Below are positions 1-64,000 of a stretch of DNA of 64,000 nucleotides, piece by piece (the stretch's first letter is position 1; each line of letters starts with the position of its first letter). The translations under genes were made by a program, and so were the position numbers. The stretch is from Segatella baroniae DSM 16972 = JCM 13447 (GTDB lineage: Bacteria; Bacteroidota; Bacteroidia; Bacteroidales; Bacteroidaceae): positions 186,001 to 250,000 of the forward strand of contig NZ_AUFQ01000003.1 in NCBI RefSeq assembly GCF_000426585.1, given 5' to 3'. The notes below the pieces were generated by a model. It was not told the DNA's origin, searched no databases, and saw only the letters and a list, made by a program, of their open reading frames with translations.

Positions 1-1097
1 AAAGACGCAAGGAAGAAGAACGCTGGGCGCAAGCGAACCCCTCGCTGGCTACATTGAAAGCGCAATGGTTTGCCGGCAAGGCTCCGGTCGTTGATTGGAC
101 GAAAGTTGAGCAAAAGTCAGGCGAGTCGACACGAGTCGCCAGCGCGGAATGCCTGAAAGTGCTGGCACAGCAAGTTCCCAATATGATTTGCGCCAGCGCA
201 GACCTTTCCAATTCGGACAAGACGGATGGATTCCTGAAGCAGACGACCTCTTTGGTCAAGGATGATTTCAGCGGTGCATTCTTCCAGGCCGGCGTGTCGG
301 AACTGACAATGGCCTGCATGTGCATAGGCATGATGCTCCACGGTGGTGTCATCGCCGCAATGGGTACATTCTTTGTATTCTCCGACTATATGAAGCCAGC
401 CGTCCGCATGGCGGCCTTGATGCAAGTTCCTGTAAAGTTCATCTGGAGTCATGACTCGTTCAGGGTGGGCGAAGACGGTCCGACCCACGAGCCGGTAGAG
501 CAAGAAGCCCAAATCCGACTGATGGAAAAATTGAAGAACCATCATGGATTGGACAGCCTCCGAGTGTTCCGTCCCGCAGATGCAGAAGAGACGACTCTGT
601 GCTGGAAAATGGGAATGGAGAATGTGGAAACGCCGACAGCCTTCATCTTGTCGCGCCAAGGCATAGCCAATCTGCCTGCCGGGAATGATTATTCCGGCGT
701 AGAGAAAGGCGCATACGTCGTTGCAGGTAGTGATGACAATCCCGATATCATATTGGTTGCGAGCGGCTCGGAGGTTTCCACTTTGGAGGCCGGCGCCCAG
801 CTTCTCCGCCAGGACGGCGTAAAGGCGCGCATTGTAAGTTGCCCTTCCGAAGGCCTTTTCCGCAGACAATCGGAAGCCTATCAGCAGGAAGTCCTTCCCG
901 AAGGAGTCAAGAAATTTGGGTTGACAGCCGGACTCCCCGTCACCCTCGAAGGCCTTGTCGGCACAGGAAAGGATTCCCGCATCTATGGGCTGACGTCGTT
1001 TGGGTTCTCCGCCCCGTTCAAAGTATTGAATGAAAAATTGGGTTATACTGGTGAAAATGTTTGCAAACAAGTGAAATCTTTCTTAGGTTTGCTTTAG
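1..1097 (+). CDS. tkt: Transketolase, C-terminal part (5' end outside window)
   Basis: The reading frame is already open at base 3, so the gene enters from the left and only about 365 C-terminal residues are seen. Transketolase moves two-carbon ketol units between sugar phosphates in the non-oxidative pentose phosphate pathway, using thiamine diphosphate. The visible part holds the pyrimidine-binding domain, with the transketolase motif SHDSFRVGEDGPTHEP (near 448-495), and the C-terminal regulatory domain (VASGSEVSTLEAG). It ends with TAG at 1095-1097. The next gene, rpiB, acts in the same pathway and lies 65 bases downstream, so co-transcription is likely. I see no break in the visible part. 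Confidence 0.95.
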   Translation, partial: RRKEEERWAQANPSLATLKAQWFAGKAPVVDWTKVEQKSGESTRVASAECLKVLAQQVPNMICASADLSNSDKTDGFLKQTTSLVKDDFSGAFFQAGVSELTMACMCIGMMLHGGVIAAMGTFFVFSDYMKPAVRMAALMQVPVKFIWSHDSFRVGEDGPTHEPVEQEAQIRLMEKLKNHHGLDSLRVFRPADAEETTLCWKMGMENVETPTAFILSRQGIANLPAGNDYSGVEKGAYVVAGSDDNPDIILVASGSEVSTLEAGAQLLRQDGVKARIVSCPSEGLFRRQSEAYQQEVLPEGVKKFGLTAGLPVTLEGLVGTGKDSRIYGLTSFGFSAPFKVLNEKLGYTGENVCKQVKSFLGLL

Positions 1098-1162
1098 TTT
1101 CTATATGTATCAATGCCAGTTGCCATTACATATTATTATTAACCATAAATTCGTTAGAGCCT

Positions 1163-1609
1163 ATGGAAATTAAAACAGTCGGACTTGCCTGCGACCATGC
1201 AGGATTTCCATTGAAACAATTTGTTCTTGATTACCTTGAGAAGAAAGGGTATCCCGTGAAGGACTTCGGCACGTACAGTGATGAAAGCGTGGATTATCCA
1301 GACTTTGCGCATTCGTTGGCAGAGGCCATTGAAAGCGGAGAAGTCTATCCGGGCATTGCCATCTGCGGCAGTGGGCAAGGCATGGCCATCACCCTCAACA
1401 AGCATCAGGGCGTTCGTGCAGGATTGGCTTGGAACAAAGATATAGCTGAATTGATTCGCCAGCACAATGACGCAAACGTTCTGGTCATGCCAGGTCGGTT
1501 CATAGACAATCGCACGGCAGAGAGAATCATGGACGAATTCTTCAAAGCAACTTTCGAAGGAGGCCGCCACGAGCGCCGCATCAGAAAGATTGCATGCGAA
1601 ACAAAGTAA
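1163..1609 (+). CDS. rpiB: Ribose-5-phosphate isomerase B
   Basis: This 148-residue protein interconverts ribose 5-phosphate and ribulose 5-phosphate, supplying substrate to transketolase encoded just upstream. It has the RpiB/LacAB hallmarks: CDHAGFPLK near the N-terminus, the catalytic-cysteine loop ICGSGQG, the segment HQGVRAGLAW, and RQHNDANVLVMPGRF near the C-terminus. The open frame runs further upstream to 1061, but homology begins at the ATG at 1163 (MEIKTVGLACDHAG) and an earlier start would overlap tkt. A strong hairpin terminator follows the stop codon. Confidence 0.95.
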   Translation: MEIKTVGLACDHAGFPLKQFVLDYLEKKGYPVKDFGTYSDESVDYPDFAHSLAEAIESGEVYPGIAICGSGQGMAITLNKHQGVRAGLAWNKDIAELIRQHNDANVLVMPGRFIDNRTAERIMDEFFKATFEGGRHERRIRKIACETK

Positions 1610-1633
1610 TTATTTTATAGACAAAGTTATATT

Positions 1634-1670
1634 GGGGCGCATCAAACAAGATTGATGTGCCCCCTTTTTT
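1634..1670 (+). terminator. Rho-independent terminator after rpiB
   Basis: An 11-bp stem (1634-1644 with 1653-1663, one G-T pair) closes an 8-base loop and is followed by six T at 1665-1670. It separates the tkt-rpiB unit from uvrA. Confidence 0.9.
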
Positions 1671-1773
1671 GAGGCATATCCCCCACAGCTTGGCCATCTT
1701 GAGCCATCGGCCCGCCATGTTGCCGGCGCATGGGCAAGCATGTTCTTTTCTCAGATTCATAGGTATTCAGTGT

Positions 1774-4641
1774 ATGTCAGCAGAACAGTCTTACATCAAT
1801 ATTCGAGGAGCGAGAGTCAACAATCTGAAGAATATTTCCTTGAAGATTCCGCGGAATCGTTTCATTTCCATATCAGGCGTATCCGGTTCGGGCAAATCCA
1901 GCCTGGCTTTCGACACCCTTTATTCCGAAGGCCAGCGGCGTTATGTCGAAAGTTTGTCAGCCTACGCCCGCCAGTTTTTGGGCCGCATGAAAAAGCCGGA
2001 ATGCGACTTCATCACAGGATTGCCCCCTGCCATTGCGATAGAACAAAAGGTGATTTCGCGCAATCCACGCTCGACGGTCGGCACTACGACGGAGATATAC
2101 GATTATCTTCGTCTCCTTTACGCGCGCATAGGCAAGACCTACTCCCCCATCAGCGGCGAAGAAGTGAAGAAGCATTCCGTGGAAGATGTGCTGAAAGCCG
2201 TTGAAGAATTCAGCGAAGGGACAAAATACCTCATCCTCGCCCCTTTGCAAATTGCGGCAGACCGCTCTGTGCTGCAGCAGTTGAGAATGTCCAACCAAGA
2301 AGGTTACACACGCCTGTTCGTGGATGGAGAAGTTGTGCGCATCGACGATTATATGGCGGAATTGGAGGAAAGAAGCCCACAGGGGCATGAGCCGACAAAC
2401 TCCCACGCGCAAGATGGAGTGGAATCTCCATTGTATCTGGTCATCGACCGCCTGGGCGTTTCGCCCGAGAAAGATGTCGTCAACCGCCTATATGATTCGG
2501 CGGAGACCGCCTTCTATGAGGGGAACGGGAAAATGCGGCTCGTCTTTCTGCCGTCCAAGATCGCCTACGACTTCTCCACGACGTTCGAGGCCGACGGCAT
2601 TCGCTTTGAGGAACCCAACGAGAACATGTTCTCCTTCAACAGTCCCGCCGGCGCATGCCCCACCTGCGAGGGCTTTGGCAATGTGATAGGAATCGACGAG
2701 CGTCTTGTCATTTCCAACACCGCGCTCAGTGTCCACGAAGGCTGCGTACAGTGCTGGCATGGCGAGAAGCTGAAGATTTGGAACGATGAGTTTTGCAGGC
2801 GTGCCGCCGCCGTCGACTTCCCCATCTTCGAGCCCTACTACAAACTTTCCAAAGCACAAAAAGACTGGCTGTGGCATGGTCTTCCGTCTGAAAGCAAACA
2901 GGATATTCACGACAGGATATGTATCGATTCCTTTTTCCAAATGGTCAAGGAGAATCAATACAAGATTCAATACCGTGTCTTGATGAGCCGTTACCGCGGC
3001 AAGACGGTGTGTCCCGACTGCCATGGGGCCAAGCTGAAGAAAGAGGCGCTTTGGGTCAAGGTCAATGGCATGAGCATTGCCGACCTGGTGCAAATGCCCG
3101 TCTCCAATCTGCGGCAGTGGTTCCGGAGCCTGCGTCTGGAGCCGGGCGACGCTGAAATAGCCAAGCGACTCCTGGCGGAAATCAACAGCCGGCTTGAGTT
3201 TCTGGCCGATGTCGGGTTGGGCTACCTGACTTTGAACAGGCAGAGTTCCACGTTGAGTGGTGGAGAAAGCCAGCGCATCAATCTGACCACGTCGCTCGGA
3301 AGCTCCCTCGTCGGGTCGCTCTACATCCTCGACGAGCCCAGCATCGGCCTTCACAGTCGCGATACCGACCGCTTGATACAGGTTCTCAAGAAACTCAGGG
3401 ATATAGGAAACACCGTCATCGTGGTGGAACACGACGAAGAGATACTACGCGCCTCCGACTATCTGATAGACATCGGCCCCAACGCCGGAAGGCTGGGAGG
3501 AGAAGTCGTATACGCCGGCAGGTTCCCTACAGACAAAGAGGCACAGGACATGCTGCCCGCCCAACACCCGGAAAGCTATACGGTGCAATACCTCACGGGG
3601 GCGTTGCGGATAGCCATGCCGTCATCCCGAAGGGCATGGAACAACTCCATCATGCTCCAAGGTTGCAGGATGAACAACCTGAAAGGAATAGACTTCCAGC
3701 TCCCTCTCAATGTGATGACCGTCATCACAGGCGTCTCCGGCTCAGGAAAGTCGAGCCTTGTCAAAGGCATTCTCCACCCCGCTATGAAACGCCATTTCGA
3801 CGAAGTGTGCGATGCGCCCGGCGAGTTCGTGGCCTTGAAGGGGGACGTGAACCTCATCAAACATGTCGAATTTGTCGACCAAAACCTGATAGGCAAGAGC
3901 ACTCGCTCCAATCCCGCCACCTATGTGAAGGCCTACGACTTGATTCGACAGCTGTTTGCAGAGCAGCCATTGGCCAAGCAGTTGGGATTCACCGCCCAGT
4001 ATTTCTCCTTCAACGCGGAGGGCGGACGGTGCGAGGAATGCAAAGGAGCCGGCGTAATCAATGTGGAGATGCAGTTCATGGCCGACCTGGTGCTGACCTG
4101 CGAGGCCTGTCATGGGCAGCGGTTCAAGCGCGACGTATTGGACGTGAGGTTCAAGGACCGCAACATCCACGACATATTGGAAATGACCATCGACGAAGCT
4201 GTCGACTTCTTCCGGGCGAACAACCAGAAAGCCATCGTCAACAAGCTGAAGCCTTTGCAGGATGTCGGCCTGGGCTACATCAAGATGGGCCAGAACTCCA
4301 GCACACTTTCAGGCGGTGAAAACCAGCGCGTCAAGCTCGCCTACTTCATCGGCCAGGAGCGTCAGGAACCCACCTTGTTCATCTTCGACGAACCGACGAC
4401 CGGTCTCCACTTCCACGACATCAACAAGTTGATGGCCGCTTTCAACACGTTGATCACCCATGGACACACCATTCTCATCGTGGAACACAACATGGACGTC
4501 ATCAAATGCGCCGACTGGATAGTCGACCTTGGCCCCGAAGGCGGCGACAAGGGCGGCAACCTCGTGTTCGCCGGCCGTCCCGAAGAACTGATTGAATGCC
4601 CCGAAAGCATAACGGGAAAGTTCCTGAAGGCCAAGTTTTGA
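1774..4641 (+). CDS. uvrA: Excinuclease ABC subunit A (UvrA)
   Basis: This 955-residue protein is the DNA damage sensor of nucleotide excision repair and works with UvrB and UvrC. It has the UvrA double-ABC layout: a first Walker A GVSGSGKSS (residues 35-43) followed by EGQRRYVESLSAYARQF, zinc-module cysteines (CPTCEGFG, CPDCHGAKL), the ABC signature LSGGESQR, a second Walker A GVSGSGKSSL, CEECKGAG and CEACHGQRF, the signature LSGGENQR and the Walker B IFDEPTTGLH. I chose the ATG at 1774 because similarity begins at SYINIRGARVNNL; the open frame reaches back to 1657 but that part does not look like UvrA. In the C-terminal half the usual GRTPRSNPATY segment reads GKSTRSNPATY. Bacteroidota often carry more than one UvrA paralogue, so this could be a second copy. 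Confidence 0.92.
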   Translation: MSAEQSYINIRGARVNNLKNISLKIPRNRFISISGVSGSGKSSLAFDTLYSEGQRRYVESLSAYARQFLGRMKKPECDFITGLPPAIAIEQKVISRNPRSTVGTTTEIYDYLRLLYARIGKTYSPISGEEVKKHSVEDVLKAVEEFSEGTKYLILAPLQIAADRSVLQQLRMSNQEGYTRLFVDGEVVRIDDYMAELEERSPQGHEPTNSHAQDGVESPLYLVIDRLGVSPEKDVVNRLYDSAETAFYEGNGKMRLVFLPSKIAYDFSTTFEADGIRFEEPNENMFSFNSPAGACPTCEGFGNVIGIDERLVISNTALSVHEGCVQCWHGEKLKIWNDEFCRRAAAVDFPIFEPYYKLSKAQKDWLWHGLPSESKQDIHDRICIDSFFQMVKENQYKIQYRVLMSRYRGKTVCPDCHGAKLKKEALWVKVNGMSIADLVQMPVSNLRQWFRSLRLEPGDAEIAKRLLAEINSRLEFLADVGLGYLTLNRQSSTLSGGESQRINLTTSLGSSLVGSLYILDEPSIGLHSRDTDRLIQVLKKLRDIGNTVIVVEHDEEILRASDYLIDIGPNAGRLGGEVVYAGRFPTDKEAQDMLPAQHPESYTVQYLTGALRIAMPSSRRAWNNSIMLQGCRMNNLKGIDFQLPLNVMTVITGVSGSGKSSLVKGILHPAMKRHFDEVCDAPGEFVALKGDVNLIKHVEFVDQNLIGKSTRSNPATYVKAYDLIRQLFAEQPLAKQLGFTAQYFSFNAEGGRCEECKGAGVINVEMQFMADLVLTCEACHGQRFKRDVLDVRFKDRNIHDILEMTIDEAVDFFRANNQKAIVNKLKPLQDVGLGYIKMGQNSSTLSGGENQRVKLAYFIGQERQEPTLFIFDEPTTGLHFHDINKLMAAFNTLITHGHTILIVEHNMDVIKCADWIVDLGPEGGDKGGNLVFAGRPEELIECPESITGKFLKAKF

Positions 4642-4653
4642 CTTGCAACCGAT

Positions 4654-4775
4654 GTGCTTTCAGCCGCCGAAAGCTGCCCTTTTGCATTGCAACGGCTGTG
4701 CTTTCAGCCGACGAAAGCAGCCCTTTTACAACGTAACGGCGGTGCTTTCAGGCGACGAAAGCACAGCGGTTGTAA
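4654..4775 (+). repeat. 22/44-bp intergenic repeat array A
   Basis: Two full 44-bp units (4654-4697 and 4698-4741) are followed by a partial third from 4742. Each unit splits into two 22-base halves, one beginning gtgctttcag and containing an inverted repeat (ctttc...gaaag), the other beginning gccctttt. Related arrays with the same 22-base period are at 34335 and 56484. Because 22 is not a multiple of 3, open frames through it (4643-5002, 4654-5016) change composition and are probably not genes. It lies just after the uvrA stop codon. Confidence 0.85.
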
Positions 4776-4809
4776 TCCGGTTCCAAAGCATTCGCGTTTT
4801 TTCAGCCAT

Positions 4810-5016
4810 TTGCTTGACAGGAAGAAGCCCCTATTGCTCCTGTCGTTGGCCTGCGGCCAAGACGCTTCGCCGCTCTACAAGGACAAAGACGTGGTGCTCG
4901 CGTATCTCTGCCAGGACTCCGGCTGCCAGGACTGGCGTTCCATGGCGCCCAAAGACTTTGCCGGAGCGGAAACCAACACGAACGCGGTCATGCAACTCAT
5001 AGACGGTCTGGGATGA
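4810..5016 (+). CDS. Possible small lipoprotein, or remnant of one
   Basis: The frame that passes through array A continues into a stretch that looks like protein: from a TTG at 4810 it reads a basic start, a hydrophobic run (KKPLLLLSLACGQD) with a possible lipobox cysteine, and then about 50 polar residues rich in D and C, ending in MQLIDGLG. No ATG or clear ribosome site precedes it. A perfect 20-base palindrome follows the stop. I do not recognise a family. It could be a real 68-residue lipoprotein, the decayed tail of a longer gene, or chance. Confidence 0.3.
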   Translation: MLDRKKPLLLLSLACGQDASPLYKDKDVVLAYLCQDSGCQDWRSMAPKDFAGAETNTNAVMQLIDGLG

Positions 5017-5018
5017 AA

Positions 5019-5038
5019 CGGCGCACGGCCGTGCGCCG
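5019..5038 (+). terminator. Perfect GC-rich palindrome, possible terminator
   Basis: The 20 bases from 5019 to 5038 are their own reverse complement, centred on acggccgt. It lies two bases after the small ORF stop and 110 bases before lon. No T run follows, so termination is uncertain; a protein-binding site is another possibility. Confidence 0.4.
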
Positions 5039-5106
5039 CATTACCGCAATCAAGGCCCTTTTGCGTTAAACTTCCAAATTCCTGCTGATATTACGCTGAT
5101 TCTGTG

Positions 5107-5114
5107 TAACTTTG
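5107..5114 (+). promoter_or_regulatory. Bacteroidota -7 box upstream of lon
   Basis: TAACTTTG matches the TAnnTTTG -7 consensus and lies 35 bases before the lon start. No TTTG is seen at the expected -33 position. Confidence 0.45.
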
Positions 5115-5149
5115 CACCATCCTATATAGATGTGTATTTTAAATAGAAA

Positions 5150-7621
5150 ATGAGTAACAAAAGTAATGCTACCATACAGATGATCGCCGATTTCGAGGGC
5201 GACATCACAAGCTTGTTCAATGAAGAAAAAGGAGGAGTGCTTCCCATTCTCGCAACAAGAAACATCGTTTTGTTTCCAGGAGTGATGACCCCCATCCTGA
5301 TAGGGCGAGAAGCCAGCCTCAACCTTTTGGAGCACATGTCACACCATCCCACCAATTTCGCCATATTCTCCCAAAAGGATGAAGATGTCAGCAGTCCGAG
5401 CCTCGACGACCTTTATCCGATCGGTGTCTTTGCCCGATTGATCAAAGTGATCGACATGCCCGGCCCCAACCGTCAGGTGACGGCCATCGTACAGGGACTG
5501 GGGCGGTGCGAACTCCATGGATTGGTGCAGGAGCAGCCGTTCCTGTCGGGCACGGTCTATCCGGCACCGGAGGAAGACGTGACGATGGACAACAAGATTT
5601 GCAAGACGGCATACAAAGACCTGCTGGCTTCCACAAGCCGGTACATCTCCGACAACGACGAAATCCCCAACGAGCTGCAATTCTCGCTGGACAGCATATC
5701 GCAGAACCTCATCAAGGTGAACTACATCTGCTGCAACCTGCCGTTTTCCGTCAAGGACAAGTTCAACATGCTCAGGCAGAACTCGATACTTGAGCGCATC
5801 TATGAGACGTTGAAGGCTCTCCATCGCGAACAGCAGTATGTGGAAATCAAGAAGGACATCCGTTCCAAGACGCGGGAAGACCTGGACGAGCAGCAGCGCG
5901 AGTATTTCCTCCAACAACAAATCAAGAACATAAAGGAGGAGCTGGGCAACGGCAACGGAACCTCGGAGAAGATGGAGCTGGAAGAAAAGGCGCAAGGCAA
6001 GAAGTGGCCGGCTGAAATCGAACAGGTGTTCCGCAAGGAACTCGACAAGCTGGACTTGTTCAATCCGCAAAGTCCGGACTACAGCACGCAGGTCAACTAT
6101 CTTCAAAACCTAGTTAGCCTGCCGTGGGGTGAATATTCCAAGGACGATCTAAGCCTCAAGCGGGCCAAGCACATCCTCGACCACGACCACTATGGCATGG
6201 AAAAGGTGAAGGAACGCATCCTCGAATACATTGCGGTGTTGAGCCTCCGCGGCGACCTCAAGTCGCCCATCATCTGTCTCTATGGCCCTCCGGGCGTAGG
6301 AAAGACGAGTCTTGGCAAAAGCATTGCCGGCGCCCTGAAGCGCAAGTATGTGCGCATCTCGCTGGGCGGCCTGCACGACGAGTCGGAAATCAGAGGACAC
6401 CGCCGGACATATATCGGCGCCATGCCGGGCCGCATCATCAAGAGTCTGCTGAAGGCCGGAACGAGCAATCCCGTCTTCATTCTTGACGAGATAGACAAGG
6501 TGAGCCAGAACACCATCAACGGCGATCCGTCGTCGGCACTCTTGGAAGTGCTGGACCCGGAGCAGAACAACGCCTTCCACGATAACTTCCTGGACGTGGA
6601 CTACGACCTCTCCAAAGTGCTGTTCATCGCCACGGCCAATGACCTGGGCAACATCCCCCGCCCGCTTCTCGACCGCATGGAAATCATCGAGGTCAGCGGC
6701 TATATCACAGAGGAGAAACTGGAAATAGCCAAACGCCACCTGGTTCCGAAGGAGATAAAGAACACCGGACTTGACAAGGAGACGGAAAAGATCAAGTTCA
6801 CAAAGGCTGCCTTGGAAAAAATCATCGAGCAGTACACCCGCGAGAGTGGCGTCCGACAGCTCGAAAAGCAAATCAACAAGGCGCTCCGCAAGCTGGCTTT
6901 CATGAAGCAGATGGATGGCGAACTGAAGACATCCACCATCACACCGACGGAGATAGAGACGCTCTTGGGCAATCCTCCGTTCTACAGGGACATCTATCAG
7001 GGCAACGACTATGCGGGTGTCGTCACGGGACTGGCATGGACAAGCGTCGGTGGAGAGATTCTCTTCATAGAGACCAGCTTGAGCAAAGGCAAGAATGGCA
7101 AACTCACGCTGACGGGCAACCTGGGAGATGTCATGAAGGAGAGCGCCGTCATTGCCCTGGAATACGTGAAGGCGCATGTCGACTCCTTGGAAATCGACCA
7201 TCGCATCTTCGACAATTGGAACCTCCATATCCATGTGCCGGAAGGAGCCACGCCCAAAGACGGGCCGTCGGCGGGTATCACCATCGCGACGAGCATCGCC
7301 TCCGCCTTGACGCAGCGCAAGGTCAGGAAGAACACTGCCATGACAGGCGAGATCACCTTGCGCGGCAAGGTTCTTCCCGTCGGCGGTATCAAGGAGAAGA
7401 TACTGGCCGCCAAGAGGGCCGGAATCACCGACATCGTGATGTGCAAGGAAAACAGAAAGGATGTCGACGAGATTCCGGAGGCATATCGCAAGGGAGTGGA
7501 ATTCCATTATGTGGAAAACGTTCAGGAAGTATGGGACTTCGCCCTTACGGACGAGAAAGTGAAATCTCCTATCGATTTCATCATAGAGAAGTCTGACCAA
7601 GAAACAGAGCATACGAAATGA
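5150..7621 (+). CDS. lon: ATP-dependent Lon protease
   Basis: This 823-residue LonA-type protease degrades misfolded and regulatory proteins in the cytoplasm. It has an N-terminal substrate domain ([17 protein letters not shown]), a coiled region with [16 protein letters not shown], an AAA+ module with Walker [10 protein letters not shown] (about residue 378) and Walker B FILDEIDK, and a C-terminal serine protease domain. The catalytic serine lies in [10 protein letters not shown] (about residue 707) and the lysine in VGGIKEK (about residue 748), so the Ser-Lys dyad is intact. Its stop overlaps the tgt start by four bases, so lon, tgt and lptG form one operon. Confidence 0.97.
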
Positions 7622-8745
7622 AGTTTGAGCTACAGCATACGGACAACGCAAGCGACGCGAGAACAGGGCTCATCACAACCGACCATGGTCAGATAAAGAC
7701 GCCTGTTTTCATGCCCGTGGGCACCTGTGGGACGGTCAAAGGCGTGCATTTCAGCGAATTGCGCCAACAGGTTGAAGCTCAAATCATACTTGGCAACACC
7801 TACCACTTGTATCTGCGCCCCGGCCTTGAAGTGCTGCGGAAGGCCGGCGGACTGCATCGGTTCAACAGCTGGGACCGCCCCATCCTGACGGACAGCGGCG
7901 GCTTTCAGGTGTTTTCGCTTTCCGGCATAAGGAAACTGAAGGAAGAGGGATGCGAGTTCAGGTCGCATATCGACGGATCGAAGCATTTCTTCACGCCGGA
8001 GAACGTCATGGACACCGAGCGCGTCATCGGCGCCGACATCATGATGGCCTTCGACGAATGCCCCCCGGGACAAAGCGATTACGGCTATGCCAAGAACAGC
8101 CTCAAACTGACGCAGAGATGGCTGGACCGCTGCATCAAGCGTTGCGCTGAAACGGAACCGCTCTATGGATACCATCAGAGTTTGTTCCCCATCGTTCAGG
8201 GGTGCACGTACAAAGACTTGCGGCAGGAGGCTGCGAAATTTGTTGCGGACAAGGGAGCCGACGGCAATGCCATCGGCGGACTTGCCGTAGGTGAACCGAC
8301 GGAGGTGATGTACGACATGATAGAGGTGGTTAACGGGATTTTGCCCAAGGACAAGCCGCGCTATCTCATGGGTGTAGGAACTCCTCAGAACATTCTGGAA
8401 GCCATCGAGCGGGGCGTTGACATGTTCGATTGCGTCATGCCGACACGCAACGGCCGCAACGCCATGCTCTTCACCTACAACGGCACGATGAACATGCGCA
8501 ACAAGAAATGGGAGGAGGACTTCTCACCGATCGACCCGGACGGCTGCGACATCGACCTGGTCCATACGAAGGCCTATCTGCACCATTTGTTCAAGGCGCA
8601 GGAGTATCTGGCCCTGCAGATTGCCAGCATCCACAACCTGGCTTTCTATCTACGGCTTGTGACGGACGCACGGCAACACATCGAGGCCGGAGACTTCGTA
8701 CAATGGAAGGCTTCCATCATCGACCAGCTCGGACAAAGAATCTAA
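7618..8745 (+). CDS. tgt: tRNA-guanine transglycosylase (queuine/preQ1 insertion)
   Basis: This 375-residue enzyme exchanges guanine-34 of GUN-anticodon tRNAs for the queuosine precursor preQ1. It has the Tgt signatures TDSGGFQVFSL, FDECPPGQ, GGLAVGEPTEVM and FDCVMPTRNGRN. The usual structural zinc motif (CxCxxC followed by a distant H) is degenerate: the region reads DPDGCDIDLVHTKAYLHHL, with a single cysteine, while the histidine in ASIHNL remains. From memory this loss is shared by other Bacteroidota Tgt proteins. Its ATG overlaps the lon stop (ATGA), indicating translational coupling; lptG starts 10 bases after its stop. Confidence 0.95.
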   Translation: MKFELQHTDNASDARTGLITTDHGQIKTPVFMPVGTCGTVKGVHFSELRQQVEAQIILGNTYHLYLRPGLEVLRKAGGLHRFNSWDRPILTDSGGFQVFSLSGIRKLKEEGCEFRSHIDGSKHFFTPENVMDTERVIGADIMMAFDECPPGQSDYGYAKNSLKLTQRWLDRCIKRCAETEPLYGYHQSLFPIVQGCTYKDLRQEAAKFVADKGADGNAIGGLAVGEPTEVMYDMIEVVNGILPKDKPRYLMGVGTPQNILEAIERGVDMFDCVMPTRNGRNAMLFTYNGTMNMRNKKWEEDFSPIDPDGCDIDLVHTKAYLHHLFKAQEYLALQIASIHNLAFYLRLVTDARQHIEAGDFVQWKASIIDQLGQRI

Positions 8746-8755
8746 ACAACTCCAC

Positions 8756-10030
8756 ATGAAACCATTGCGCCAAATCAGAAGACATCGCCGGTTTTACAGG
8801 GTAATGCGCCATCTTTCGCAGCACCCTGCATGGCTTCATCGCCTCTTCGGCTTCATCCACCGGCACACAGGTTGGTTGCGGAGTTTCCTCAAGTGGCTGG
8901 GAACAAGGATGGGATGGATGAAATATGTCAATCCGTTCCACTATGTTAAACGGCTGGATGGATACATCATCAAGAAGTTCATTGGCACCTACGTCTATTC
9001 CATTCTTCTGATCATCAGCATATCCATCGTCTTTGACGTGAATGAGAACCTGGCGAAATTCACGCAGTACCATGCGCCCCTCAAGGCTATCGTCGTGGAC
9101 TATTACCTCAACTTCGTCCCCTACTTTGCCAATCTGTTCAGTCCGCTGTTCGTGTTCATTGCCGTCATATTCTTCACGTCGAAGTTGGCCGGCAATTCGG
9201 AAATCATATCCATGCTGGCGGCCGGCGTGTCGTTCAAGAGGCTCATGAGGCCCTATATGATTTCGTGCGTCCTCATTTCAGCCCTTTCCTTCTATCTCAG
9301 CGCGTTCGTCATCCCCCATGGAACCGTCATCAAGCAGAATTTCGAATCCATGTATAAGAACAAAAGGAAGAATACGGCCGCCGACAACGTACAGCTGCAA
9401 GTGGCGAAGGGAACCATCGCCTACATCCAGCACTACGACAACAATATGAAGAAAGGCTATGGCTTTTCGCTCGATAAGTTTGAAAACAAGAAGCTGGTGA
9501 GCCACATGACGGCCATGGAGATTCAATATGACACCATCGCCGACTCAAAATATCATTGGACGGCCAGCAACTGGAAGATACGCGAGCTCAGGGGACTTAG
9601 AGAGCACATCACTTCAGGGGCGACGAAAGACACCCTCATCCTCATGGAACCTACCGACCTCGTCTACTCGAAAGGACAGCAGGAAACTTTCACGAGTCCG
9701 GAACTGCGTGCCTATATATCGAAACAGATTGACCGAGGGTCGGGGCATGTGGTCCAATACCAAGTGGAATACCACAAACGCATCGCTTCGAGCTTCGCTT
9801 CGTTCATCTTGACCATCATCGGCCTTTCACTCTCGGCCAAGAAACGCAAAGGCGGCATGGGCCTTTACTTGGGCATAGGCTTGGCCCTGAGCTTCATCTA
9901 TATCATGCTTCAAACGGTTTCTGCGACATTCGCAATCAATGCGGGCGCACCGCCATTATTGGCAGCCTGGGTGCCGAACATCATTTTTGCGGTGGTTGCA
10001 TATTTCTGTTATCGACAGGCACCCAATTAA
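8756..10030 (+). CDS. LptF/LptG (YjgP/YjgQ) family permease
   Basis: This 424-residue inner-membrane protein belongs to the permease family of the Lpt machine, which extracts lipopolysaccharide from the inner membrane. It shows the typical start LDGYIIKKFIGTYVYSI with a first membrane helix, two more helices around FVPYFANLFSPLFVFIAVIFF, a conserved LAAGVSFKRLMRPY loop, a large periplasmic part and three C-terminal helices. The first 60 or so residues, before KRLDGYII, form an extra basic, Trp- and His-rich stretch that I do not know from the family. An internal start such as the Met before KYVNPFHYVKRLDG is possible. It is the last gene of the lon-tgt-lptG operon. Confidence 0.88.
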   Translation: MKPLRQIRRHRRFYRVMRHLSQHPAWLHRLFGFIHRHTGWLRSFLKWLGTRMGWMKYVNPFHYVKRLDGYIIKKFIGTYVYSILLIISISIVFDVNENLAKFTQYHAPLKAIVVDYYLNFVPYFANLFSPLFVFIAVIFFTSKLAGNSEIISMLAAGVSFKRLMRPYMISCVLISALSFYLSAFVIPHGTVIKQNFESMYKNKRKNTAADNVQLQVAKGTIAYIQHYDNNMKKGYGFSLDKFENKKLVSHMTAMEIQYDTIADSKYHWTASNWKIRELRGLREHITSGATKDTLILMEPTDLVYSKGQQETFTSPELRAYISKQIDRGSGHVVQYQVEYHKRIASSFASFILTIIGLSLSAKKRKGGMGLYLGIGLALSFIYIMLQTVSATFAINAGAPPLLAAWVPNIIFAVVAYFCYRQAPN

Positions 10031-10127
10031 GAAAGTGTTAATCAGCAATCTACAAGAAAGTAGATATTCAACTCAAACCAAGGCACAGGAATCAACTTCC
10101 GGCCTGAATTAAAGTAATAAAGAAAAT

Positions 10128-11804
10128 ATGTATTTTGACGAATTGAAATTAAACGACAACGTGCTCGACGCACTTTATGATATGCGTTTCGACGCTTGCA
10201 CGCCGGTGCAAGAGAAGTGCATCCCTGAAATCTTGAAAGGGAACGACGTTTTGGGCGTGGCCCAGACGGGAACGGGCAAGACCGCGGCTTATCTGCTGCC
10301 CATATTGAGCAAGCTGGACGATGGAGGCTATCCGAAATCCTCCATCAATTGTGTCATCATGAGCCCTACGCGCGAGTTGGCGCAGCAAATAGACCAGGCC
10401 ATGCAAGGTTTTGGCTACTATCTGAATGGCGTGAGCAGCGTGGCTGTCTATGGGGGCAACGACGGCAACAGGTACGATCAGGAATTGAAAAGTCTGCAAC
10501 TGGGTGCCGACGTAGTCATCGCGACCCCCGGCAGATTCATCTCCCACATGAGTCTCGGCAATGTAGACATGAGCAAAGTCTCGTTCTTTGTGTTGGACGA
10601 GGCGGACAGAATGCTCGACATGGGCTTTTCAGAGGATATCATGAAGATAGCATCAAAGCTGCCCAAGACATGCCAGACCATCATGTTCTCCGCCACCATG
10701 CCTCCCAAGATTGAGGAGTTGGCCAAGACGCTGTTGAAGAACCCGGTGGAGATAAAGCTGGCCGTCAGCAAACCTGCCGAGAAAATCAAGCAGAAGGCAT
10801 ACGTGTGCTATGAGACCCAAAAGATTGGAATCATCAAAGACATATTCAAAAGCGGTGACTTGAAGCGTGTCATCATCTTCTGTGGAAGCAAGCTCAAAGT
10901 GAAGCAGGTGAACGGCGCCTTGCAGAAGCGCAACATCAAATGCGGAGAAATGCACTCCGACTTGGAGCAGGCGCAACGAGACGACATCATGTTCAAGTTC
11001 AAGAGCGGTCAATTGGATGTGCTTGTTGCGACGGACATCGTGGCACGAGGCATTGATATTGACGACATAGCCATGGTCATCAACTATGATGTTCCGCATG
11101 ACGCAGAGGATTACGTACACAGGATTGGCCGAACGGCCAGAGCCGACAGGGACGGAGTGGCGATAACTTTCGTCAGCGACGATGACATGTTCTACTTCAA
11201 GCAGATTGAGAAGTTTTTGGACAAGGAGGTTGACAAGTTGGAATTGCCGGAAGGATTGGGCGAAGGCCCGGAGTATGTCGTTTCGGGTAGACCCAAGAAG
11301 TCGGGAAGCGCCAAACAGCGTCGCAGAAAAGACCGGGAACAAACCGCCCACAAGCGCAAGCCGAAGCAGAATGCAGGCAATGACAAGCGCAGAGGGGAAG
11401 AAGGACAAAAGAGCAAAGACCAAGAGGCGACTTCGGAGCAGCCGGCGGCAGTAGGTCCGAACGGAGACACTCCCGGCAACAAGCGTCGCCAGAGTCGTTC
11501 CCGCCAGCGCAGTCCCAAGGAGGAAAGGCCGGAAACTGCAACCGCCAATGCGACAGGGACGGCAAGAAGGGAGAGGAATGCCACCGACAACGCAAACAGA
11601 AGGAATCCCAAATACAACAGGGACGGCAAGAAATATAACGCGCAACGCAAACCAAATGACAATGCGGGAACAGGAAGGAGGCCGAAAGGCAACATGCGTA
11701 CACCTAACGCTTCGCCGAAGCCCACAAATAATTCCCGACATGTGGCGCAGCAAGAGAACGGTATCAAGAAGTTCTTCAAGCGCATATTCGGCCTAAAGAA
11801 GTAA
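10128..11804 (+). CDS. DEAD-box RNA helicase with long basic tail
   Basis: This 558-residue ATP-dependent RNA helicase resembles RhlE/CsdA-type proteins. The order of motifs is: Q-motif region FDACTPVQEKCIP, motif I AQTGTGKTAAY, PTRELAQQ, TPGRF, motif II VLDEADRMLDMGF, motif III SAT, ATDIVARGIDI, and motif VI HRIGRTARA. The core ends near residue 370. The remaining 150 or so residues are low complexity, rich in K, R, N, Q and G, as in RNA-binding tails of this family, and end with a short conserved-looking KKFFKRIFGL. It probably acts in ribosome assembly or RNA turnover; the exact role cannot be read from sequence. Confidence 0.93.
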   Translation: MYFDELKLNDNVLDALYDMRFDACTPVQEKCIPEILKGNDVLGVAQTGTGKTAAYLLPILSKLDDGGYPKSSINCVIMSPTRELAQQIDQAMQGFGYYLNGVSSVAVYGGNDGNRYDQELKSLQLGADVVIATPGRFISHMSLGNVDMSKVSFFVLDEADRMLDMGFSEDIMKIASKLPKTCQTIMFSATMPPKIEELAKTLLKNPVEIKLAVSKPAEKIKQKAYVCYETQKIGIIKDIFKSGDLKRVIIFCGSKLKVKQVNGALQKRNIKCGEMHSDLEQAQRDDIMFKFKSGQLDVLVATDIVARGIDIDDIAMVINYDVPHDAEDYVHRIGRTARADRDGVAITFVSDDDMFYFKQIEKFLDKEVDKLELPEGLGEGPEYVVSGRPKKSGSAKQRRRKDREQTAHKRKPKQNAGNDKRRGEEGQKSKDQEATSEQPAAVGPNGDTPGNKRRQSRSRQRSPKEERPETATANATGTARRERNATDNANRRNPKYNRDGKKYNAQRKPNDNAGTGRRPKGNMRTPNASPKPTNNSRHVAQQENGIKKFFKRIFGLKK

Positions 11805-11910
11805 AATATTGCTGTTTGAGGAAACCCTAAAGGCGATATTCAACAAGGCATTGCGTGAAGGTTTGACAACATTCAATCCTGTGCATAGCCTTAGGATGTA
11901 TGCAGAAAAT

Positions 11911-11953
11911 GCTTGTGCTCAAATTAATCTGCAAGACTTGTTTGAGCACAGGC
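11911..11953. other. Hairpin with 13-bp stem downstream of the helicase
   Basis: The arms 11911-11923 and 11941-11953 pair (twelve Watson-Crick pairs and one G-T) around a 17-base loop. It lies 10 bases before a second, perfect hairpin, in the 344-base gap between the plus-strand helicase and the minus-strand esterase. Apart from these hairpins I see no gene in 11805-12148; an open frame at 11809-12006 passes through both hairpins and resembles no family I know. Confidence 0.6.
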
Positions 11954-11963
11954 TATTTCATGT

Positions 11964-12009
11964 TGGTCATGGTGTATTGCGCATGCAACTGCGCAATACA
12001 CCATGACCA
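11964..12009. terminator. Perfect 20-bp hairpin between convergent genes
   Basis: The arms 11964-11983 and 11990-12009 are exact reverse complements with a 6-base loop, followed by tatatttta. It can fold on either strand and sits between convergent transcripts, so a bidirectional terminator is the simplest reading. The stem is much longer than a typical terminator stem, so a remnant of a palindromic mobile element is an alternative. Confidence 0.55.
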
Positions 12010-12148
12010 TATTTTAATGAACCGATTTAAGGGTAAGCGTTCGGTTTCCAACCTGTCCCCAAAACAGATAAGCCAGTGCCCCTTTGAGAAACGGTCCCCG
12101 ACATACCACTTTCAACAATGGGATCGTATTCGCCTCTTCCAACAAGCC

Positions 12149-13117
12149 TTAATATACAGCTTGCTGTTTCTCCCCAAAATGAATGGCTTCATCAATCCAA
12201 CCTTCCGCAACCGTTCCCGTACCAAGGCCGAAGCCGTGTGAAAGACCTTTATAAACATGAAATTCGGTGGGAATGCCCAAAGCCGACATGCTTTCCAATC
12301 TACGTTTCATCGTTCGCCAATCAGCTATCCAATCATTGTCACCTACACAGGCGTAAGTTGGCGCATCATTTTTGGAATATTCGCTCATGCCTGTGTATTG
12401 CATAATGACCGTTCCCGCGTTAGGGAGCAAATCGCCTCCGAATGCTGCCGTACCGTAACTTCCCACCCACGCAGCCATGCGCGCTCCTGCCGAGCCGCCC
12501 CAAAGAGAATAGCATGTGGTGTCAACCCTTAATTCCCCGGCATGCTTAAAGATGAAGCTGATGGCACGCGAAAGATCTTCGCATGCAGTCTGTGCGCCCG
12601 GCCGGTATATCAAGGCAAAAGCATTGTAGCCTCGTTTCGACAGTTCAAGGGCGTGAGGGAAACTGTCGTGCATGGCACCAACATAGGCAAAGCCACCACC
12701 GGCATTGCAAACGGCAAAGCGTGCACCAGGCTTTCCTCTGAAAAAGAACAGTCCGGTATTCCGCTTGCGCTTGTCGGCCTGCTTCTCCGCATCGGAATAG
12801 ATGTCGTAGAAAATTACATTCCCTTTGTCAGCCTGCGATTTCATATAGTTCACAATCTCCACCGTCTTGTTCGGATTTATATTGTTGTACCACGTGAAGC
12901 CGAGGCTTTTTAGGGTGTTACCACTCATGTATCCATAATCGGTCGGGAAGATGAGTCTGCCAAAACCTCTGAAGGCTGAATGGTTCTTTACTTCTTCCAC
13001 CGTGCTGTTCAGCGTAAAATAGGTCTGCTCCATGTCACCTTGGCTTTTTAATCCTACATTATTCTGTCCGCAAGAACACCATGGAAGAACTATTGCAAAC
13101 AGCATAAGGTTTCTCAT
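12149..13117 (-). CDS. Exported alpha/beta-hydrolase (esterase-like)
   Basis: This 322-residue protein starts with a signal sequence ending in cysteines (LPWCSCGQNN), so it is probably a lipoprotein. After a substrate region it has an alpha/beta-hydrolase fold like the BD-FAE/acetylxylan-esterase group: an oxyanion-type GGGFAYVG, FALIYRPGAQ, the nucleophile elbow LWGGSAGARMA, an Asp region in CVGDNDWI, and the catalytic His in KGLSHGFG. It would hydrolyse an ester, perhaps on a sugar; the substrate is unknown. It is the last gene of the minus-strand cluster that begins with the aldo/keto reductase, six bases after the flavodoxin-like gene. Confidence 0.82.
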   Translation of the reverse strand: MRNLMLFAIVLPWCSCGQNNVGLKSQGDMEQTYFTLNSTVEEVKNHSAFRGFGRLIFPTDYGYMSGNTLKSLGFTWYNNINPNKTVEIVNYMKSQADKGNVIFYDIYSDAEKQADKRKRNTGLFFFRGKPGARFAVCNAGGGFAYVGAMHDSFPHALELSKRGYNAFALIYRPGAQTACEDLSRAISFIFKHAGELRVDTTCYSLWGGSAGARMAAWVGSYGTAAFGGDLLPNAGTVIMQYTGMSEYSKNDAPTYACVGDNDWIADWRTMKRRLESMSALGIPTEFHVYKGLSHGFGLGTGTVAEGWIDEAIHFGEKQQAVY

Positions 13118-13123
13118 ATTCCT

Positions 13124-13675
13124 TTATCTCACCTTTCCGGACAATGCCCGCGCTTCTTTCCTGTTGGTTGCCATGCCCTCGTAAGAAAAGCCATAGAGAC
13201 TTGCAAACCGCTTCATGGTGTATTCGCCGTCCTTGAGCATCCATTCTTCGGGAGCAGCTCCCTGATAGATGAAGAAGAGCTTTCGCCCTTTCAGTTCTCC
13301 CTGCTGTACCGGGCCATAAAAGCGGTCGAGCAAAGTACGGACTGAACCTGCCATATTGTGCCAATATACCTGAGAACCAATAACGACAATCTGTGCTTCC
13401 TTCAGCTTTGACATCACTTCGTCAAACTGTTCGCCATCCAAAGTCTGACCGTACACATTGATACGATAATCTGTCAGGTTCAGTGTTTCGAAATCCTTAC
13501 CTCTCAAAAGTTCTTTGGCAAGTGCCGCCGTATTTCCATTTACATTCGGACTGCCATTGATAAATAGAATCTTATTCGTTTCCATATTATTTTCCTTTCC
13601 TTTATGGCTTGTCGCCAAAGCAGAAAACGCAATGACAACAAGTAATAAGAATGTTACAATTAAGTTTTTCTTCAT
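13124..13675 (-). CDS. Flavodoxin-like NAD(P)H oxidoreductase with signal sequence
   Basis: About 183 residues from the Met of KKNLIVTF. A hydrophobic N-terminal segment is followed by a flavodoxin-like fold: ILFINGSPNVNGNTAALAKE is the phosphate loop that binds FMN, VVIGSQVYWHNMAGSVRTLLDRF is the core of the NADPH-dependent FMN reductase/quinone reductase family. The leader suggests export or membrane attachment, which is unusual for this family; a second Met (METNKILF) gives a cytoplasmic form without it. The frame also opens at 13693. It sits between the EamA transporter and the esterase with gaps of only a few bases. Confidence 0.8.
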   Translation of the reverse strand: MKKNLIVTFLLLVVIAFSALATSHKGKENNMETNKILFINGSPNVNGNTAALAKELLRGKDFETLNLTDYRINVYGQTLDGEQFDEVMSKLKEAQIVVIGSQVYWHNMAGSVRTLLDRFYGPVQQGELKGRKLFFIYQGAAPEEWMLKDGEYTMKRFASLYGFSYEGMATNRKEARALSGKVR

Positions 13676-13701
13676 CTCTTTAGGTCTATTCATTGTTTCT
13701 T

Positions 13702-14610
13702 CTATCTAATTTCTTCCTTTGATTTACTCGTGGTGACAATATAAGCACCCACCAAGACGAGTGCTGCTGCAATGGGCTTGTCAATGGAGAAGTTGTCCTG
13801 TCCCACGATGATGGCAATGACCGACGCCACGACCGGCTGAAGATTCATATATACACTGACAGTTGTCGGACGCAGATATTTCATGCCATAGGGCATTAGA
13901 AAGTAGCTGCACACTGTTGCAATAAACACTACAAACACCACTTCTGCCAATCCTATCCAATTGAATGTTGATGTGAACAGTGTTTGCTTGTCAAGCTCAC
14001 TGACACCAAAGGGCAACAGAATGATGGAGGTGAAAAGAAACAGCCATTTCATCTGGGTGACAGGACCATACTTCTGTGATATCTTTCGCATGATGATCAG
14101 GTAGAAAGCCCATGCCGTGATACTGAGAATGGCAAAGGCAATGCCCTGTGCATCATTGACACCATGAGCCGACTTGCCATTCATGATGATAACCAATGCC
14201 CCCAACACACCAACAGCAACACCAATGGTCTTCTTGCTTGTAATGGGTTCTTTCAGTATGAGTGCCGACAACAACATCGTAACCACCGGGCAAAGAGCCA
14301 ATATCAATGAGAAATAGACGGGACTGGTAAACAGAAGACTCTCTGCCGTAAGATACTGCGAGAGGATAAATCCTGTTATTCCGCCACATGCAATGAGCAA
14401 AAGATCTTTCTTTTCAACCCTTTCAGAAGGAAGGAACATGCCTATCGCCCAAAAGAGAACAGCTGCGATGAACGTTCTTGAAGACATGTAGCCCATCGGT
14501 GTCATCCAGCGAGCCAACAAGTCTGCCGTTATAGGAACGTTCACGCCGAAGATGACATTTGCAAGCAATATGGCGGCATTGCCATTTATCTTTTCCCTTG
14601 TCATAGCCAT
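13702..14610 (-). CDS. EamA/DMT-family transporter
   Basis: This 302-residue inner-membrane protein has about ten hydrophobic helices in two repeats, typical of the drug/metabolite transporter superfamily (EamA): NAAILLANVIFGVNVPI at the start of repeat one and GIAFAILSITAWAFYLIIMRKIS at the start of repeat two. Such proteins export or import small metabolites; the substrate cannot be inferred. It is in the middle of the aldo/keto reductase cluster, 23 bases after that gene. Confidence 0.9.
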   Translation of the reverse strand: MAMTREKINGNAAILLANVIFGVNVPITADLLARWMTPMGYMSSRTFIAAVLFWAIGMFLPSERVEKKDLLLIACGGITGFILSQYLTAESLLFTSPVYFSLILALCPVVTMLLSALILKEPITSKKTIGVAVGVLGALVIIMNGKSAHGVNDAQGIAFAILSITAWAFYLIIMRKISQKYGPVTQMKWLFLFTSIILLPFGVSELDKQTLFTSTFNWIGLAEVVFVVFIATVCSYFLMPYGMKYLRPTTVSVYMNLQPVVASVIAIIVGQDNFSIDKPIAAALVLVGAYIVTTSKSKEEIR

Positions 14611-14633
14611 TCTCCATTTGATTGATACCGCAT

Positions 14634-15476
14634 TTATTTGCCCAATGAAGTAAGGAACTCCACAGTCTGGGGATCATAATGCGAGAAGAAGAGACTCTTT
14701 CCAGTATCCAGCTTTTCGATAGCCTTCATGTCTTCTTCGTTGAGCGAGAAGTCGAAGATATCCAGGTTTTGCTCCATACGTTCTTTATGGGTCGACTTGG
14801 GTATCAGCACGACACCTCGTTGCAAGAGATAGCGGAGTGCCACCTGGGCCACGCCTTTTCCATGCCCACTGCCTATTTCTGCCAATGTCTCATTCTTGAA
14901 GAAATCGTTCCTTCCTTCTGCAAACGGTCCCCATGACATGATCTGGCAGCCGTACTTCTCCATATATTCCTGTGCGACAATCTGCTGATTGAACACGTGC
15001 GTCTCCACCTGATTGACAGCCGGCTTCACTTCTACGTTTGCTTGAAGGTCGATGAAGCGGTCCGGATAGAAGTTGCTCACGCCGATGGCACGCACCTTGC
15101 CTTCACGGTAAGCACGTTCCATAGCACGGTAGGTGCCGTAATAATCACCAAATGGCTGATGGATGAGGAGCAGGTCGATATAGTTGGTCTGCAACTTCTC
15201 AAGACTTTCCAAAATGGAAGCGTATGCTTTTTCCTCACCGGCATTGGATATCCAGACTTTTGTTACGATGAAGAGTTCTGCACGAGGCACCCCACTCTTG
15301 ATGATGGCATTGCCCACACCTTCCTCATTCCGATATGCTTGGGCTGTGTCAATCATTCTGTAGCCCACGCTGATGGCGTCCAGCACGCAGCGCTCAGCCT
15401 CCGAAGGTGCCACCTGATATACACCATAGCCGACTTGCGGCATTTTTACTCCATTGTTTAATGTTACGTAATTCAT
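14634..15476 (-). CDS. Aldo/keto reductase
   Basis: This 280-residue NADPH-dependent reductase acts on aldehydes or ketones. It has the AKR signatures: a start NNGVKMPQVGYGVYQV, the catalytic Asp and Tyr in MIDTAQAYRNEEGVG, the Lys in IVTKVWISN, the His in LLIHQPFGD, AIGVSNF, and the cofactor-binding IPKSTHKERMEQN. It is the first gene of a four-gene minus-strand run (reductase, EamA, flavodoxin-like, esterase). Its promoter carries the same operator-like motif as the alcohol dehydrogenase gene upstream. Confidence 0.95.
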   Translation of the reverse strand: MNYVTLNNGVKMPQVGYGVYQVAPSEAERCVLDAISVGYRMIDTAQAYRNEEGVGNAIIKSGVPRAELFIVTKVWISNAGEEKAYASILESLEKLQTNYIDLLLIHQPFGDYYGTYRAMERAYREGKVRAIGVSNFYPDRFIDLQANVEVKPAVNQVETHVFNQQIVAQEYMEKYGCQIMSWGPFAEGRNDFFKNETLAEIGSGHGKGVAQVALRYLLQRGVVLIPKSTHKERMEQNLDIFDFSLNEEDMKAIEKLDTGKSLFFSHYDPQTVEFLTSLGK

Positions 15477-15514
15477 ATTATTCCTTATTTTTATTTGTTA
15501 TTTTATTGATGATG

Positions 15515-15555
15515 CAAAGTTACGATGATATTTTCAGAGAACTATTTCACATTTT
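15515..15555 (-). promoter_or_regulatory. Promoter and operator-like motif of the aldo/keto reductase operon
   Basis: On the minus strand TAACTTTG (15515-15522) matches the -7 consensus. Where the -33 TTTG should be there is instead, after an 8-base gap, a block at 15531-15555 that reads ttttcagagaactatttcac on the plus strand and then atttt. The same block at the same distance precedes the alcohol dehydrogenase gene. A missing -33 box with a conserved motif there suggests activator-dependent transcription. Confidence 0.6.
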
Positions 15556-15593
15556 CTTGTGCTGTTTTCTCAATTTCATTTTATCATTAAAGA

Positions 15594-16778
15594 CTACTTA
15601 TAGGATTGTTTGAGAATATCAACAATTCCCGCATGAGAGAGTGGCTTGCGGTCTGCTGCAATTAGTCTACCCATGGTCTCAACAGCATTGGTGGCCATCT
15701 TTTCAAATTCCTCCGGCACAATACCGTAGTCGCTCATCTTCAGTTCATCTACATGGCAAGCCTTCTGTAGATTGGCAAGTGCCACGATGAAGTCTTCGGG
15801 CTTGGTTGCATCCGCTTTTCCTAAAAGTTTGGCCATGTTGACAAATCGTTCGTCACACACATGCTGGTTGATGATCGTGGTATAATAGGCTATGCTGATC
15901 ATGATGAGTCCGGCACCATGGGGCAGATTCTGGTGATAGGCACTCATGGCATGCTCGATGCTATGTTCAGCAGTACAAGTAGATGTCATCATGCTATAGC
16001 CGGAAAGCGTATTGGCAAATGCCATACGGCTGCGAGCCTCCATGTTTCCGCCATCCTTGAATGCAATGGGTAGGTATTCGCCTATACTACGAATAACGGT
16101 TTCTTCCACCATATCTCCAAAGATGTTGCTCTTGTTGCAGACATACCCTTCGGTTGAATGGAACAGTGCGTCGAACCCTTGATATGCCGTAAACATGGGA
16201 GGAACGCTCGTCATCAGCTCCGGATCGACGATGGCTATTGTTGCAAAAAGTCGGGGGTCGCCAACACCAACCTTTTCATTGGTTTCGGGATTGCTGATGA
16301 CACCGGCACAATCAACCTCCGAACCTGTGCCCGCTGTTGTGGTGATGGCAATGAAAGGCAGAGGATTATTCTTTGCCACCATCCTCTTTCCCGTACCGCT
16401 GAAGACATAATTCCACAGGTCGCCGGGGTTGGTGGCGTTGAGACAAATGGCTTTCGTGCAGTCGATGACCGAACCGCCACCAAGAGCTACGGCAAAATCA
16501 CAGTTGTTTTCACGTGCAAACATTGCACCCTCCTCTGCCGTGCCCTTGAGAGGATTGGCTTGAACCTTGTCAAAAACGACAGAAGCAACTCCTGCTTTCT
16601 CCAATTCTTTTACCGTGCGGTCAAGATACCCATTGACACGGGTGGATTTACCATTGGAAATGACCAACAAAGCCTTCTTGCCTGGAAGTTGCTGATTATG
16701 AAGTTCATTGAGTTTTCCTGCTCCGAACATAACGCGAGTAGGGATGTTGAAATCATAATTTAAATTCGTCTGTATCAT
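15594..16778 (-). CDS. Iron-containing alcohol dehydrogenase
   Basis: This 394-residue enzyme of the type III (iron-activated) family interconverts alcohols and aldehydes or ketones with NAD(P)H. It shows the nucleotide loop ALGGGSVIDCTKAI, TTAGTGSEV, and metal-ligand segments DALFHSTEGY and EHSIEHAMSAYHQNLPHGAG. The sequence resembles the butanol dehydrogenase/YqhD branch more than 1,2-propanediol reductases. It has its own promoter but shares an operator-like motif with the aldo/keto reductase operon downstream, so the two probably respond to the same signal, plausibly reactive aldehydes. Confidence 0.93.
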   Translation of the reverse strand: MIQTNLNYDFNIPTRVMFGAGKLNELHNQQLPGKKALLVISNGKSTRVNGYLDRTVKELEKAGVASVVFDKVQANPLKGTAEEGAMFARENNCDFAVALGGGSVIDCTKAICLNATNPGDLWNYVFSGTGKRMVAKNNPLPFIAITTTAGTGSEVDCAGVISNPETNEKVGVGDPRLFATIAIVDPELMTSVPPMFTAYQGFDALFHSTEGYVCNKSNIFGDMVEETVIRSIGEYLPIAFKDGGNMEARSRMAFANTLSGYSMMTSTCTAEHSIEHAMSAYHQNLPHGAGLIMISIAYYTTIINQHVCDERFVNMAKLLGKADATKPEDFIVALANLQKACHVDELKMSDYGIVPEEFEKMATNAVETMGRLIAADRKPLSHAGIVDILKQSYK

Positions 16779-16808
16779 AATTGCTATTATTGAGTTTTAA
16801 TTCTGGTG

Positions 16809-16850
16809 CAAAGATACAGCAACTTTTTCATGAGACTATTTCACATATTT
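16809..16850 (-). promoter_or_regulatory. Promoter and operator-like motif of the alcohol dehydrogenase gene
   Basis: The minus-strand -7 box is TATCTTTG (16809-16816). After eight bases the plus strand reads ttttcatgagactatttcac and then atattt at 16825-16850, matching the block before the aldo/keto reductase. Both contain actatttcacat exactly. No TTTG is present at -33. Confidence 0.6.
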
Positions 16851-16891
16851 CGCCAGAATTTTCATATTTCTACGCAAAAGTCTTGTAAGGG

Positions 16892-17172
16892 TCAAAAACA
16901 ATCATAGATTTACCCCATGATTACAGAGATGAATTGGATTTGGTCTTTTCCGATGACTTTCATAGCATTAACAGTTATGAAAATCGACATGCGTGCGTTC
17001 ATATGATATGTATAGAAGGCGAAGGAAGCCTGGTATTCAATGATTGCCGATGCAATGAATTTCACATCGCCATCCTACTCCAGTCGCTATCGCACCAGGC
17101 AACGGGGAATGTCTCCAAGCAAATATCGTAGAGGCTTGCAGCCAAATAAATGAAGTTATTGCTGTCCGATAG
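16892..17172 (+). pseudogene. Relic of an AraC-type regulator gene
   Basis: In this 413-base gap a plus-strand frame reads IIDLPHDYRDELDLVFSDDF and then SYENRHACVHMICIEGEGSLVFND, which looks like the N-terminal sensor part of Bacteroidota AraC-family regulators. It has no ATG start, jumps from there into an unrelated-looking 30-residue segment, and ends in a stop at 17129. Shifting the frame by one base extends the protein-like sequence to 17172. The whole DNA-binding half is missing. It is divergent from the alcohol dehydrogenase gene, which is where the regulator of this redox cluster would be expected. Confidence 0.55.
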
Positions 17173-17191
17173 ACATTTTCCGCATATAATC

Positions 17192-19699
17192 CTACTGAAA
17201 AAGGTTTCTCGTCTCAAATCCATAAACATTACCACCAAAATCGGCCATATAAAGCCAACCATTAGCAACGGCTACCGTTGAGAAAATAGGAACACCCGTC
17301 TGAAACTTCCATACCGGTTTTCCCGTTTTTCGATGTAGTCCATAGAGATAGCCATCTGAAGCACCGATAAATACAACTTCTCCCTGCAAAACAGGACGCG
17401 TTTCGACCGTAGCAGAAGGAGGACGCGTATAAGGTGACGTGTAGATTAAAGCAGGAGATGTTTGAAAACGCCATTTCTCCTCCAACGTTTCTTTATTCAA
17501 AGCTACTACTCCTCGTTGAGCTGTACCGAAAATAATCTCGTCATCGGTTATCAATGGAGCCGTATTGACATCCACTCCATACCCTAATGATTTATGAACA
17601 ATGATGTGACCAGTATGGCCATCAATAAGAAACAACGACTTACCGGAAAGCAAATAAAACTGTTCGCCACTCCAAGTAACCGATCCTGAACGATAACGAA
17701 GTTCCTTATCTTTCTTCTCCCACAGCATTTTACCTGTACGGGCGTCATTAGCATACAATCCTTTCCAGTTGGCATGACCAATCAAAATATGTTGGTGAAG
17801 CGACAACGTGGCCACACAACCTTCTCCTCGCGACCATTCCTTATTTCTCCACAATAGTTTCCCGTCAGATATTTGTAACGCGCACAAAGATAATCCTGTG
17901 CCGGCATACACAACATCGCCCACTGCCAACAAGCCATCATTCAATCCCGGCAACAAGCCAATGCCCAAGTTTTTCTCCCAATTCAATTGTCCCGTCAATG
18001 CATCAACAGCATACAACGAACCATAGACATCTTGTGCCAACACATAACCTTTAGAAACCGCAATACTACTTCGCACAGAACCGCGAATGGGATACTTCCA
18101 GCAGATTGCTCCAGTATTGGCATCCAAGCATACTAAGGCCGATTTGCCTGTTCCATTCTCATCAATGGTTGCTAAATAGACTTTGTTTTCCTGAACGACA
18201 GGTGCCGTCATATAAACCGAAGCACCAACATTCCGCACCCATGACAAACGCATGGGAGCCGGTTGTTCTAAAAGTCCATTAAAAAACGAACGCTTTGTCC
18301 TCTTTACCTCGCCATTCTTAAAAGTAGCCTGCACCTCTATGGTCACCTTGCGGTTGTTCCATTGCGAAGCTAACTCCAGCTCCGCATACCACGTAAAGTC
18401 GCTCTGCGGCTGCATAAAACGAAGAGAAGTTATGGGGCGACCTTCACACGTGCAGCGATATTGCACTGATTGTACCGGAGATACAGACGAATAGGCATTC
18501 ACAGACAATGGAATTTTTCCCGAAGATAACTTCGGACGCTGCAATCCATTCAAAGAAGCGATCTGCACATAAGCAGGCAGATAGCTGTAACGCATCTCGG
18601 AAGTCGTCTTCCCCTTAGCGTCAACAGCTAATACCCGAAAAGCAGAAGTGGCATGATCAATGCCTCCGCCTGCAGGTGTAGCGGTACAAATGAGATTCAT
18701 TTTCGTAGCAGGATGCTGAACCTGATGATGAATATGCCAATGTCCATAGAACCAGTTCTTCACTCCTCTTGCGGGCAAATCTATATATTCAGTCGGACTG
18801 ATTCCATAGCGAAACGTGATAGTATCTTCGGGTATGCTATGATTGAAGAATACGATTGGTCTGCCTTTTTCCACCAAGGCCAAATCATTCTTCAACCAGC
18901 GATATACATCTTCTTTCCGATAACTAGGACGATGGTCTCCTTGAAGCATCGGTGTCATCACATAATGGACAGTTCCCATATCAAAAGAGTAAAACACGGG
19001 GCCATAGATTTTTTCATAAAGTTCTTCTCCATAAGCTCCCTTTACCAAATCATGATTGCCAATGCCATAAAACACCTGAGTATTATCCATCAAACGAGTA
19101 TTCAGAATCCGAATATGACTTTTCAAACCTCCTTCGTAACAAATATCTCCTGTATGAACGACAAAGGCTATTTTCTCATTGTCGGCATATTCACACAGTT
19201 GACGTGACCACATGTCATGTCCTTCCTCCGTAGATATCTCCGTATCAGACAGATGGATGAATTGATGACTGCCATCTGACTTTATTCCCACAGAACAAGG
19301 ATACAACGCAAAATCATACGAAGACGTTCCTTTCCTTACTTGTTGATAAAACGCATTAAAAGTCTTGTAGCCCGAAGGCGTTGTAATAAACAGAAAGCGC
19401 ATACGCTCATGCCCCGGCAAGAGATAAGTTCCTTTTGCATCTGTCTGCACTACATGCAAACCATCAGACACCGCCACTTTCGGAAGCAACTTATCTCCTT
19501 TGTCATATACGCCATTCCAATTTCGATCTTCAAACACTCTACCCGTATACTGAGCATAAAGAGGGAATGGAATAGTTAGCAAAAGCATCAACAAACACAC
19601 AACTTGAAAGAATGTTTGTTTACTTCCATTCGTATAACTTACACTCCAAGCAGTTTCCTTTTCGTATATATACATATTTCTGTATTCAAAGAAAATCAT
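17192..19699 (-). CDS. Exported metallophosphoesterase fused to a PQQ-type beta-propeller
   Basis: This protein has 835 residues. After a signal peptide (VVCLLMLLLTIPFPLYAQ) comes a small beta-sandwich of the type preceding such enzymes (YTGRVFEDRNWNGVYDKGD). Next is a calcineurin-like phosphoesterase core with metal-ligand segments HLSDTEIS, VVHTGDICYEGG, GIGNHDL, FFNHSIPE and GHWHIHHQ, then a C-terminal phosphoesterase-associated domain. The last 330 or so residues are PQQ/quinoprotein-like propeller repeats (LVCLDANTGAICWKYP, LYAVDALTGQLNWEKN, LFLIDGHTGHIIVHKS and others). The first metal motif is DTE where DxH is usual. It probably removes phosphate or cleaves a phosphodiester in the periplasm. 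It is the last gene of the PUL. A start at Met-9 is also possible. Confidence 0.85.
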   Translation of the reverse strand: MIFFEYRNMYIYEKETAWSVSYTNGSKQTFFQVVCLLMLLLTIPFPLYAQYTGRVFEDRNWNGVYDKGDKLLPKVAVSDGLHVVQTDAKGTYLLPGHERMRFLFITTPSGYKTFNAFYQQVRKGTSSYDFALYPCSVGIKSDGSHQFIHLSDTEISTEEGHDMWSRQLCEYADNEKIAFVVHTGDICYEGGLKSHIRILNTRLMDNTQVFYGIGNHDLVKGAYGEELYEKIYGPVFYSFDMGTVHYVMTPMLQGDHRPSYRKEDVYRWLKNDLALVEKGRPIVFFNHSIPEDTITFRYGISPTEYIDLPARGVKNWFYGHWHIHHQVQHPATKMNLICTATPAGGGIDHATSAFRVLAVDAKGKTTSEMRYSYLPAYVQIASLNGLQRPKLSSGKIPLSVNAYSSVSPVQSVQYRCTCEGRPITSLRFMQPQSDFTWYAELELASQWNNRKVTIEVQATFKNGEVKRTKRSFFNGLLEQPAPMRLSWVRNVGASVYMTAPVVQENKVYLATIDENGTGKSALVCLDANTGAICWKYPIRGSVRSSIAVSKGYVLAQDVYGSLYAVDALTGQLNWEKNLGIGLLPGLNDGLLAVGDVVYAGTGLSLCALQISDGKLLWRNKEWSRGEGCVATLSLHQHILIGHANWKGLYANDARTGKMLWEKKDKELRYRSGSVTWSGEQFYLLSGKSLFLIDGHTGHIIVHKSLGYGVDVNTAPLITDDEIIFGTAQRGVVALNKETLEEKWRFQTSPALIYTSPYTRPPSATVETRPVLQGEVVFIGASDGYLYGLHRKTGKPVWKFQTGVPIFSTVAVANGWLYMADFGGNVYGFETRNLFQ

Positions 19700-19789
19700 A
19701 TTATTATCTTGTATCAGCTAAGTAAATTTTATACAACTTTCATCCTTTCGATAAAAAATAAGTTGTCGTTACACTTTGCGGCATCTATA

Positions 19790-22375
19790 TCAAAAGCCTT
19801 TTGTTAATTGAATATTGATGGAGGTCTGTTGGCGGACAGCAACTTTCTTTTCTGTATACCCTTTTTTCGAAAACAAAAGAGTATCATTATCTGCAACCTT
19901 TATCTTATAAAGTCCTTTAGAATCGGTTTTTGTCGCAGCACCTGTCTTCAGACATTTCACCAGATATCCTGCCACAGGAGTTGCTTGCACATCACGCACA
20001 CACCCTTCTATCATGAGTTGCCTGCTTGAAATAATGGCTTGCTTTTTAGACGTTTGTACTTCGGAATCTCTAAACTGCATGTCCATAACACCAACAGTAA
20101 CTGGCAATGTGTGATATATATGATCAGAAGCAGTACCTACTTGTATTTCAAAAACACCAGGTTCTAACATCCGCTGACCGAAATTATCGGTAAGATATAA
20201 CTCTGTAACAGGCACTTTTATCACAGTTTCTATTGTTTCCCCCGGACAAACATCTATTTTAGAAAATCCTTTCAACTGCTTCACAGGTGTAACAACCGAG
20301 CTTACTACATCGCGCACGTAAACCTGCACAACCTCTTTACCCTTAACCGGCCCTGTATTCTTCACCGCCACAGTCACGTTGATGGTATCAAAAGGCTGAT
20401 ACTGCTTTTTATCAGTCACGGCATGCGAATAAGCAAAAGAAGTATAACTCAATCCATGTCCGAAAGCCCAAAGAGCGGTTGGATCTGAAAACACATAATC
20501 TCTACCTGGTTTCTCGTATGTTCCCGGTTCCTTATAAAATCCCTTGTCGGTAGGTAAATGGTTATAATACGCTGGCAGATGGCCTGTACTCTTAGGGAAA
20601 GAGAAAGATAATTTGCCAGAAGGATTGACACGTCCGAACAACACATCTGCAATAGCATGGCCCTCTTGTTCTCCGCCATACCATTGAGCCACTATCGCAG
20701 GAATATGCTCTTTCACCCAAGGCATGGCGAAAGGCTTTCCTGCCACCAACACCACAACCACCGGTTTACCCGTAGCATATACCCGTTTGATGAGTGTTTC
20801 CTGTGCGCCTGTCAGCGATATATCGTTCAGATCAATACCTTCTCCACTTGTGGATGGTTCTGCGCTATGCCGCACAAAAGCCGTACTCGAACTACCCACA
20901 AATACCAATGCGACATCACTCTTCTTAACAGCCTCAACGGCTTCGGCAATCCCTGTCGTGTCCATAGAAGCCAACGAACAGCCTTTTGCATAATGCACTT
21001 TCACTTTCCCTTTTAATAGCTGACGAATACCTTGTAACGGAGTAACTCCATCTTCCTTGTTTTTACTCCAAGTATAATCACCAAACTGCACATAATCGGC
21101 ATTAGGGCCTATCACCGCTACTGATTTTAGTTCCAATGGATTCAAAGGAAGTAGTTGATTCTGGTTCTTCAGCAACACAATAGATTCTTCAGCAATTCGC
21201 CGACTTAACGCTACACTTTCGGGTGCACGCAATGCCAACCGATAAGTTGTTTTATCCAAATAGGGATCTTCAAACAACCCCAACTCAAACTTAGCAATTA
21301 AGACTCGTTTCACAGCTCGGTCTACAATCTTTACATCAAATGCGCCTTTGCGAATTTGCTCTATTAAAGAAAGATAGCAGCTACTGGACGCTTCCACATC
21401 CACACCTGCCTCTAATGCCTGACGGGCAGCATCGAAGTTAGAACTTGCTGTATGATGAAATGTTTTCAACATATCAATCGCTCCCCAGTCAGAATAGACA
21501 TAACCTCGAAATCCGAACTTATTACGTAAGATTTCGGTCAACATAAAATGGGAAGCGGAATTGGGCGTGCGATTCCAGGAATTATAACTCGACATCACCG
21601 CTAAAACACCCGTTTGAGCACAAACGGCTTCAAACGGCTTCAAATAGATATCAAACAAATCACGAATTCCACATTCTACCGATGCTAAATTCAATCCTCC
21701 TTGCGGATTGCCATGCGGACCATAATGCTTCAACATGGGAGAGATACCATGGTCTAAATAGCCTTTCACCTCGGCAACTGCCATCTGAGAACAAAGAAAA
21801 GGATCTTCTCCAAAAGATTCCTCCACCCGTCCCCAACGCAATTCACGTACTACATCAATACAAGGAGCCAGAACTTGTTTCACTCCCATCGTATTCAGTT
21901 CTCCTGAAATATGCTTTGTCTTCTGGTAAGCAAGAAACGGGTTAAACGTACTTCCCAAAGCTATATTTTGCGGATAGATTGTAGCTCCCTCGTGTACCAC
22001 GCCATGCAATGATTCCGCTACAGGCAAAGCAGGAATACCCAAACGAGTATTCTCTACTAAATACGTCTGTATTTCCCTAAACGTCTTTTGACAATTAGCA
22101 GCTGTCAACGGAAAACCTTCAAAAAAACCATAACTAATGCCCGAGCATTTTTTTTCTAACTTATCTTTATTCAACTGTTGACCATCAAATACATCCCATG
22201 AATGTAGATGACGAATCTGTGCGACCTTCTCCTCTAAGGTCATGCGGAAAAGCAAGTCCTCAGCCCGCGCCTCAGCAGGAAGCAATGGATTTTGATACGG
22301 CAATGCCTGCTGGGCATACCCAGCCAACATCCCCCCAAAAGCACCAGCTAACAATAAACATTTCTGTTTTTTCAT
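19790..22375 (-). CDS. Glycoside hydrolase family 3 beta-glucosidase/xylosidase with C-terminal add-on
   Basis: This protein has 861 residues. A signal peptide (LLLAGAFGGMLAGYAQQ) directs it to the periplasm or beyond. The GH3 N-terminal barrel carries AESLHGVVHEG, VEESFGEDPF and KHYGPHG, and the nucleophile Asp-296 in GYVYSDWGAI. The GH3 C-terminal domain has SIVLLKNQNQLLPL and VAVIGPNAD. It is followed by an FnIII-like domain (WAFGHGLSYTSF, VKGKEVVQVYVRD). The last 80 or so residues look like a carboxypeptidase-D regulatory-like fold (IEGCVRDVQATPVAGYLVK, TDSKGLYKI), unusual on a GH3 enzyme. It cleaves beta-linked sugars from non-reducing ends; the exact sugar is unknown. It lies in the PUL between the propeller lipoprotein and the phosphoesterase. 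Confidence 0.92.
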   Translation of the reverse strand: MKKQKCLLLAGAFGGMLAGYAQQALPYQNPLLPAEARAEDLLFRMTLEEKVAQIRHLHSWDVFDGQQLNKDKLEKKCSGISYGFFEGFPLTAANCQKTFREIQTYLVENTRLGIPALPVAESLHGVVHEGATIYPQNIALGSTFNPFLAYQKTKHISGELNTMGVKQVLAPCIDVVRELRWGRVEESFGEDPFLCSQMAVAEVKGYLDHGISPMLKHYGPHGNPQGGLNLASVECGIRDLFDIYLKPFEAVCAQTGVLAVMSSYNSWNRTPNSASHFMLTEILRNKFGFRGYVYSDWGAIDMLKTFHHTASSNFDAARQALEAGVDVEASSSCYLSLIEQIRKGAFDVKIVDRAVKRVLIAKFELGLFEDPYLDKTTYRLALRAPESVALSRRIAEESIVLLKNQNQLLPLNPLELKSVAVIGPNADYVQFGDYTWSKNKEDGVTPLQGIRQLLKGKVKVHYAKGCSLASMDTTGIAEAVEAVKKSDVALVFVGSSSTAFVRHSAEPSTSGEGIDLNDISLTGAQETLIKRVYATGKPVVVVLVAGKPFAMPWVKEHIPAIVAQWYGGEQEGHAIADVLFGRVNPSGKLSFSFPKSTGHLPAYYNHLPTDKGFYKEPGTYEKPGRDYVFSDPTALWAFGHGLSYTSFAYSHAVTDKKQYQPFDTINVTVAVKNTGPVKGKEVVQVYVRDVVSSVVTPVKQLKGFSKIDVCPGETIETVIKVPVTELYLTDNFGQRMLEPGVFEIQVGTASDHIYHTLPVTVGVMDMQFRDSEVQTSKKQAIISSRQLMIEGCVRDVQATPVAGYLVKCLKTGAATKTDSKGLYKIKVADNDTLLFSKKGYTEKKVAVRQQTSINIQLTKGF

Positions 22376-22421
22376 GTTTCTATCTTACAGAATAAGCAAA
22401 ACCTGCTACATCGTTTGGGCT

Positions 22422-23375
22422 TTAATTTCCTAATTTAAACAAATGACTCTTGGGATAACTGAACGTATTGTCTTGCATCCAACGTCCTTTATAAATCTTC
22501 GCGCCTCTAATAGTAAAGATTTTCTTGCCTTTCTCATTAATCAAACCGTCTGACCACCATTCTGTAGTTGGATACAACATCAACATCCCCTCTTTACTAT
22601 CAGAAACACTCTTCACTGCATAAAACGGAAAAATTCTCTCCAACGTTTTCGTTTCTATGTCATATTGCCAAACTGTTTCGTTAGTAGTCAGCCACAAGCT
22701 ATTCTCTTTATTTTGAACAGGGAACAAGTCATGTCCACAAGATTCTGTTTTCGGCAATTCCGTAATCAGAGTTTTATCCAACAACATCGGAGCCTTGCTG
22801 TCATTATTATATTTATAAGAATACAATGCACGATCTTGAGTTGTATACAATACGCTCCTCTTTCTATCCCACACTACATTGTGGGCACTTGGTAATTCAT
22901 AAGACGCATGGAATTTACCAAAACCTTTAATGGTATCAGTCACAAACGTACGCAACTTACTGTCTGTCGAAGAAACAGCTACAATATTCCCATCAGGCAA
23001 CAACTCTGCCGAGTGAGGATTACTTCCTACCTGGGCATAATACATCAACTTACTATCTGCAATACGAATCAGCGCCACCGCTCCTCCGGAAGCCGTCATC
23101 AAAATATATTGACTATTATATACGGGCTTTACTTCACTTGGATTTGTAAACCAAATTTGATGTTCAGCTGGAACTCCTGCTTGAACAGCATTCCATGACC
23201 ACACTTTCTGATATGTATCTGCATCAATAATAACTACTGATTTTGTTGCCTGCTCAGCTAATACGATGGAACGCATAGGTATCTTCACAGTTTTATTGGG
23301 TAATACAGGATCATTTTCTGAACTACAACATAAAAACAATATAACACTAAGAAATATAAAGATAATATTTTTCAT
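22422..23375 (-). CDS. Surface lipoprotein with propeller-like fold (DUF6528-like)
   Basis: This 317-residue lipoprotein has a cysteine at residue 16 or 17 and an acidic stretch after it (CSSENDP) that resembles the Bacteroidota surface-export signal. The rest reads like beta-propeller blades: SVVIIDADTYQKVWSWN, GGAVALIRIADSKLMYYAQVG, NPHSAELLPDGNIVAVSS, HNVVWDRKRSVLYTTQDRALY. From memory this matches DUF6528-type proteins that occur in Bacteroides PULs; the assignment is tentative. It may bind the glycan or an aglycone at the cell surface. The cytoplasm is excluded by the leader. Confidence 0.65.
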   Translation of the reverse strand: MKNIIFIFLSVILFLCCSSENDPVLPNKTVKIPMRSIVLAEQATKSVVIIDADTYQKVWSWNAVQAGVPAEHQIWFTNPSEVKPVYNSQYILMTASGGAVALIRIADSKLMYYAQVGSNPHSAELLPDGNIVAVSSTDSKLRTFVTDTIKGFGKFHASYELPSAHNVVWDRKRSVLYTTQDRALYSYKYNNDSKAPMLLDKTLITELPKTESCGHDLFPVQNKENSLWLTTNETVWQYDIETKTLERIFPFYAVKSVSDSKEGMLMLYPTTEWWSDGLINEKGKKIFTIRGAKIYKGRWMQDNTFSYPKSHLFKLGN

Positions 23376-23402
23376 ACTTATAAAATATTTAAAATGAATA
23401 TA

Positions 23403-23438
23403 GAAGGCAACCGCTCCTTAGTCGCAACCGTTGCCTTC
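23403..23438 (-). terminator. Intercistronic hairpin inside the PUL
   Basis: Arms 23403-23411 and 23430-23438 are exact complements (gaaggcaac with gttgccttc) with an 18-base loop. It lies 13 bases past the stop of the BACON/beta-helix gene on the minus strand, before the propeller lipoprotein. The following transcript is A/T rich without a clean T run, so it may be a partial terminator or an mRNA-stabilising end. Confidence 0.5.
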
Positions 23439-23450
23439 TTTGTCTACATA

Positions 23451-25373
23451 TTATTTATCAAGTGGATGATATTCAAAGGCTCCTACATCGACTATATTAT
23501 CCCAAATGCGAAGTGAACCTAATATATCACAAGTCAAACCCAGCTTGCCGATTTCCTTATTTGAGCCTGCATTAATCAAAGGAGATGTTCCTTGCAACAG
23601 ATAATCACTCTTTGTCGGATTCACAAAACGAGGACCATTCACTGCGCCATTATCAGCATTCAACGTTATACAGCCATCAGTAGATAAAGGTGTAAAACCT
23701 TTATTAAATACATAACCATCTTGCACGGCACAATGAATGAACTTAGCATTCTTATCACTATCAAGGTAACCTTGATGATTTGCTCCGCGTGTATGTTTAT
23801 TACCCCAAATCACCGTATTAACTACGACGACATTCTTTCCCCCTAAACGCAGGCCGGCACAACCGCCTCCACTTTCATTATTCACAATGGTAACATTATA
23901 TAAATTCGTACCCGATGCATTAACAGTAGAAGATGTTGTCTGAGTCGTATTGTTACAAATCAGCACATTGATTAGTGTAGCATTTGCAAAATAGCCACCT
24001 GCATCTCGATAAGCCGTATTATTACGAATAATACAATTACGAATCACCCAGTTGTCGTAAATAGTCATCGTACCTTCTCCTTTCTTTACATTTGATCCTG
24101 TAAATACAAATCCATCGATATAACGAGTTGTACCTTCAATCTTATAACCATAAATAGAAGGCCACGGATTCTTCGGAGCAGCAATCAATATAGACTTGTT
24201 ATTCAAATCACGGTCAACCAACTTCGTTTCTGTACCCTTGAATCCACCATATATATTAATCTTGCGGAATGTTGTATAGTCTTTCAACTGATACTCACCA
24301 GCTGCCACCCACAATTCCATATCACTATAGTCGCCGCAGACAGCCAAAGCATCTTCAATTCGGCCAAAAGCCCTTTCCCAACTTGTACCATCACCATTAG
24401 ACCCTTTCTTTACATATACAGTGCGACTAAAAGCACGTTGAGTAATCCACAATGTATCGGACACAACCACTTTATTTCCTTTGTTTCTCACCACGACAGA
24501 AGCCGTACGTTCTTCAACGCCGTCATTCGGTTTCACAGACAAAGAAATATTGATATCCTGCACAATATCACCTGTAAATTCCGGATACTGTGCTACAGTA
24601 ACCCAATTATCAGATGCTACACATTCAAATGGAACATTTACGGATATCGGTAAAACCAACGAATGAGCTCCTTTCATCAAGATTTTATCTTTTTCTTCTT
24701 TCGTCAGCGGAATAGACAACATCCTTTCTACATTACTCTGAACGATGGTCAGCTTGGTTTCCGTACTTCTTTCCGCATCGGTCAACGTCACAACTTGTTT
24801 CACCTCTTGTCCTGTTGTATTCTTAGATACTTTAACCTTCAAATGTTCTTTGTCAACCTTTTCAAACGTAATACCATTCGTTTGTCCTTGGTCGACCAGC
24901 CAATCCAAATCGGTCACCACATCTAGCATGGCTTCACCTCCATTTACATTGAAACAAAGTAATTCCTTTGACAAGGTAATCAACGATCCACGGCCATTCT
25001 GCTTTACAGAAACGTGCTTACTCATCTGATCCATCAGACGGACTTCAATCCATCCTTCTCTCTGTTTCATTTCCGGATTTTCCTCCAGTTCCATCACTAT
25101 AGAGTCTGGCTTCAATGCCTGCCCCCGATAACGGTATAACTTAATCCAAGCTTCAGAAGCTTCGGCAAACCAAGGATAAGTGGAACGAAGTTTCACTACT
25201 TGACGAGAACTTGAAGGGGCCACCACCAGCTCCTCTTCTATATTCAAATCGGGGTCTACCCTACGTACAAGGTCTGAGTCGCAACATGCAACTAAACTTA
25301 CCAATATGAGTAGCCCTAATAGTGCACTCCATAAATGATGAAGTTTTATATATCGCTTTTTCATACTATTCAT
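23451..25373 (-). CDS. Lipoprotein with BACON-like repeats and a right-handed beta-helix
   Basis: This protein has 640 residues. The leader ends LVSLVACCDSD with the lipid cysteine near residue 30. About residues 45-320 hold three Ig-like stretches of BACON type (VVAPSSSRQVVKLRST... WIKLYRY; DLDWLVDQ... VVTLTDAERSTETKLTIVQS; SDNWVTVAQ... ISLSVKPNDG). From residue 330 a linker ending RTVYVKKGSNGDGTSWERAF leads into a parallel beta-helix (INIYGGFKGTET, NWVIRNCIIRNNTAYRDAGG, TNLYNVTIVNNESGGGCAGL, VVVNTVIWGNK). It occupies the position of SusE/SusF glycan-binding proteins in a PUL. The helix could be a lyase or a binding scaffold; no catalytic residues can be assigned. Confidence 0.75.
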   Translation of the reverse strand: MNSMKKRYIKLHHLWSALLGLLILVSLVACCDSDLVRRVDPDLNIEEELVVAPSSSRQVVKLRSTYPWFAEASEAWIKLYRYRGQALKPDSIVMELEENPEMKQREGWIEVRLMDQMSKHVSVKQNGRGSLITLSKELLCFNVNGGEAMLDVVTDLDWLVDQGQTNGITFEKVDKEHLKVKVSKNTTGQEVKQVVTLTDAERSTETKLTIVQSNVERMLSIPLTKEEKDKILMKGAHSLVLPISVNVPFECVASDNWVTVAQYPEFTGDIVQDINISLSVKPNDGVEERTASVVVRNKGNKVVVSDTLWITQRAFSRTVYVKKGSNGDGTSWERAFGRIEDALAVCGDYSDMELWVAAGEYQLKDYTTFRKINIYGGFKGTETKLVDRDLNNKSILIAAPKNPWPSIYGYKIEGTTRYIDGFVFTGSNVKKGEGTMTIYDNWVIRNCIIRNNTAYRDAGGYFANATLINVLICNNTTQTTSSTVNASGTNLYNVTIVNNESGGGCAGLRLGGKNVVVVNTVIWGNKHTRGANHQGYLDSDKNAKFIHCAVQDGYVFNKGFTPLSTDGCITLNADNGAVNGPRFVNPTKSDYLLQGTSPLINAGSNKEIGKLGLTCDILGSLRIWDNIVDVGAFEYHPLDK

Positions 25374-25376
25374 CTG

Positions 25377-26342
25377 TTAATTGTTTTTCTCTACTACCTG
25401 TATACCATTCAACACTGCTCTGGCCGGATTGTCTGATGGTTTGTTCATCAATTCGAAGGACAATGGTAGACCTGCCTGCTCTACCCTACGTACCATCGTT
25501 GTAGAACCTCCTCCATCTAAATTCAAGGCCTGATAGCAACCTGCTCCCTTGCAAAGAAGCATCATATCTTCCAGACGCATGCCATTGGAATAATCACTCT
25601 GACGACCGTCAATCACAAACAAAAATACTTTCTTATAATCTTTAGAAACGCCCACAAATGTACGAGGATAAAATTGCATGGAATTATCATTCACAGTAAA
25701 GTTGCCAACAGGTTTTCCATCTTCCACTAAACACTGCCAGCCACCAACCGCATTTGTCACCCTACTTTCCTGCAATTGAAATTCAGGAATCAAAGAAATA
25801 TGGGCGGTACCATCATCCAAGATATAGAATACATAATTTGCTTCTGCGTCTTTCAACGTTTTGATGGCAACCCCATCCTTATAACATAATCCATTCGTGT
25901 ACCAACTACCATCTTTAGCTTTACCATAATAATCGCCATTAGTGGCCAGGATTACCTTTCTTCCTGCTTCTTCTGCCTTCATTGCCTGTTCGGCTATGGT
26001 TTGAAGCTTTGTCCCATAGCTGTTCTTATTATCCGGAGTAGAAGTAACTAATGTCACATTTTTATTCAAATCTACTTCTGCAATAATCATACGGGTAGGT
26101 TTGGTACAATAGGTAAAAGTCACATCAGTAATATGTACTCCTGCGTGCAATTCGTACACCTGCTCTTTATCAACAGACTGAATGAGTGGTACATTTTCAG
26201 CAATCCCTTGAGTAATAGGAAGTGTTGCCCCCTTAAAAGGAACGCCTTCATCATTATTGGAGCAACCGCACGAAAGAACTACGGCTGACAACAATACGAT
26301 AGAGCGAAAGAATTTCGCTATATCTAAAACTAAGTTTTTCAT
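25377..26342 (-). CDS. Phosphodiester glycosidase (NAGPA-domain) lipoprotein
   Basis: This 321-residue lipoprotein has a cysteine at 25 or 27 followed by SNNDEG, like a surface-export signal. The body matches the NAGPA/DUF2233 phosphodiester glycosidase family: HAGVHITDVTFTY at the start of the domain, ATNGDYYGKAK (family NG-x-FF motif), PRTFVGV, VIDGRQSDYSNGMRLEDMM and the strongly conserved ALNLDGGGSTTMV. The human member removes GlcNAc from GlcNAc-1-phospho-mannose. Here it would split a sugar-phosphate diester on an imported or surface-bound glycan. It starts three bases after the stop region of the SusD spacer and is followed directly by the BACON/beta-helix gene. Confidence 0.85.
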   Translation of the reverse strand: MKNLVLDIAKFFRSIVLLSAVVLSCGCSNNDEGVPFKGATLPITQGIAENVPLIQSVDKEQVYELHAGVHITDVTFTYCTKPTRMIIAEVDLNKNVTLVTSTPDNKNSYGTKLQTIAEQAMKAEEAGRKVILATNGDYYGKAKDGSWYTNGLCYKDGVAIKTLKDAEANYVFYILDDGTAHISLIPEFQLQESRVTNAVGGWQCLVEDGKPVGNFTVNDNSMQFYPRTFVGVSKDYKKVFLFVIDGRQSDYSNGMRLEDMMLLCKGAGCYQALNLDGGGSTTMVRRVEQAGLPLSFELMNKPSDNPARAVLNGIQVVEKNN

Positions 26343-26373
26343 ATATCTTTATTAAATTCGTTATAAGTTATCA

Positions 26374-28137
26374 TTACCAACCAGGATTCTGTGGAAGCAG
26401 ATTCGGATTCAATGAAATTTCATTTAACGGAATGTTATACAAATAATTCTTCTCCTTAAAATTCATCGTATAAGGCGAACGCTTCGTATACGGAGTAATG
26501 AATCCATCTTTGTCAAAACCAACTTGTTCGCGGATGATAGCTATTTCTTTTTCTGTATATAGTTTCGAGTCCATCTTTGCGCCACGGCGTTCACGATTAT
26601 ACACCACTTCACCTACATTCCAACGACAAACATCATCCCATCGATACCCTTCCGCAAAAAGTTCTATACGACGTTCACGACGGATTTCTCGAATTAAATT
26701 CTTATTGGGACCTTGTACATTCGGATATTTGGCCACCAAATCAGGGTCTTCTATAGGATTTTGATTCAACTTAACATTTAAACCTACACGAGCACGAAGT
26801 GCATTAATAGTCTTATCCAACTCTGGGTCTTTCCCTAATTCCGCACCAGCTTCGGCACGAATCAGCAATACTTCTGCATAACGCATCACCAAACAATCAA
26901 TACCACCCTTGTGATTTCCTATCAAATGTTCAGAAGATCTATAGAATTTACACATTGCATAACCTGTACTGGTAGCACCATAGAACGTACGCTTGTCCGA
27001 TCCTGGAAGAATAGAAAAGATATTGGGGGCTCCTCCTCTTATAGAACCGTCATCGGAACGGAACAAATAACGAGCATATTTGCTCCCTTTTTCTGGCAAG
27101 CAAAGAGTTTGAAGCAGGCGTCCATCACGGTTCTTCATTTCTCCAATGTATCCCATATTAGGATTATGACAACCACAAATGGAAATCGGTTTGCCTGTTT
27201 TAGCACACAGATATTCTTCAAAGCAATCACGACTCATACCAATTTCACTGTTCGGTATACTATTCGATATGTTATGTCCCATATTAATTACCGGATCATA
27301 TTCACGAGATAAAATAGCTTCTGGATTATCATTATAATTATCTTGAATAAACAAATCAAAATAGCTGTTTTCTACCCCAGAATCTTTATAAAGTGCATAA
27401 CCATAACCCATCAATTTACCGGCTGCATCGTAAGCTTCTTGTAAATATTCCACATCACCTTCCACCCCGCGATAACGCCTCCATGTGCCTTCATACAGAC
27501 AAATTCGAGCCTTCAGCAATAAAGCTGCGTCACGACTTACCCGATAGACTTTAGTCTTTTTAGGCAAAAAATCAATGGCTTGATTAATTGTTTTCAAGAT
27601 ATTCCGCATCACTATTACACGTGAATCACGACTCTTAAACAATTCTGGATCATCCTTATTCAAAGTGTTGTCATACCAAGGAACATCACCAAAAAGACGT
27701 ACTTTGTTGAAATAGTCCATCGCCTTAAAAAACAGAATTTCTCCTGCGTATTTCTTTTTGTCAATATCAGAAGCTGGAGATTTCTGATAATTTTCCAGAA
27801 AAGCGTTACATCCTCTGATGATGGACCAATCCCAATCGGAACTTTTAGTCATAACGACATTCTGACCAAATGTAATGGCACTCGGCCCTGCCGACAACAA
27901 ATTGTCCGACTGGAATTCAGCAGTGATCATTGGGCCAAGATTCCAACTCAAAGGATCACCATGCCCTTTAATCAACTTTGGATAATATAGATTACAATAT
28001 TGCTCCAGAGCAGTAGCATTGGAAGTTTCCCAAAAATGGTCACTGAAAATCACATCACCTGGTTCTGTATCCAAATAATTACATCCAGAAACCAAAAATG
28101 ACAATAAACACACAAGTGAGATTATATGGTATTTCAT
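26374..28137 (-). CDS. susD-like: SusD/RagB-family glycan-binding lipoprotein
   Basis: This 587-residue outer-membrane lipoprotein has a lipobox at SGC (Cys-19) and the typical SusD start NYLDTEPGDVIFSDHFW. The N-terminal TPR-like helices and the C-terminal SusD/RagB domain are both present: VMRYAEVLLIRAEAGAELG, LRARVGLNVKLN, IREIRRERRIELFAEGYRWDDVCRW, and the end YLYNIPLNEISLNPNLLPQNPGW. It forms the lid on the SusC channel and captures the substrate. It lies 11 bases downstream of susC, the standard arrangement. Confidence 0.96.
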   Translation of the reverse strand: MKYHIISLVCLLSFLVSGCNYLDTEPGDVIFSDHFWETSNATALEQYCNLYYPKLIKGHGDPLSWNLGPMITAEFQSDNLLSAGPSAITFGQNVVMTKSSDWDWSIIRGCNAFLENYQKSPASDIDKKKYAGEILFFKAMDYFNKVRLFGDVPWYDNTLNKDDPELFKSRDSRVIVMRNILKTINQAIDFLPKKTKVYRVSRDAALLLKARICLYEGTWRRYRGVEGDVEYLQEAYDAAGKLMGYGYALYKDSGVENSYFDLFIQDNYNDNPEAILSREYDPVINMGHNISNSIPNSEIGMSRDCFEEYLCAKTGKPISICGCHNPNMGYIGEMKNRDGRLLQTLCLPEKGSKYARYLFRSDDGSIRGGAPNIFSILPGSDKRTFYGATSTGYAMCKFYRSSEHLIGNHKGGIDCLVMRYAEVLLIRAEAGAELGKDPELDKTINALRARVGLNVKLNQNPIEDPDLVAKYPNVQGPNKNLIREIRRERRIELFAEGYRWDDVCRWNVGEVVYNRERRGAKMDSKLYTEKEIAIIREQVGFDKDGFITPYTKRSPYTMNFKEKNYLYNIPLNEISLNPNLLPQNPGW

Positions 28138-28148
28138 AATGGACTATT

Positions 28149-31100
28149 TTAAAATGTAAGATTAATACCAAAAGAAAAACTCCTCATAAAAGCATATTGT
28201 TTACCTGAATTTTCTGTCATCAAGCCAACATCTTCACCTGTCATTTGATCAACAATATCAGGAGTCATGAAAGGTGGCAAGCCTGTTTTTTCCCAAAGAT
28301 TCAAACCACTAACATACACACGAGCCTGCTCCAAATTCAATTTAGACAACCACTTTTTGGGAATGTTGTAGGTTACTGTAATATCTTTTAATCGAATATA
28401 CGCCGCATTTTGCAAATATTTGCTTTGCACTTGTTTGCTGCGTTTATTGGCACTCCCTGTCAAACGAGGATAATATGCTTTCGGATTTTCATACGTCCAT
28501 GTGTTGTCAATATGATATTGAGTAACACAAGAATTGTAAATGCCACGAGAAAATCCCCAAAAGATATCACTGCTTGTCCACATATCTCGCTTTCCTACTC
28601 CTTCAAAAATTGCTCGGACATCAACCCCATGCCATCTAACACTTCCCAGAAAGTTAAAACGATAGCGCGGAGTAGAGTTTCCAATGATTTTCTTATCACC
28701 CGGATTATCCAACGTCACGGTTCCATTATTAATTACCCCATCACCATTCAAATCCTTATAGCGGATATCGCCAGGGTACCATTTACTTGAAATGAATTTC
28801 TGCACATAATTCATACGGTCGGCTTCAAACTCATCTTGAATAAAACCATCGGTCACAAATCCCCAGATTTCTCCAAATTTATAACCTTTATAATACATGC
28901 TCAATGAACCATTTGGATTGTCGAATTTTGTAATTTCGGCCTGATAATCAGATAAACCTACCGTGAACGAATAATCCATCGAACTACCTAACACATTCTT
29001 TATACGATCTTTCCACGTAAGTTCTACTTCCCACCCTACTGTTCTCATATCGGCTACGTTTTCCTTGCCACCACTAGTGCCCAGCACAGCCGGTAAAGTT
29101 ACAGAACGCACCATATTTTTTGTGTCACGAACATAGAAGTCGAAAGTTCCAGCCAAACGATTATTAAATAGTGACCAATCCAAGCCGATATTCTTACTTT
29201 CCACTTTTTCCCAAGTCACCAAACTCGGCAAAGTAGGAACATTCAGAGCATTAATTACCTTACCACCCATCATGTAGTTATTCAGCACCTTACCAGAAAG
29301 TATAGACATATAAGGATGATAACCGTCTGTAATCTGATTACCAAGGACGCCAATAGATGCTCTGACCTTTAGGTTATCTACAAACTTACTCAAGGGGCTA
29401 AAGAATTTTTCTTCAGAAATACGCCACCCCACAGAAGCAGACGGGAAGAAAGCCCAACGGTCATGCTTGGCATATTTTGAAGAACCATCATAGCGGCCAT
29501 TCAATTCCAACAAATATTTACTCTGGTAGTCATAATTCAATCGAAAAAATGCTCCTTGAACCCTCCATATGTCATTCCCTTCATCATTATCTTTATAATT
29601 AATAGCCAAACTCGATATGGGAAGGTCATTGTTGTACAAGTCGGTCATGGTATATGCCGTAGAAGAATAACGCTTTTCTTCTTGATTATAACCGACCATC
29701 ACAGTCATATTATGGCGTTCATTAAATACTTTCTTATATTCAGCCCATACATTGATGGCTTGATAAATATTGTTTGAATTGTAATTCTTTACATAGTTCG
29801 GAGTTTCTATTGTATATACCGGTCCTCCTTCTGGAAAAGTCTGCGTCATTTCTTTACGATGAAATTTCTGAATAGTTGAATAACGATTCCAAGAATAATC
29901 TCCCTTGATTGAAAGGCCTTTAATTGGATGTAAATCAAAGCGACCTGTATACCACTGGTCCCACGTATTCTTCCTATTACGTCCAGCCAATGCCATCTTG
30001 CCAATAATATTAAAGTTGCCACTATTCAGGTACAAGCCGGCAAAATCACCATTCGGCAAATAAATAGATAAAGTAGGGAACATACGATACACCTCATAAT
30101 ACCAAGTATAAGCAGACGAACCACCATTGTCCATATAAGGTTCATCATTCTTGATATTACTCATACGAGTAGAGAAACTCATATCTAACCAATTAGTCAA
30201 CTTTGTATCAAAATTGAATGACAAGTTAAAACGCTTATAGGTATCATTGCCATAACGGAAAATACCAGATTGGTCTTTACAACCAATTGAAGCATAATAA
30301 TTGTTACGTTCTGTACCACCAGAAAGGCTCACGTTATGCTGCTGCATGAAAGCTGCTTTGCGATAGAATTCACCCAGCCAGTTCGTATTACCCACATACG
30401 CCCATCCCGGATTACTCGGGCTATAATTAGAGTTCTGTATACCTTCGGTATCCACTAAAATGGCTGGATTGTTTTCTGGATCAGCAATATGAGCATCTAA
30501 TGCTGCCATAAACTTTTCATTGAAATAATACCCCCCTGGAGTATCATACCCATATGCCTTGTTCCACATACGTGCCCATACGTCCGAACGGGGCATTTTT
30601 GGCAAACGAGCAGGAGAACTCCAAGACATATTGTTGCTGTAAGTCAGACGAGTCTTTTGATTGCGTTGGCCTTTTTTAGTCGTGACTAACATCACACCGA
30701 AAGCAGCGCGAGCACCATATACAGCAGCTGCCGACGCGTCTTTCAAAACAGACACACTTTCTACATCTTGCGGATTAATTAAAGACAAATCAGAAATTTC
30801 CATTCCATCTACCAAAATCAAAGCATTGCCACCATTCAGTGACGTATTACCACGAATGTTGATTTTAGCAGCTTGATTAGGCTGACCACTATTAAATGTA
30901 ATATTCAAATTCGGAACTATCCCCTGCAACCCCTGTGCAATATTGCCAATTGGACGGTTTTCCAATATATCTCCCGACGCAGTAGTCACAGCACCTGTCA
31001 AGTTCAACTTCTTCTGGGTGCCATAACCTACCACAACTACTTCTTTCAAAGAAGCTGCACTTTCCTCTAATTTAATTTTCAAAAACCCAGTTTTATCTGT

Positions 31101-31703
31101 GACCCATATTTTCTTCGTACCAAAACCAATATACGAAGCCACGAGTAAAACGCGCTGCCCTGCCTTTGCCTCCAAAGAAAACACACCATCCAAATCGGTA
31201 ATAGTACGAGTATTAGTTCCTTGTAAAGAAATATTAACACCCAACAAAGGTTCTCCATTCACATCTACTACCTTGCCGCTGACTTTATAATCAGCTTGAA
31301 CATTTGCAACTTCCTTCGCAGCGTTCTCTTCATTCGCCAAATTAACGATAATCACTTGCCTACCTTTAATGGTATATCCCAAATTCCTTGAAGGGAGTAT
31401 TTTCTCTAAAATAGACATTACTGACTCGTTATTTGTCTTGATAGTTATTTTTTCATGATTTCTCAAAACATCGTCTTTAAAAAAGAATACATATTCGCTT
31501 TCTTTTTCCAATGTTTTAAATAAAGTAGACAAAGGCTTGTTTATCAAATTTATTGATACACGTGTAGACTGAAGCAATAATAGAGTGTCATTTGCCCAAA
31601 CTTTTGGCAAATAGGGCATTAAAAGAAGGCATAACAATAAAATCCGCCCAACATAGAAAGTTGTTTTTTCAGGTTTACTCCTCGTTTGAGAATATTTTTT
31701 CAT
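28149..31703 (-). CDS. susC-like: SusC/RagA TonB-dependent transporter with STN signalling domain
   Basis: This 1184-residue outer-membrane protein imports oligosaccharides using TonB energy. After the leader comes a secretin/TonB short N-terminal (STN) domain at about residues 45-120 (VSINLINKPLSTLFKTLEKE). Next is a carboxypeptidase-D regulatory-like domain (VSGKVVDVNGEPLLGVNISL), the SusC signature KEVVVVGYGTQKK, the plug (NIRGNTSLNGGNALILVDG, VLKDASAAAVYGARAAFGV) and a 22-strand barrel ending in FSFGINLTF. An STN domain marks transporters that signal through FecR to an ECF sigma factor, and both partners are encoded immediately upstream. Confidence 0.96.
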   Translation of the reverse strand: MKKYSQTRSKPEKTTFYVGRILLLCLLLMPYLPKVWANDTLLLLQSTRVSINLINKPLSTLFKTLEKESEYVFFFKDDVLRNHEKITIKTNNESVMSILEKILPSRNLGYTIKGRQVIIVNLANEENAAKEVANVQADYKVSGKVVDVNGEPLLGVNISLQGTNTRTITDLDGVFSLEAKAGQRVLLVASYIGFGTKKIWVTDKTGFLKIKLEESAASLKEVVVVGYGTQKKLNLTGAVTTASGDILENRPIGNIAQGLQGIVPNLNITFNSGQPNQAAKINIRGNTSLNGGNALILVDGMEISDLSLINPQDVESVSVLKDASAAAVYGARAAFGVMLVTTKKGQRNQKTRLTYSNNMSWSSPARLPKMPRSDVWARMWNKAYGYDTPGGYYFNEKFMAALDAHIADPENNPAILVDTEGIQNSNYSPSNPGWAYVGNTNWLGEFYRKAAFMQQHNVSLSGGTERNNYYASIGCKDQSGIFRYGNDTYKRFNLSFNFDTKLTNWLDMSFSTRMSNIKNDEPYMDNGGSSAYTWYYEVYRMFPTLSIYLPNGDFAGLYLNSGNFNIIGKMALAGRNRKNTWDQWYTGRFDLHPIKGLSIKGDYSWNRYSTIQKFHRKEMTQTFPEGGPVYTIETPNYVKNYNSNNIYQAINVWAEYKKVFNERHNMTVMVGYNQEEKRYSSTAYTMTDLYNNDLPISSLAINYKDNDEGNDIWRVQGAFFRLNYDYQSKYLLELNGRYDGSSKYAKHDRWAFFPSASVGWRISEEKFFSPLSKFVDNLKVRASIGVLGNQITDGYHPYMSILSGKVLNNYMMGGKVINALNVPTLPSLVTWEKVESKNIGLDWSLFNNRLAGTFDFYVRDTKNMVRSVTLPAVLGTSGGKENVADMRTVGWEVELTWKDRIKNVLGSSMDYSFTVGLSDYQAEITKFDNPNGSLSMYYKGYKFGEIWGFVTDGFIQDEFEADRMNYVQKFISSKWYPGDIRYKDLNGDGVINNGTVTLDNPGDKKIIGNSTPRYRFNFLGSVRWHGVDVRAIFEGVGKRDMWTSSDIFWGFSRGIYNSCVTQYHIDNTWTYENPKAYYPRLTGSANKRSKQVQSKYLQNAAYIRLKDITVTYNIPKKWLSKLNLEQARVYVSGLNLWEKTGLPPFMTPDIVDQMTGEDVGLMTENSGKQYAFMRSFSFGINLTF

Positions 31704-31877
31704 ATTTTGGTATTAAAGATTAGTGATTACTATAATGAGTTATATTCAATTAACTTGAGAGAGGCCGTATGATATTTCTCTGGTATTGACTATATTTTAA
31801 GAAGGATGTTTCTTTTTCATTTTTTTTACATTTTAAAGTTAAACATCTATTTATTATTAAGCTTGTCCCTCTGGCTT

Positions 31878-33101
31878 CTATTTCTTAGGTTTGATATAAA
31901 ACACATCTTTTGCTTTAACGATTTGCAAAGGAGTTGTTAACGAAATCGTTGCCAAGACGTCTTCTATTGTGCAATTCAAATCAAGGCTACCATGGTACAG
32001 TTCTTCTTTCAAATCACCACTTAATTCTATCCTAACCGCATAATATCTGGACAGAGATTTCAATATATCACTTAATTTTTGTCCATTGAAATTCATCAAA
32101 TCGTCTTTCCAACAAATGTACCGATAAACATCTACCTGACCGATGTTCACCTTCCCATGATCATTGGAAAGCCGCTGGTTAGGAACCAAACGCTTTCTAA
32201 CCGTATTCCCAACATTCACATCCACACTACCTTGTACAAGTACAACGGCCGATTCGCTATCACTCGCATAGTCAGTCACATTAAATGAAGTCCCCAATAC
32301 CGTTACTTCTAAACGATTCGTCTTTACCACAAATGGATGACCTGCATCTTTTTTCACATCAAGATAGACTTCTCCTTGTACATTCAAGATTCTGTTCGTT
32401 GAGAAATTAGAAGCATAAGATATAAAAGAGCCGGAATTGACCCACAAGGTAGAGCCGTCAGGCAAAAGAATCTTTGAGCGTTTCCCGTACGGAACGACAA
32501 TCTGGTTCACATCAACTTTTCCTACCCGGGAATCTATGACGAACTGGTCGTCGACACTTATGGCACCATCCTCTCCTACCTTAATCGAAGCATTGTTCTT
32601 ATCTAATCCAACGACTTGTTCACCATTTAAAAAGACCTTCACTTGTTTAGAGTGGTATAAAGAATCCATTCTCAAAGCGATTGGGGTATGGGCCGTATAG
32701 GTATGCGAAGAGTCTGTTAGCAGATGAGATACGACCAAACAAAGCAAAAATACGGCTGCTGCACTTGCTATAGACATCGCCCATCGATAACGAAGAGACA
32801 CCGAACGTCTCGAAACAGGTGACGCCAACACATGCGAATCGCACTTCCGAGCAGTATCTATCATCGCATCAAAGCGATACATTTTATACGAGACGCTCGT
32901 CTTTTGACAATCCTCGACCACTCTAACGCCTCGAATAACAGTGATTGCGAAGTCAATCCTTGCTTCATAACCAGGATATTTAAGTTTATAAGACTCCAAA
33001 TCAAAACCATCAACCACTGTTCCATACTTTGCCCATTGGAACAGATTGTCGTCTAATAAAAATTGCTCTATGTCTTTATAAGTATATTGCGCCATTAGCA
33101 T
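31878..33101 (-). CDS. FecR-family anti-sigma factor
   Basis: This 407-residue inner-membrane protein has an N-terminal cytoplasmic part, one membrane helix near residues 107-127 (MSIASAAAVFLLCLVVSHLL), a FecR domain (VPYGKRSKILLPDGSTLWVN, VQGEVYLDVKKDAGHPFVV, VLGTSFNVTDY) and a C-terminal DUF4974-like secretin-type domain (FNGQKLSDILKSLSRYYAVRIELSG). It holds the adjacent sigma factor inactive until the SusC STN domain signals that substrate is present. The second Met (MAQYTYKDIEQFL, two codons in) may be the real start. Confidence 0.93.
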   Translation of the reverse strand: MLMAQYTYKDIEQFLLDDNLFQWAKYGTVVDGFDLESYKLKYPGYEARIDFAITVIRGVRVVEDCQKTSVSYKMYRFDAMIDTARKCDSHVLASPVSRRSVSLRYRWAMSIASAAAVFLLCLVVSHLLTDSSHTYTAHTPIALRMDSLYHSKQVKVFLNGEQVVGLDKNNASIKVGEDGAISVDDQFVIDSRVGKVDVNQIVVPYGKRSKILLPDGSTLWVNSGSFISYASNFSTNRILNVQGEVYLDVKKDAGHPFVVKTNRLEVTVLGTSFNVTDYASDSESAVVLVQGSVDVNVGNTVRKRLVPNQRLSNDHGKVNIGQVDVYRYICWKDDLMNFNGQKLSDILKSLSRYYAVRIELSGDLKEELYHGSLDLNCTIEDVLATISLTTPLQIVKAKDVFYIKPKK

Positions 33102-33206
33102 CCACTATTTATTCTATGACAAATAAGAACGCATTTTTATACTCACAACCTGTGTTTTTCGGACGAAAATATGCAACTAAAACAAAAAAGAAGAATAGCA
33201 GACGAC

Positions 33207-33794
33207 TTACAACTGTATAGTAATTGCTTGCAAAACAGATAAAAAAGAAGCCATTGGAACTCCTTTTCGAATCTTCTCTATTGATCGAAATAAAAGATTA
33301 CGAGCTGATTGTACGTGGATGTCCATTATTTCTGAAATTTCGTCAAAACTCATTTCATGTACAAATCTAAGGTAAATGATTTCCTTTTGACGACCACTGA
33401 GTCCTCTCATAATATGATGCACTTCCTCAGAGAGCCCCTGCTGCTCATTAGAAAAGACCTCTTCATCAATCGTATAATTCAAATTAAAATCATAATTCTC
33501 AAGTGAGCGAAGTTTAGAATTGCGAAGGTGTTGATTATAAATTTGATTCTTTAAAGCACGAAACAAAAAAGGACGCAACTTTGTGTTGTCCTGTAATTCA
33601 ATTTTTTTTTGATATAACTTGACGAACAAATCCTGAATCGCATCTTCTACCATTTTGTCATCCCCCCCTACACGATGACCATACGCCAACAAATCATCAA
33701 AGAACAGAAGGTAGAGACGAGAAAATGCCAATTCATTTCCATCCAGAAACTCTATCCAAAGCGTAGTAATTTGTTGTTGTTTGCTAAACATCAT
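33207..33794 (-). CDS. ECF-type RNA polymerase sigma factor of the PUL
   Basis: This 195-residue protein has sigma region 2 (FSRLYLLFFDDLLAYGHRV, DAIQDLFVKLYQK, LRPFLFRALKNQIYNQHLR) and region 4 (LSGRQKEIIYLRFVHEMSFDEISEIMDIHVQSARNLLFRSI). It is the Bacteroidota-type ECF sigma that usually pairs with FecR and an STN-SusC. It would direct transcription of the PUL after release from FecR, encoded 105 bases downstream. Confidence 0.95.
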   Translation of the reverse strand: MMFSKQQQITTLWIEFLDGNELAFSRLYLLFFDDLLAYGHRVGGDDKMVEDAIQDLFVKLYQKKIELQDNTKLRPFLFRALKNQIYNQHLRNSKLRSLENYDFNLNYTIDEEVFSNEQQGLSEEVHHIMRGLSGRQKEIIYLRFVHEMSFDEISEIMDIHVQSARNLLFRSIEKIRKGVPMASFLSVLQAITIQL

Positions 33795-33918
33795 TTTCTT
33801 CTTGTTAAGACATATTTTAATGTGAGTTCGATGATATATAAATACTTGTAAATTTGATGATTAGCAAAATTTGTCATAACTTTATAGCACTAAAAACAAA
33901 GAATTACAAACAAAAATC

Positions 33919-34147
33919 GCAATAATCACCGAGAACAAAATTACAGAAATATTTTGTATGGCAGATGATTTCCGCAAGTTTTTTGATACAATGATGGCAA
34001 AATACACGCTAAAAGCGGTTAAGAAAAGAGCTTGTTACCATGATTCTACGATGTCAAAGGCAGAAATTCATGCTTATTACGATTCCCTTCCACGGCTCAG
34101 GCTACCGTTGCCTGAAACATTTCTATCTTGAAAAACTTTGTGTATAG
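33919..34147 (+). mobile_element. IS982-type transposase relic (5' fragment, frameshifted)
   Basis: A plus-strand frame reads IITENKITEIFCMADDF and KFFDTMMAKYTLKAVKKR, then STMSKAEI, which resembles the N-terminus of IS982-family transposases from Bacteroidota. After the codon at 34066-34068 one extra base shifts the frame: it continues from 34070 as MLITIPFHGSGYRCLKHFYL and then stops at 34145. No ATG precedes the first motif, and everything after this N-terminal quarter is absent. I did not find terminal inverted repeats. It lies in a 779-base gap between the PUL sigma factor and tRNA-Ser. Confidence 0.65.
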
Positions 34148-34334
34148 CCCCCACTTCATGTTTTGTCGAAACCTAAGGACACACATTCAGAAGGTGTTCA
34201 AGGGTATTGCCCCAAGGGGGGGAGAATTTGAGACAAATCAATATGTGGCCAAATGTTCAAGCACCTCTCCAAGTTCTCCAATCATATCGAGATTTTGTCG
34301 GACGGCACATGGCCAAGTGGGTTGCGACAGGATT

Positions 34335-34440
34335 GCTTTTCGGAGGAGAAGGGACTGCTTTTACAACGCGAAAGCAGCCTTTTTGAAGGCTAAAAGGATA
34401 ACCGTTACAAGCCAAAAGGGCAGCTTTGGCTTCGACTACC
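34335..34440. repeat. 22-bp intergenic repeat array B
   Basis: Four consecutive 22-base units (34335-34356, 34357-34378, 34379-34400, 34401-34422) and the start of a fifth share a c/g-ctttt start and an aaagg- or aaagc-type end. The copies are more diverged than in arrays A and C but keep the same period. It lies between the IS982 relic and the tRNA-Ser terminator. The rest of this gap (33795-33918 and 34148-34334) shows nothing I can name. Confidence 0.65.
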
Positions 34441-34492
34441 ACAATTTGTAACAAGACATACTAAAAGGCAGAACCCCATGAAGACCGGCTAA

Positions 34493-34530
34493 AACAAGCG
34501 TTGCAGACCGCTCGGTCTGCAACGCTTGTT
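34493..34530 (-). terminator. Terminator hairpin downstream of tRNA-Ser
   Basis: A perfect 17-bp stem (34493-34509 with 34514-34530) closes the 4-base loop gctc. On the minus strand it is followed by tttta and lies 43 bases beyond the 3' end of tRNA-Ser. Confidence 0.75.
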
Positions 34531-34573
34531 CATTCAATCTACACAACAGTGTGCTGAATGTGAGCTTTTTTTG

Positions 34574-34661
34574 CGGAAGATGAGGGATTCAAACCCCCGA
34601 TACCCGGAAAGGGTATACCGGATTTCGAGTCCAGCGCATTCGGTCACTCTGCCAATCTTCC
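34574..34661 (-). tRNA. tRNA-Ser (anticodon CGA)
   Basis: The minus strand folds as a class II tRNA of 88 bases. The acceptor stem GGAAGAT pairs with ATCTTCC, the anticodon stem encloses the loop CTCGAAA with anticodon CGA (serine, UCG codons), a long variable arm (TATACCCTTTCCGGGTATC) is present, and the T loop reads TTTGAATC. CCA is not encoded. It marks the right edge of the AT-rich block. Confidence 0.95.
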
Positions 34662-34734
34662 TTTTTTAAAGGGAAAGCTGCGGTCGTCGGTCTGACAATC
34701 CATCGCCGCAGGTCGCTCCTTCGTGATTGCACTG

Positions 34735-34765
34735 CAAAAGTATAAAGATTCGTTGAGATGGCAAA
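34735..34765 (-). promoter_or_regulatory. Promoter of tRNA-Ser
   Basis: On the minus strand TTTG (34762-34765) is followed after exactly 19 bases by TACTTTTG (34735-34742), an exact match to the Bacteroidota -33/-7 pattern. It overlaps the 3' end of the IMPACT-family gene and would start transcription about 65 bases before the tRNA. Confidence 0.75.
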
Positions 34766-34772
34766 ATATATT

Positions 34773-35357
34773 TTACAATATTTTCTTGATTTGCGCTTCA
34801 AGCCGCCCCACGTCCCTCTTGCGGACGGCAAGTGTCATGGAGCAGTCGATGTCATAATGCTGTCGGACGATGCGCGCGTCGAAGTCCTTGATGACCTTCA
34901 TGATGTCTTTTGTCTGCTCATAGGCGAACTTGAATGAAAAGGTTTCTTCGACACGCCTTTGCTCCACGACCGAGTTCTCGATGGCCAAAGCCGCAGCCGT
35001 TCGATAAGCCGTCGCCAGCCTGCTCGTACCAAGGTTCACCCCTCCGTAGTAGCGGACAACAATGACGAGAATGTCGGTCAACTCATTGGCATTGATTTGT
35101 CCCAAAATCGGTTTGCCCCCCGTACTGCTCGGTTCTCCATCGTCGTTTGCCCTGAAAACGGCACGCTCCGCCCCCAGCATGTACGCATAGCAGACATGAC
35201 GCGCATCATAATAGTCGTTTCGATATTGGCTGATGACGGACTTGACCTCGTCGATCGTTTCCACATGATGGGCAAAGGCGAGGAACTTACTTTTCAATTC
35301 TGAGTAAAATCCCTCGCCTATGCTCTTGTTGGATATGGTCTTGTATTCGTCCCCCAT
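34773..35357 (-). CDS. IMPACT/YigZ-family protein (UPF0029)
   Basis: This 194-residue protein has the UPF0029 N-terminal domain with the family signatures AFAHHVETIDEV, RHVCYAYML, RANDDGEPSSTGGKPIL and VVRYYGGVNLGTSRLATAY, plus a C-terminal DUF1949-like domain. The eukaryotic relative IMPACT affects translation control through Gcn1; bacterial function is unclear. Its start codon directly abuts the stop of the DUF1015 gene, so both are on one transcript with serA and serC upstream. Confidence 0.92.
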   Translation of the reverse strand: MGDEYKTISNKSIGEGFYSELKSKFLAFAHHVETIDEVKSVISQYRNDYYDARHVCYAYMLGAERAVFRANDDGEPSSTGGKPILGQINANELTDILVIVVRYYGGVNLGTSRLATAYRTAAALAIENSVVEQRRVEETFSFKFAYEQTKDIMKVIKDFDARIVRQHYDIDCSMTLAVRKRDVGRLEAQIKKIL

Positions 35358-36605
35358 TTATTCCAGGCTGTGGATGACCAGGCCGCTTCTGAGTTTAGGT
35401 TCGAACCATGTGGCCTTTGGCGGCATGATTTTGCCACTGTCGGCGATGTCCATGATCTGTTTCATCGTGACGGGATAGAGGGCCAAGGCCATGCGCATTT
35501 CTCCACTGTCAACACGCCGCTTCAGCTCTTCGAGTCCGCGCAGTCCCCCAACGAAGTCGATCCGCTTGTCACTTCTGAGATCGGTAATCCCCAGAATGTC
35601 GTTCAGGATGAGACGTGACGAGATGTCGACATCCAAGACGCCGATGGGATCAGTCTCGTCATAAGTGTCCGGATGCGCAATGAGGCTGTACCAATGTCCG
35701 TCGAGATAGAGTGAAAATTCGTGCAGTCGACCGGGTTTGTAAACGTTTTCGCCCTTGTCCTCCACGTCGAAGTTCTCTTTGAGCCTGTCGAGGAACCGAC
35801 TGGAATCAAGTCCGTTCAGGTCTTTCACAACACGATTGTAGTCTAAAATGGTCAACTGGCTGGCCTGAAAACAGACGGCCATGAAGTAGTTGTATTCCTC
35901 GGTCCCTGTATGGTTGGGATTGAGTTGTGCTTTTTCCGCACCGACAAGGGCTGCTGCGGCAGAACGATGGTGGCCGTCGGCAATATAGAGCGACGGCATT
36001 TTCTCGAATTCCTTTGTGATTGCAAGAATGTCTTCCTGCTTGTCAACTATCCAGAATTGGTGTCTGAAATGGTCTTCCTTTGCCACAAAGTCATACTCAG
36101 GGGGCAGGGCTGCATATCTTTTTATGATTCGATCCAGCACCTCGTTGTCCGGATAGGCGAAGAAGACCGGTTCGATGTTGGCATTGTTGACCCTGACATG
36201 TTTCATGCGGTCTTCTTCCTTGTCGCGGCGGGTGAGTTCGTGCTTTTTGATGACGCCATTGAGGTAGTCGTCGACCAGCGCGCCTACGACCAAACCATAT
36301 TGGGTTTTGCCATCCATCGTCTGGGCATACAGATAATAGCAATCTGTCGTATCTTGAACCAGCCAACCCTTGTTGATGAAATCCTGGAAATGCTCTTTCG
36401 CGCTTTGATAGACCCGAGGGTCATATTCGGAAGTTCCCTCGGGAAAGTTGATTTCAGGTTTGATGATGTGATACAGGCTCTTCTCGTTATCGCCAGCCTC
36501 CAGGCGTGCCTCCTCAGAGTCCAACACGTCATAAGGGCGGCTTTGCACATCTTCCACATACTGTTTGGGTGGACGTATGCCCTTGAAAGGTTTTATGGTA
36601 GCCAT
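35358..36605 (-). CDS. DUF1015 family protein
   Basis: This 415-residue soluble protein has the DUF1015 signatures near its start (IKPFKGIRPPKQYVEDVQSR PYDVLDSEEAR) and in the middle (LYIADGHHRSAAA, EEYNYFMAVCFQASQLTILDYNRVV). The biochemical role is unknown; the family is strongly linked to serine biosynthesis genes, as here, where serA and serC lie just upstream on the same strand. It lacks a leader and membrane segments. Confidence 0.92.
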   Translation of the reverse strand: MATIKPFKGIRPPKQYVEDVQSRPYDVLDSEEARLEAGDNEKSLYHIIKPEINFPEGTSEYDPRVYQSAKEHFQDFINKGWLVQDTTDCYYLYAQTMDGKTQYGLVVGALVDDYLNGVIKKHELTRRDKEEDRMKHVRVNNANIEPVFFAYPDNEVLDRIIKRYAALPPEYDFVAKEDHFRHQFWIVDKQEDILAITKEFEKMPSLYIADGHHRSAAAALVGAEKAQLNPNHTGTEEYNYFMAVCFQASQLTILDYNRVVKDLNGLDSSRFLDRLKENFDVEDKGENVYKPGRLHEFSLYLDGHWYSLIAHPDTYDETDPIGVLDVDISSRLILNDILGITDLRSDKRIDFVGGLRGLEELKRRVDSGEMRMALALYPVTMKQIMDIADSGKIMPPKATWFEPKLRSGLVIHSLE

Positions 36606-36661
36606 AAGTAAAAAAGTATTGATGGTAATTAGATAATAAATCTCGCTGAAAAACGTAATCT

Positions 36662-36690
36662 CCCCCGCCTTCCTATACAGAAGGCGGGGG
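36662..36690 (-). terminator. GC-rich hairpin between serA and the DUF1015 gene
   Basis: An 11-bp stem (36662-36672 with 36680-36690, gaaggcggggg on one arm) has a 7-base loop. The T run on the minus strand comes ten bases later, so it may attenuate rather than stop transcription into the DUF1015 gene. Confidence 0.55.
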
Positions 36691-36696
36691 GCGGAT

Positions 36697-37614
36697 TTAT
36701 TTGTTGACTTGGAATTTTGTGCACCCGTCCTTGAAGAATGCGTTTATCTGGCAGGCAGCGGCGACACCCGCGTTCAGGTTGGCTTCCGCAGTCTGCGCTC
36801 CCATCTTCTTCGGGGTGGAGAAATATCTTCCTTCCAACTTCAAGAAATCCTCATGGGCGTCGGGCTTGATGTCGGTGATGAATTTAAGGTCTTCACGCTC
36901 GGACAGAAGCCGCAACAATTCCGCTTCGTTGATGATTTCCTTCCGGGCGGTGTTGATGAGCACCCCGCCCTTCTTCATCTTGCCGACAAGCGCATGGTCG
37001 ATGCTGTTCCTTGTTTCCGGAGTTGCGGGGATATGCAGCGAGACGACGTCGCATGTCGCAAACAGCTCTTCCTGGTTCCGAACAGGATGCACGCCTGCGG
37101 CCTCAATGACATCGGCGGGGCAATAGGCATCGTAGGCATAAACGTCCATGTCGAATCCTTTGGCTATTCTGGCGACATTGCGTCCTACGTTTCCAAATGC
37201 CAACAGACCAATCTTCCTGCCCTTGAGTTCACAACCAGACTTGCCGTTGTAGAAGTTGCGGACTGCATAGACAAGCAATCCGAAAACAAGTTCAGCCACA
37301 GCGTTGGCGTTTTGGCCTGGAGTGTTTTCCACAACGACATGGTGGACTGTGGCCGCATTCAAGTCAATATTGTCATAACCAGCTCCAGCCCGTACTACGA
37401 TTTTCAGCTGTTTGGCGGCTTCGAAGACTTCGGCGTCGACCTTGTCGGAGCGAACTATCAGTGCGTCGGCTTCGGAAACAGCCGACAGCAGTTGAGACTT
37501 TTCCGAATATTTCTCCAAGAGTTCAAGTTCATGGCCAGCCTTTTCGATTTCATCCCGCATACGGGCTACGGCAGCAGAAGCAAACGGCTTCTCTGTTGCA
37601 ATCAATATCTTCAT
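36697..37614 (-). CDS. serA: D-3-phosphoglycerate dehydrogenase, short form
   Basis: This 305-residue NAD-dependent dehydrogenase catalyses the first step of serine synthesis. It has the D-isomer-specific 2-hydroxyacid dehydrogenase layout: VVRAGAGYDNIDL, the NAD loop LLAFGNVGRNVARIA, ADVIEAAGVHPVRN, and VLINTARKEIINEAEL with the catalytic arginine. It has no C-terminal ACT domain, so it is the short form without the standard serine feedback module. It lies 17 bases downstream of serC. Confidence 0.93.
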   Translation of the reverse strand: MKILIATEKPFASAAVARMRDEIEKAGHELELLEKYSEKSQLLSAVSEADALIVRSDKVDAEVFEAAKQLKIVVRAGAGYDNIDLNAATVHHVVVENTPGQNANAVAELVFGLLVYAVRNFYNGKSGCELKGRKIGLLAFGNVGRNVARIAKGFDMDVYAYDAYCPADVIEAAGVHPVRNQEELFATCDVVSLHIPATPETRNSIDHALVGKMKKGGVLINTARKEIINEAELLRLLSEREDLKFITDIKPDAHEDFLKLEGRYFSTPKKMGAQTAEANLNAGVAAACQINAFFKDGCTKFQVNK

Positions 37615-37631
37615 AGCTTTTAGGATTATGG

Positions 37632-38705
37632 TTAGTATTTGGCTTCAAACTCTCTCATGGCCTTTATCAAGGCATTGACTCCCTCGACCGTCTGCGCATT
37701 GTAGCAAGAAGCCCGGAAACCGCCGACACTTCTGTGTCCCTTGATTCCAACCATGCCTCGTTCCGTGGCAAAGTCGAAGAACGGCTTTTCAAGCTCCTTG
37801 TATTCGTCGTTCATGACGAAGCAGATGTTCATGAGCGACCGAGAGTCCTCTGCGACCGTACCACGGAACAATTTGTTCCTGTCAATTTCTCCATAGAGTA
37901 ATTCGGCACGCTGATGCGCTCTCTGTGCCGCAGCCTCTACACCTCCATTCTTCTTCACCCATCTCAAAGTTTCCAACATGGAGTAAATAGGCACAACCGG
38001 CGGCGTGTTGAACATCGACCCCTTCTCGACGTGAGTGCGATAATCGATCATCGTCGCCAACTCCCTGGGGGCCTTGCCAAGCATATCGTCCTTGAGAATA
38101 ATGACTGTGACGCCTGCCATGGCGATGTTTTTCTGTGCACCGGCATAGATGGCCGTATATTTGGAAACGTCGACGGGGCGACTCAGAATGTCCGAGCTCA
38201 TGTCCGCAACCATGGGAACCTTCACGTCCGGATCCTTCAAGATTTCGGTTCCATAGATTGTGTTGTTTGTCGTGATGTGCAGATAATCCACATCTTCAGG
38301 CACCGAAGCCTCGAATCCAAATGGATAATAGGTATAGTTGGAATCGGCAGAAGAAGCTACTTCCACTACTTCACCAAACATTTTAGCCTCCTTAAGTGCT
38401 TTCTTGGCCCAAGTTCCGGAATTGACATAAGCAGCTTTTCTAATCAGGAAATTGGCAGGAATCTGCATGAATTGCAACGAGGCGCCACCTCCCAAGAAAA
38501 TGACGGAATAGCCTTCCGGAATCTGCAAGAGCTCCTTGAACAGAGAAACGCTCTCGTCCACAACTGGCTGGAAGTCTTTTGAGCGGTGGCTTATCTCCAT
38601 CAGAGAAAGGCCGGAACCATTGAAATCCAGAATTTGCTTGGCAGTATTCTCAATGACTTCGCGTGGAAGCATCGACGGACCTGCATTAAAATTGTACTTT
38701 TCCAT
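37632..38705 (-). CDS. serC: Phosphoserine aminotransferase
   Basis: This 357-residue PLP enzyme makes phosphoserine from 3-phosphohydroxypyruvate, the product of SerA encoded next. It shows the SerC start [19 protein letters not shown], the phosphate-binding [24 protein letters not shown] with the Asp that contacts PLP, the lysine motif [13 protein letters not shown], and [15 protein letters not shown] at the C-terminus. It is the first gene of the serC-serA-DUF1015-IMPACT run and has its own promoter. Confidence 0.96.
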
Positions 38706-38751
38706 TTGGTAAAAATTAGATATTTAAATAATAGGTAAATAATCCATGTTG

Positions 38752-38783
38752 CGAAAATACACTAATTATTTGATTCACGCAAA
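38752..38783 (-). promoter_or_regulatory. Probable promoter of serC
   Basis: On the minus strand TTTG (38780-38783) precedes TATTTTCG (38752-38759) by 20 bases, one mismatch from the TAnnTTTG consensus. It lies 46 bases before the serC start. Confidence 0.5.
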
Positions 38784-38930
38784 TATCTATACAAAAATAA
38801 GCAACAATAAGTAATTTTGTGACGTTTTGCTATGTATTCCCAATTATTCATGACATAAATTTATCACAACAAGGCTTTTCCAAGAGTAAAAAGGTTCCTT
38901 TTGTCTCAAAGATAAACAACTATTTTGGAA

Positions 38931-38948
38931 TCGCAAAGGATTTTGCGA
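38931..38948 (-). terminator. Short hairpin after the DbpA-like helicase gene
   Basis: Seven complementary bases on each side (tcgcaaa with tttgcga) enclose a 4-base loop, just past the helicase stop. There is no good T run, so this is weak. Confidence 0.3.
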
Positions 38949-38956
38949 TAAATTAT

Positions 38957-40297
38957 CTATTTTTCTTCAACTATCGTCTTGATACCTTTTATTTTAAGTC
39001 CTTTGGCCTTCTTGAGCGCGAAGGGGGCTGACGTTCTGTCTACAGCAACCAACGAATAATAGTCATATATGTCAATTCGGCCAATGTCTTGGCTCGACAG
39101 ACCGCATTGCTTGCAGAAGAATCCTACGACATCTCCTTTGCTGATTTTGTTTTTCTTCCCTTTGCCTATGTAGAGGGTGGTCATCTTGGGAAGCGGAACA
39201 GCCCGACTGCGAGGGTCAAGTTGCTGTTCTGCGACAGGCAAATCAAACGGTTCAAATTCCGCTTCTACATAAGAAGGTATGGACTCTTCGGGGCCAACAA
39301 TGACAAAGGCCCTTCCGACAGCGTTCCATCTCGCGGTGCGTCCCACTCGATGGATAAACGATTCCGGCGTTTCCGGAAGATGATAGTTGACTATGTTCTG
39401 CACATCGGGCATGTCCAGCCCCCGCGCCCCCAAATCCGTGCAGACCAGAATGTTGGAGCTTCCATTCATGAACTTGTAAAGAGAATCTTCGCGCCCGGCC
39501 TGATCAAGTCCACCATGGTAGACCGCGGGCATGAAGCCGAATGATTTCAGGAAATTGGCCACACGCTCTACCGCGTCACGATAATTCAGAAAGACGATTG
39601 TGCTTTGGTCGCCAAGATAAAACAAAAGGTTTAGCAAACATGCCAACTTGTCTTTGTCACTGCTGTTGATTTGGTATAGTTTTATCCTGTCAGCCATGGC
39701 GCGTTTGGGGACAAGGTAGTCAAGTGTGGTGTAATGGCTTGTGAAACCGCCTGTTTCCAGTTCCTTGCAGCGTGTTGCGGACAAGAAGACGTGTCCGACA
39801 TGTGCCGGAAGGGTTGACAGCAGGCTTGTCATCTCGTTGCGAAAGCCCAATTCCAAGCACTTGTCGTACTCGTCCAAAACAACATAGCGTATGTGTTCGG
39901 TCGAAATGTTGCCTTTCGCAATGTGGTCGTTCAGTCGTCCCGGTGTCCCGAAAATGATTTTAGGCTGAAGCTTGCGCATTATTCTATGCTCGTCCATCGC
40001 GGGTCTTCCTCCGAAGCATGCACATGCGTTTATATCCGTCCCCATGCTCTTCAACACATCGGCAGACTGCATGGCCAGCTCTCTTCCCGGGACGACAACA
40101 AGACATTCCAGCTGGGTGGTCGAAGTGTCCAACTGTTCAATGATGGGCAAGAGATATGACAGCGTCTTGCCCGTCCCCGTCGGCGACAAGACCATGACGT
40201 TGCTTTTGTCTTTATGCCTCAAGGTGTCGTAAACATCTTGTTGCATGGCATTCAATTTATAACCGAGTTTGTCCAAGACTTGATTTAGATATTCCAT
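38957..40297 (-). CDS. DbpA-like DEAD-box RNA helicase with a DEYD motif II
   Basis: This 446-residue helicase has motif I SPTGTGKTLSYLLP, VVPGRELAMQ, GTPGRLNDHI, motif III LSATR, CTDLGARGLDMPDVQ and motif VI HRVGRTARW. Motif II reads VVLDEYDKCLELGF, so the canonical DEAD is DEYD. The last 75 or so residues (LYIGKGKKNKISKGDVVGFF, YDYYSLVAVDRT) match the DbpA RNA-binding domain, which in E. coli targets hairpin 92 of 23S rRNA. The likely role is large-subunit ribosome assembly. It begins 12 bases after the stop of the first TPR gene, so they are probably co-transcribed. Confidence 0.88.
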   Translation of the reverse strand: MEYLNQVLDKLGYKLNAMQQDVYDTLRHKDKSNVMVLSPTGTGKTLSYLLPIIEQLDTSTTQLECLVVVPGRELAMQSADVLKSMGTDINACACFGGRPAMDEHRIMRKLQPKIIFGTPGRLNDHIAKGNISTEHIRYVVLDEYDKCLELGFRNEMTSLLSTLPAHVGHVFLSATRCKELETGGFTSHYTTLDYLVPKRAMADRIKLYQINSSDKDKLACLLNLLFYLGDQSTIVFLNYRDAVERVANFLKSFGFMPAVYHGGLDQAGREDSLYKFMNGSSNILVCTDLGARGLDMPDVQNIVNYHLPETPESFIHRVGRTARWNAVGRAFVIVGPEESIPSYVEAEFEPFDLPVAEQQLDPRSRAVPLPKMTTLYIGKGKKNKISKGDVVGFFCKQCGLSSQDIGRIDIYDYYSLVAVDRTSAPFALKKAKGLKIKGIKTIVEEK

Positions 40298-40309
40298 AAT
40301 GTCCTATAT

Positions 40310-41518
40310 TTATTTTTTCATGTTTCGGAGAATCTTGTCGATGTTGTCAAATTCCTTTCCCATATTCAGGTTGAGATAGATGGTGTATAGGGGAAGGGCC
40401 CACCGGTCTTGCCGATCGGGCGCGAGTGCTCGATACCGCTCAAAATATTTTAGAGCCTCACGGTAAAACCGAATGATGTTTGCGTGCTGCGACCTCGCGA
40501 CAGAGTAATTCTTGTCCAGTTCAATGGCCTGATTGTAATAAACCAATGCGGCATTCAAGAACGCATCGGGAAAACTGTCGTTTAAGGAGATGAGTTTCAA
40601 GCAGACGGTCAGACATTTGTCGTACTGGGATGTATTCAATAAAATGGTGCTTTTTGCAAACAGATAATTTTGATTCGTACTGTCGACCACCAATCCGTAA
40701 TCGCATATAGCCAGCGCGCTGTCATAATCGTTCTTTCGGGAGTAATGTTCAACGAGCCTTGGGAAGAAATAAGGGAAAGACGGATATTTGTAGAAGCCTT
40801 CTTTCAACGTGGAGAAGTATCTGGCGGTGTCGTTTTCCGCACGATACGTCTCTGCCAGATATTGCAGCATGAGACAGTAGTTGGCCGTATCTTTCAAAGC
40901 CAAATAAGAATGGTGCAACGTCGCTTTGGGATTGTGGAGCTTGTAGCCGCAATACACGGCCCAATAGGCCGCTTCGGGGAGTAGCTTGTCGCTGTCAAGA
41001 TAATGAAAGGAAGAAAACAAAGGTTTGTGGGCCGTGTTGATGTACTCGTCAAAGAAACGATATGCCGTGTCATACTTCTGCTTGCCAAGGAAAAACAATC
41101 CTCCGTTGTATAGATTAGGCCTATATTCGTCGAGGATTTCCGTATATTTCTTTTTGAAGGCGAATCCTTCCTTTCCCCTTTTATCGGAGCGTGCGGCCGT
41201 GGCTTTGTCATAGTCGTCCAAGACGGAAAACATCTTTTGGGTCTGCATGAATAGAGAGATTGTATCATATTTTTGCTTCAAATACAATTTCTCGTTTTCA
41301 TTTTCATACTGCTTGCGAATCGACTCAAAGAGAATCGTCCATATCCTATCGTTTTGACGATTGACGGAATCTGCCAACAAATCTCTCATAAGTTGTTCGG
41401 CTTTCGGAAGATTCTTGCCGGTTCTGACAAGGCTCTTGGCGGTAGAAATATCCTTATTCTGCGAATACCCCAAAACAAAGGCGAAGTTTAACAGTACGAT
41501 CCAAAGTGATTTCTTCAT
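40310..41518 (-). CDS. Exported TPR-repeat protein
   Basis: This 402-residue protein has a signal peptide (LWIVLLNFAFVLGYSQ) and helical repeats of tetratricopeptide type throughout, clearest in the second half (YDSALAICDYGLVVDSTNQNY, YDKCLTVCLKLISLNDSFPD, EALKYFERYRALAPDRQD). The C-terminal region RWALPLYTIYLNLNMGKEFD resembles the end of the TPR protein encoded just upstream on the same strand, so the two are probably distant tandem paralogues. The function is unknown; a periplasmic scaffolding role would fit. Confidence 0.8.
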   Translation of the reverse strand: MKKSLWIVLLNFAFVLGYSQNKDISTAKSLVRTGKNLPKAEQLMRDLLADSVNRQNDRIWTILFESIRKQYENENEKLYLKQKYDTISLFMQTQKMFSVLDDYDKATAARSDKRGKEGFAFKKKYTEILDEYRPNLYNGGLFFLGKQKYDTAYRFFDEYINTAHKPLFSSFHYLDSDKLLPEAAYWAVYCGYKLHNPKATLHHSYLALKDTANYCLMLQYLAETYRAENDTARYFSTLKEGFYKYPSFPYFFPRLVEHYSRKNDYDSALAICDYGLVVDSTNQNYLFAKSTILLNTSQYDKCLTVCLKLISLNDSFPDAFLNAALVYYNQAIELDKNYSVARSQHANIIRFYREALKYFERYRALAPDRQDRWALPLYTIYLNLNMGKEFDNIDKILRNMKK

Positions 41519-41695
41519 CTTTTATGGAATTTGATGATTAAATGAAAACCATGGTGCCTGGATTGGAAGGCAACATCAAGAAGCATCTTACTTTGGCTTG
41601 TCAAGCAATGGTGGAGAATAGGAAAGCAATCCATCTTTTCCAGCATGTTTTTCCCAGACAGGCCTTTTATATGCCAAGCAAAGGGCATAGATTAA

Positions 41696-41730
41696 GAAAA
41701 AAGGCAGTAGCCAAACGACTGCTGCCTTTT
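41696..41730 (-). terminator. Rho-independent terminator after the second TPR gene
   Basis: The minus strand forms an 11-bp stem (aaaggcagcag with ctactgccttt, one G-T pair) with an 8-base loop and is followed by ttttttctt. It ends the gyrA-TPR transcript. Confidence 0.85.
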
Positions 41731-41739
41731 AAGAGTTTG

Positions 41740-42960
41740 TTATTTGTTAAGACTTTCCATCGCCTTGGTTCTTGCGTCATTGGCACCATAGATTGTGTAA
41801 TAGCATTGGTACAGGGGATAGCTCCAATTGGCTTTTTCACGATCCGGGTCCAACTCTTTTGCCTTTTCCAAAATCTCCATAGACTCTTTGTATAGAGCCT
41901 TCTGTTCAGGAACAGTGTTCAAATTTGCCGCTTTCGAGTTCAAGCAGAAGCCCAAATATGTCAAGATGATGACATTCTTGTCGTCGATGGCAGAAGCCTT
42001 CTTGAAACTTGCAATCGCCTCTTCCATGTTACCGGCATTCATTTCATTCTGTCCCTTCAAGGCCCAGGCTGAAAAATTATTCGGTTCTTTCGCGAGTTTG
42101 TCCTTGATGACCTGGTCTTGCTCTGCTGTCATTTTCAGACTTCCATACATGCTTGCCAGAGTGGCGAAAATCTGATCGTTCTTGCTGTCCTGCGTATAGA
42201 GCCCCTTGAGTTTGTTGACATAGTTGACAGAGTCTTCACGGGTCTTGAGCCCCTGCTGCATGATGTAAAGCTTCAGATTAAGTGCGTCTTTATACACAGC
42301 CGTATCCTTCATCGCAATGTCTACATATTTGTTCGCGTCGTCCATTTGCTTGCTTTGAAATGCAAAGACAGCAGCAACGCGGGCTACTTCACCTAGATAC
42401 TGGTCTGGAGTCTTGGACTTGTCCACGCCATTGAAAAGAGGATCGGTGGATGAATCGACGTAAAGTGCATAGTTCTTAAAGGCAAGTGCTGTGTTTTCTG
42501 CGTTACCGGCCTGCTGTCCACCATTGATCAAATGGGTTCTAAGTCCCCAAAGTCTATCTGAGTTTGATTTCTGGAATCTGGGCTTCACCTTTCCCTTCTC
42601 ATTGGGCTGCTGGTCAAACTGGTTGCAAAGCATGGCGTTTTGCATGGCCTCCATCACGGCATTGTAAAAGCCGAGCGTGTCGAAAGCCTGTTGCTTCCCT
42701 TGTCCAAATTGGCTGGCCATCTGGTTGGAAGTGATAATGGCTTGCTCTTTATTAACCTTATCCATTGCCAGGTCTACCAGTTTATTGTAAGCCTTTGCTT
42801 TTTCCTCGGCATTCGCCAATTGGCTGAGACTTGATTTCAAAAGGCTTTGTGCCTCTTCATAGGTCTTGGCCTTAAGAATGGCCTTCAATGGTTCGCTGTC
42901 ACCAGCAAATGCTGTAGATGTACCTAGTATCATCATTGCAGCAATTATCAATTTTTTCAT
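41740..42960 (-). CDS. Exported TPR-repeat protein downstream of gyrA
   Basis: This 406-residue protein has a leader (LIIAAMMILGTSTAFAG) and TPR-type helices (YEEAQSLLKSSLSQLANAEE, ALNLKLYIMQQGLKTREDSV, MEEAIASFKKASAIDDKNVI, SMEILEKAKELDPDREKANW). It starts 36 bases after the gyrA stop and ends at a strong terminator, so it is probably co-transcribed with gyrA. A gyrA-TPR pair is, from memory, common in Bacteroidales; the role of the TPR protein is unknown. Confidence 0.85.
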   Translation of the reverse strand: MKKLIIAAMMILGTSTAFAGDSEPLKAILKAKTYEEAQSLLKSSLSQLANAEEKAKAYNKLVDLAMDKVNKEQAIITSNQMASQFGQGKQQAFDTLGFYNAVMEAMQNAMLCNQFDQQPNEKGKVKPRFQKSNSDRLWGLRTHLINGGQQAGNAENTALAFKNYALYVDSSTDPLFNGVDKSKTPDQYLGEVARVAAVFAFQSKQMDDANKYVDIAMKDTAVYKDALNLKLYIMQQGLKTREDSVNYVNKLKGLYTQDSKNDQIFATLASMYGSLKMTAEQDQVIKDKLAKEPNNFSAWALKGQNEMNAGNMEEAIASFKKASAIDDKNVIILTYLGFCLNSKAANLNTVPEQKALYKESMEILEKAKELDPDREKANWSYPLYQCYYTIYGANDARTKAMESLNK

Positions 42961-42996
42961 AATTGAATTGTTTAAAAGGTTTGGTTATTTTCTTTG

Positions 42997-45633
42997 TTAA
43001 TTTGATTCTTCAGAAGCAAGTCCTTCCTTTACATTGTTCGTTGATGAATCGTTGTCCATGTCGTCTGGAGCTGCATTTCCACCTACAGAGGCAAGAGGGT
43101 TGATGTCATTTTTGATTTCCTGATTCTTCATGGCCCATTTCGAGCGGCTTTCTTCTTCGACAGACGCTTCCAACTCTGAGCACATGACTTTGCAGACACT
43201 CGCAATGACATCGTTTTTCTTTTCCAGATTAATGAGCTTCACACCTTGCGTAGCCCGACCCATAACGCGGCAGTCTGCAACGGCAAGTCGAATTACGATT
43301 CCACTCTTATTGATGATCATCAAATCGTTTTCATCCGTCACATTCTTGATGGCAACCAGAAGCCCGGTCTTCTCAGTGACATTCAAGGTTTTCACGCCCT
43401 TGCCACCTCGATTTGTAACCCTGTAATCTTCCACTTGCGAACGTTTTCCGTAGCCATTTTCGCTGACAACCATAATCGTTTCTTCTTCGGGATTGTTGAC
43501 AACTACCATACCAACAACCTGGTCGTTTGCATCGTCCAACCTCATTCCGCGGACACCCGTGGCTGTCCTACCCATGGTGCGAACCGTATTCTCGTTAAAG
43601 CGCACAGCACGTCCATTCTTGTTTGCAATAATCAGTTCGTTGTCGCCATTGGTGAGACGAACGTCAACAACTTCGTCTCCTTCTGTAATATTGATGGCAA
43701 TGACACCGTTTGTACGTGGCCTCGAATAAGCTTCGAGACTGGTCTTTTTTACAGTTCCGTTCTTGGTTGCAAACACCACGTAATGAGAATTGACGAAGTC
43801 ATCGTCATTCAACCCTTTCAGGCGCAAAATCGCATTGATGGCGTCATCAGGTTCTATATTAAGCATATTCTGGATGGCCCTTCCCTTGGAGTCTTTGCCT
43901 CCCTCCGGAATCTCATAACACTTGAGCCAGTAGCATCTGCCTTTCTTCGTAAAGAACAGCATCGTTTGGTGCATGGTGGCCGGATAGATAAATTCCGTGA
44001 AGTCCTGTTCGCGATGACGGGCCCCTTTACTGCCGACACCGCCACGTGCCTGCTCTCTGAAGTCAGAAAGAGGAGTCCGTTTGATATAGCCCATGTGACT
44101 GACTGTAATGACAACAGGGTCGTTTGGATAGAAATCTTCCGGATTAAACTCGTGGTCATAAGGCTTGATCATGGTGCGACGCACGTCTCCATACTTTTCC
44201 TTCACTTCCAGAAGGTCATCTTTCATCACCTTCTTACATAGCTCCGGATCGTTAAGGATTTGATTGTAATAATCTATTTGACGTTCAAGTTCCTCGTATT
44301 CGGCGTGCAATTGATCCATCCTCAGACCGGTCAACTGACTCAGTCTCATGTCTACAATGGCTTTGCTCTGAAGTTCGTCAAGATCAAAACGCTTTTCAAG
44401 ATTCACCTGTGCATCGGACGGAGTCTTGCTGTTCCTGATGATGCGAACCACTTCATCGATGTTGTCACAGGCAATAATCAAGCCTTCCAATATATGTGCA
44501 CGTTCCTGCGCTTTCTTCAAATCATATTGCGTACGCCTGATGGTAACCTCATGGCGATGCTCGACAAAGTATTTGATACACTCCTTGAGGTTTAAAATTC
44601 GTGGACGTCCCTTTACAAGCGCAATGCTGTTGACAGAGAAAGAGCTTTGCAATGCCGTCATTTTAAACAGTTTGTTGAGCACGACGTTTGCATTGGCTTC
44701 CCGCTTGACATCTATGACGATACGCATGCCTTGACGGCCCGACTCATCGTTCGCGTTGGAAATGCCATCAAGCTTTCCTTCTTTTACCAATTCTGCAATA
44801 TACTCTATCAGTTGTTGCTTGTTGATGCCGTATGGGATTTCCGTAATGACAATCTTATCGTGGTCTTCGCCGCTCTCAATGTCGGCAGTAGCCCTGATGA
44901 TGATTCGCCCCCGCCCTGTCTCATACGCATCCTTGACGCCTTGAAGCCCATAAATCGTTGCCCCTGTAGGAAAGTCGGGGGCGGGAATATACTGCATCAA
45001 GCCATCTGTGTCAATATCAGGATTGTCAATGTATGCACAGCAGCCATCGATGACTTCACCGAGGTTATGGGTGGGAATGTTCGTCGCCATTCCCACGGCG
45101 ATACCGTTTCCTCCATTGACCAACAAATTGGGGATTCTCGTGGGCATGACCGTCGGCTCCTGAAGCGTGTCGTCGAAGTTGTTGGTCATATCCACGGTAT
45201 CTTTTTCAAGATCGTCCATGATATGCTCGCCCATCTTTGACAATCGGCACTCCGTATAACGCATGGCTGCGGGAGAGTCTCCATCCACGGATCCAAAGTT
45301 TCCTTGTCCATCAACAAGTTTGTAACGCATGTTCCAATCTTGCCCCATCCGGACTAAAGCCCCATACACGGAGCTGTCTCCATGGGGATGATATTTACCA
45401 AGTACTTCTCCAACGACACGGGCGCATTTCTTGTATGGACTCGTACTGGTGTTGCCAATTCCAAGCATTCCATACAGGATACGTCGATGAACAGGTTTGA
45501 ATCCATCACGCACATCAGGAAGAGCACGGGCAACGATGACGGACATGGAATAATCTATGTATGAAGATTTCATCTCTTCCTCGATGTTTATCTTCAAGAT
45601 GCGGTCTTGGTCAATTGTCTGATTTTCGTCCAT
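42997..45633 (-). CDS. gyrA: DNA gyrase subunit A
   Basis: This 878-residue type II topoisomerase subunit introduces negative supercoils together with GyrB. The breakage-reunion domain has the active-site Tyr-126 in AAMRYTECRLS; the quinolone-resistance region reads HPHGDSSVYGALVRMGQ. Ser-87 matches E. coli Ser-83, and Gly-91 takes the place of E. coli Asp-87. The C-terminal pinwheel has GyrA-box-like EQARGGVGSKGARHRE and repeats such as NGYGKRSQVEDYRVTNRGGKG. An acidic, Ser/Asn-rich tail ends the protein. Confidence 0.97.
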   Translation of the reverse strand: MDENQTIDQDRILKINIEEEMKSSYIDYSMSVIVARALPDVRDGFKPVHRRILYGMLGIGNTSTSPYKKCARVVGEVLGKYHPHGDSSVYGALVRMGQDWNMRYKLVDGQGNFGSVDGDSPAAMRYTECRLSKMGEHIMDDLEKDTVDMTNNFDDTLQEPTVMPTRIPNLLVNGGNGIAVGMATNIPTHNLGEVIDGCCAYIDNPDIDTDGLMQYIPAPDFPTGATIYGLQGVKDAYETGRGRIIIRATADIESGEDHDKIVITEIPYGINKQQLIEYIAELVKEGKLDGISNANDESGRQGMRIVIDVKREANANVVLNKLFKMTALQSSFSVNSIALVKGRPRILNLKECIKYFVEHRHEVTIRRTQYDLKKAQERAHILEGLIIACDNIDEVVRIIRNSKTPSDAQVNLEKRFDLDELQSKAIVDMRLSQLTGLRMDQLHAEYEELERQIDYYNQILNDPELCKKVMKDDLLEVKEKYGDVRRTMIKPYDHEFNPEDFYPNDPVVITVSHMGYIKRTPLSDFREQARGGVGSKGARHREQDFTEFIYPATMHQTMLFFTKKGRCYWLKCYEIPEGGKDSKGRAIQNMLNIEPDDAINAILRLKGLNDDDFVNSHYVVFATKNGTVKKTSLEAYSRPRTNGVIAINITEGDEVVDVRLTNGDNELIIANKNGRAVRFNENTVRTMGRTATGVRGMRLDDANDQVVGMVVVNNPEEETIMVVSENGYGKRSQVEDYRVTNRGGKGVKTLNVTEKTGLLVAIKNVTDENDLMIINKSGIVIRLAVADCRVMGRATQGVKLINLEKKNDVIASVCKVMCSELEASVEEESRSKWAMKNQEIKNDINPLASVGGNAAPDDMDNDSSTNNVKEGLASEESN

Positions 45634-45841
45634 TTATTTTTTCTTTTTTCTTATTTAAGAGCTCGCCCTAAATACATAAGAATCTCTTTTAAGCACATTT
45701 CCTTTTGATTTAAGACGTTTTACTAATTTTTCAAGTTGCTAAATTATACAAAATAACTGGTATATTCAAATTATTGGAATTAATTCACGCGAATTTACAA
45801 ATTATTTGCAGCTTATGATAATGTGCAAGAAGCGGAATCAT

Positions 45842-45869
45842 AAAAAAGGAAGCTAAAATTTTAGCCTCC
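45842..45869 (-). terminator. Rho-independent terminator after nqrF
   Basis: On the minus strand ggaggctaaaa pairs with ttttagcttcc (45848-45869) and is followed by six T (45842-45847). It closes the nqr operon upstream of gyrA. The remaining bases between 45634 and 45932 are AT-rich with no gene. Confidence 0.9.
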
Positions 45870-45932
45870 TTGCATTCGGTTGGTTCTTATACGCCCTTTG
45901 GCCAACAACCCTTGCTCAAGATTGAAGAATGA

Positions 45933-47201
45933 TCAGCCAAAGTTGTCATACATGATTGCATCTTGTTCAACGCCAAGGCTGTCAAGATAATCAGTAACGG
46001 TCTTAATCAGCATTGGGGGGCCGCAAAGATAGTATTCGCAATCTTCGGGAGCCTCGTGGTCTTTAAGATACGAATCTCTAATGCAGTTGACGGCGAAACC
46101 TTCATAGTATTTCACTCCTTGCTCGTCAGCGACAGGATCCTTCCTGTCAAGCGACAGATGAAAGTGGAAATTGGGGAATTCCTTTTCCAACGCCCAAAAG
46201 TCTTCCAGGAAAAAGGCCTCTACCAAAGCACGTGCGCCATAGAAGAAGTGCATTTCTCTGTCTGTAGTGTGCAGTGTCTTTGTCATGTGCATGATTTGGG
46301 CTCGCAATGGTGCCATTCCAGCGCCTCCGCCTATCCATATCATTTCTTTTCCAGAAGTGAAGTTAGGATGGAAATCTCCGTAAGGCCCGCTCATGAGCAC
46401 TTTGTCGCCAGGCTTTAAGCTGAAGATATAAGAAGAACCAATGCCTGTCGGTACGTCCTGAAATCCAACTTGCGGTCTGGGCAAGAAGGGTGTGCTTGCA
46501 ATACGAACAGTCAATGTGATGATGTCTCCTTCCGCAGGATAGTTTGCCATGGAATAAGCGCGCACAGTCGGCTCGGGATTGTGCGCTTTCAGGGAGAACA
46601 AGTTGAACTTTTCCCATGTCCCTATATAATCTTTTCCTATGGCCTCTTTGTCAAAGTCTTTGTCATAATCGATGCAATCGTATGCGGGTATCTTTATCTG
46701 TGCATACGACCCTGGGATAAAGTCCATGTGTTCTCCTGCCGGCAACGCGACTTTAAACTCTTTGATGAACGAACTCACATTCGTGTTGGATATGACTGTA
46801 CACTCCCACTCTTTTACCCCCATGACACTTTCGGGCACCTTTATCTTCAGGTCGCCCTTTACCTTGCATTGGCAACCTAAACGCCAATGGTCTTTTATTT
46901 GTTTGCGGGTGAAGTGCGAACGCTCGGAGTCGAGAATCTCTCCCCCGCCTTCCAAAACTTGAACCTTGCACTGGCCACAACTGGCTTTTCCTCCACATGC
47001 GGATGGAAGGAATATGCCGTTTTCATTTAGGGTGGACATCAATGAGCCTCCTTGTCCCACTGACAGTGTCTTGTCTCCGTTTATCTCTATACTTACGTTA
47101 CCACTTGGACTTAAATACTTTTTTGCCACCAGCAAAACGATGACCAAGAGGATTATCGTAACCAAAAATACTCCGATACTTACTGATATAAATTCTGTCA
47201 T
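45933..47201 (-). CDS. nqrF: Na+-translocating NADH:quinone reductase subunit F
   Basis: This 422-residue subunit is the NADH-oxidising entry point of the sodium pump. It has an N-terminal membrane helix (IGVFLVTIILLVIVLLVA), a 2Fe-2S ferredoxin domain with CGGKASCGQC and a later cysteine in RLGCQCKV, an FAD-binding segment (RAYSMANYP) and an NADH domain (MIWIGGGAGMAPLRAQIMH, YYLCGPPMLIKT). It is the last gene of the operon and ends at a strong terminator. Confidence 0.97.
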   Translation of the reverse strand: MTEFISVSIGVFLVTIILLVIVLLVAKKYLSPSGNVSIEINGDKTLSVGQGGSLMSTLNENGIFLPSACGGKASCGQCKVQVLEGGGEILDSERSHFTRKQIKDHWRLGCQCKVKGDLKIKVPESVMGVKEWECTVISNTNVSSFIKEFKVALPAGEHMDFIPGSYAQIKIPAYDCIDYDKDFDKEAIGKDYIGTWEKFNLFSLKAHNPEPTVRAYSMANYPAEGDIITLTVRIASTPFLPRPQVGFQDVPTGIGSSYIFSLKPGDKVLMSGPYGDFHPNFTSGKEMIWIGGGAGMAPLRAQIMHMTKTLHTTDREMHFFYGARALVEAFFLEDFWALEKEFPNFHFHLSLDRKDPVADEQGVKYYEGFAVNCIRDSYLKDHEAPEDCEYYLCGPPMLIKTVTDYLDSLGVEQDAIMYDNFG

Positions 47202-47218
47202 AAAGAAAATCCTCCGCC

Positions 47219-47845
47219 TTAAAATTTCAATCCGCTAAAGCATAGCATGGCCATGGCCATGAGCCCTACCGTTATGAATGTTATGCCTAACCCTTGCAAT
47301 GGTCGAGGGACATCGCAATATTCCATTTTTTCTCTAATGGCACCCATTGCGACTATAGCCAATGTCCAACCAAGACCGGAGCCAACAGCATAAGCAACAC
47401 TGTCAAGCACACTCGTTATCGCCTGCGTATTAGAGGGTTCCATCAAAATACGTTGCTGCATGAACAATGAAGCCCCCATGATGGCACAGTTCACGGCAAT
47501 GAGCGGTAGGAATATACCCAAGGCACTGTAGAGAGATGGCGAATATTTTTCCACGACCATTTCAACCAGTTGGGTAATACCTGCTATAACTGCAATGAAC
47601 AGAATGAAACTAAGATATGACAAATCGACTCCCGGAACGATACAATCAGGTCCCAAGACTTTGGTTTGAAGGAGATAATCGACAGGTACGGTAATCAGTA
47701 AAACAAACGTTACCGCCAAGCCCAATCCCAAAGAGGTCTTTACATTTTTAGATACGGCCAGATAGGAGCACATACCCAAAAAATAAGCAAAGATCATGTT
47801 GTCAACAAAGATTGAACGAAAGAATAAATTAACCAAGTGTTCCAT
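47219..47845 (-). CDS. nqrE: Na+-translocating NADH:quinone reductase subunit E
   Basis: This 208-residue protein with six membrane helices is related to RnfA and NqrD. The start NLFFRSIFVDNMIFAYFLGMCSYLAVSK and the end are typical, with conserved cysteines in the helices that bind the intramembrane iron centre (GMCSYLAVS and VNCAIMGASLF). It lies between nqrD and nqrF with gaps of 3 and 17 bases. Confidence 0.96.
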   Translation of the reverse strand: MEHLVNLFFRSIFVDNMIFAYFLGMCSYLAVSKNVKTSLGLGLAVTFVLLITVPVDYLLQTKVLGPDCIVPGVDLSYLSFILFIAVIAGITQLVEMVVEKYSPSLYSALGIFLPLIAVNCAIMGASLFMQQRILMEPSNTQAITSVLDSVAYAVGSGLGWTLAIVAMGAIREKMEYCDVPRPLQGLGITFITVGLMAMAMLCFSGLKF

Positions 47846-47848
47846 GTA

Positions 47849-48472
47849 CTATTTCTCCTTATAAAAAAAAGCACGATGCACCCAGATAACGCAGCCCACA
47901 AGAATGAGGGCCATTGCAGACATTGTCATCATACCATTATTCATATAACCAACTTCATACGCGCTTTCGGGAATGATTTGGAAACCCAACAAACTGCCGC
48001 GTCCCAACAACTCGCGCACGGCACCTACGATTACGAGAATCATTGCATAGCCCAAACCATTGCCAACGCCATCCAAGAAACTTGGCCAAGGTTTGTTGTT
48101 CATGGCAAATGCCTCCAGACGCCCCATTAAAATACAATTTGTTATAATCAGTCCTACATAGACGGAGAGCTGCACACTCACGTCATATGCCACCGCTTTC
48201 AAAACTTGACTTACTATCGTTACCAGAGCGGCAACAACAACTAATTGCACGATAATACGTATTCGATTGGGAATCGTTTTACGAATGGTCGCGATGATTA
48301 CATTGGAAAATGCTGTAATAATCGTAACTGCAAGTCCCATGACAATGGCTGGCTTCAGTTGCGAAGTGACGGCTAAAGCAGAACAGATTCCAAGAACCTG
48401 CACCATTATAGGATTATCCAGATTTAATGGATTGCAGAAAGCCTCTTTATTTTGTTTGCTAAATAATGACAT
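47849..48472 (-). CDS. nqrD: Na+-translocating NADH:quinone reductase subunit D
   Basis: This 207-residue membrane subunit is the partner of NqrE around the intramembrane iron centre. It has LGICSALAVTSQLKPAIVMG and LIITNCILMGRLEAFAM, each carrying a conserved cysteine, and six helices. It is followed three bases later by nqrE. Confidence 0.96.
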   Translation of the reverse strand: MSLFSKQNKEAFCNPLNLDNPIMVQVLGICSALAVTSQLKPAIVMGLAVTIITAFSNVIIATIRKTIPNRIRIIVQLVVVAALVTIVSQVLKAVAYDVSVQLSVYVGLIITNCILMGRLEAFAMNNKPWPSFLDGVGNGLGYAMILVIVGAVRELLGRGSLLGFQIIPESAYEVGYMNNGMMTMSAMALILVGCVIWVHRAFFYKEK

Positions 48473-48498
48473 AATATTTATTTTCTATTTGCACAAAA

Positions 48499-49137
48499 CT
48501 ATTTTTCTGGAGACAATGCCGCTTCTGAGATAAGACGTGGAAGTTTATACTTCGCCAAGCAATCCTTTAACATTTCATCTACACCATTGGAAGTTAAAGT
48601 CGCTCCCGTCACGGCATCGACCTCATTTTCAGGATTCTTGACAACCTTCTTGACACCCAAGACAATATCAGAAGAGCCTACCTTGAAGACCTTTTTGCCT
48701 ATAAACTTTTCTTGCCATGCTTGGTTATCCTTGATTTCCGCTCCAAGACCGGCAGTTTCACTTTCATGATTGAAATAGGCACCATAAACAGTATTCATAT
48801 CAGAACCATCAATTGCGATGAAGCCGGATATGCCGCCCCATAATCCCATCCCCTTGAGTGGAAAAACATAAACAGTCTTATTCTTCACCTTGCATTCGTA
48901 ATATACTAGACCGTCTTTATTCAAGGCCTTAACCGTTTGGTTATAAGTCTTTTCTGCTTCTTCGTTCGACAAACTACGAATATTCAAAGAATACAAAATC
49001 TGTTTCTTTTGATCCAAGGCCACATTGATGTCCTGCATCGGTTTTAGAGCCGTATAGACAAATGCCAACAGAAAAGCGACGACAACAACCAATACGGCAG
49101 AATAAACGACTGTATATGAGTTTGTGTTTGTTTTCAT
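48499..49137 (-). CDS. nqrC: Na+-translocating NADH:quinone reductase subunit C
   Basis: This 212-residue subunit has one N-terminal membrane helix (YSAVLVVVVAFLLAFVYTAL) and a periplasmic FMN-binding domain. The FMN is attached through phosphate to the threonine of DAVTGATLTSNGV. The rest includes GLWGGISGFIAID and HESETAGLGAEI, both typical. The subunit is shorter than in Vibrio but complete in motifs. Confidence 0.95.
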   Translation of the reverse strand: MKTNTNSYTVVYSAVLVVVVAFLLAFVYTALKPMQDINVALDQKKQILYSLNIRSLSNEEAEKTYNQTVKALNKDGLVYYECKVKNKTVYVFPLKGMGLWGGISGFIAIDGSDMNTVYGAYFNHESETAGLGAEIKDNQAWQEKFIGKKVFKVGSSDIVLGVKKVVKNPENEVDAVTGATLTSNGVDEMLKDCLAKYKLPRLISEAALSPEK

Positions 49138-49148
49138 ACTTTTTCTCC

Positions 49149-50309
49149 TTACTTAATACGATTTGCTCTGCGCGTGATATTTCTATCTACAACATAGTAA
49201 TCTATGAGGGGCGCAAACATATTCCCAAAGAATATCGCAAGCATCATGCCCTCGGGATATCCGGGGTTCATAACTCTTACGATAATAGCCATCGCCCCTA
49301 TCAAAAATCCATATATGTATTTGCCAGTTTCTGTTCGTGCAGAGGTTACCGGATCTGTAGCCATGAAAACGGCGCCAAAGCAGAAACCACCTAAAAAAAG
49401 ATGTTCGTACCACGATATGGATGTCATCCCCATGGCTTTAAAAACAAGCGCCAACGCAATGCCGCCGGCAAACACGCTTCCCATTGTCTTCCATGATGCA
49501 ATGCCAGTCCACAATAATATAATGGCACCGATTGCAATGGCAATGACGGAAGTCTCTCCAATAGAGCCAGGTATGAGTCCTATGACCATATCAGAGATGC
49601 CTGCATTCGGTGCAAGTCCCTGCCCTATTTGACTGAGTGGAGTTGCCATTGTAAAGCCATCAGCGAGATTGTTGCCCAATCCCAGGAGTGAGTTTTGCGC
49701 AACCCACACCATATCTCCTGTCATTTTTGACGAATAAGAGAAAAACAAGAACATACGTGCCCCGACGGCGACATTGAAGATGTTCATCCCTGTACCTCCG
49801 AAAATCTCTTTACAAAAAATCACGGCAAAAGCACAAGCTAGCGCGAGCATCCACAACGGCGTCGTGACAGGTATGATTAAAGGAATGATAATGCCAGACA
49901 CCAAATAGCCTTCCTGTATTTCCTCGTGCTTCCATTGAGCCCAAGCAAATTCTATCCCCAAGCCAACGATGTAGCTGACTAAGATTTTAGGCAATACGGC
50001 TAAAAAGCCATAGCAAAAGACTTCCAGAAAAGAAGCACTTGCCAATGTGCCGGCTGCCAGATAGTTTTGATAGCCAACATTATACATGCCGAAAAACATG
50101 GCAGGCAAAAGTGCTATTACGACCATGCTCATGATACGCTTTGAATCGATGGCGTCATGGATGCTGGAGCCACTCTTCGAAGTTGTGTTCGGCACGTAAA
50201 GAAATGTTTCCAACCCATCAAATACGCTCTCAAATACGTGAAGTTTTCCTCCCTTTTGAAAGTTTGGTTTAATTTTATCGAGATATTTTCTTAAACTCAT
50301 AGTCGTCAT
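49149..50309 (-). CDS. nqrB: Na+-translocating NADH:quinone reductase subunit B
   Basis: This 386-residue subunit has about ten membrane helices and carries the second covalent FMN and the ubiquinone/sodium pathway. It shows GGTGMNIFNVAVGARMFLFF and, at the FMN site, PGSIGETSVIAIAIGA. The start overlaps the nqrA stop by four bases. All helices are uninterrupted. Confidence 0.96.
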   Translation of the reverse strand: MTTMSLRKYLDKIKPNFQKGGKLHVFESVFDGLETFLYVPNTTSKSGSSIHDAIDSKRIMSMVVIALLPAMFFGMYNVGYQNYLAAGTLASASFLEVFCYGFLAVLPKILVSYIVGLGIEFAWAQWKHEEIQEGYLVSGIIIPLIIPVTTPLWMLALACAFAVIFCKEIFGGTGMNIFNVAVGARMFLFFSYSSKMTGDMVWVAQNSLLGLGNNLADGFTMATPLSQIGQGLAPNAGISDMVIGLIPGSIGETSVIAIAIGAIILLWTGIASWKTMGSVFAGGIALALVFKAMGMTSISWYEHLFLGGFCFGAVFMATDPVTSARTETGKYIYGFLIGAMAIIVRVMNPGYPEGMMLAIFFGNMFAPLIDYYVVDRNITRRANRIK

Positions 50310-51658
50310 GCGTTTTCTTTTCGTAATGTGTTCAGTCCCTCGCGAACAATCTTTTGCAGTGGCATTTTCGAACTATCCACAAATTCGGCCAGGGCGAAGT
50401 CTTCCGGACTTACTTCATAAATCCCCAGCTGCTCTTGCCTGTCGATGTTACCGGCAATAATGGACTTTATAAGATACTCTGCATAAACATCCATAGGGAG
50501 CACGCTGTCGTATTCTCCGCTCATAATCATGTGACGCTTACCGCCCTTGACACGTGCGTCCAAATCATATTCCTTGTTTTTGCCAAACAGCCATGAAAAA
50601 TAACTGCGTGAAACCGAGAAATTATTTAATCGGGGACTGATCCATCCTAAGATTTCATTTACATTGTCTCCCTCTGGAATACATGTGATTTCTGAAGTAT
50701 GGGCTCCTACATAGTCTTCGAGGGAACTAACGTTTCCTGTCAACGGGTTGCCGTTAATGATTCGAATATGTTCACTATGCAACAATCGCCCTTGCAATAT
50801 TGTGGAGAATGGTGCGCCGACAATGGTTTCGACATAGCAAGGATGGATAACTTCACTCCCTCCAATGGCGATGCGTTTTTGTAAATCGACCTTCCCCGTC
50901 AAAAATAGTCGACCAAAGAAAATCACAGACGCAGGATCCACTGTCCAAACAACTTCACCTTTATTAATAGGAAGAATATGATTGATTTGAACTCCAACGT
51001 TTCCAGCTGGACAGGGACCGTCGAAAGCATTGATTTCAACGTCTTTTGCGTTGAGCAATGCCGTGCTCTTTTGCTCAACGCTGACGCTCAAATAAACCTT
51101 GCCCATCGTGCTCAAGGCCGTCAGGCCTGTTTGAAACGCCTCCTCATTGCCTTCAAGCTCCGTTTCAAAGTCTGCTGCCAACGGCATGTCCCTAAATGCA
51201 GAAACAAAAATAGCCTTTGGCTCTGTTGTAGGGTTTGTGGAAATCGCGTATGGCAACTGATTGACATAACCAAACAAACCGGCTTCCAACAATGCTTCCT
51301 TGACTTTCTCACCACTCAAAGAAGAAACGTCCTTTTTCCCAAAGTCTATATAACCTTGCTCACTGTCAGTCTGCACTTTAATACAGAGGACTTTTCGTCT
51401 ATCGCCCCTTATGATGGCTGTAACTTTACCACTAACAGGTGAGGCGAACTTTACTTCAGGAAAATTCTTGTTGACAAACAATGCACTGCCAGCCTGTACT
51501 TGCTCTCCCTCTTTAACGACCAGTTTAGGAACGACCCCCTCAAAAGCAGCAGGCACCAAAGCCACTTCCGCCGGCAGTTCGGTCGAAATCTTTTCCTTGG
51601 TAGCCTTGCCTTTAAGGTTTAAGTTTAAGCCTTTACGTAACTTAATGACATTCACCAT
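50306..51658 (-). CDS. nqrA: Na+-translocating NADH:quinone reductase subunit A
   Basis: This 450-residue peripheral subunit on the cytoplasmic face takes part in quinone reduction. It begins IKLRKGLNLNLKGKA and shows NqrA segments such as VKEGEQVQAGSALFVNK, FASPVSGKVTAI, CPAGNVGVQINHI and IGGSEVIHPCYV. It is the first gene of the nqrABCDEF operon. Confidence 0.96.
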   Translation of the reverse strand: MVNVIKLRKGLNLNLKGKATKEKISTELPAEVALVPAAFEGVVPKLVVKEGEQVQAGSALFVNKNFPEVKFASPVSGKVTAIIRGDRRKVLCIKVQTDSEQGYIDFGKKDVSSLSGEKVKEALLEAGLFGYVNQLPYAISTNPTTEPKAIFVSAFRDMPLAADFETELEGNEEAFQTGLTALSTMGKVYLSVSVEQKSTALLNAKDVEINAFDGPCPAGNVGVQINHILPINKGEVVWTVDPASVIFFGRLFLTGKVDLQKRIAIGGSEVIHPCYVETIVGAPFSTILQGRLLHSEHIRIINGNPLTGNVSSLEDYVGAHTSEITCIPEGDNVNEILGWISPRLNNFSVSRSYFSWLFGKNKEYDLDARVKGGKRHMIMSGEYDSVLPMDVYAEYLIKSIIAGNIDRQEQLGIYEVSPEDFALAEFVDSSKMPLQKIVREGLNTLRKENA

Positions 51659-51751
51659 AGTTTAGAAACTACATTTATTTAAATACTTCAAAATAATCAA
51701 ACCATCTTTTTTGACATAAGACCCAAGATACATATTGCCCGAAATCTCGTG

Positions 51752-51759
51752 CAAATATA
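51752..51759 (-). promoter_or_regulatory. -7 box of the nqr operon promoter
   Basis: The minus strand reads TATATTTG, matching TAnnTTTG, 93 bases before the nqrA start. The -33 position has TTTT instead of TTTG. Confidence 0.5.
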
Positions 51760-51800
51760 ATCAAAATTAAATGTATGTAAAAATAAAACAACTTTTTATT

Positions 51801-51831
51801 TTAGTATTCACCATTTAAAATGTAATTTTGT
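51801..51831 (+). promoter_or_regulatory. Probable tamB promoter
   Basis: TTTA (51801-51804), 19 bases, then TAATTTTG (51824-51831). The -7 box is exact and the -33 box has one mismatch. It is divergent from the nqr promoter. Confidence 0.5.
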
Positions 51832-51888
51832 AATACAAATTCAGAACGATTTCAGCTGAAAAGGATAGCTCATATATTAAATGGCTTT

Positions 51889-54800
51889 GTGTGGACTTTG
51901 GTATCAATCTACATCGCCTGTATTCTATTACTGAACATTCCAGTAGTACAGAATGCCATTGCTCATACGGCAAGTACTGCTTTAGAAAAGAAAATAGGAG
52001 CAAGAGTCGTCCTTAAACGTGTGGATTTGGGAATCTTCAACCGCGTGATTATCGACGGATTCGAAGTTTACGACCGCCATCAAAAGCCCCTGTTGAAGTC
52101 AAGCCGCTTGTCGGTAAAACTCTCTCTCTACGACCTGCTTTGTGGAAAGATAAATATAACATCCGCGCAATTTTTTAATATGTATGCAAATATATATAAA
52201 GAAACGGCGACTTCCGACTTGAACTGTCAGTTCATTATCGATGCGTTTAAATCGGATGAAGATGCGACAGAGACTTCCCTGAATTTCGACATAAAATCTC
52301 TGGTGGTACGAAACAGCGGGATAAAATTCGACAATTGGCATTCACCCGTTGACCGTACCCAACGGAAACTGGATTTCAACCATATAGACATTCGTCATCT
52401 AAACGCCCATCTGAGCTTCGCTGTCCAAAAGGATGGCAGTATCTCGGCCTCGCTCAAGAATCTTTCGTTTCAAGAACATTCAGGGCTTGTTGTCAAGGAC
52501 CTCCATTTTGGGCTGTCTGCCAAAGCTGGGCATTGGCAGGTTCGGGATTTTACCTTGCGGCTGCCCGAATCCTTTGTCAAACTATCAGATTTCTCTCTGT
52601 ACCATTCCACCACCGACCGCTCTTGGCATGCCATATCATTAAATAATAATGTGCAACTGAATGGTAAGGTTTTCCTACCGGACATGGGCTGTCTGATTCC
52701 AAGTTTGAAACAGGTTCGGTATCAATTCAACTTCTCCTCAAAATTTGGTTTCAGCAACCAAACGGCCACTATCCTAAACCTTTCACTCCATAGTCGACAA
52801 ATGGGAGTGAGGCTGGCTGTTTCGGGAATGGTGAATTTCCATAAAAGGCAGAACAGCCCACACGCCGATATCAAATTGCATCTGCTTGATGTCAGACAGC
52901 AGGGGATTGACGAATTGATTGCGCTCGGATGGCTTCCCCTGCCTTTCAAAAGGCTTCATGCCCTCACGCTGCGTGGGCAAGCCAAGGGCCATGTGCATGA
53001 TTTTTCGATAAACGGCTCCTTGTCGACTGATCTTGGGAAAGCAGATGTCAACTTCTCCAAAATCGGTACGCATGTGACAGGACAGATTACCGACGGACAT
53101 TTCGATTTAGGAAGGCTGTTTGCCAAACCCGCATTAGGTTCTGTCAATGTGCAGGCATTCGTGAAAGGCGACTTGTCAAGGGGCAAACTTGATTTAAAAG
53201 GGCAAGGAAGTTTGTCCAACTTGGTTTACAACGGATACACTTATCGAAGTTTGGATTTTAACGGACGCTATCTCAAGAGTGCCTCCGATACGCATCTGGA
53301 GGCCTCTCTCGATATGGACGATCCGAATGGATCCATCAAGACAAGTGGAACTTATCTGACGAAAAAAAACATACCGACAATTGATGCAACCATTCAGGTC
53401 AAGCGATTCTGTCCGTCAGTCTTGAGATTGACGAACCGATGGGGCGATAGTCGTTTTGACGCAGATATAGCAGCCAATTTCTCTGGACGTTCACTGAACG
53501 AGGCTTTGGGATTTCTGAGGATATCCGATTTCTCCATGACAGGGCAAAAAGGGGATTTTGCTCTAAAAAGCCTGCACGTAGATATTGGAAAAGAGCAGGG
53601 CAAGAAAAATGTTTCTGTGACAAGCGACTTTGGAACTCTGAATCTTCGGGGCAACTTTGATTACACCCAATTGCCTTTTACGTTAAGCAACCTCGTCAAG
53701 AGCTACCTGCCCTCCATGCCCGGCCTGTCGGCGACAAAGACAGAGATGGGTGCAGATAATGATTTTAGCATAACGGCGCATTTGAACAATTCCGATTTCA
53801 TATCAAAGTTTTTCACCATCCCCGTGAACATTTTTCAGCCGGCCGACTTGCAAGGTTATGTGCACGGCCGCCAGAAACAGGTTGCGTTGAATGTCAGTCT
53901 TCCACATTTTGAGTATAATGGCAATAGATTCAAAAACGGACACATTGTCGTTTCCTCACCTAATGACTCTCTGAAGATGGTCACCTCTTTCATTAGGGAA
54001 GAGGAAGAAGGCAAAGAACTTTCCGTAGCCATCAAAGCAGCGGCAGTCAAGGATTATCTGTTGTCCACAATAGAGTTCGACAACGGCAGGACAAAGCGGT
54101 TGCGAGGAGCCCTCAACGCACAGACATCCTTCTTCTTCAATGAGAAGAAACAAGCCACCGCACACGTGAAGGTATTGCCGTCGCACATATTTGTGAGCGA
54201 TTCAACGTGGAATATCGAACCCTGCGACATTGTTTATTCAAAAGACAATTTGATTGTCGACCATTTCGCCGTTGAGCACAACAAACAACACATCATTGTT
54301 TCCGGGCTGGCTTCGCGAAACAAATCGGACAAGCTCATACTGGATTTGAAGGAGGTCGATGTCGGTTACTTGCTGAATCTACTCAATTTTCACGCCGTTT
54401 CTTTCGGCGGAGAGGCAACGGGTGTCGCAAGTATATCTTCGATTTTTCACCATCCTGAGATGGAAGCGCAATTGAGCGTTGACAAATTCAAGTTCCAAGA
54501 AGGCAATCTGGGCCTCCTTCGGGCAAAAGCAGTTTATGACAGCAACGAAGGCAAGATCAATATAGACGCCGTTGCAGAACAAGATGGCGACCGAAAGACT
54601 CTGATCAACGGATTCGTCTCGCCTTTACACGACAATATAGACCTGACCATTCGAGCCCAAAAGACCAACATCAAATTTCTGAAAAGCTTCTGCGGCAGTT
54701 TCATGGACGACATCAATGCTTCCGCAGTGGGAGCAGTCCGACTTGCCGGCCCGCTGGGTGCGATGAACTTGACAGGAGAGTTGGTAGCGGACGGAACGAT

Positions 54801-56274
54801 AAGAATCATTCCGACCAACACCACATATCGGTTAGCCAACGACACGATAAGGATGATTCCCGACCATATTATCCTATCCAGAGACTCCGTATACGACAGG
54901 AATGGCAATTTGGGGATTGTCAATGGCGTTTTGCGACATCAGAATTTGACCCAATTAACATACGATTTGAATATAACGGCACGGAATCTGCTTTCTTACG
55001 ACACCCACGAATTTGGCGACAACACTTTCTACGGGACCGCCTACACATCAGGCACCTGCCATGTCTACGAGCACAATGGAGAAATATCCTTGGACATCGA
55101 CGTAACTCCTGAGCGGGGGTCGCAGTTCGTTTACAATACCGCAAGCCCTGGCGGAGTCGGCAACCAAGAGTTCATTCATTGGAGGTCGCCCCTCCCCCCC
55201 ACGCTCCAGCAACATGACAGTTTATCTGTCGGTCATGTTGCCGATTCGGACGAGAAGGAGGACACTCCCTCGAATATGCGAATCAATTTCCTCATCAACA
55301 TGACGCCCTATGCCTCACTGAAGCTGTTGATGGATGACAAAACAGGAGATTATATATCTTTATATGGAAATGGCGTGCTTCGTGCCAGCTATTTCAACAA
55401 GGGTCGCTTTGAGATGTATGGCAATTATGTCATAGACCATGGAACATACAAACTCACCATACAGAACATTGTCAAAAAAGAATTTCTCTTCAATCAAGGT
55501 GGAACCATCGCCTTCGGAGGCGACCCTTATGCGGCAGCACTCGACCTAAAGGCTCAATACACGGTTCCTGCGGTAAGTTTAGCAGACCTGAACATGGGAC
55601 AGAGCTTTACGACCAACAATGTGAAGGTGAATTGCTTTATGAACATTTCCGGAACACCGGCCAATCCCAGGTTGGATTTCTCTCTCGACATCCCAACGCT
55701 CAACAACGAGGCGAAACAAATGGTCTATAGCGTTATCAACAGCGAAAACGAGATGAATCAACAGGTGTTGTATCTGTTGGCTGTCGGAAGATTCTATTCG
55801 CAGAACAACCAAAATGCCGAAGACATGCCGAGAGGGATGCAGCAGAGTCAGACCAGTCTCGCCATGCAGAGCATTCTGAGCGGAACGGTCAGCCAACAAA
55901 TCAACAATGTACTTTCATCTCTCACGAAGAATGACAATTGGAATTTTGGCGCCAACATATCCACGGGCAACGAGGGGTGGAACAATGCCGAGTATGAGGG
56001 ATTGCTTTCCGGTCGCCTCCTCAACAACAGATTGTTGGTCAACGGCCAGTTCGGCTATCGGGACAACCCGGCAACCTCCACCAGCTTCATTGGCGATTTC
56101 GAGGCCAAATACCTGCTTACGCCGAATGGAAACTTTTCCATTCGCGTGTACAACCAGTCCAATGACCGATATTTCACCCGCAACAGCTTGAACACACAGG
56201 GTATAGGGCTTGTCATTAAAAAGGAATTCAACGGCTGGAAGCACCTTTTCAAGAAGAAGAAAAAGAAGAAGTGA
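51889..56274 (+). CDS. tamB-like: TamB-family (DUF490) translocation/assembly protein
   Basis: This protein of about 1461 residues is anchored by an N-terminal membrane helix (LVSIYIACILLLNIPVV), has a very long beta-strand-rich periplasmic part with AsmA/DUF748-like repeats, and ends in the TamB domain: MRINFLINMTPYASLKLLMD, YGNGVLRASYFNKGRFEMYG, FNQGGTIAFGGDPYAAALDL, ISGTPANPRLDFSLDIPTLN and QMVYSVINSENEMNQQ. Such proteins bridge inner and outer membranes in lipid transport and outer-membrane assembly. No ATG lies near the start; GTG at 51889 is the first usual start codon, and the frame is open back to 51835 with a basic stretch (LKRIAH) that could belong to the protein. No TamA/BamA gene is adjacent. 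Confidence 0.92.
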   Translation: MWTLVSIYIACILLLNIPVVQNAIAHTASTALEKKIGARVVLKRVDLGIFNRVIIDGFEVYDRHQKPLLKSSRLSVKLSLYDLLCGKINITSAQFFNMYANIYKETATSDLNCQFIIDAFKSDEDATETSLNFDIKSLVVRNSGIKFDNWHSPVDRTQRKLDFNHIDIRHLNAHLSFAVQKDGSISASLKNLSFQEHSGLVVKDLHFGLSAKAGHWQVRDFTLRLPESFVKLSDFSLYHSTTDRSWHAISLNNNVQLNGKVFLPDMGCLIPSLKQVRYQFNFSSKFGFSNQTATILNLSLHSRQMGVRLAVSGMVNFHKRQNSPHADIKLHLLDVRQQGIDELIALGWLPLPFKRLHALTLRGQAKGHVHDFSINGSLSTDLGKADVNFSKIGTHVTGQITDGHFDLGRLFAKPALGSVNVQAFVKGDLSRGKLDLKGQGSLSNLVYNGYTYRSLDFNGRYLKSASDTHLEASLDMDDPNGSIKTSGTYLTKKNIPTIDATIQVKRFCPSVLRLTNRWGDSRFDADIAANFSGRSLNEALGFLRISDFSMTGQKGDFALKSLHVDIGKEQGKKNVSVTSDFGTLNLRGNFDYTQLPFTLSNLVKSYLPSMPGLSATKTEMGADNDFSITAHLNNSDFISKFFTIPVNIFQPADLQGYVHGRQKQVALNVSLPHFEYNGNRFKNGHIVVSSPNDSLKMVTSFIREEEEGKELSVAIKAAAVKDYLLSTIEFDNGRTKRLRGALNAQTSFFFNEKKQATAHVKVLPSHIFVSDSTWNIEPCDIVYSKDNLIVDHFAVEHNKQHIIVSGLASRNKSDKLILDLKEVDVGYLLNLLNFHAVSFGGEATGVASISSIFHHPEMEAQLSVDKFKFQEGNLGLLRAKAVYDSNEGKINIDAVAEQDGDRKTLINGFVSPLHDNIDLTIRAQKTNIKFLKSFCGSFMDDINASAVGAVRLAGPLGAMNLTGELVADGTIRIIPTNTTYRLANDTIRMIPDHIILSRDSVYDRNGNLGIVNGVLRHQNLTQLTYDLNITARNLLSYDTHEFGDNTFYGTAYTSGTCHVYEHNGEISLDIDVTPERGSQFVYNTASPGGVGNQEFIHWRSPLPPTLQQHDSLSVGHVADSDEKEDTPSNMRINFLINMTPYASLKLLMDDKTGDYISLYGNGVLRASYFNKGRFEMYGNYVIDHGTYKLTIQNIVKKEFLFNQGGTIAFGGDPYAAALDLKAQYTVPAVSLADLNMGQSFTTNNVKVNCFMNISGTPANPRLDFSLDIPTLNNEAKQMVYSVINSENEMNQQVLYLLAVGRFYSQNNQNAEDMPRGMQQSQTSLAMQSILSGTVSQQINNVLSSLTKNDNWNFGANISTGNEGWNNAEYEGLLSGRLLNNRLLVNGQFGYRDNPATSTSFIGDFEAKYLLTPNGNFSIRVYNQSNDRYFTRNSLNTQGIGLVIKKEFNGWKHLFKKKKKKK

Positions 56275-56483
56275 CAGCCTGAAGCGCTCCCCAGAAGACG
56301 TGCGCGATTGTCGTTGGATTATTTTGGACTCCATCCACTGCTCCTGAAACTCTTTACCTTGTTCATCAGACCATTCACATGAAATAAGGTGTTGCCTTCA
56401 TTTATTCCCTTTTCAAATCCGACAGCCATACTCTACCCTTGAAAGTTTCTCTGCGAATAATTCATCAGCGAAATCATTTGTCC

Positions 56484-56640
56484 GAGCGGAAAGGCTGCGA
56501 TTGCGTGATGAAAGCTGTGCTTCGGGCGAGCGGAAAGGCTGCGATTGTGTGATGGAAGCTGTGCTTTTAGCCCATGAAAGCAGTGCTTTGGGCTCCTGAA
56601 AGCAGTGCTTTGGGCGGACGAAAAGGCAGCGGTTGGAAAT
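56484..56640. repeat. 22/44-bp intergenic repeat array C
   Basis: Two 44-bp units (56484-56527 and 56528-56571, beginning gagcggaaaggctgcgattg) are followed by two 22-bp half units (56572-56593 and 56594-56615, each with tgaaagcagtgctttgggc) and a diverged end. The half units correspond to the second half of the 44-bp unit. It lies in the 449-base gap between tamB and the rhodanese gene; 56275-56483 holds nothing else I can name. Confidence 0.85.
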
Positions 56641-56689
56641 GAGCGGCATGCTTTTGCACGGTTCATGCGGGTTTGTCGGCAATTATTCG

Positions 56690-56697
56690 TACATTTG
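56690..56697 (+). promoter_or_regulatory. -7 box upstream of the rhodanese gene
   Basis: TACATTTG is an exact TAnnTTTG match 26 bases before the start codon. No TTTG at 19-20 bases upstream; one at 56672-56675 is 14 bases away. Confidence 0.5.
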
Positions 56698-56723
56698 CAG
56701 CACGTAAATTAAAGAGAAACGAA

Positions 56724-57104
56724 ATGAAAAAGAACATCATAGCACTCATCGGCGCCATGGCTTCACTCTGCGGTTGCGGCAATCCCAACATCAAGACGGT
56801 GGACGCCGACCAGTTTGAGAGCCTACTGCTACGCCACAAGATACAACTGGTGGACGTGCGCACACCCGAGGAATTTGCCAACGGCTTCATACCGTCGGCC
56901 GTCAACATCGACGTGAAGCAGGACGGATTCAGCGAAAAAGCCGAGCAGATTCTGAGCAAGGACAAGCCGGTCGGCGTTTATTGCCGCTCGGGCAAGCGGA
57001 GTCTGGTGGGCGCCAACATGCTGGTGAAGTCGCAGTTCAAGGTGGTCAACCTGAAAGGTGGCATTATCGAGTGGATGGAAAAAGGCAAAAGAATACAAAA
57101 ATAA
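56724..57104 (+). CDS. Rhodanese-like lipoprotein
   Basis: This 126-residue protein has a lipoprotein leader (IIALIGAMASLCGCGN, lipid cysteine probably 18) and one rhodanese domain: QLVDVRTPEEFANGFIPSAVNID, the active-site loop YCRSGKRS with Cys-87, and VVNLKGGIIEW. It could transfer sulfane sulphur or act in periplasmic redox chemistry. The frame opens upstream at 56673, but the ATG at 56724 fits the leader. It converges on the Crp/Fnr gene. Confidence 0.92.
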   Translation: MKKNIIALIGAMASLCGCGNPNIKTVDADQFESLLLRHKIQLVDVRTPEEFANGFIPSAVNIDVKQDGFSEKAEQILSKDKPVGVYCRSGKRSLVGANMLVKSQFKVVNLKGGIIEWMEKGKRIQK

Positions 57105-57106
57105 GG

Positions 57107-57135
57107 GGAAACGGCCTACAAGGAAAGCCGTTTCC
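57107..57135 (-). terminator. Hairpin between convergent rhodanese and Crp/Fnr genes
   Basis: A 9-bp stem (ggaaacggc 57107-57115 with gccgtttcc 57127-57135) overlaps the end of the Crp/Fnr gene. On the minus strand it is followed by ccttatttttg, so it best serves the regulator gene. Confidence 0.6.
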
Positions 57136-57790
57136 TGTCCAATATCCTAATCTCCTTGCCCTTGACAAGGATAATGCCTTCTTTCTCCAAGTCGGCAAGC
57201 ACGCGGAGCAAGGAGAACTTCTGAATGCCGAACGAATCGGCGATGGCCTGGCGCGAATGGTGGAGATGGATGGTGTCGCCGCCTTGCTCGCCCGCCGTCT
57301 CCAACAGGAGACAGGCCACTTTCTCACGGATGGTGAAGAGACTCAGCACCCGCATCTTCCGGGTGAGGAAGACGTCGATGTTGCTCAATATGCGTATGAA
57401 GTTCATGCGGAGCGTCTCGTCGACGTCAATCAGGCGTTGGAGGTCGGCCGGCCGCAGGCGCAAGACGGTGACCTCGCTGTCGGTCTCCACGCTCACGGGC
57501 ATGGCATTGTCTTTCGCGAAGACGAAAGCCGGGGCCACCAGGTTGCCCGGCCGGAGCCTGCTGACCTCTATTTGCTTGCCCGACACCGACGACATGCGAC
57601 AGACAAGCGTGCCCGTCAGCACGATGTCGGCCCACTCGCAGGGCATGCCGGCCAAGGCGTAGACGTCGTGGCGGGCGAACCTGACGAGCTTGTAGTCGAC
57701 ACCGCCCAACGCAAACGCTATCCCAGCGGGGGACAGTCCGGCGAACAAGGGACATTTCGCAAGGGCTTCCATCAATTGTTCGGACGACAT
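57116..57790 (-). CDS. Crp/Fnr-family transcription regulator
   Basis: This 224-residue protein has an N-terminal cyclic-nucleotide-binding-like beta-barrel (FARHDVYALAGMPCEWADIVLTG, LRPGNLVAPAFVFA) and a C-terminal winged helix (SRQAIADSFGIQKFSLLRVLADLEKEGIILVKGKEIRIL). It lacks the cluster of cysteines that binds iron-sulphur in Fnr, and its barrel lacks an obvious cAMP motif, so its ligand is unknown. The position next to the rhodanese gene may be chance. Confidence 0.88.
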   Translation of the reverse strand: MSSEQLMEALAKCPLFAGLSPAGIAFALGGVDYKLVRFARHDVYALAGMPCEWADIVLTGTLVCRMSSVSGKQIEVSRLRPGNLVAPAFVFAKDNAMPVSVETDSEVTVLRLRPADLQRLIDVDETLRMNFIRILSNIDVFLTRKMRVLSLFTIREKVACLLLETAGEQGGDTIHLHHSRQAIADSFGIQKFSLLRVLADLEKEGIILVKGKEIRILDRKRLSL

Positions 57791-57820
57791 ACGATGCTAT
57801 GAAAACAATGATTCATCTAC

Positions 57821-59305
57821 TTAAAAACGCACTTTTCGTTTGGCGCCCTTGCTCTCGTTGCTCATCCGGTCGAGGGCGGTGACGACATAGACGCTGCGGC
57901 CCTGAAGCGCGGAAGCCGGCAGTCGGTACATCGGGCGGTGCGTGATCTCGACTATCTTGGAGGCGTCTTCCAGATTGACATGCTCCTTTGCGTCAAACCG
58001 ATAGACGACATATTTGGCCGCCACATCATCCCACTTGCGGCCCTTCGGGGCCGTCCAGAAGAGCACCGGGCCGTCTTCGGTGTCCAGCAGCTTGAGCTTG
58101 CGCGGCTTCTTGGGTGCCTTTCCGTCGATGAAAGGCATGGCGGGCATGAGCGCGGGATACTTCCAGTAATAATCACGAAGCGTACTTCCGATGTTGCCGA
58201 CGTTGTCGACGGCAGCCTTGGCATACCAAAGCACCGTTCCCTTCACGTTGCGCATCTGCTGATGGAGCTTGTGCTTGGCAGGCAACTGGTGGCTGGAGGG
58301 ATTGGCGGGGTCGGCAAACTTGGCCGTCCTGACGATGTCCTCGCCGATGAACAGGGGGCGTCCGGCGGCATGGCGGTTCCACCAGGTGATGAGCGTCCGG
58401 TAGTCGGCGGCCTTGTTTCCTATCTCCCAGTAAATCTGCGGTACGGTATAGTCCACCCATCCCTTGTTGATCCAGAAGAGAACGTCGGCATAGAGGTCGT
58501 CGTAATTGGAGAGTCCGTTCGTGTCGCTGCCGTTGAGCGGGTCTTGTTTCTTGTTGCGATAAATGCCGAAAGGCGAGACGCCGAACTTGACCCATGGCTT
58601 GATGGAATGTATCGTGTCGTTCAATTGCCGGATAAAAAGATTCACATTGTCACGCCGCCAGTCGGCAATGTTCTTGAAACCGTTGTTGTATTGGCGGAAA
58701 GTCTCCTGGTCGGGAATCGGCAGTCCGGCAGCCGGATAAGGATAGAAGTAGTCGTCGATGTGGAAGCCATCTATGTCGTAACGGCGTACAATGTCGGCGG
58801 CGACCCGGCAAATGTAGTCCCGATTGGCGGGCAACCCTGGATTGAGAATCAGCTGTTGGTCGTAGCTGAACGTGCGTTCCGGGTCTGCCACGCCGACATG
58901 GTTGGCCGCCAAGAGGCCCGTCGACTTGGTCTTGGCCCGATAGGGATTGATCCAGGCATGCAGTTCCATGCCCCTACGGTGACACTCGTCGACCATCCAT
59001 TCCAACGGATCCCAATAGGGAGACGGCACCTGGCCCTGCGTTCCCGTGAGAAAACGGCTCCACGGCTCGTAGGGGCTGGGATAAAGCGCGTCGCACTCGG
59101 CCCTCACTTGAAAGATGATGGCATTGACACCGTCGCGCCGCAGCTCGTTCAGCTGGTAAGACAATGTGGATTTCATCTGTTCGGTGCCCATGCCTTGGAA
59201 CTGGCCGTTGACAATCTGAATCCAAGCACCACGGAATTCCCGCTTGTTCTGTGCGCCCAAAGGAAGCGCCAAGAACAAAACAAGGAACAAAAGACAGTTC
59301 TTCAT
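57821..59305 (-). CDS. Family-10-like glycosyl hydrolase (GHL10/DUF187), exported
   Basis: This 494-residue protein has a signal peptide (LLFLVLFLALPLGAQ) and a glycosyl-hydrolase-like TIM barrel: EFRGAWIQIVNG, NAIIFQVRAECDALYPSPYE, ELHAWINPYRA, YDIDGFHIDDYFYPYP, VKFGVSPFGIYRN and VDYTVPQIYWEIGN. An FnIII-like domain closes the protein. The substrate of the family is not settled; peptidoglycan and other cell-wall glycans have been proposed for relatives. The frame opens at 59446, but the Met at 59305 gives the leader. Confidence 0.9.
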   Translation of the reverse strand: MKNCLLFLVLFLALPLGAQNKREFRGAWIQIVNGQFQGMGTEQMKSTLSYQLNELRRDGVNAIIFQVRAECDALYPSPYEPWSRFLTGTQGQVPSPYWDPLEWMVDECHRRGMELHAWINPYRAKTKSTGLLAANHVGVADPERTFSYDQQLILNPGLPANRDYICRVAADIVRRYDIDGFHIDDYFYPYPAAGLPIPDQETFRQYNNGFKNIADWRRDNVNLFIRQLNDTIHSIKPWVKFGVSPFGIYRNKKQDPLNGSDTNGLSNYDDLYADVLFWINKGWVDYTVPQIYWEIGNKAADYRTLITWWNRHAAGRPLFIGEDIVRTAKFADPANPSSHQLPAKHKLHQQMRNVKGTVLWYAKAAVDNVGNIGSTLRDYYWKYPALMPAMPFIDGKAPKKPRKLKLLDTEDGPVLFWTAPKGRKWDDVAAKYVVYRFDAKEHVNLEDASKIVEITHRPMYRLPASALQGRSVYVVTALDRMSNESKGAKRKVRF

Positions 59306-59344
59306 CTTGCTATTTCTTATTTCGGCACAAAAATAAGTATAAAT

Positions 59345-59375
59345 TTTGGGAATCTGAAAAAAAACTCTACATTTG
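59345..59375 (+). promoter_or_regulatory. Promoter of the DUF5686 gene, very close to its start codon
   Basis: TTTG (59345-59348), 19 bases, TACATTTG (59368-59375): an exact -33/-7 match. The ATG is at 59383, so transcription would start at or just before it. On the other strand TATTTTTG (59328-59335) serves the glycosyl hydrolase gene. Confidence 0.7.
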
Positions 59376-59382
59376 TAACTAA

Positions 59383-61485
59383 ATGAAAGTACGCCACATT
59401 CATCATAGAACACGCATCCATCTACTGCTGGGATTCTTGTCGGCAATGCACTTTCTGCCGTCGATGGGCGTCGAACGGCCCGACTTGTCCATGGTGAAAC
59501 GCATCTTGAACTACGCCCAGCATGTCGACACGACAGGCTGCTACGGCACCACCACCTACGCCTATACGAAATACACGCTGAACGTCAGCCGCAGAAACGC
59601 GGCCCTGCTGGTGGTCCCCAGCATGTATGCCATCGCCCACGGGAAAAGGCGCAAGTACATCACGGAGACCTATGAGAAGGTGTGTCTGAAAGGGATTGGC
59701 AAATACGAGACGCGCAAGGTGCTCGACATCACGACCATTCCACACAGACGCCACAGCATGACGACGGTCTTGAAATACATGACTCCGGACTTATACCATG
59801 AAACCATCATAGAGAACAGCATATTCTCGCCCTTTCATGTCAACAACATCAGGTTCTACAAATACTATGTCACCTTTCTCTCCAACGGCACGGCGCGCGT
59901 CGCCTTCAAGCCGAAATACACCAACACACAGCTGGTTGTGGGGCAGGCCATCGTGAACGCGGTCGACGGCAGGGTCATCAGCGCGACACTGAGCGGCGAA
60001 TACGACATGATCAGATTCAACATGAACCTGTACATGGGCGAAAAAGGCTTCCGCTCGCTGCTCCCCAAGGACGTCCGGCTGTTCTGCAACTTCAGCTTCA
60101 TGGGCAGTCGGACGAAAGGCAGCTTCAGGGCGGTCTACAACTTGCCTGAAATCAAGCCTGAAGACATGGCCGGAGAAAGCGACGCGGAACGCATGGAGCA
60201 AATAAGACCCGTGGCTTTGAACATGGAAGAAACGGCCATCCTGTCAACCTACGAGGAAGACATGCGGAACAGCCGGGCCGCGCAGGACTCCATCAAGAGC
60301 AATACTCCCAAATGGAAAGAACGCCTCTGGGACATGATCGGCGACAACCTGATCAACCGCATCAAGAGCAACTACGGCAACAAGAACCAGGGATATCTCC
60401 GAATAAACCCCATCCTGAACCCGTTGTACATGGGCTACGACCACAAACGGGGCTTCACCTATAAGTTTGATGTAAGGACACAATACCTCTTCACACCCAA
60501 CCGCGAACTGAACCTGCGCTTCAAATCGGGTTACGCCTTCAAACAGAAACAGTTCTATTTCACCCTCCCCCTCTATTTCTATTACAACAAACGAAGGAAC
60601 GGCTACATCAATATGGAAGTTGGCAACGGCAATTGGACGCGCTACCAAAGGGTGACGAAGAAGGCGGAAGACATCATTGAAGACGACGCGAAGAGGCAAC
60701 AGCGGACACCCGGCACCGACAAGGACGAGACAACGGTGCGCGAAGACCGGAAGGCTTTCTTCAAAGACACCCGCCTCAAGCTCTCCAACAACTACGACAT
60801 CAGCGACAACTGGAGCTTCCAGGTGGGGCTCGTCCACCACAAGCGCACCGCTGTGGAAAAGGATTTCTACAGAAAAGCCAAGCTGCCCGCCGTCTATCAG
60901 TCCGTGGCGCCGACCATGGAGTGGCAGTGGCGGCCCACAGGGTGGCACGGCCCCTACATAACGCTGGACTGGGAGCGTGGTATCAAGAAGTTCCTGAACG
61001 GCGATATCAACTATGAACGGTGGGAGCTGGACGGCCAGTGGATACTGAGGCCGACGCGCCTGCACAGCATACAGATGCGACTGGGCACCGGATTCTACAC
61101 ACGAAAAGAGGGATATGCCTATTTCCTGGACTATTCCAACTTCAGAGAGAACAACATTCCGGGTGGATGGAGCGACGACTGGAGCTGTGACTTCGCACTG
61201 TTGAACAGCGACGAGTACAACACTTCCAATTGGTATGCCCGCAGCAACCTCACGTATGAAAGCCCCATACTGGTCGTTTCGCGCCTGCCATGGTTGGGAA
61301 ATTTCGTCGAAATGGAGAGAATCTACGTCAACGGACTGTTCGCGAAAGACCTTCATCCCTATCTGGAAGCCGGTATCGGCTTTACGACCCGCCTGTTCAG
61401 CATGGGCGTATTCGTGAACAACAGCAACGGAAGGTTCAAGGAAGTGGGGTGCAAGTTCGGTTTTGAACTGTTCAGACGCTGGTAG
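59383..61485 (+). CDS. DUF5686-like outer-membrane protein
   Basis: This 700-residue protein has a short leader and no N-terminal carboxypeptidase-like domain. The first half is mixed (LNVSRRNAALLVVPSMYAIA, TTIPHRRHSMTTVLKYMTPD, VVGQAIVNAVDGRVISATLS) and the second half alternates strands ending in aromatic residues, as in an outer-membrane barrel (YGNKNQGYLRINPILNPLYM, LFTPNRELNLRFKSGYAFKQ, GIGFTTRLFSMGVFVNNSNG) with FGFELFRRW at the end. This matches the DUF5686 family of Bacteroidota, whose function is unknown. It is followed by the helicase gene 21 bases later. Confidence 0.8.
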   Translation: MKVRHIHHRTRIHLLLGFLSAMHFLPSMGVERPDLSMVKRILNYAQHVDTTGCYGTTTYAYTKYTLNVSRRNAALLVVPSMYAIAHGKRRKYITETYEKVCLKGIGKYETRKVLDITTIPHRRHSMTTVLKYMTPDLYHETIIENSIFSPFHVNNIRFYKYYVTFLSNGTARVAFKPKYTNTQLVVGQAIVNAVDGRVISATLSGEYDMIRFNMNLYMGEKGFRSLLPKDVRLFCNFSFMGSRTKGSFRAVYNLPEIKPEDMAGESDAERMEQIRPVALNMEETAILSTYEEDMRNSRAAQDSIKSNTPKWKERLWDMIGDNLINRIKSNYGNKNQGYLRINPILNPLYMGYDHKRGFTYKFDVRTQYLFTPNRELNLRFKSGYAFKQKQFYFTLPLYFYYNKRRNGYINMEVGNGNWTRYQRVTKKAEDIIEDDAKRQQRTPGTDKDETTVREDRKAFFKDTRLKLSNNYDISDNWSFQVGLVHHKRTAVEKDFYRKAKLPAVYQSVAPTMEWQWRPTGWHGPYITLDWERGIKKFLNGDINYERWELDGQWILRPTRLHSIQMRLGTGFYTRKEGYAYFLDYSNFRENNIPGGWSDDWSCDFALLNSDEYNTSNWYARSNLTYESPILVVSRLPWLGNFVEMERIYVNGLFAKDLHPYLEAGIGFTTRLFSMGVFVNNSNGRFKEVGCKFGFELFRRW

Positions 61486-61506
61486 AAAGGCAGAAAGGAT
61501 AAAGAA

Positions 61507-64000
61507 ATGGCAAGTTTGACGATATATAGAGCGAGTGCGGGGGCCGGCAAAACATTCACGCTGGCCGTCGAGTATATGACATTGTTGATCAACAATCCTT
61601 ATGACTTCAAGCGCATTCTGGCCGTCACGTTCACCAACAAGGCCACGGAAGAGATGAAGCTGAGGATTCTTTCACAGCTGTATGCCCTGGCCTATCTCAC
61701 CGGCGCGAAGAAAAACGACTATCTGTTGCAGATTCAAGACAAGACGGGACTGGGCGAAGGCGTCGTCAGAGAACGGGCGAAGATGGCCCTGCATCTCCTA
61801 CTCCACAACTTCAACTACTTCAGGGTGGAGACCATCGACAAGTTTTTCCAAACCGTCTTGCGCAACCTGGCACGCGAATTGGAATTGAACGCGAACCTGA
61901 CGGTGGCCCTGAACGATATTCAGATTGAAGAGAAGGCCGTCGACGAAATGATAGAGGAACTCGACGGCAAGTCTCCCGTGCTCCACTGGATTATGGAATA
62001 CATATCCGATTCCATGCAGGACGACAAGTCGTGGAACGTGATTGACAAGATCAAGGACTTCGGAAGAAACATTTTCAAAGACGAATACAAGGCGAACGTT
62101 GCCGGAATCAATGAACGTTTTCATGAAAAAGGCTTCTTCAATGCCTTCAAAAAACAATTGAAAAGCATTGAAGAAGAAGGCGACCGACACATCAAGGAGC
62201 AAGGAGATGCGTTCTTCGAACTGCTGGAACAGCACGGGTTGCAGGAATCGGATTTCAAGAAAAACGCCGTCAATTATTTCACAAAGCTGAAGACCGGCAG
62301 ATATGTGGACGAGGGAGAGAAGAACATTGTCTACAACAAATCCGCGCGAGAGGCGGCCGAAAGCGCGGACGGCTGGGTGCGGAAAGCCGACAAGACGGCG
62401 GGGAACGCAGCCTACGAATTGGCCGAGAGCCGGCTGGTGGAGTTCATTTCCGAGTCGGAAACACTAAGAAAAAGGCAGTTGCGGCAGATTCTCAGCGCCC
62501 GCATGATTCGACAACACATCGACCAGTTGCGTCTGCTGAAATACATCGAAGAGAAAGTCAGGGACATCAACAACGACCATAACCGTTTCCTCTTGAGCAA
62601 CACGCAAACGCTGTTGCACGACTTGATAGGTCAAAGCGATTCTCCGTTCATCTTCGAGAAAATCGGTGTCATACTGGAACACATCATGATAGACGAGTTT
62701 CAGGACACGAGCAACATCCAATGGAACAACTTCAAGGTGCTCCTGAAGGAGTGCATGAGTCACGAAAACGCGTTCAACCTGATCGTAGGTGACGTCAAGC
62801 AAAGCATTTACCGATGGCGTGACGGCAACTGGCGGTTGCTGAACAAGCTGGAGCAGCAGTTCAATCCACAGCAAATCGAGTCGGAAACGCTGGCTACGAA
62901 TTATCGTTCGGACGCCAACATCATTCATTTCAACAACAAATTCTTCATGTTTGCCCGGCAAGAGGAATACAATGCGCTCGCCAAAGACACGCCCGCAGAA
63001 GCCGAAGAACTGTTGAAAGCATATTCGGATGTGGCGCAACGGATTCCGCCAGGCAAAGACGTGCCGCGTGGTCTTGTGGAAATCAAATTGCTTGAAAGCA
63101 AATCCAACAGCTATGTCACGGAGACCTTGGAGCATGTGGGCCGAAAGGTGCAGGAGTTGTTGGACGCCGGAGCCAGGGAGAGTGACATTGCGATACTCGT
63201 TAGAAACAACTCGACGATTCAGGACATAGGCGATTACTTCATGGAACACATGCCCCATGTCAGGCTGGTCAGCGACGAGGCGTTTCACCTGGACGCCGCT
63301 TTGGCTGTGAACATGCTTGTCATGGCGATGCGGGTGATAGCCGACCCGACAGACCAGATAGCGAAGGCAGCCCTGCTGTTGAACCATCGCAAGAATATCA
63401 AAAAGACCGAAGAAAGAATCACCGACATCCTGATCAAGGGGAAAAGCGTGGACGAACAACTGCCGACGGCCTTCATACAGCACCTGGAGGAATTGTCCGT
63501 CATGCCTGTCATGGACATGGTGGAGAAAATATACCACATCTTCGACCTGAAAGATTTGGACAAGCAAAGCGCATACGTGTGCGCTTTCTTTGACGAGTTG
63601 GGGAATTTTCTCAACGAAAATGTGGCGGATGTTGTTTCATTCCTCAAGTATTGGGACGAAGACCTGCACAAGAAATCCATCCAGAGCAGCGAACAAAAGG
63701 GAATCAGGCTCATCACCATCCATAAAAGCAAAGGTCTGGAATTTGACCACGTCATCATGCCTTTCTGCGACTGGCTCTTGGAAAAGCGCAACACCATTTG
63801 GTGCAAGCCGACCGAAGCTCCCTATGACCAACTCAGCTTGATTCCCGTCGATTTCGACAAGAGCAAAATGCTCAACAGTATCTTTGCGCAGGACTACAAG
63901 ATAGAGCATTTACAGAACATGGTGGACAATCTGAACCTGCTGTACGTTGGTTTTACACGTGCCAAGCGCAACCTTTTCGTGTATGGACAAAAGGGATGTT
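61507..64000 (+). CDS. RecB/AddA-like UvrD-type helicase, 5' part
   Basis: The frame is open from the ATG at 61507 to the window end, about 831 residues. It shows Walker A YRASAGAGKTFTLA (residues 7-20), motif Ia AVTFTNKATEEMKLRI, motif II IMIDEFQDTSNIQW (about residue 395), GDVKQSIYRWRDGN, LATNYRSDANII, IRLITIHKSKGLEFDHV and motif VI LLYVGFTRAKRNLFVYG. This is the superfamily 1 helicase of RecB/AddA nucleases, which processes double-strand breaks. A C-terminal nuclease domain would lie beyond the window. It probably is co-transcribed with the preceding gene. Confidence 0.93.
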   Translation, partial: MASLTIYRASAGAGKTFTLAVEYMTLLINNPYDFKRILAVTFTNKATEEMKLRILSQLYALAYLTGAKKNDYLLQIQDKTGLGEGVVRERAKMALHLLLHNFNYFRVETIDKFFQTVLRNLARELELNANLTVALNDIQIEEKAVDEMIEELDGKSPVLHWIMEYISDSMQDDKSWNVIDKIKDFGRNIFKDEYKANVAGINERFHEKGFFNAFKKQLKSIEEEGDRHIKEQGDAFFELLEQHGLQESDFKKNAVNYFTKLKTGRYVDEGEKNIVYNKSAREAAESADGWVRKADKTAGNAAYELAESRLVEFISESETLRKRQLRQILSARMIRQHIDQLRLLKYIEEKVRDINNDHNRFLLSNTQTLLHDLIGQSDSPFIFEKIGVILEHIMIDEFQDTSNIQWNNFKVLLKECMSHENAFNLIVGDVKQSIYRWRDGNWRLLNKLEQQFNPQQIESETLATNYRSDANIIHFNNKFFMFARQEEYNALAKDTPAEAEELLKAYSDVAQRIPPGKDVPRGLVEIKLLESKSNSYVTETLEHVGRKVQELLDAGARESDIAILVRNNSTIQDIGDYFMEHMPHVRLVSDEAFHLDAALAVNMLVMAMRVIADPTDQIAKAALLLNHRKNIKKTEERITDILIKGKSVDEQLPTAFIQHLEELSVMPVMDMVEKIYHIFDLKDLDKQSAYVCAFFDELGNFLNENVADVVSFLKYWDEDLHKKSIQSSEQKGIRLITIHKSKGLEFDHVIMPFCDWLLEKRNTIWCKPTEAPYDQLSLIPVDFDKSKMLNSIFAQDYKIEHLQNMVDNLNLLYVGFTRAKRNLFVYGQKGC

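What the first reader, a model, noticed from the sequence alone, without database searches (positions are those of the whole stretch)
4654..56640. Dispersed intergenic arrays with a 22-bp unit and 44-bp higher-order unit
Three intergenic sites, 4654-4775, 34335-34440 and 56484-56640, hold tandem copies of a related 22-base unit. In the first and third, alternate 22-mers are different, giving an exact 44-base repeat. Many units contain a short inverted repeat (ctttc...gaaag or gaaagcagtgcttt). 22 bases is close to two helical turns, so copies would face the same side of DNA, as for a protein-binding array. The period is not a multiple of 3 and the arrays only occur between genes, next to gene ends. 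I do not know a described family with this structure; automatic annotation would call the open frames hypothetical proteins.
Basis: partly seen in the sequence, partly recalled or inferred. Interest (0 to 1): 0.7.

Follow-up and report, generated by a model that had tools for sequence, protein, structure and literature searches.

The report
Evenly spaced 22-bp chromosome array elements
Chromosomes of many Prevotella-group bacteria carry, in gaps between genes and in four genomes sampled at a median of 9 to 25 thousand bases apart, short rows of mostly four to seven near-palindromic DNA sites set 22 bases (about two helical turns) apart, which are likely landing platforms for a still unidentified protein predicted to help organise the chromosome.

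Summary
The three arrays are real, not chance, and belong to a genome-wide family: 60 arrays of at least 3 units in the 864 kb examined of this 3.13-Mb genome, none on reversed sequence. The unit is a near-palindromic 15-mer (AAAG-N5-CTTT) plus a nearly free 7-bp spacer; 263 of 271 steps are exactly 22 bp. The 44-bp order is local to sites 1 and 3. A three-unit pattern hits 38 of 199 other same-genus genomes, with species-specific cores and often a preferred unit number (4 in two MAGs; 5 in 7 of 8 Prevotella histicola arrays seen). Arrays sit between genes, regularly spaced (medians 9-25 kb in four genomes); their gene neighbours are not conserved between species. RNA hairpins, target-site duplications, RAYT transposases and Rfam families were tested and do not explain them. 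I infer that each array is a platform on which dimers of an unidentified DNA-binding protein assemble side by side, and that the regularly placed platforms organise the chromosome. The binder was not found and there are no bench data. I put the protein-binding reading near 75%, the chromosome-organising role near 50%. Ten searches of open-licence papers found no description.

The parts
4647..4771 (.). Array 1: six 22-bp units (15-bp sites starting 4647, 4669, 4691, 4713, 4735, 4757), 5 bp after the stop codon of uvrA and before lon; alternate units alike, giving the local 44-bp order
   Evidence: flanking genes UvrA and Lon by Pfam; an array stands at the uvrA 3' end in relative G012 too
34326..34428 (.). 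Array 2: five units (sites starting 34326, 34348, 34370, 34392, 34414), between a sigma-factor gene (33207-33794, -) and a tRNA gene (34574-34661, -)
   Evidence: sigma factor by Pfam; tRNA by Rfam
56488..56634 (.). Array 3: seven units (sites starting 56488, 56510, 56532, 56554, 56576, 56598, 56620), between a tamB-like gene and a rhodanese-domain gene; the first four units carry the local 44-bp order
   Evidence: flanking genes by Pfam; an array stands before the same rhodanese gene in G012

Best explanation
Each array is a row of near-palindromic 15-bp sites locked to a 22-bp (about two-turn) step, which likely is the assembly platform of an unidentified sequence-specific DNA-binding protein, and the platforms, placed along the chromosome at regular distances (medians 9-25 kb), are predicted to organise or partition the chromosome rather than to control particular genes. 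Shown by computation: the site (AAAG and CTTT arms, species-specific core), the rigid step (22 bp; 21 in one species), a preferred unit number in several species, dyad symmetry of the whole 4-unit element in one species, intergenic placement, regular spacing in four genomes, and turnover of positions between species. Inferred: that dimers bind side by side on one face of the DNA and wrap or bridge it, that the core drifts together with the protein, and that the function depends on distance along the chromosome. Unknown: the protein.
For: Rigid lattice: 263 of 271 steps exactly 22 bp although 199 of 274 spacers are distinct. Neighbouring units are hardly more alike (0.535) than units of different arrays (0.481), so the step is not a by-product of fresh duplication. 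Column-wise palindrome without base-pair covariation at the variable core positions (z -5.9 and -3.1). Same layout with other cores in other species. Preferred unit number: 4 in 28 of 35 (G063) and 37 of 47 (G102) arrays; 5 in 7 of 8 P. histicola arrays. Dyad symmetry in G063: spacer 1 against reverse complement of spacer 3, r 0.90; against its own reverse complement, 0.30. Spacing: intervals under 5 kb number 3 of 55, 0 of 16, 0 of 30 and 5 of 44 where random intergenic placement gives 14.4, 3.2, 9.4 and 16.2. Neighbour genes not conserved across species: 9 of 53 within 1 kb, about 9.6 expected.
Against: No binder was found and no binding is shown. In this genome the coefficient of variation of the spacing is not significantly low against the length-weighted intergenic null (0.71 against 0.83, P 0.083), only the lack of short intervals is. 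Unit number varies here (3-19, mode 5 in 24 of 60). Inward polarity of units is significant in three of five species only. Some positions do covary weakly: in this genome the outer-arm pairs 1/13 (z 2.7), 1/35 (2.5) and 13/23 (3.8), and in G102 and G010 several outer positions across units up to z 3.2. 160 of 199 other same-genus genomes show no match to the arm pattern (161 of 200, none of them the window's own), so either the system is dispensable or other half-sites escape the pattern.
Confidence: 0.5

Rival explanations
1. The arrays are strong gyrase wrapping sites: A/T runs every 11 bp in phase with the helix let gyrase wrap about 90-150 bp, so that supercoiling is set at regular intervals, as reported for BIME-2 in E. 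coli.
For: A/T content of the unit has an 11-bp component in all four species examined; predicted bend is above shuffled and random DNA (69, 48, 66 and 57 degrees against 37-43 for random windows) and falls to 30-37 when spacers are lengthened by 5 bp (wedge table recalled). E. coli gyrase has a symmetrical 130-bp motif with 10.75-bp GC periodicity and is enriched at BIME-2 (PMC6379681, passages). Convergent gaps are mildly enriched (39 of 150 arrays against 114 of 653 gaps).
Against: The arms are near-invariant in G063 (about 2 bits per position at AAAG/CTTT) and the cores species-specific, more specific than a degenerate gyrase motif. Gyrase is universal in bacteria (recalled) but many same-genus genomes lack the pattern. 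Only 10-40% of arrays exceed the 95th percentile of random bend.
Confidence: 0.12
2. The arrays are a non-autonomous mobile element family that avoids inserting near an existing copy (target immunity), which would give regular spacing and position turnover.
For: Positions differ between species and some differ between this genome and G012. A few arrays are near copies: own C2:4838-4926 and 9916-10004, 94% over 89 bp in inverted orientation and confined to the array; G102 C1/C3 and P. bivia C3 pairs share longer stretches that run into one flank. In G063 array-to-array similarity typically ends at about -4 and +86.
Against: No target-site duplication signal in any of four species. Best spacer match to any other array equals the null in this genome (15.7 and 15.7 of 21) and is slightly above it in G063, G102 and P. 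bivia (15.9/15.1, 14.2/13.8, 13.5/12.7), so most arrays are not recent copies of one another. Y1 transposase absent in 5 of 10 array-bearing genomes. A moving element would not be expected to keep 7-bp spacers while changing their letters. Other transposase families were not tested.
Confidence: 0.12
3. The arrays are operators of a transcription factor with a very large regulon.
For: Palindromic dimer-type sites; 37 of 150 placed arrays lie in divergent gaps.
Against: Neighbour genes are not conserved between species beyond chance (9 of 53); 61 of 74 tandem arrays lie nearer the upstream gene's 3' end; regular spacing is not expected of a regulon. Two of the three window arrays do keep their gene neighbour in G012.
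Confidence: 0.12
4. The arrays act in RNA, as bidirectional terminators or mRNA-stabilising hairpins.
For: Placement near 3' ends (61 of 74 tandem cases) and mild convergent excess. As transcripts they fold better than dinucleotide shuffles (mean z -2.7 to -6.0), as palindromic units must. One terminator-like match at 34355-34377.
Against: No covariation at the variable core pairs; real unit order folds no better than re-ordered and flipped units (mean z 0.14, 0.27, -0.09, -0.35). No terminator-like match at sites 1 and 3, and shuffles give 0.3-0.5 per site. A quarter lie in divergent gaps. A rigid 22-bp step is not needed for hairpins. No Rfam match.
Confidence: 0.07
5. The arrays mark the cell's own DNA, as uptake or self-recognition sequences do.
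For: Regular spacing; a 71-kb array-free interval carries conjugative-transposon genes; species-specific cores.
Against: Known uptake marks are single 10-12-mers, often within genes (recalled); these are multi-unit and kept out of genes. Absence from foreign DNA was looked at in one element only, and another wide gap (own C2, 238-279 kb) holds ordinary genes in the 10 ORFs checked.
Confidence: 0.05

Closest known systems
REP/BIME elements (RAYT-linked; BIME-2 binds gyrase)
   Same: Palindromic, intergenic, hundreds of copies, regularly spaced units within a cluster, often near 3' ends
   Different: No GTAG/CGTC tag, no Y1 transposase in 5 of 10 array-bearing genomes, rigid 22-bp lattice with usual unit number, regular kilobase spacing
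BrickBuilt minisatellite-MITE of Porphyromonas gingivalis
   Same: Bacteroidales; intergenic tandem repeat of similar period, repeat number varies between strains
   Different: 23-nt unit of another sequence (19 copies in ATCC 33277), leader and tail with IS5-like terminal repeats (PMC4596501, passages); here near-palindromic 22-bp unit and no duplication signal
CdbA sites of Myxococcus xanthus (also GapR, recalled) as nucleoid-organising proteins
   Same: More than 500 chromosomal sites, DNA bending, little effect on transcription (PMC7156744, passages)
   Different: There single direct-repeat motifs, also inside genes; here fixed multi-unit platforms kept out of genes. The protein here is unknown
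Gyrase motif and Mu strong gyrase site
   Same: Symmetrical, phased A/T and G/C about every 11 bp over about 90-150 bp
   Different: Gyrase motif is degenerate and 130 bp with 10.75-bp period (PMC6379681, passages); here specific 15-mers with species-specific cores
Plasmid iterons (22-bp in R6K, recalled) and tandem operators of wrapping regulators such as Lrp (recalled)
   Same: Sites repeated at about two helical turns, which allows cooperative binding
   Different: Iterons mark one origin; Lrp/AsnC proteins occur in 20 of 20 genomes tested with and without arrays
DNA uptake sequences (Neisseria, Haemophilus; recalled)
   Same: Many copies over the chromosome, species-specific
   Different: Single short words, not phased multi-unit arrays

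Membership tests
REP/BIME with RAYT | Y1 (RAYT-type) transposase in the genome | tested here: not met
   PF01797 absent in 5 of 10 array-bearing genomes (G012, G102, G063, P. histicola, Marseilla massiliensis) and present in 7 of 10 without the pattern; G063 is 81% complete
REP/BIME with RAYT | GTAG or CGTC tag at one end of the palindrome | tested here: not met
   Unit consensus is AAAG-N5-CTTT; tag definition from title and abstract start of PMC3733652
REP/BIME with RAYT | Many intergenic palindromic copies | tested here: met
   60 arrays in 864 kb; 153 of 159 arrays in four species outside called genes
BrickBuilt / MITE | BrickBuilt 23-nt repeat consensus | tested here: not met
   Printed consensus in PMC4596501 does not resemble the 22-bp unit (by eye)
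BrickBuilt / MITE | Target-site duplication | tested here: not met
   Best flank direct repeat equals the null in four species; old insertions could have lost it
Intrinsic terminator / structured RNA | Base-pair covariation | tested here: not met
   Core pairs z -5.9, -3.1 in this genome, none above 1.8 within units in the other three species; weak positives at some outer positions are told in the report
Gyrase strong site | Symmetrical helically phased GC/AT over about 130 bp | tested here: inconclusive
   11-bp component and raised predicted bend, dyad symmetry in G063; also a strong 5.5-bp component, and no cleavage data
Nucleoid-organising protein site family | Chromosome-wide sites not tied to particular genes | tested here: met
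Nucleoid-organising protein site family | A cognate protein that binds and bends or bridges DNA | not testable with these tools
   Binder unknown; Lrp/AsnC looked at without support
DNA uptake sequence | Raises uptake of own DNA | not testable with these tools
   Only layout could be compared

The most novel reading that the evidence does not exclude
A chromosome ruler: Prevotella-group bacteria lay down a helically phased, dyad-symmetric platform of four to seven dimer sites about every 10-25 kb, on which a dedicated, fast-evolving protein wraps the DNA in a nucleosome-like complex and sets the borders of supercoiling domains; platforms are lost and re-founded at new intergenic places while selection keeps the spacing.
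Probability: 0.33. Interest if true: 0.92.

Novelty: new variant of a known kind. Interest (0 to 1): 0.76.

Why it matters
Bacterial chromosomes are held to be divided into supercoiling domains of about ten kilobases (recalled), but fixed sequence borders are hardly known. A family of sequence-encoded elements at that spacing, in Prevotella-group bacteria including named cultured strains (P. histicola JCM 15637, P. bivia DSM 20514), would make the question directly testable: remove or move one array and map contacts and supercoils. The species-specific cores also offer a natural experiment in co-evolution of a DNA-binding protein with hundreds of sites.

Tried and rejected
Lrp/AsnC proteins as binder: present in 20 of 20 genomes with and without arrays. 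My motif expression could read 8 of the 30 fetched loci. The three readable copies of one paralogue (P. histicola, G102, P. bivia), whose arrays have different cores, share one recognition helix. Dropped as unsupported, not disproved.

Empty-site comparison: four gap pairs between this genome and G012 were aligned, but the intergenic DNA is too diverged to show clean insertions.

44-bp higher-order unit as a general feature: rejected. Rfam: only a tRNA in the window.

Small samples: G164 gave a low-complexity artefact and is not used. G212, G089 and G022 have 3, 5 and 3 arrays in the fetched bases, too few for statistics; for G022 the 21-bp lattice gave 14 units against 5 on reversed sequence.

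A viral-contig scan with the FecR-like window protein found no relative and was of no use.

A second wide gap, own C2 238-279 kb, is not explained by a mobile element: the 10 ORFs checked give ordinary chromosomal families or none; a two-unit group at 256 kb lies in it.

Paper searches (10) listed no description of these arrays. Open-licence papers only. PMC8040213 (structured RNAs in human microbiomes) and PMC10969869 (MITE review) were seen in listings only and not opened; PMC5771137 was read in passages.
Full report
Observation. The three sites hold tandem 22-bp units at the stated places. In register they are 4647-4771 (six units), 34326-34428 (five) and 56488-56634 (seven). A two-unit pattern with up to 2 mismatches hits the window 15 times against a mean of 0.09 in dinucleotide shuffles. 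Sites 1 and 3 show a 44-bp order, which does not hold for this genome's arrays in general.

Scale in the genome. The window is part of a 3.13-Mb assembly of 47 contigs. A two-unit pattern with up to 3 mismatches hits it 306 times forward and 318 reverse, against 7 and 9 for the reversed pattern. I took 40 stretches of 20 kb, so 864 kb with the window. An iterated weight matrix asking for two units 22 bp apart finds 339 units, against 7 on reversed sequence, in 68 groups. Of these, 60 groups have at least 3 units after extension; the 8 with two units are left out of the later counts. The modal number is 5 (24 of 60), range 3-19. On reversed sequence no group of 3 or more units arose in any of four genomes.

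Anatomy. The unit is a 15-mer with AAAG and CTTT arms around five bases, plus a 7-bp spacer. Of 271 steps between successive units 263 are exactly 22 bp, yet 199 of 274 spacers are distinct, and neighbouring units are 0.535 identical against 0.481 for units of different arrays. So the arrays are not fresh tandem duplications; the step is what is kept. The unit is palindromic by column, but its variable core positions do not covary as base pairs would (z -5.9 and -3.1). Results the other way: the arm pair 1/13 has z 2.7, and across units the pairs 1/35 and 13/23 have z 2.5 and 3.8. In the other three species no within-unit pair exceeds z 1.8; across units, some positions reach z 2.4 (G063), 3.2 (G102) and 3.1 (P. 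bivia), mostly in the outer arms. As RNA the arrays fold better than dinucleotide shuffles (mean z -2.7 to -6.0), as palindromes must, but no better than the same units re-ordered and flipped.

Other species. A three-unit pattern with free cores hits 38 of 199 other same-genus genomes, 12 of them at least 20 times, against 3 of 200 for the reversed pattern (single hits may be chance), and 2 of 294 other genomes drawn over the order. The pattern demands AAAG/CTTT arms, so other half-sites would be missed. Cores are species-specific: GCWRYSC-like here, GGTNACC or GATNATC in P. bivia, GCTATGC in G063, GGCNGCC in G102. One species steps by 21 bp. Exact unit pairs number 526 in P. histicola JCM 15637, 264 in Marseilla massiliensis An824, 105 in Xylanibacter rarus, 73 in P. 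bivia DSM 20514, 30 in X. rodentium, 19 in Mediterranea massiliensis, 12 each in Bacteroides xylanisolvens and Leyella stercorea, 10 in B. acidifaciens and 9 in P. ruminicola; reversed controls are 0 in eight of these ten, 1 in P. bivia and 2 in Mediterranea.

Architecture. In G063 28 of 35 arrays and in G102 37 of 47 have exactly four units; of eight P. histicola arrays, seven have five and one four by a strict detector. P. bivia is mixed (3, 6, 5 and 3 arrays of 3, 4, 5 and 7 units). In G063 the 4-unit element has dyad symmetry as a whole: spacer 1 resembles the reverse complement of spacer 3 (r 0.90) but less its own (0.30), and the flanks TTTC and GAAA mirror each other (0.95). In G102 the first figure is 0.86, but there single spacers are near-palindromic too (0.70-0.86), so it says less. 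Held-out tests of inward polarity of units are significant in three of five species (this genome p 0.011, G063 p 0.0007, P. histicola p 0.009) and not in P. bivia and G102.

Placement. With a simple gene caller of my own, 6 of 159 arrays in four species overlap a called gene, while 81-85% of bases are coding; a looser threshold gave 8 of 68 here. Contexts of the 150 that could be placed: 74 tandem, 39 convergent, 37 divergent, against 368, 114 and 171 gaps of 120 bp or more; 61 of 74 tandem cases lie nearer the upstream gene's 3' end. Median intervals are 11.8 kb (this genome), 24.6 kb (P. bivia), 10.7 kb (G063) and 9.2 kb (G102). Against random, length-weighted choice of intergenic gaps, intervals under 5 kb are too few: 3 of 55 (null 14.4), 0 of 16 (3.2, P 0.018), 0 of 30 (9.4) and 5 of 44 (16.2); the other three P are below 1 in 4000. 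The coefficient of variation is low in P. bivia (0.32 against 0.96), G063 (0.53 against 0.89) and G102 (0.40 against 0.84), but not significantly in this genome (0.71 against 0.83, P 0.083). This genome's widest gap, 71 kb, holds TraG, TraM, a relaxase and PcfJ among 10 ORFs tested, so a conjugative transposon, though one tested ORF is an ordinary NADH dehydrogenase subunit. The next gap, 40 kb, shows no such genes.

Turnover. Of 434 genes flanking arrays in other genomes, 53 have an orthologue-like hit in the 864 kb; 9 of these lie within 1 kb of an array here, about 9.6 expected (a few sites are counted twice because some named loci come from the same genomes). In 120 kb of a closer relative, G012 (67-89% identity in aligned blocks), there are five arrays. 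Two stand beside the same genes as window sites 1 and 3 (uvrA 3' end; rhodanese gene), two lie in gaps where this genome has none, one is in unaligned DNA. Two of this genome's arrays in aligned stretches are missing in G012; site 2 lies just outside an aligned block and cannot be judged. Some arrays are near copies of one another, mostly with part of a flank; one pair (own C2) is confined to the array.

Mechanism. A rigid two-turn step with free spacer letters points to recognition of double-stranded DNA by protein dimers on one face. Column symmetry without core covariation is what a dimeric binder leaves and a hairpin does not. A preferred unit number and, in G063, dyad symmetry suggest one defined complex. 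Regular spacing with turnover of sites suggests a function that depends on distance along the chromosome. My best reading is a nucleoid-organising protein on phased platforms. Predicted bending is moderately raised and depends on the step, which leaves gyrase as a possible user; E. coli gyrase has a symmetrical, GC-periodic 130-bp motif (PMC6379681, passages). Shown: sequence, layout and distribution. Inferred: protein, wrapping, domain role.

Known families. REP/BIME: Y1 transposase is absent in 5 of 10 array-bearing genomes, P. histicola among them, and present in 7 of 10 without the pattern; the GTAG/CGTC tags are absent (tags from title and abstract start of PMC3733652; its main text has no Prevotella). 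BrickBuilt of P. gingivalis (PMC4596501, passages) is a 23-nt minisatellite in a MITE with another sequence; no target-duplication signal is seen here. CdbA of Myxococcus (PMC7156744, passages) is the nearest analogue in behaviour. Ten paper searches listed no description of these arrays.

Limits.

Noticed in passing
G000:C1:105474-176817 (L036-L039): The widest array-free interval holds conjugative-transposon genes (TraG, TraM, relaxase, topoisomerase, PcfJ, an N6-methylase/helicase protein) among the 10 ORFs tested.
   Followed up: partly
G000:C4:4.7-4.9 kb, 13.8 kb, 38.9 kb; C2:222 kb: A second, low-complexity repeat (AATGTGAAATGTGAAG-like, short period) adjoins several arrays and is shared between them.
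   Followed up: no
G063:C5:5949-6294 and C1:51262-51608: A larger repeat of about 347 bp, 82% identical, contains an array in its middle.
   Followed up: no
G392 (L335, L338) and G302 (L336, L339): Genomes of two other families of the order carry similar lattices with AAAAGT/ACTTTT arms, period 22 in G392 and 21 in G302.
   Followed up: no
P. bivia G010:C3:298944-299281 and 312780-313117: Two arrays share at least 338 bp at 98.8% identity, running past the array on one side only: a recent duplication.
   Followed up: no
window 34574-34661 (-): A tRNA gene lies 146 bp right of array 2.
   Followed up: no
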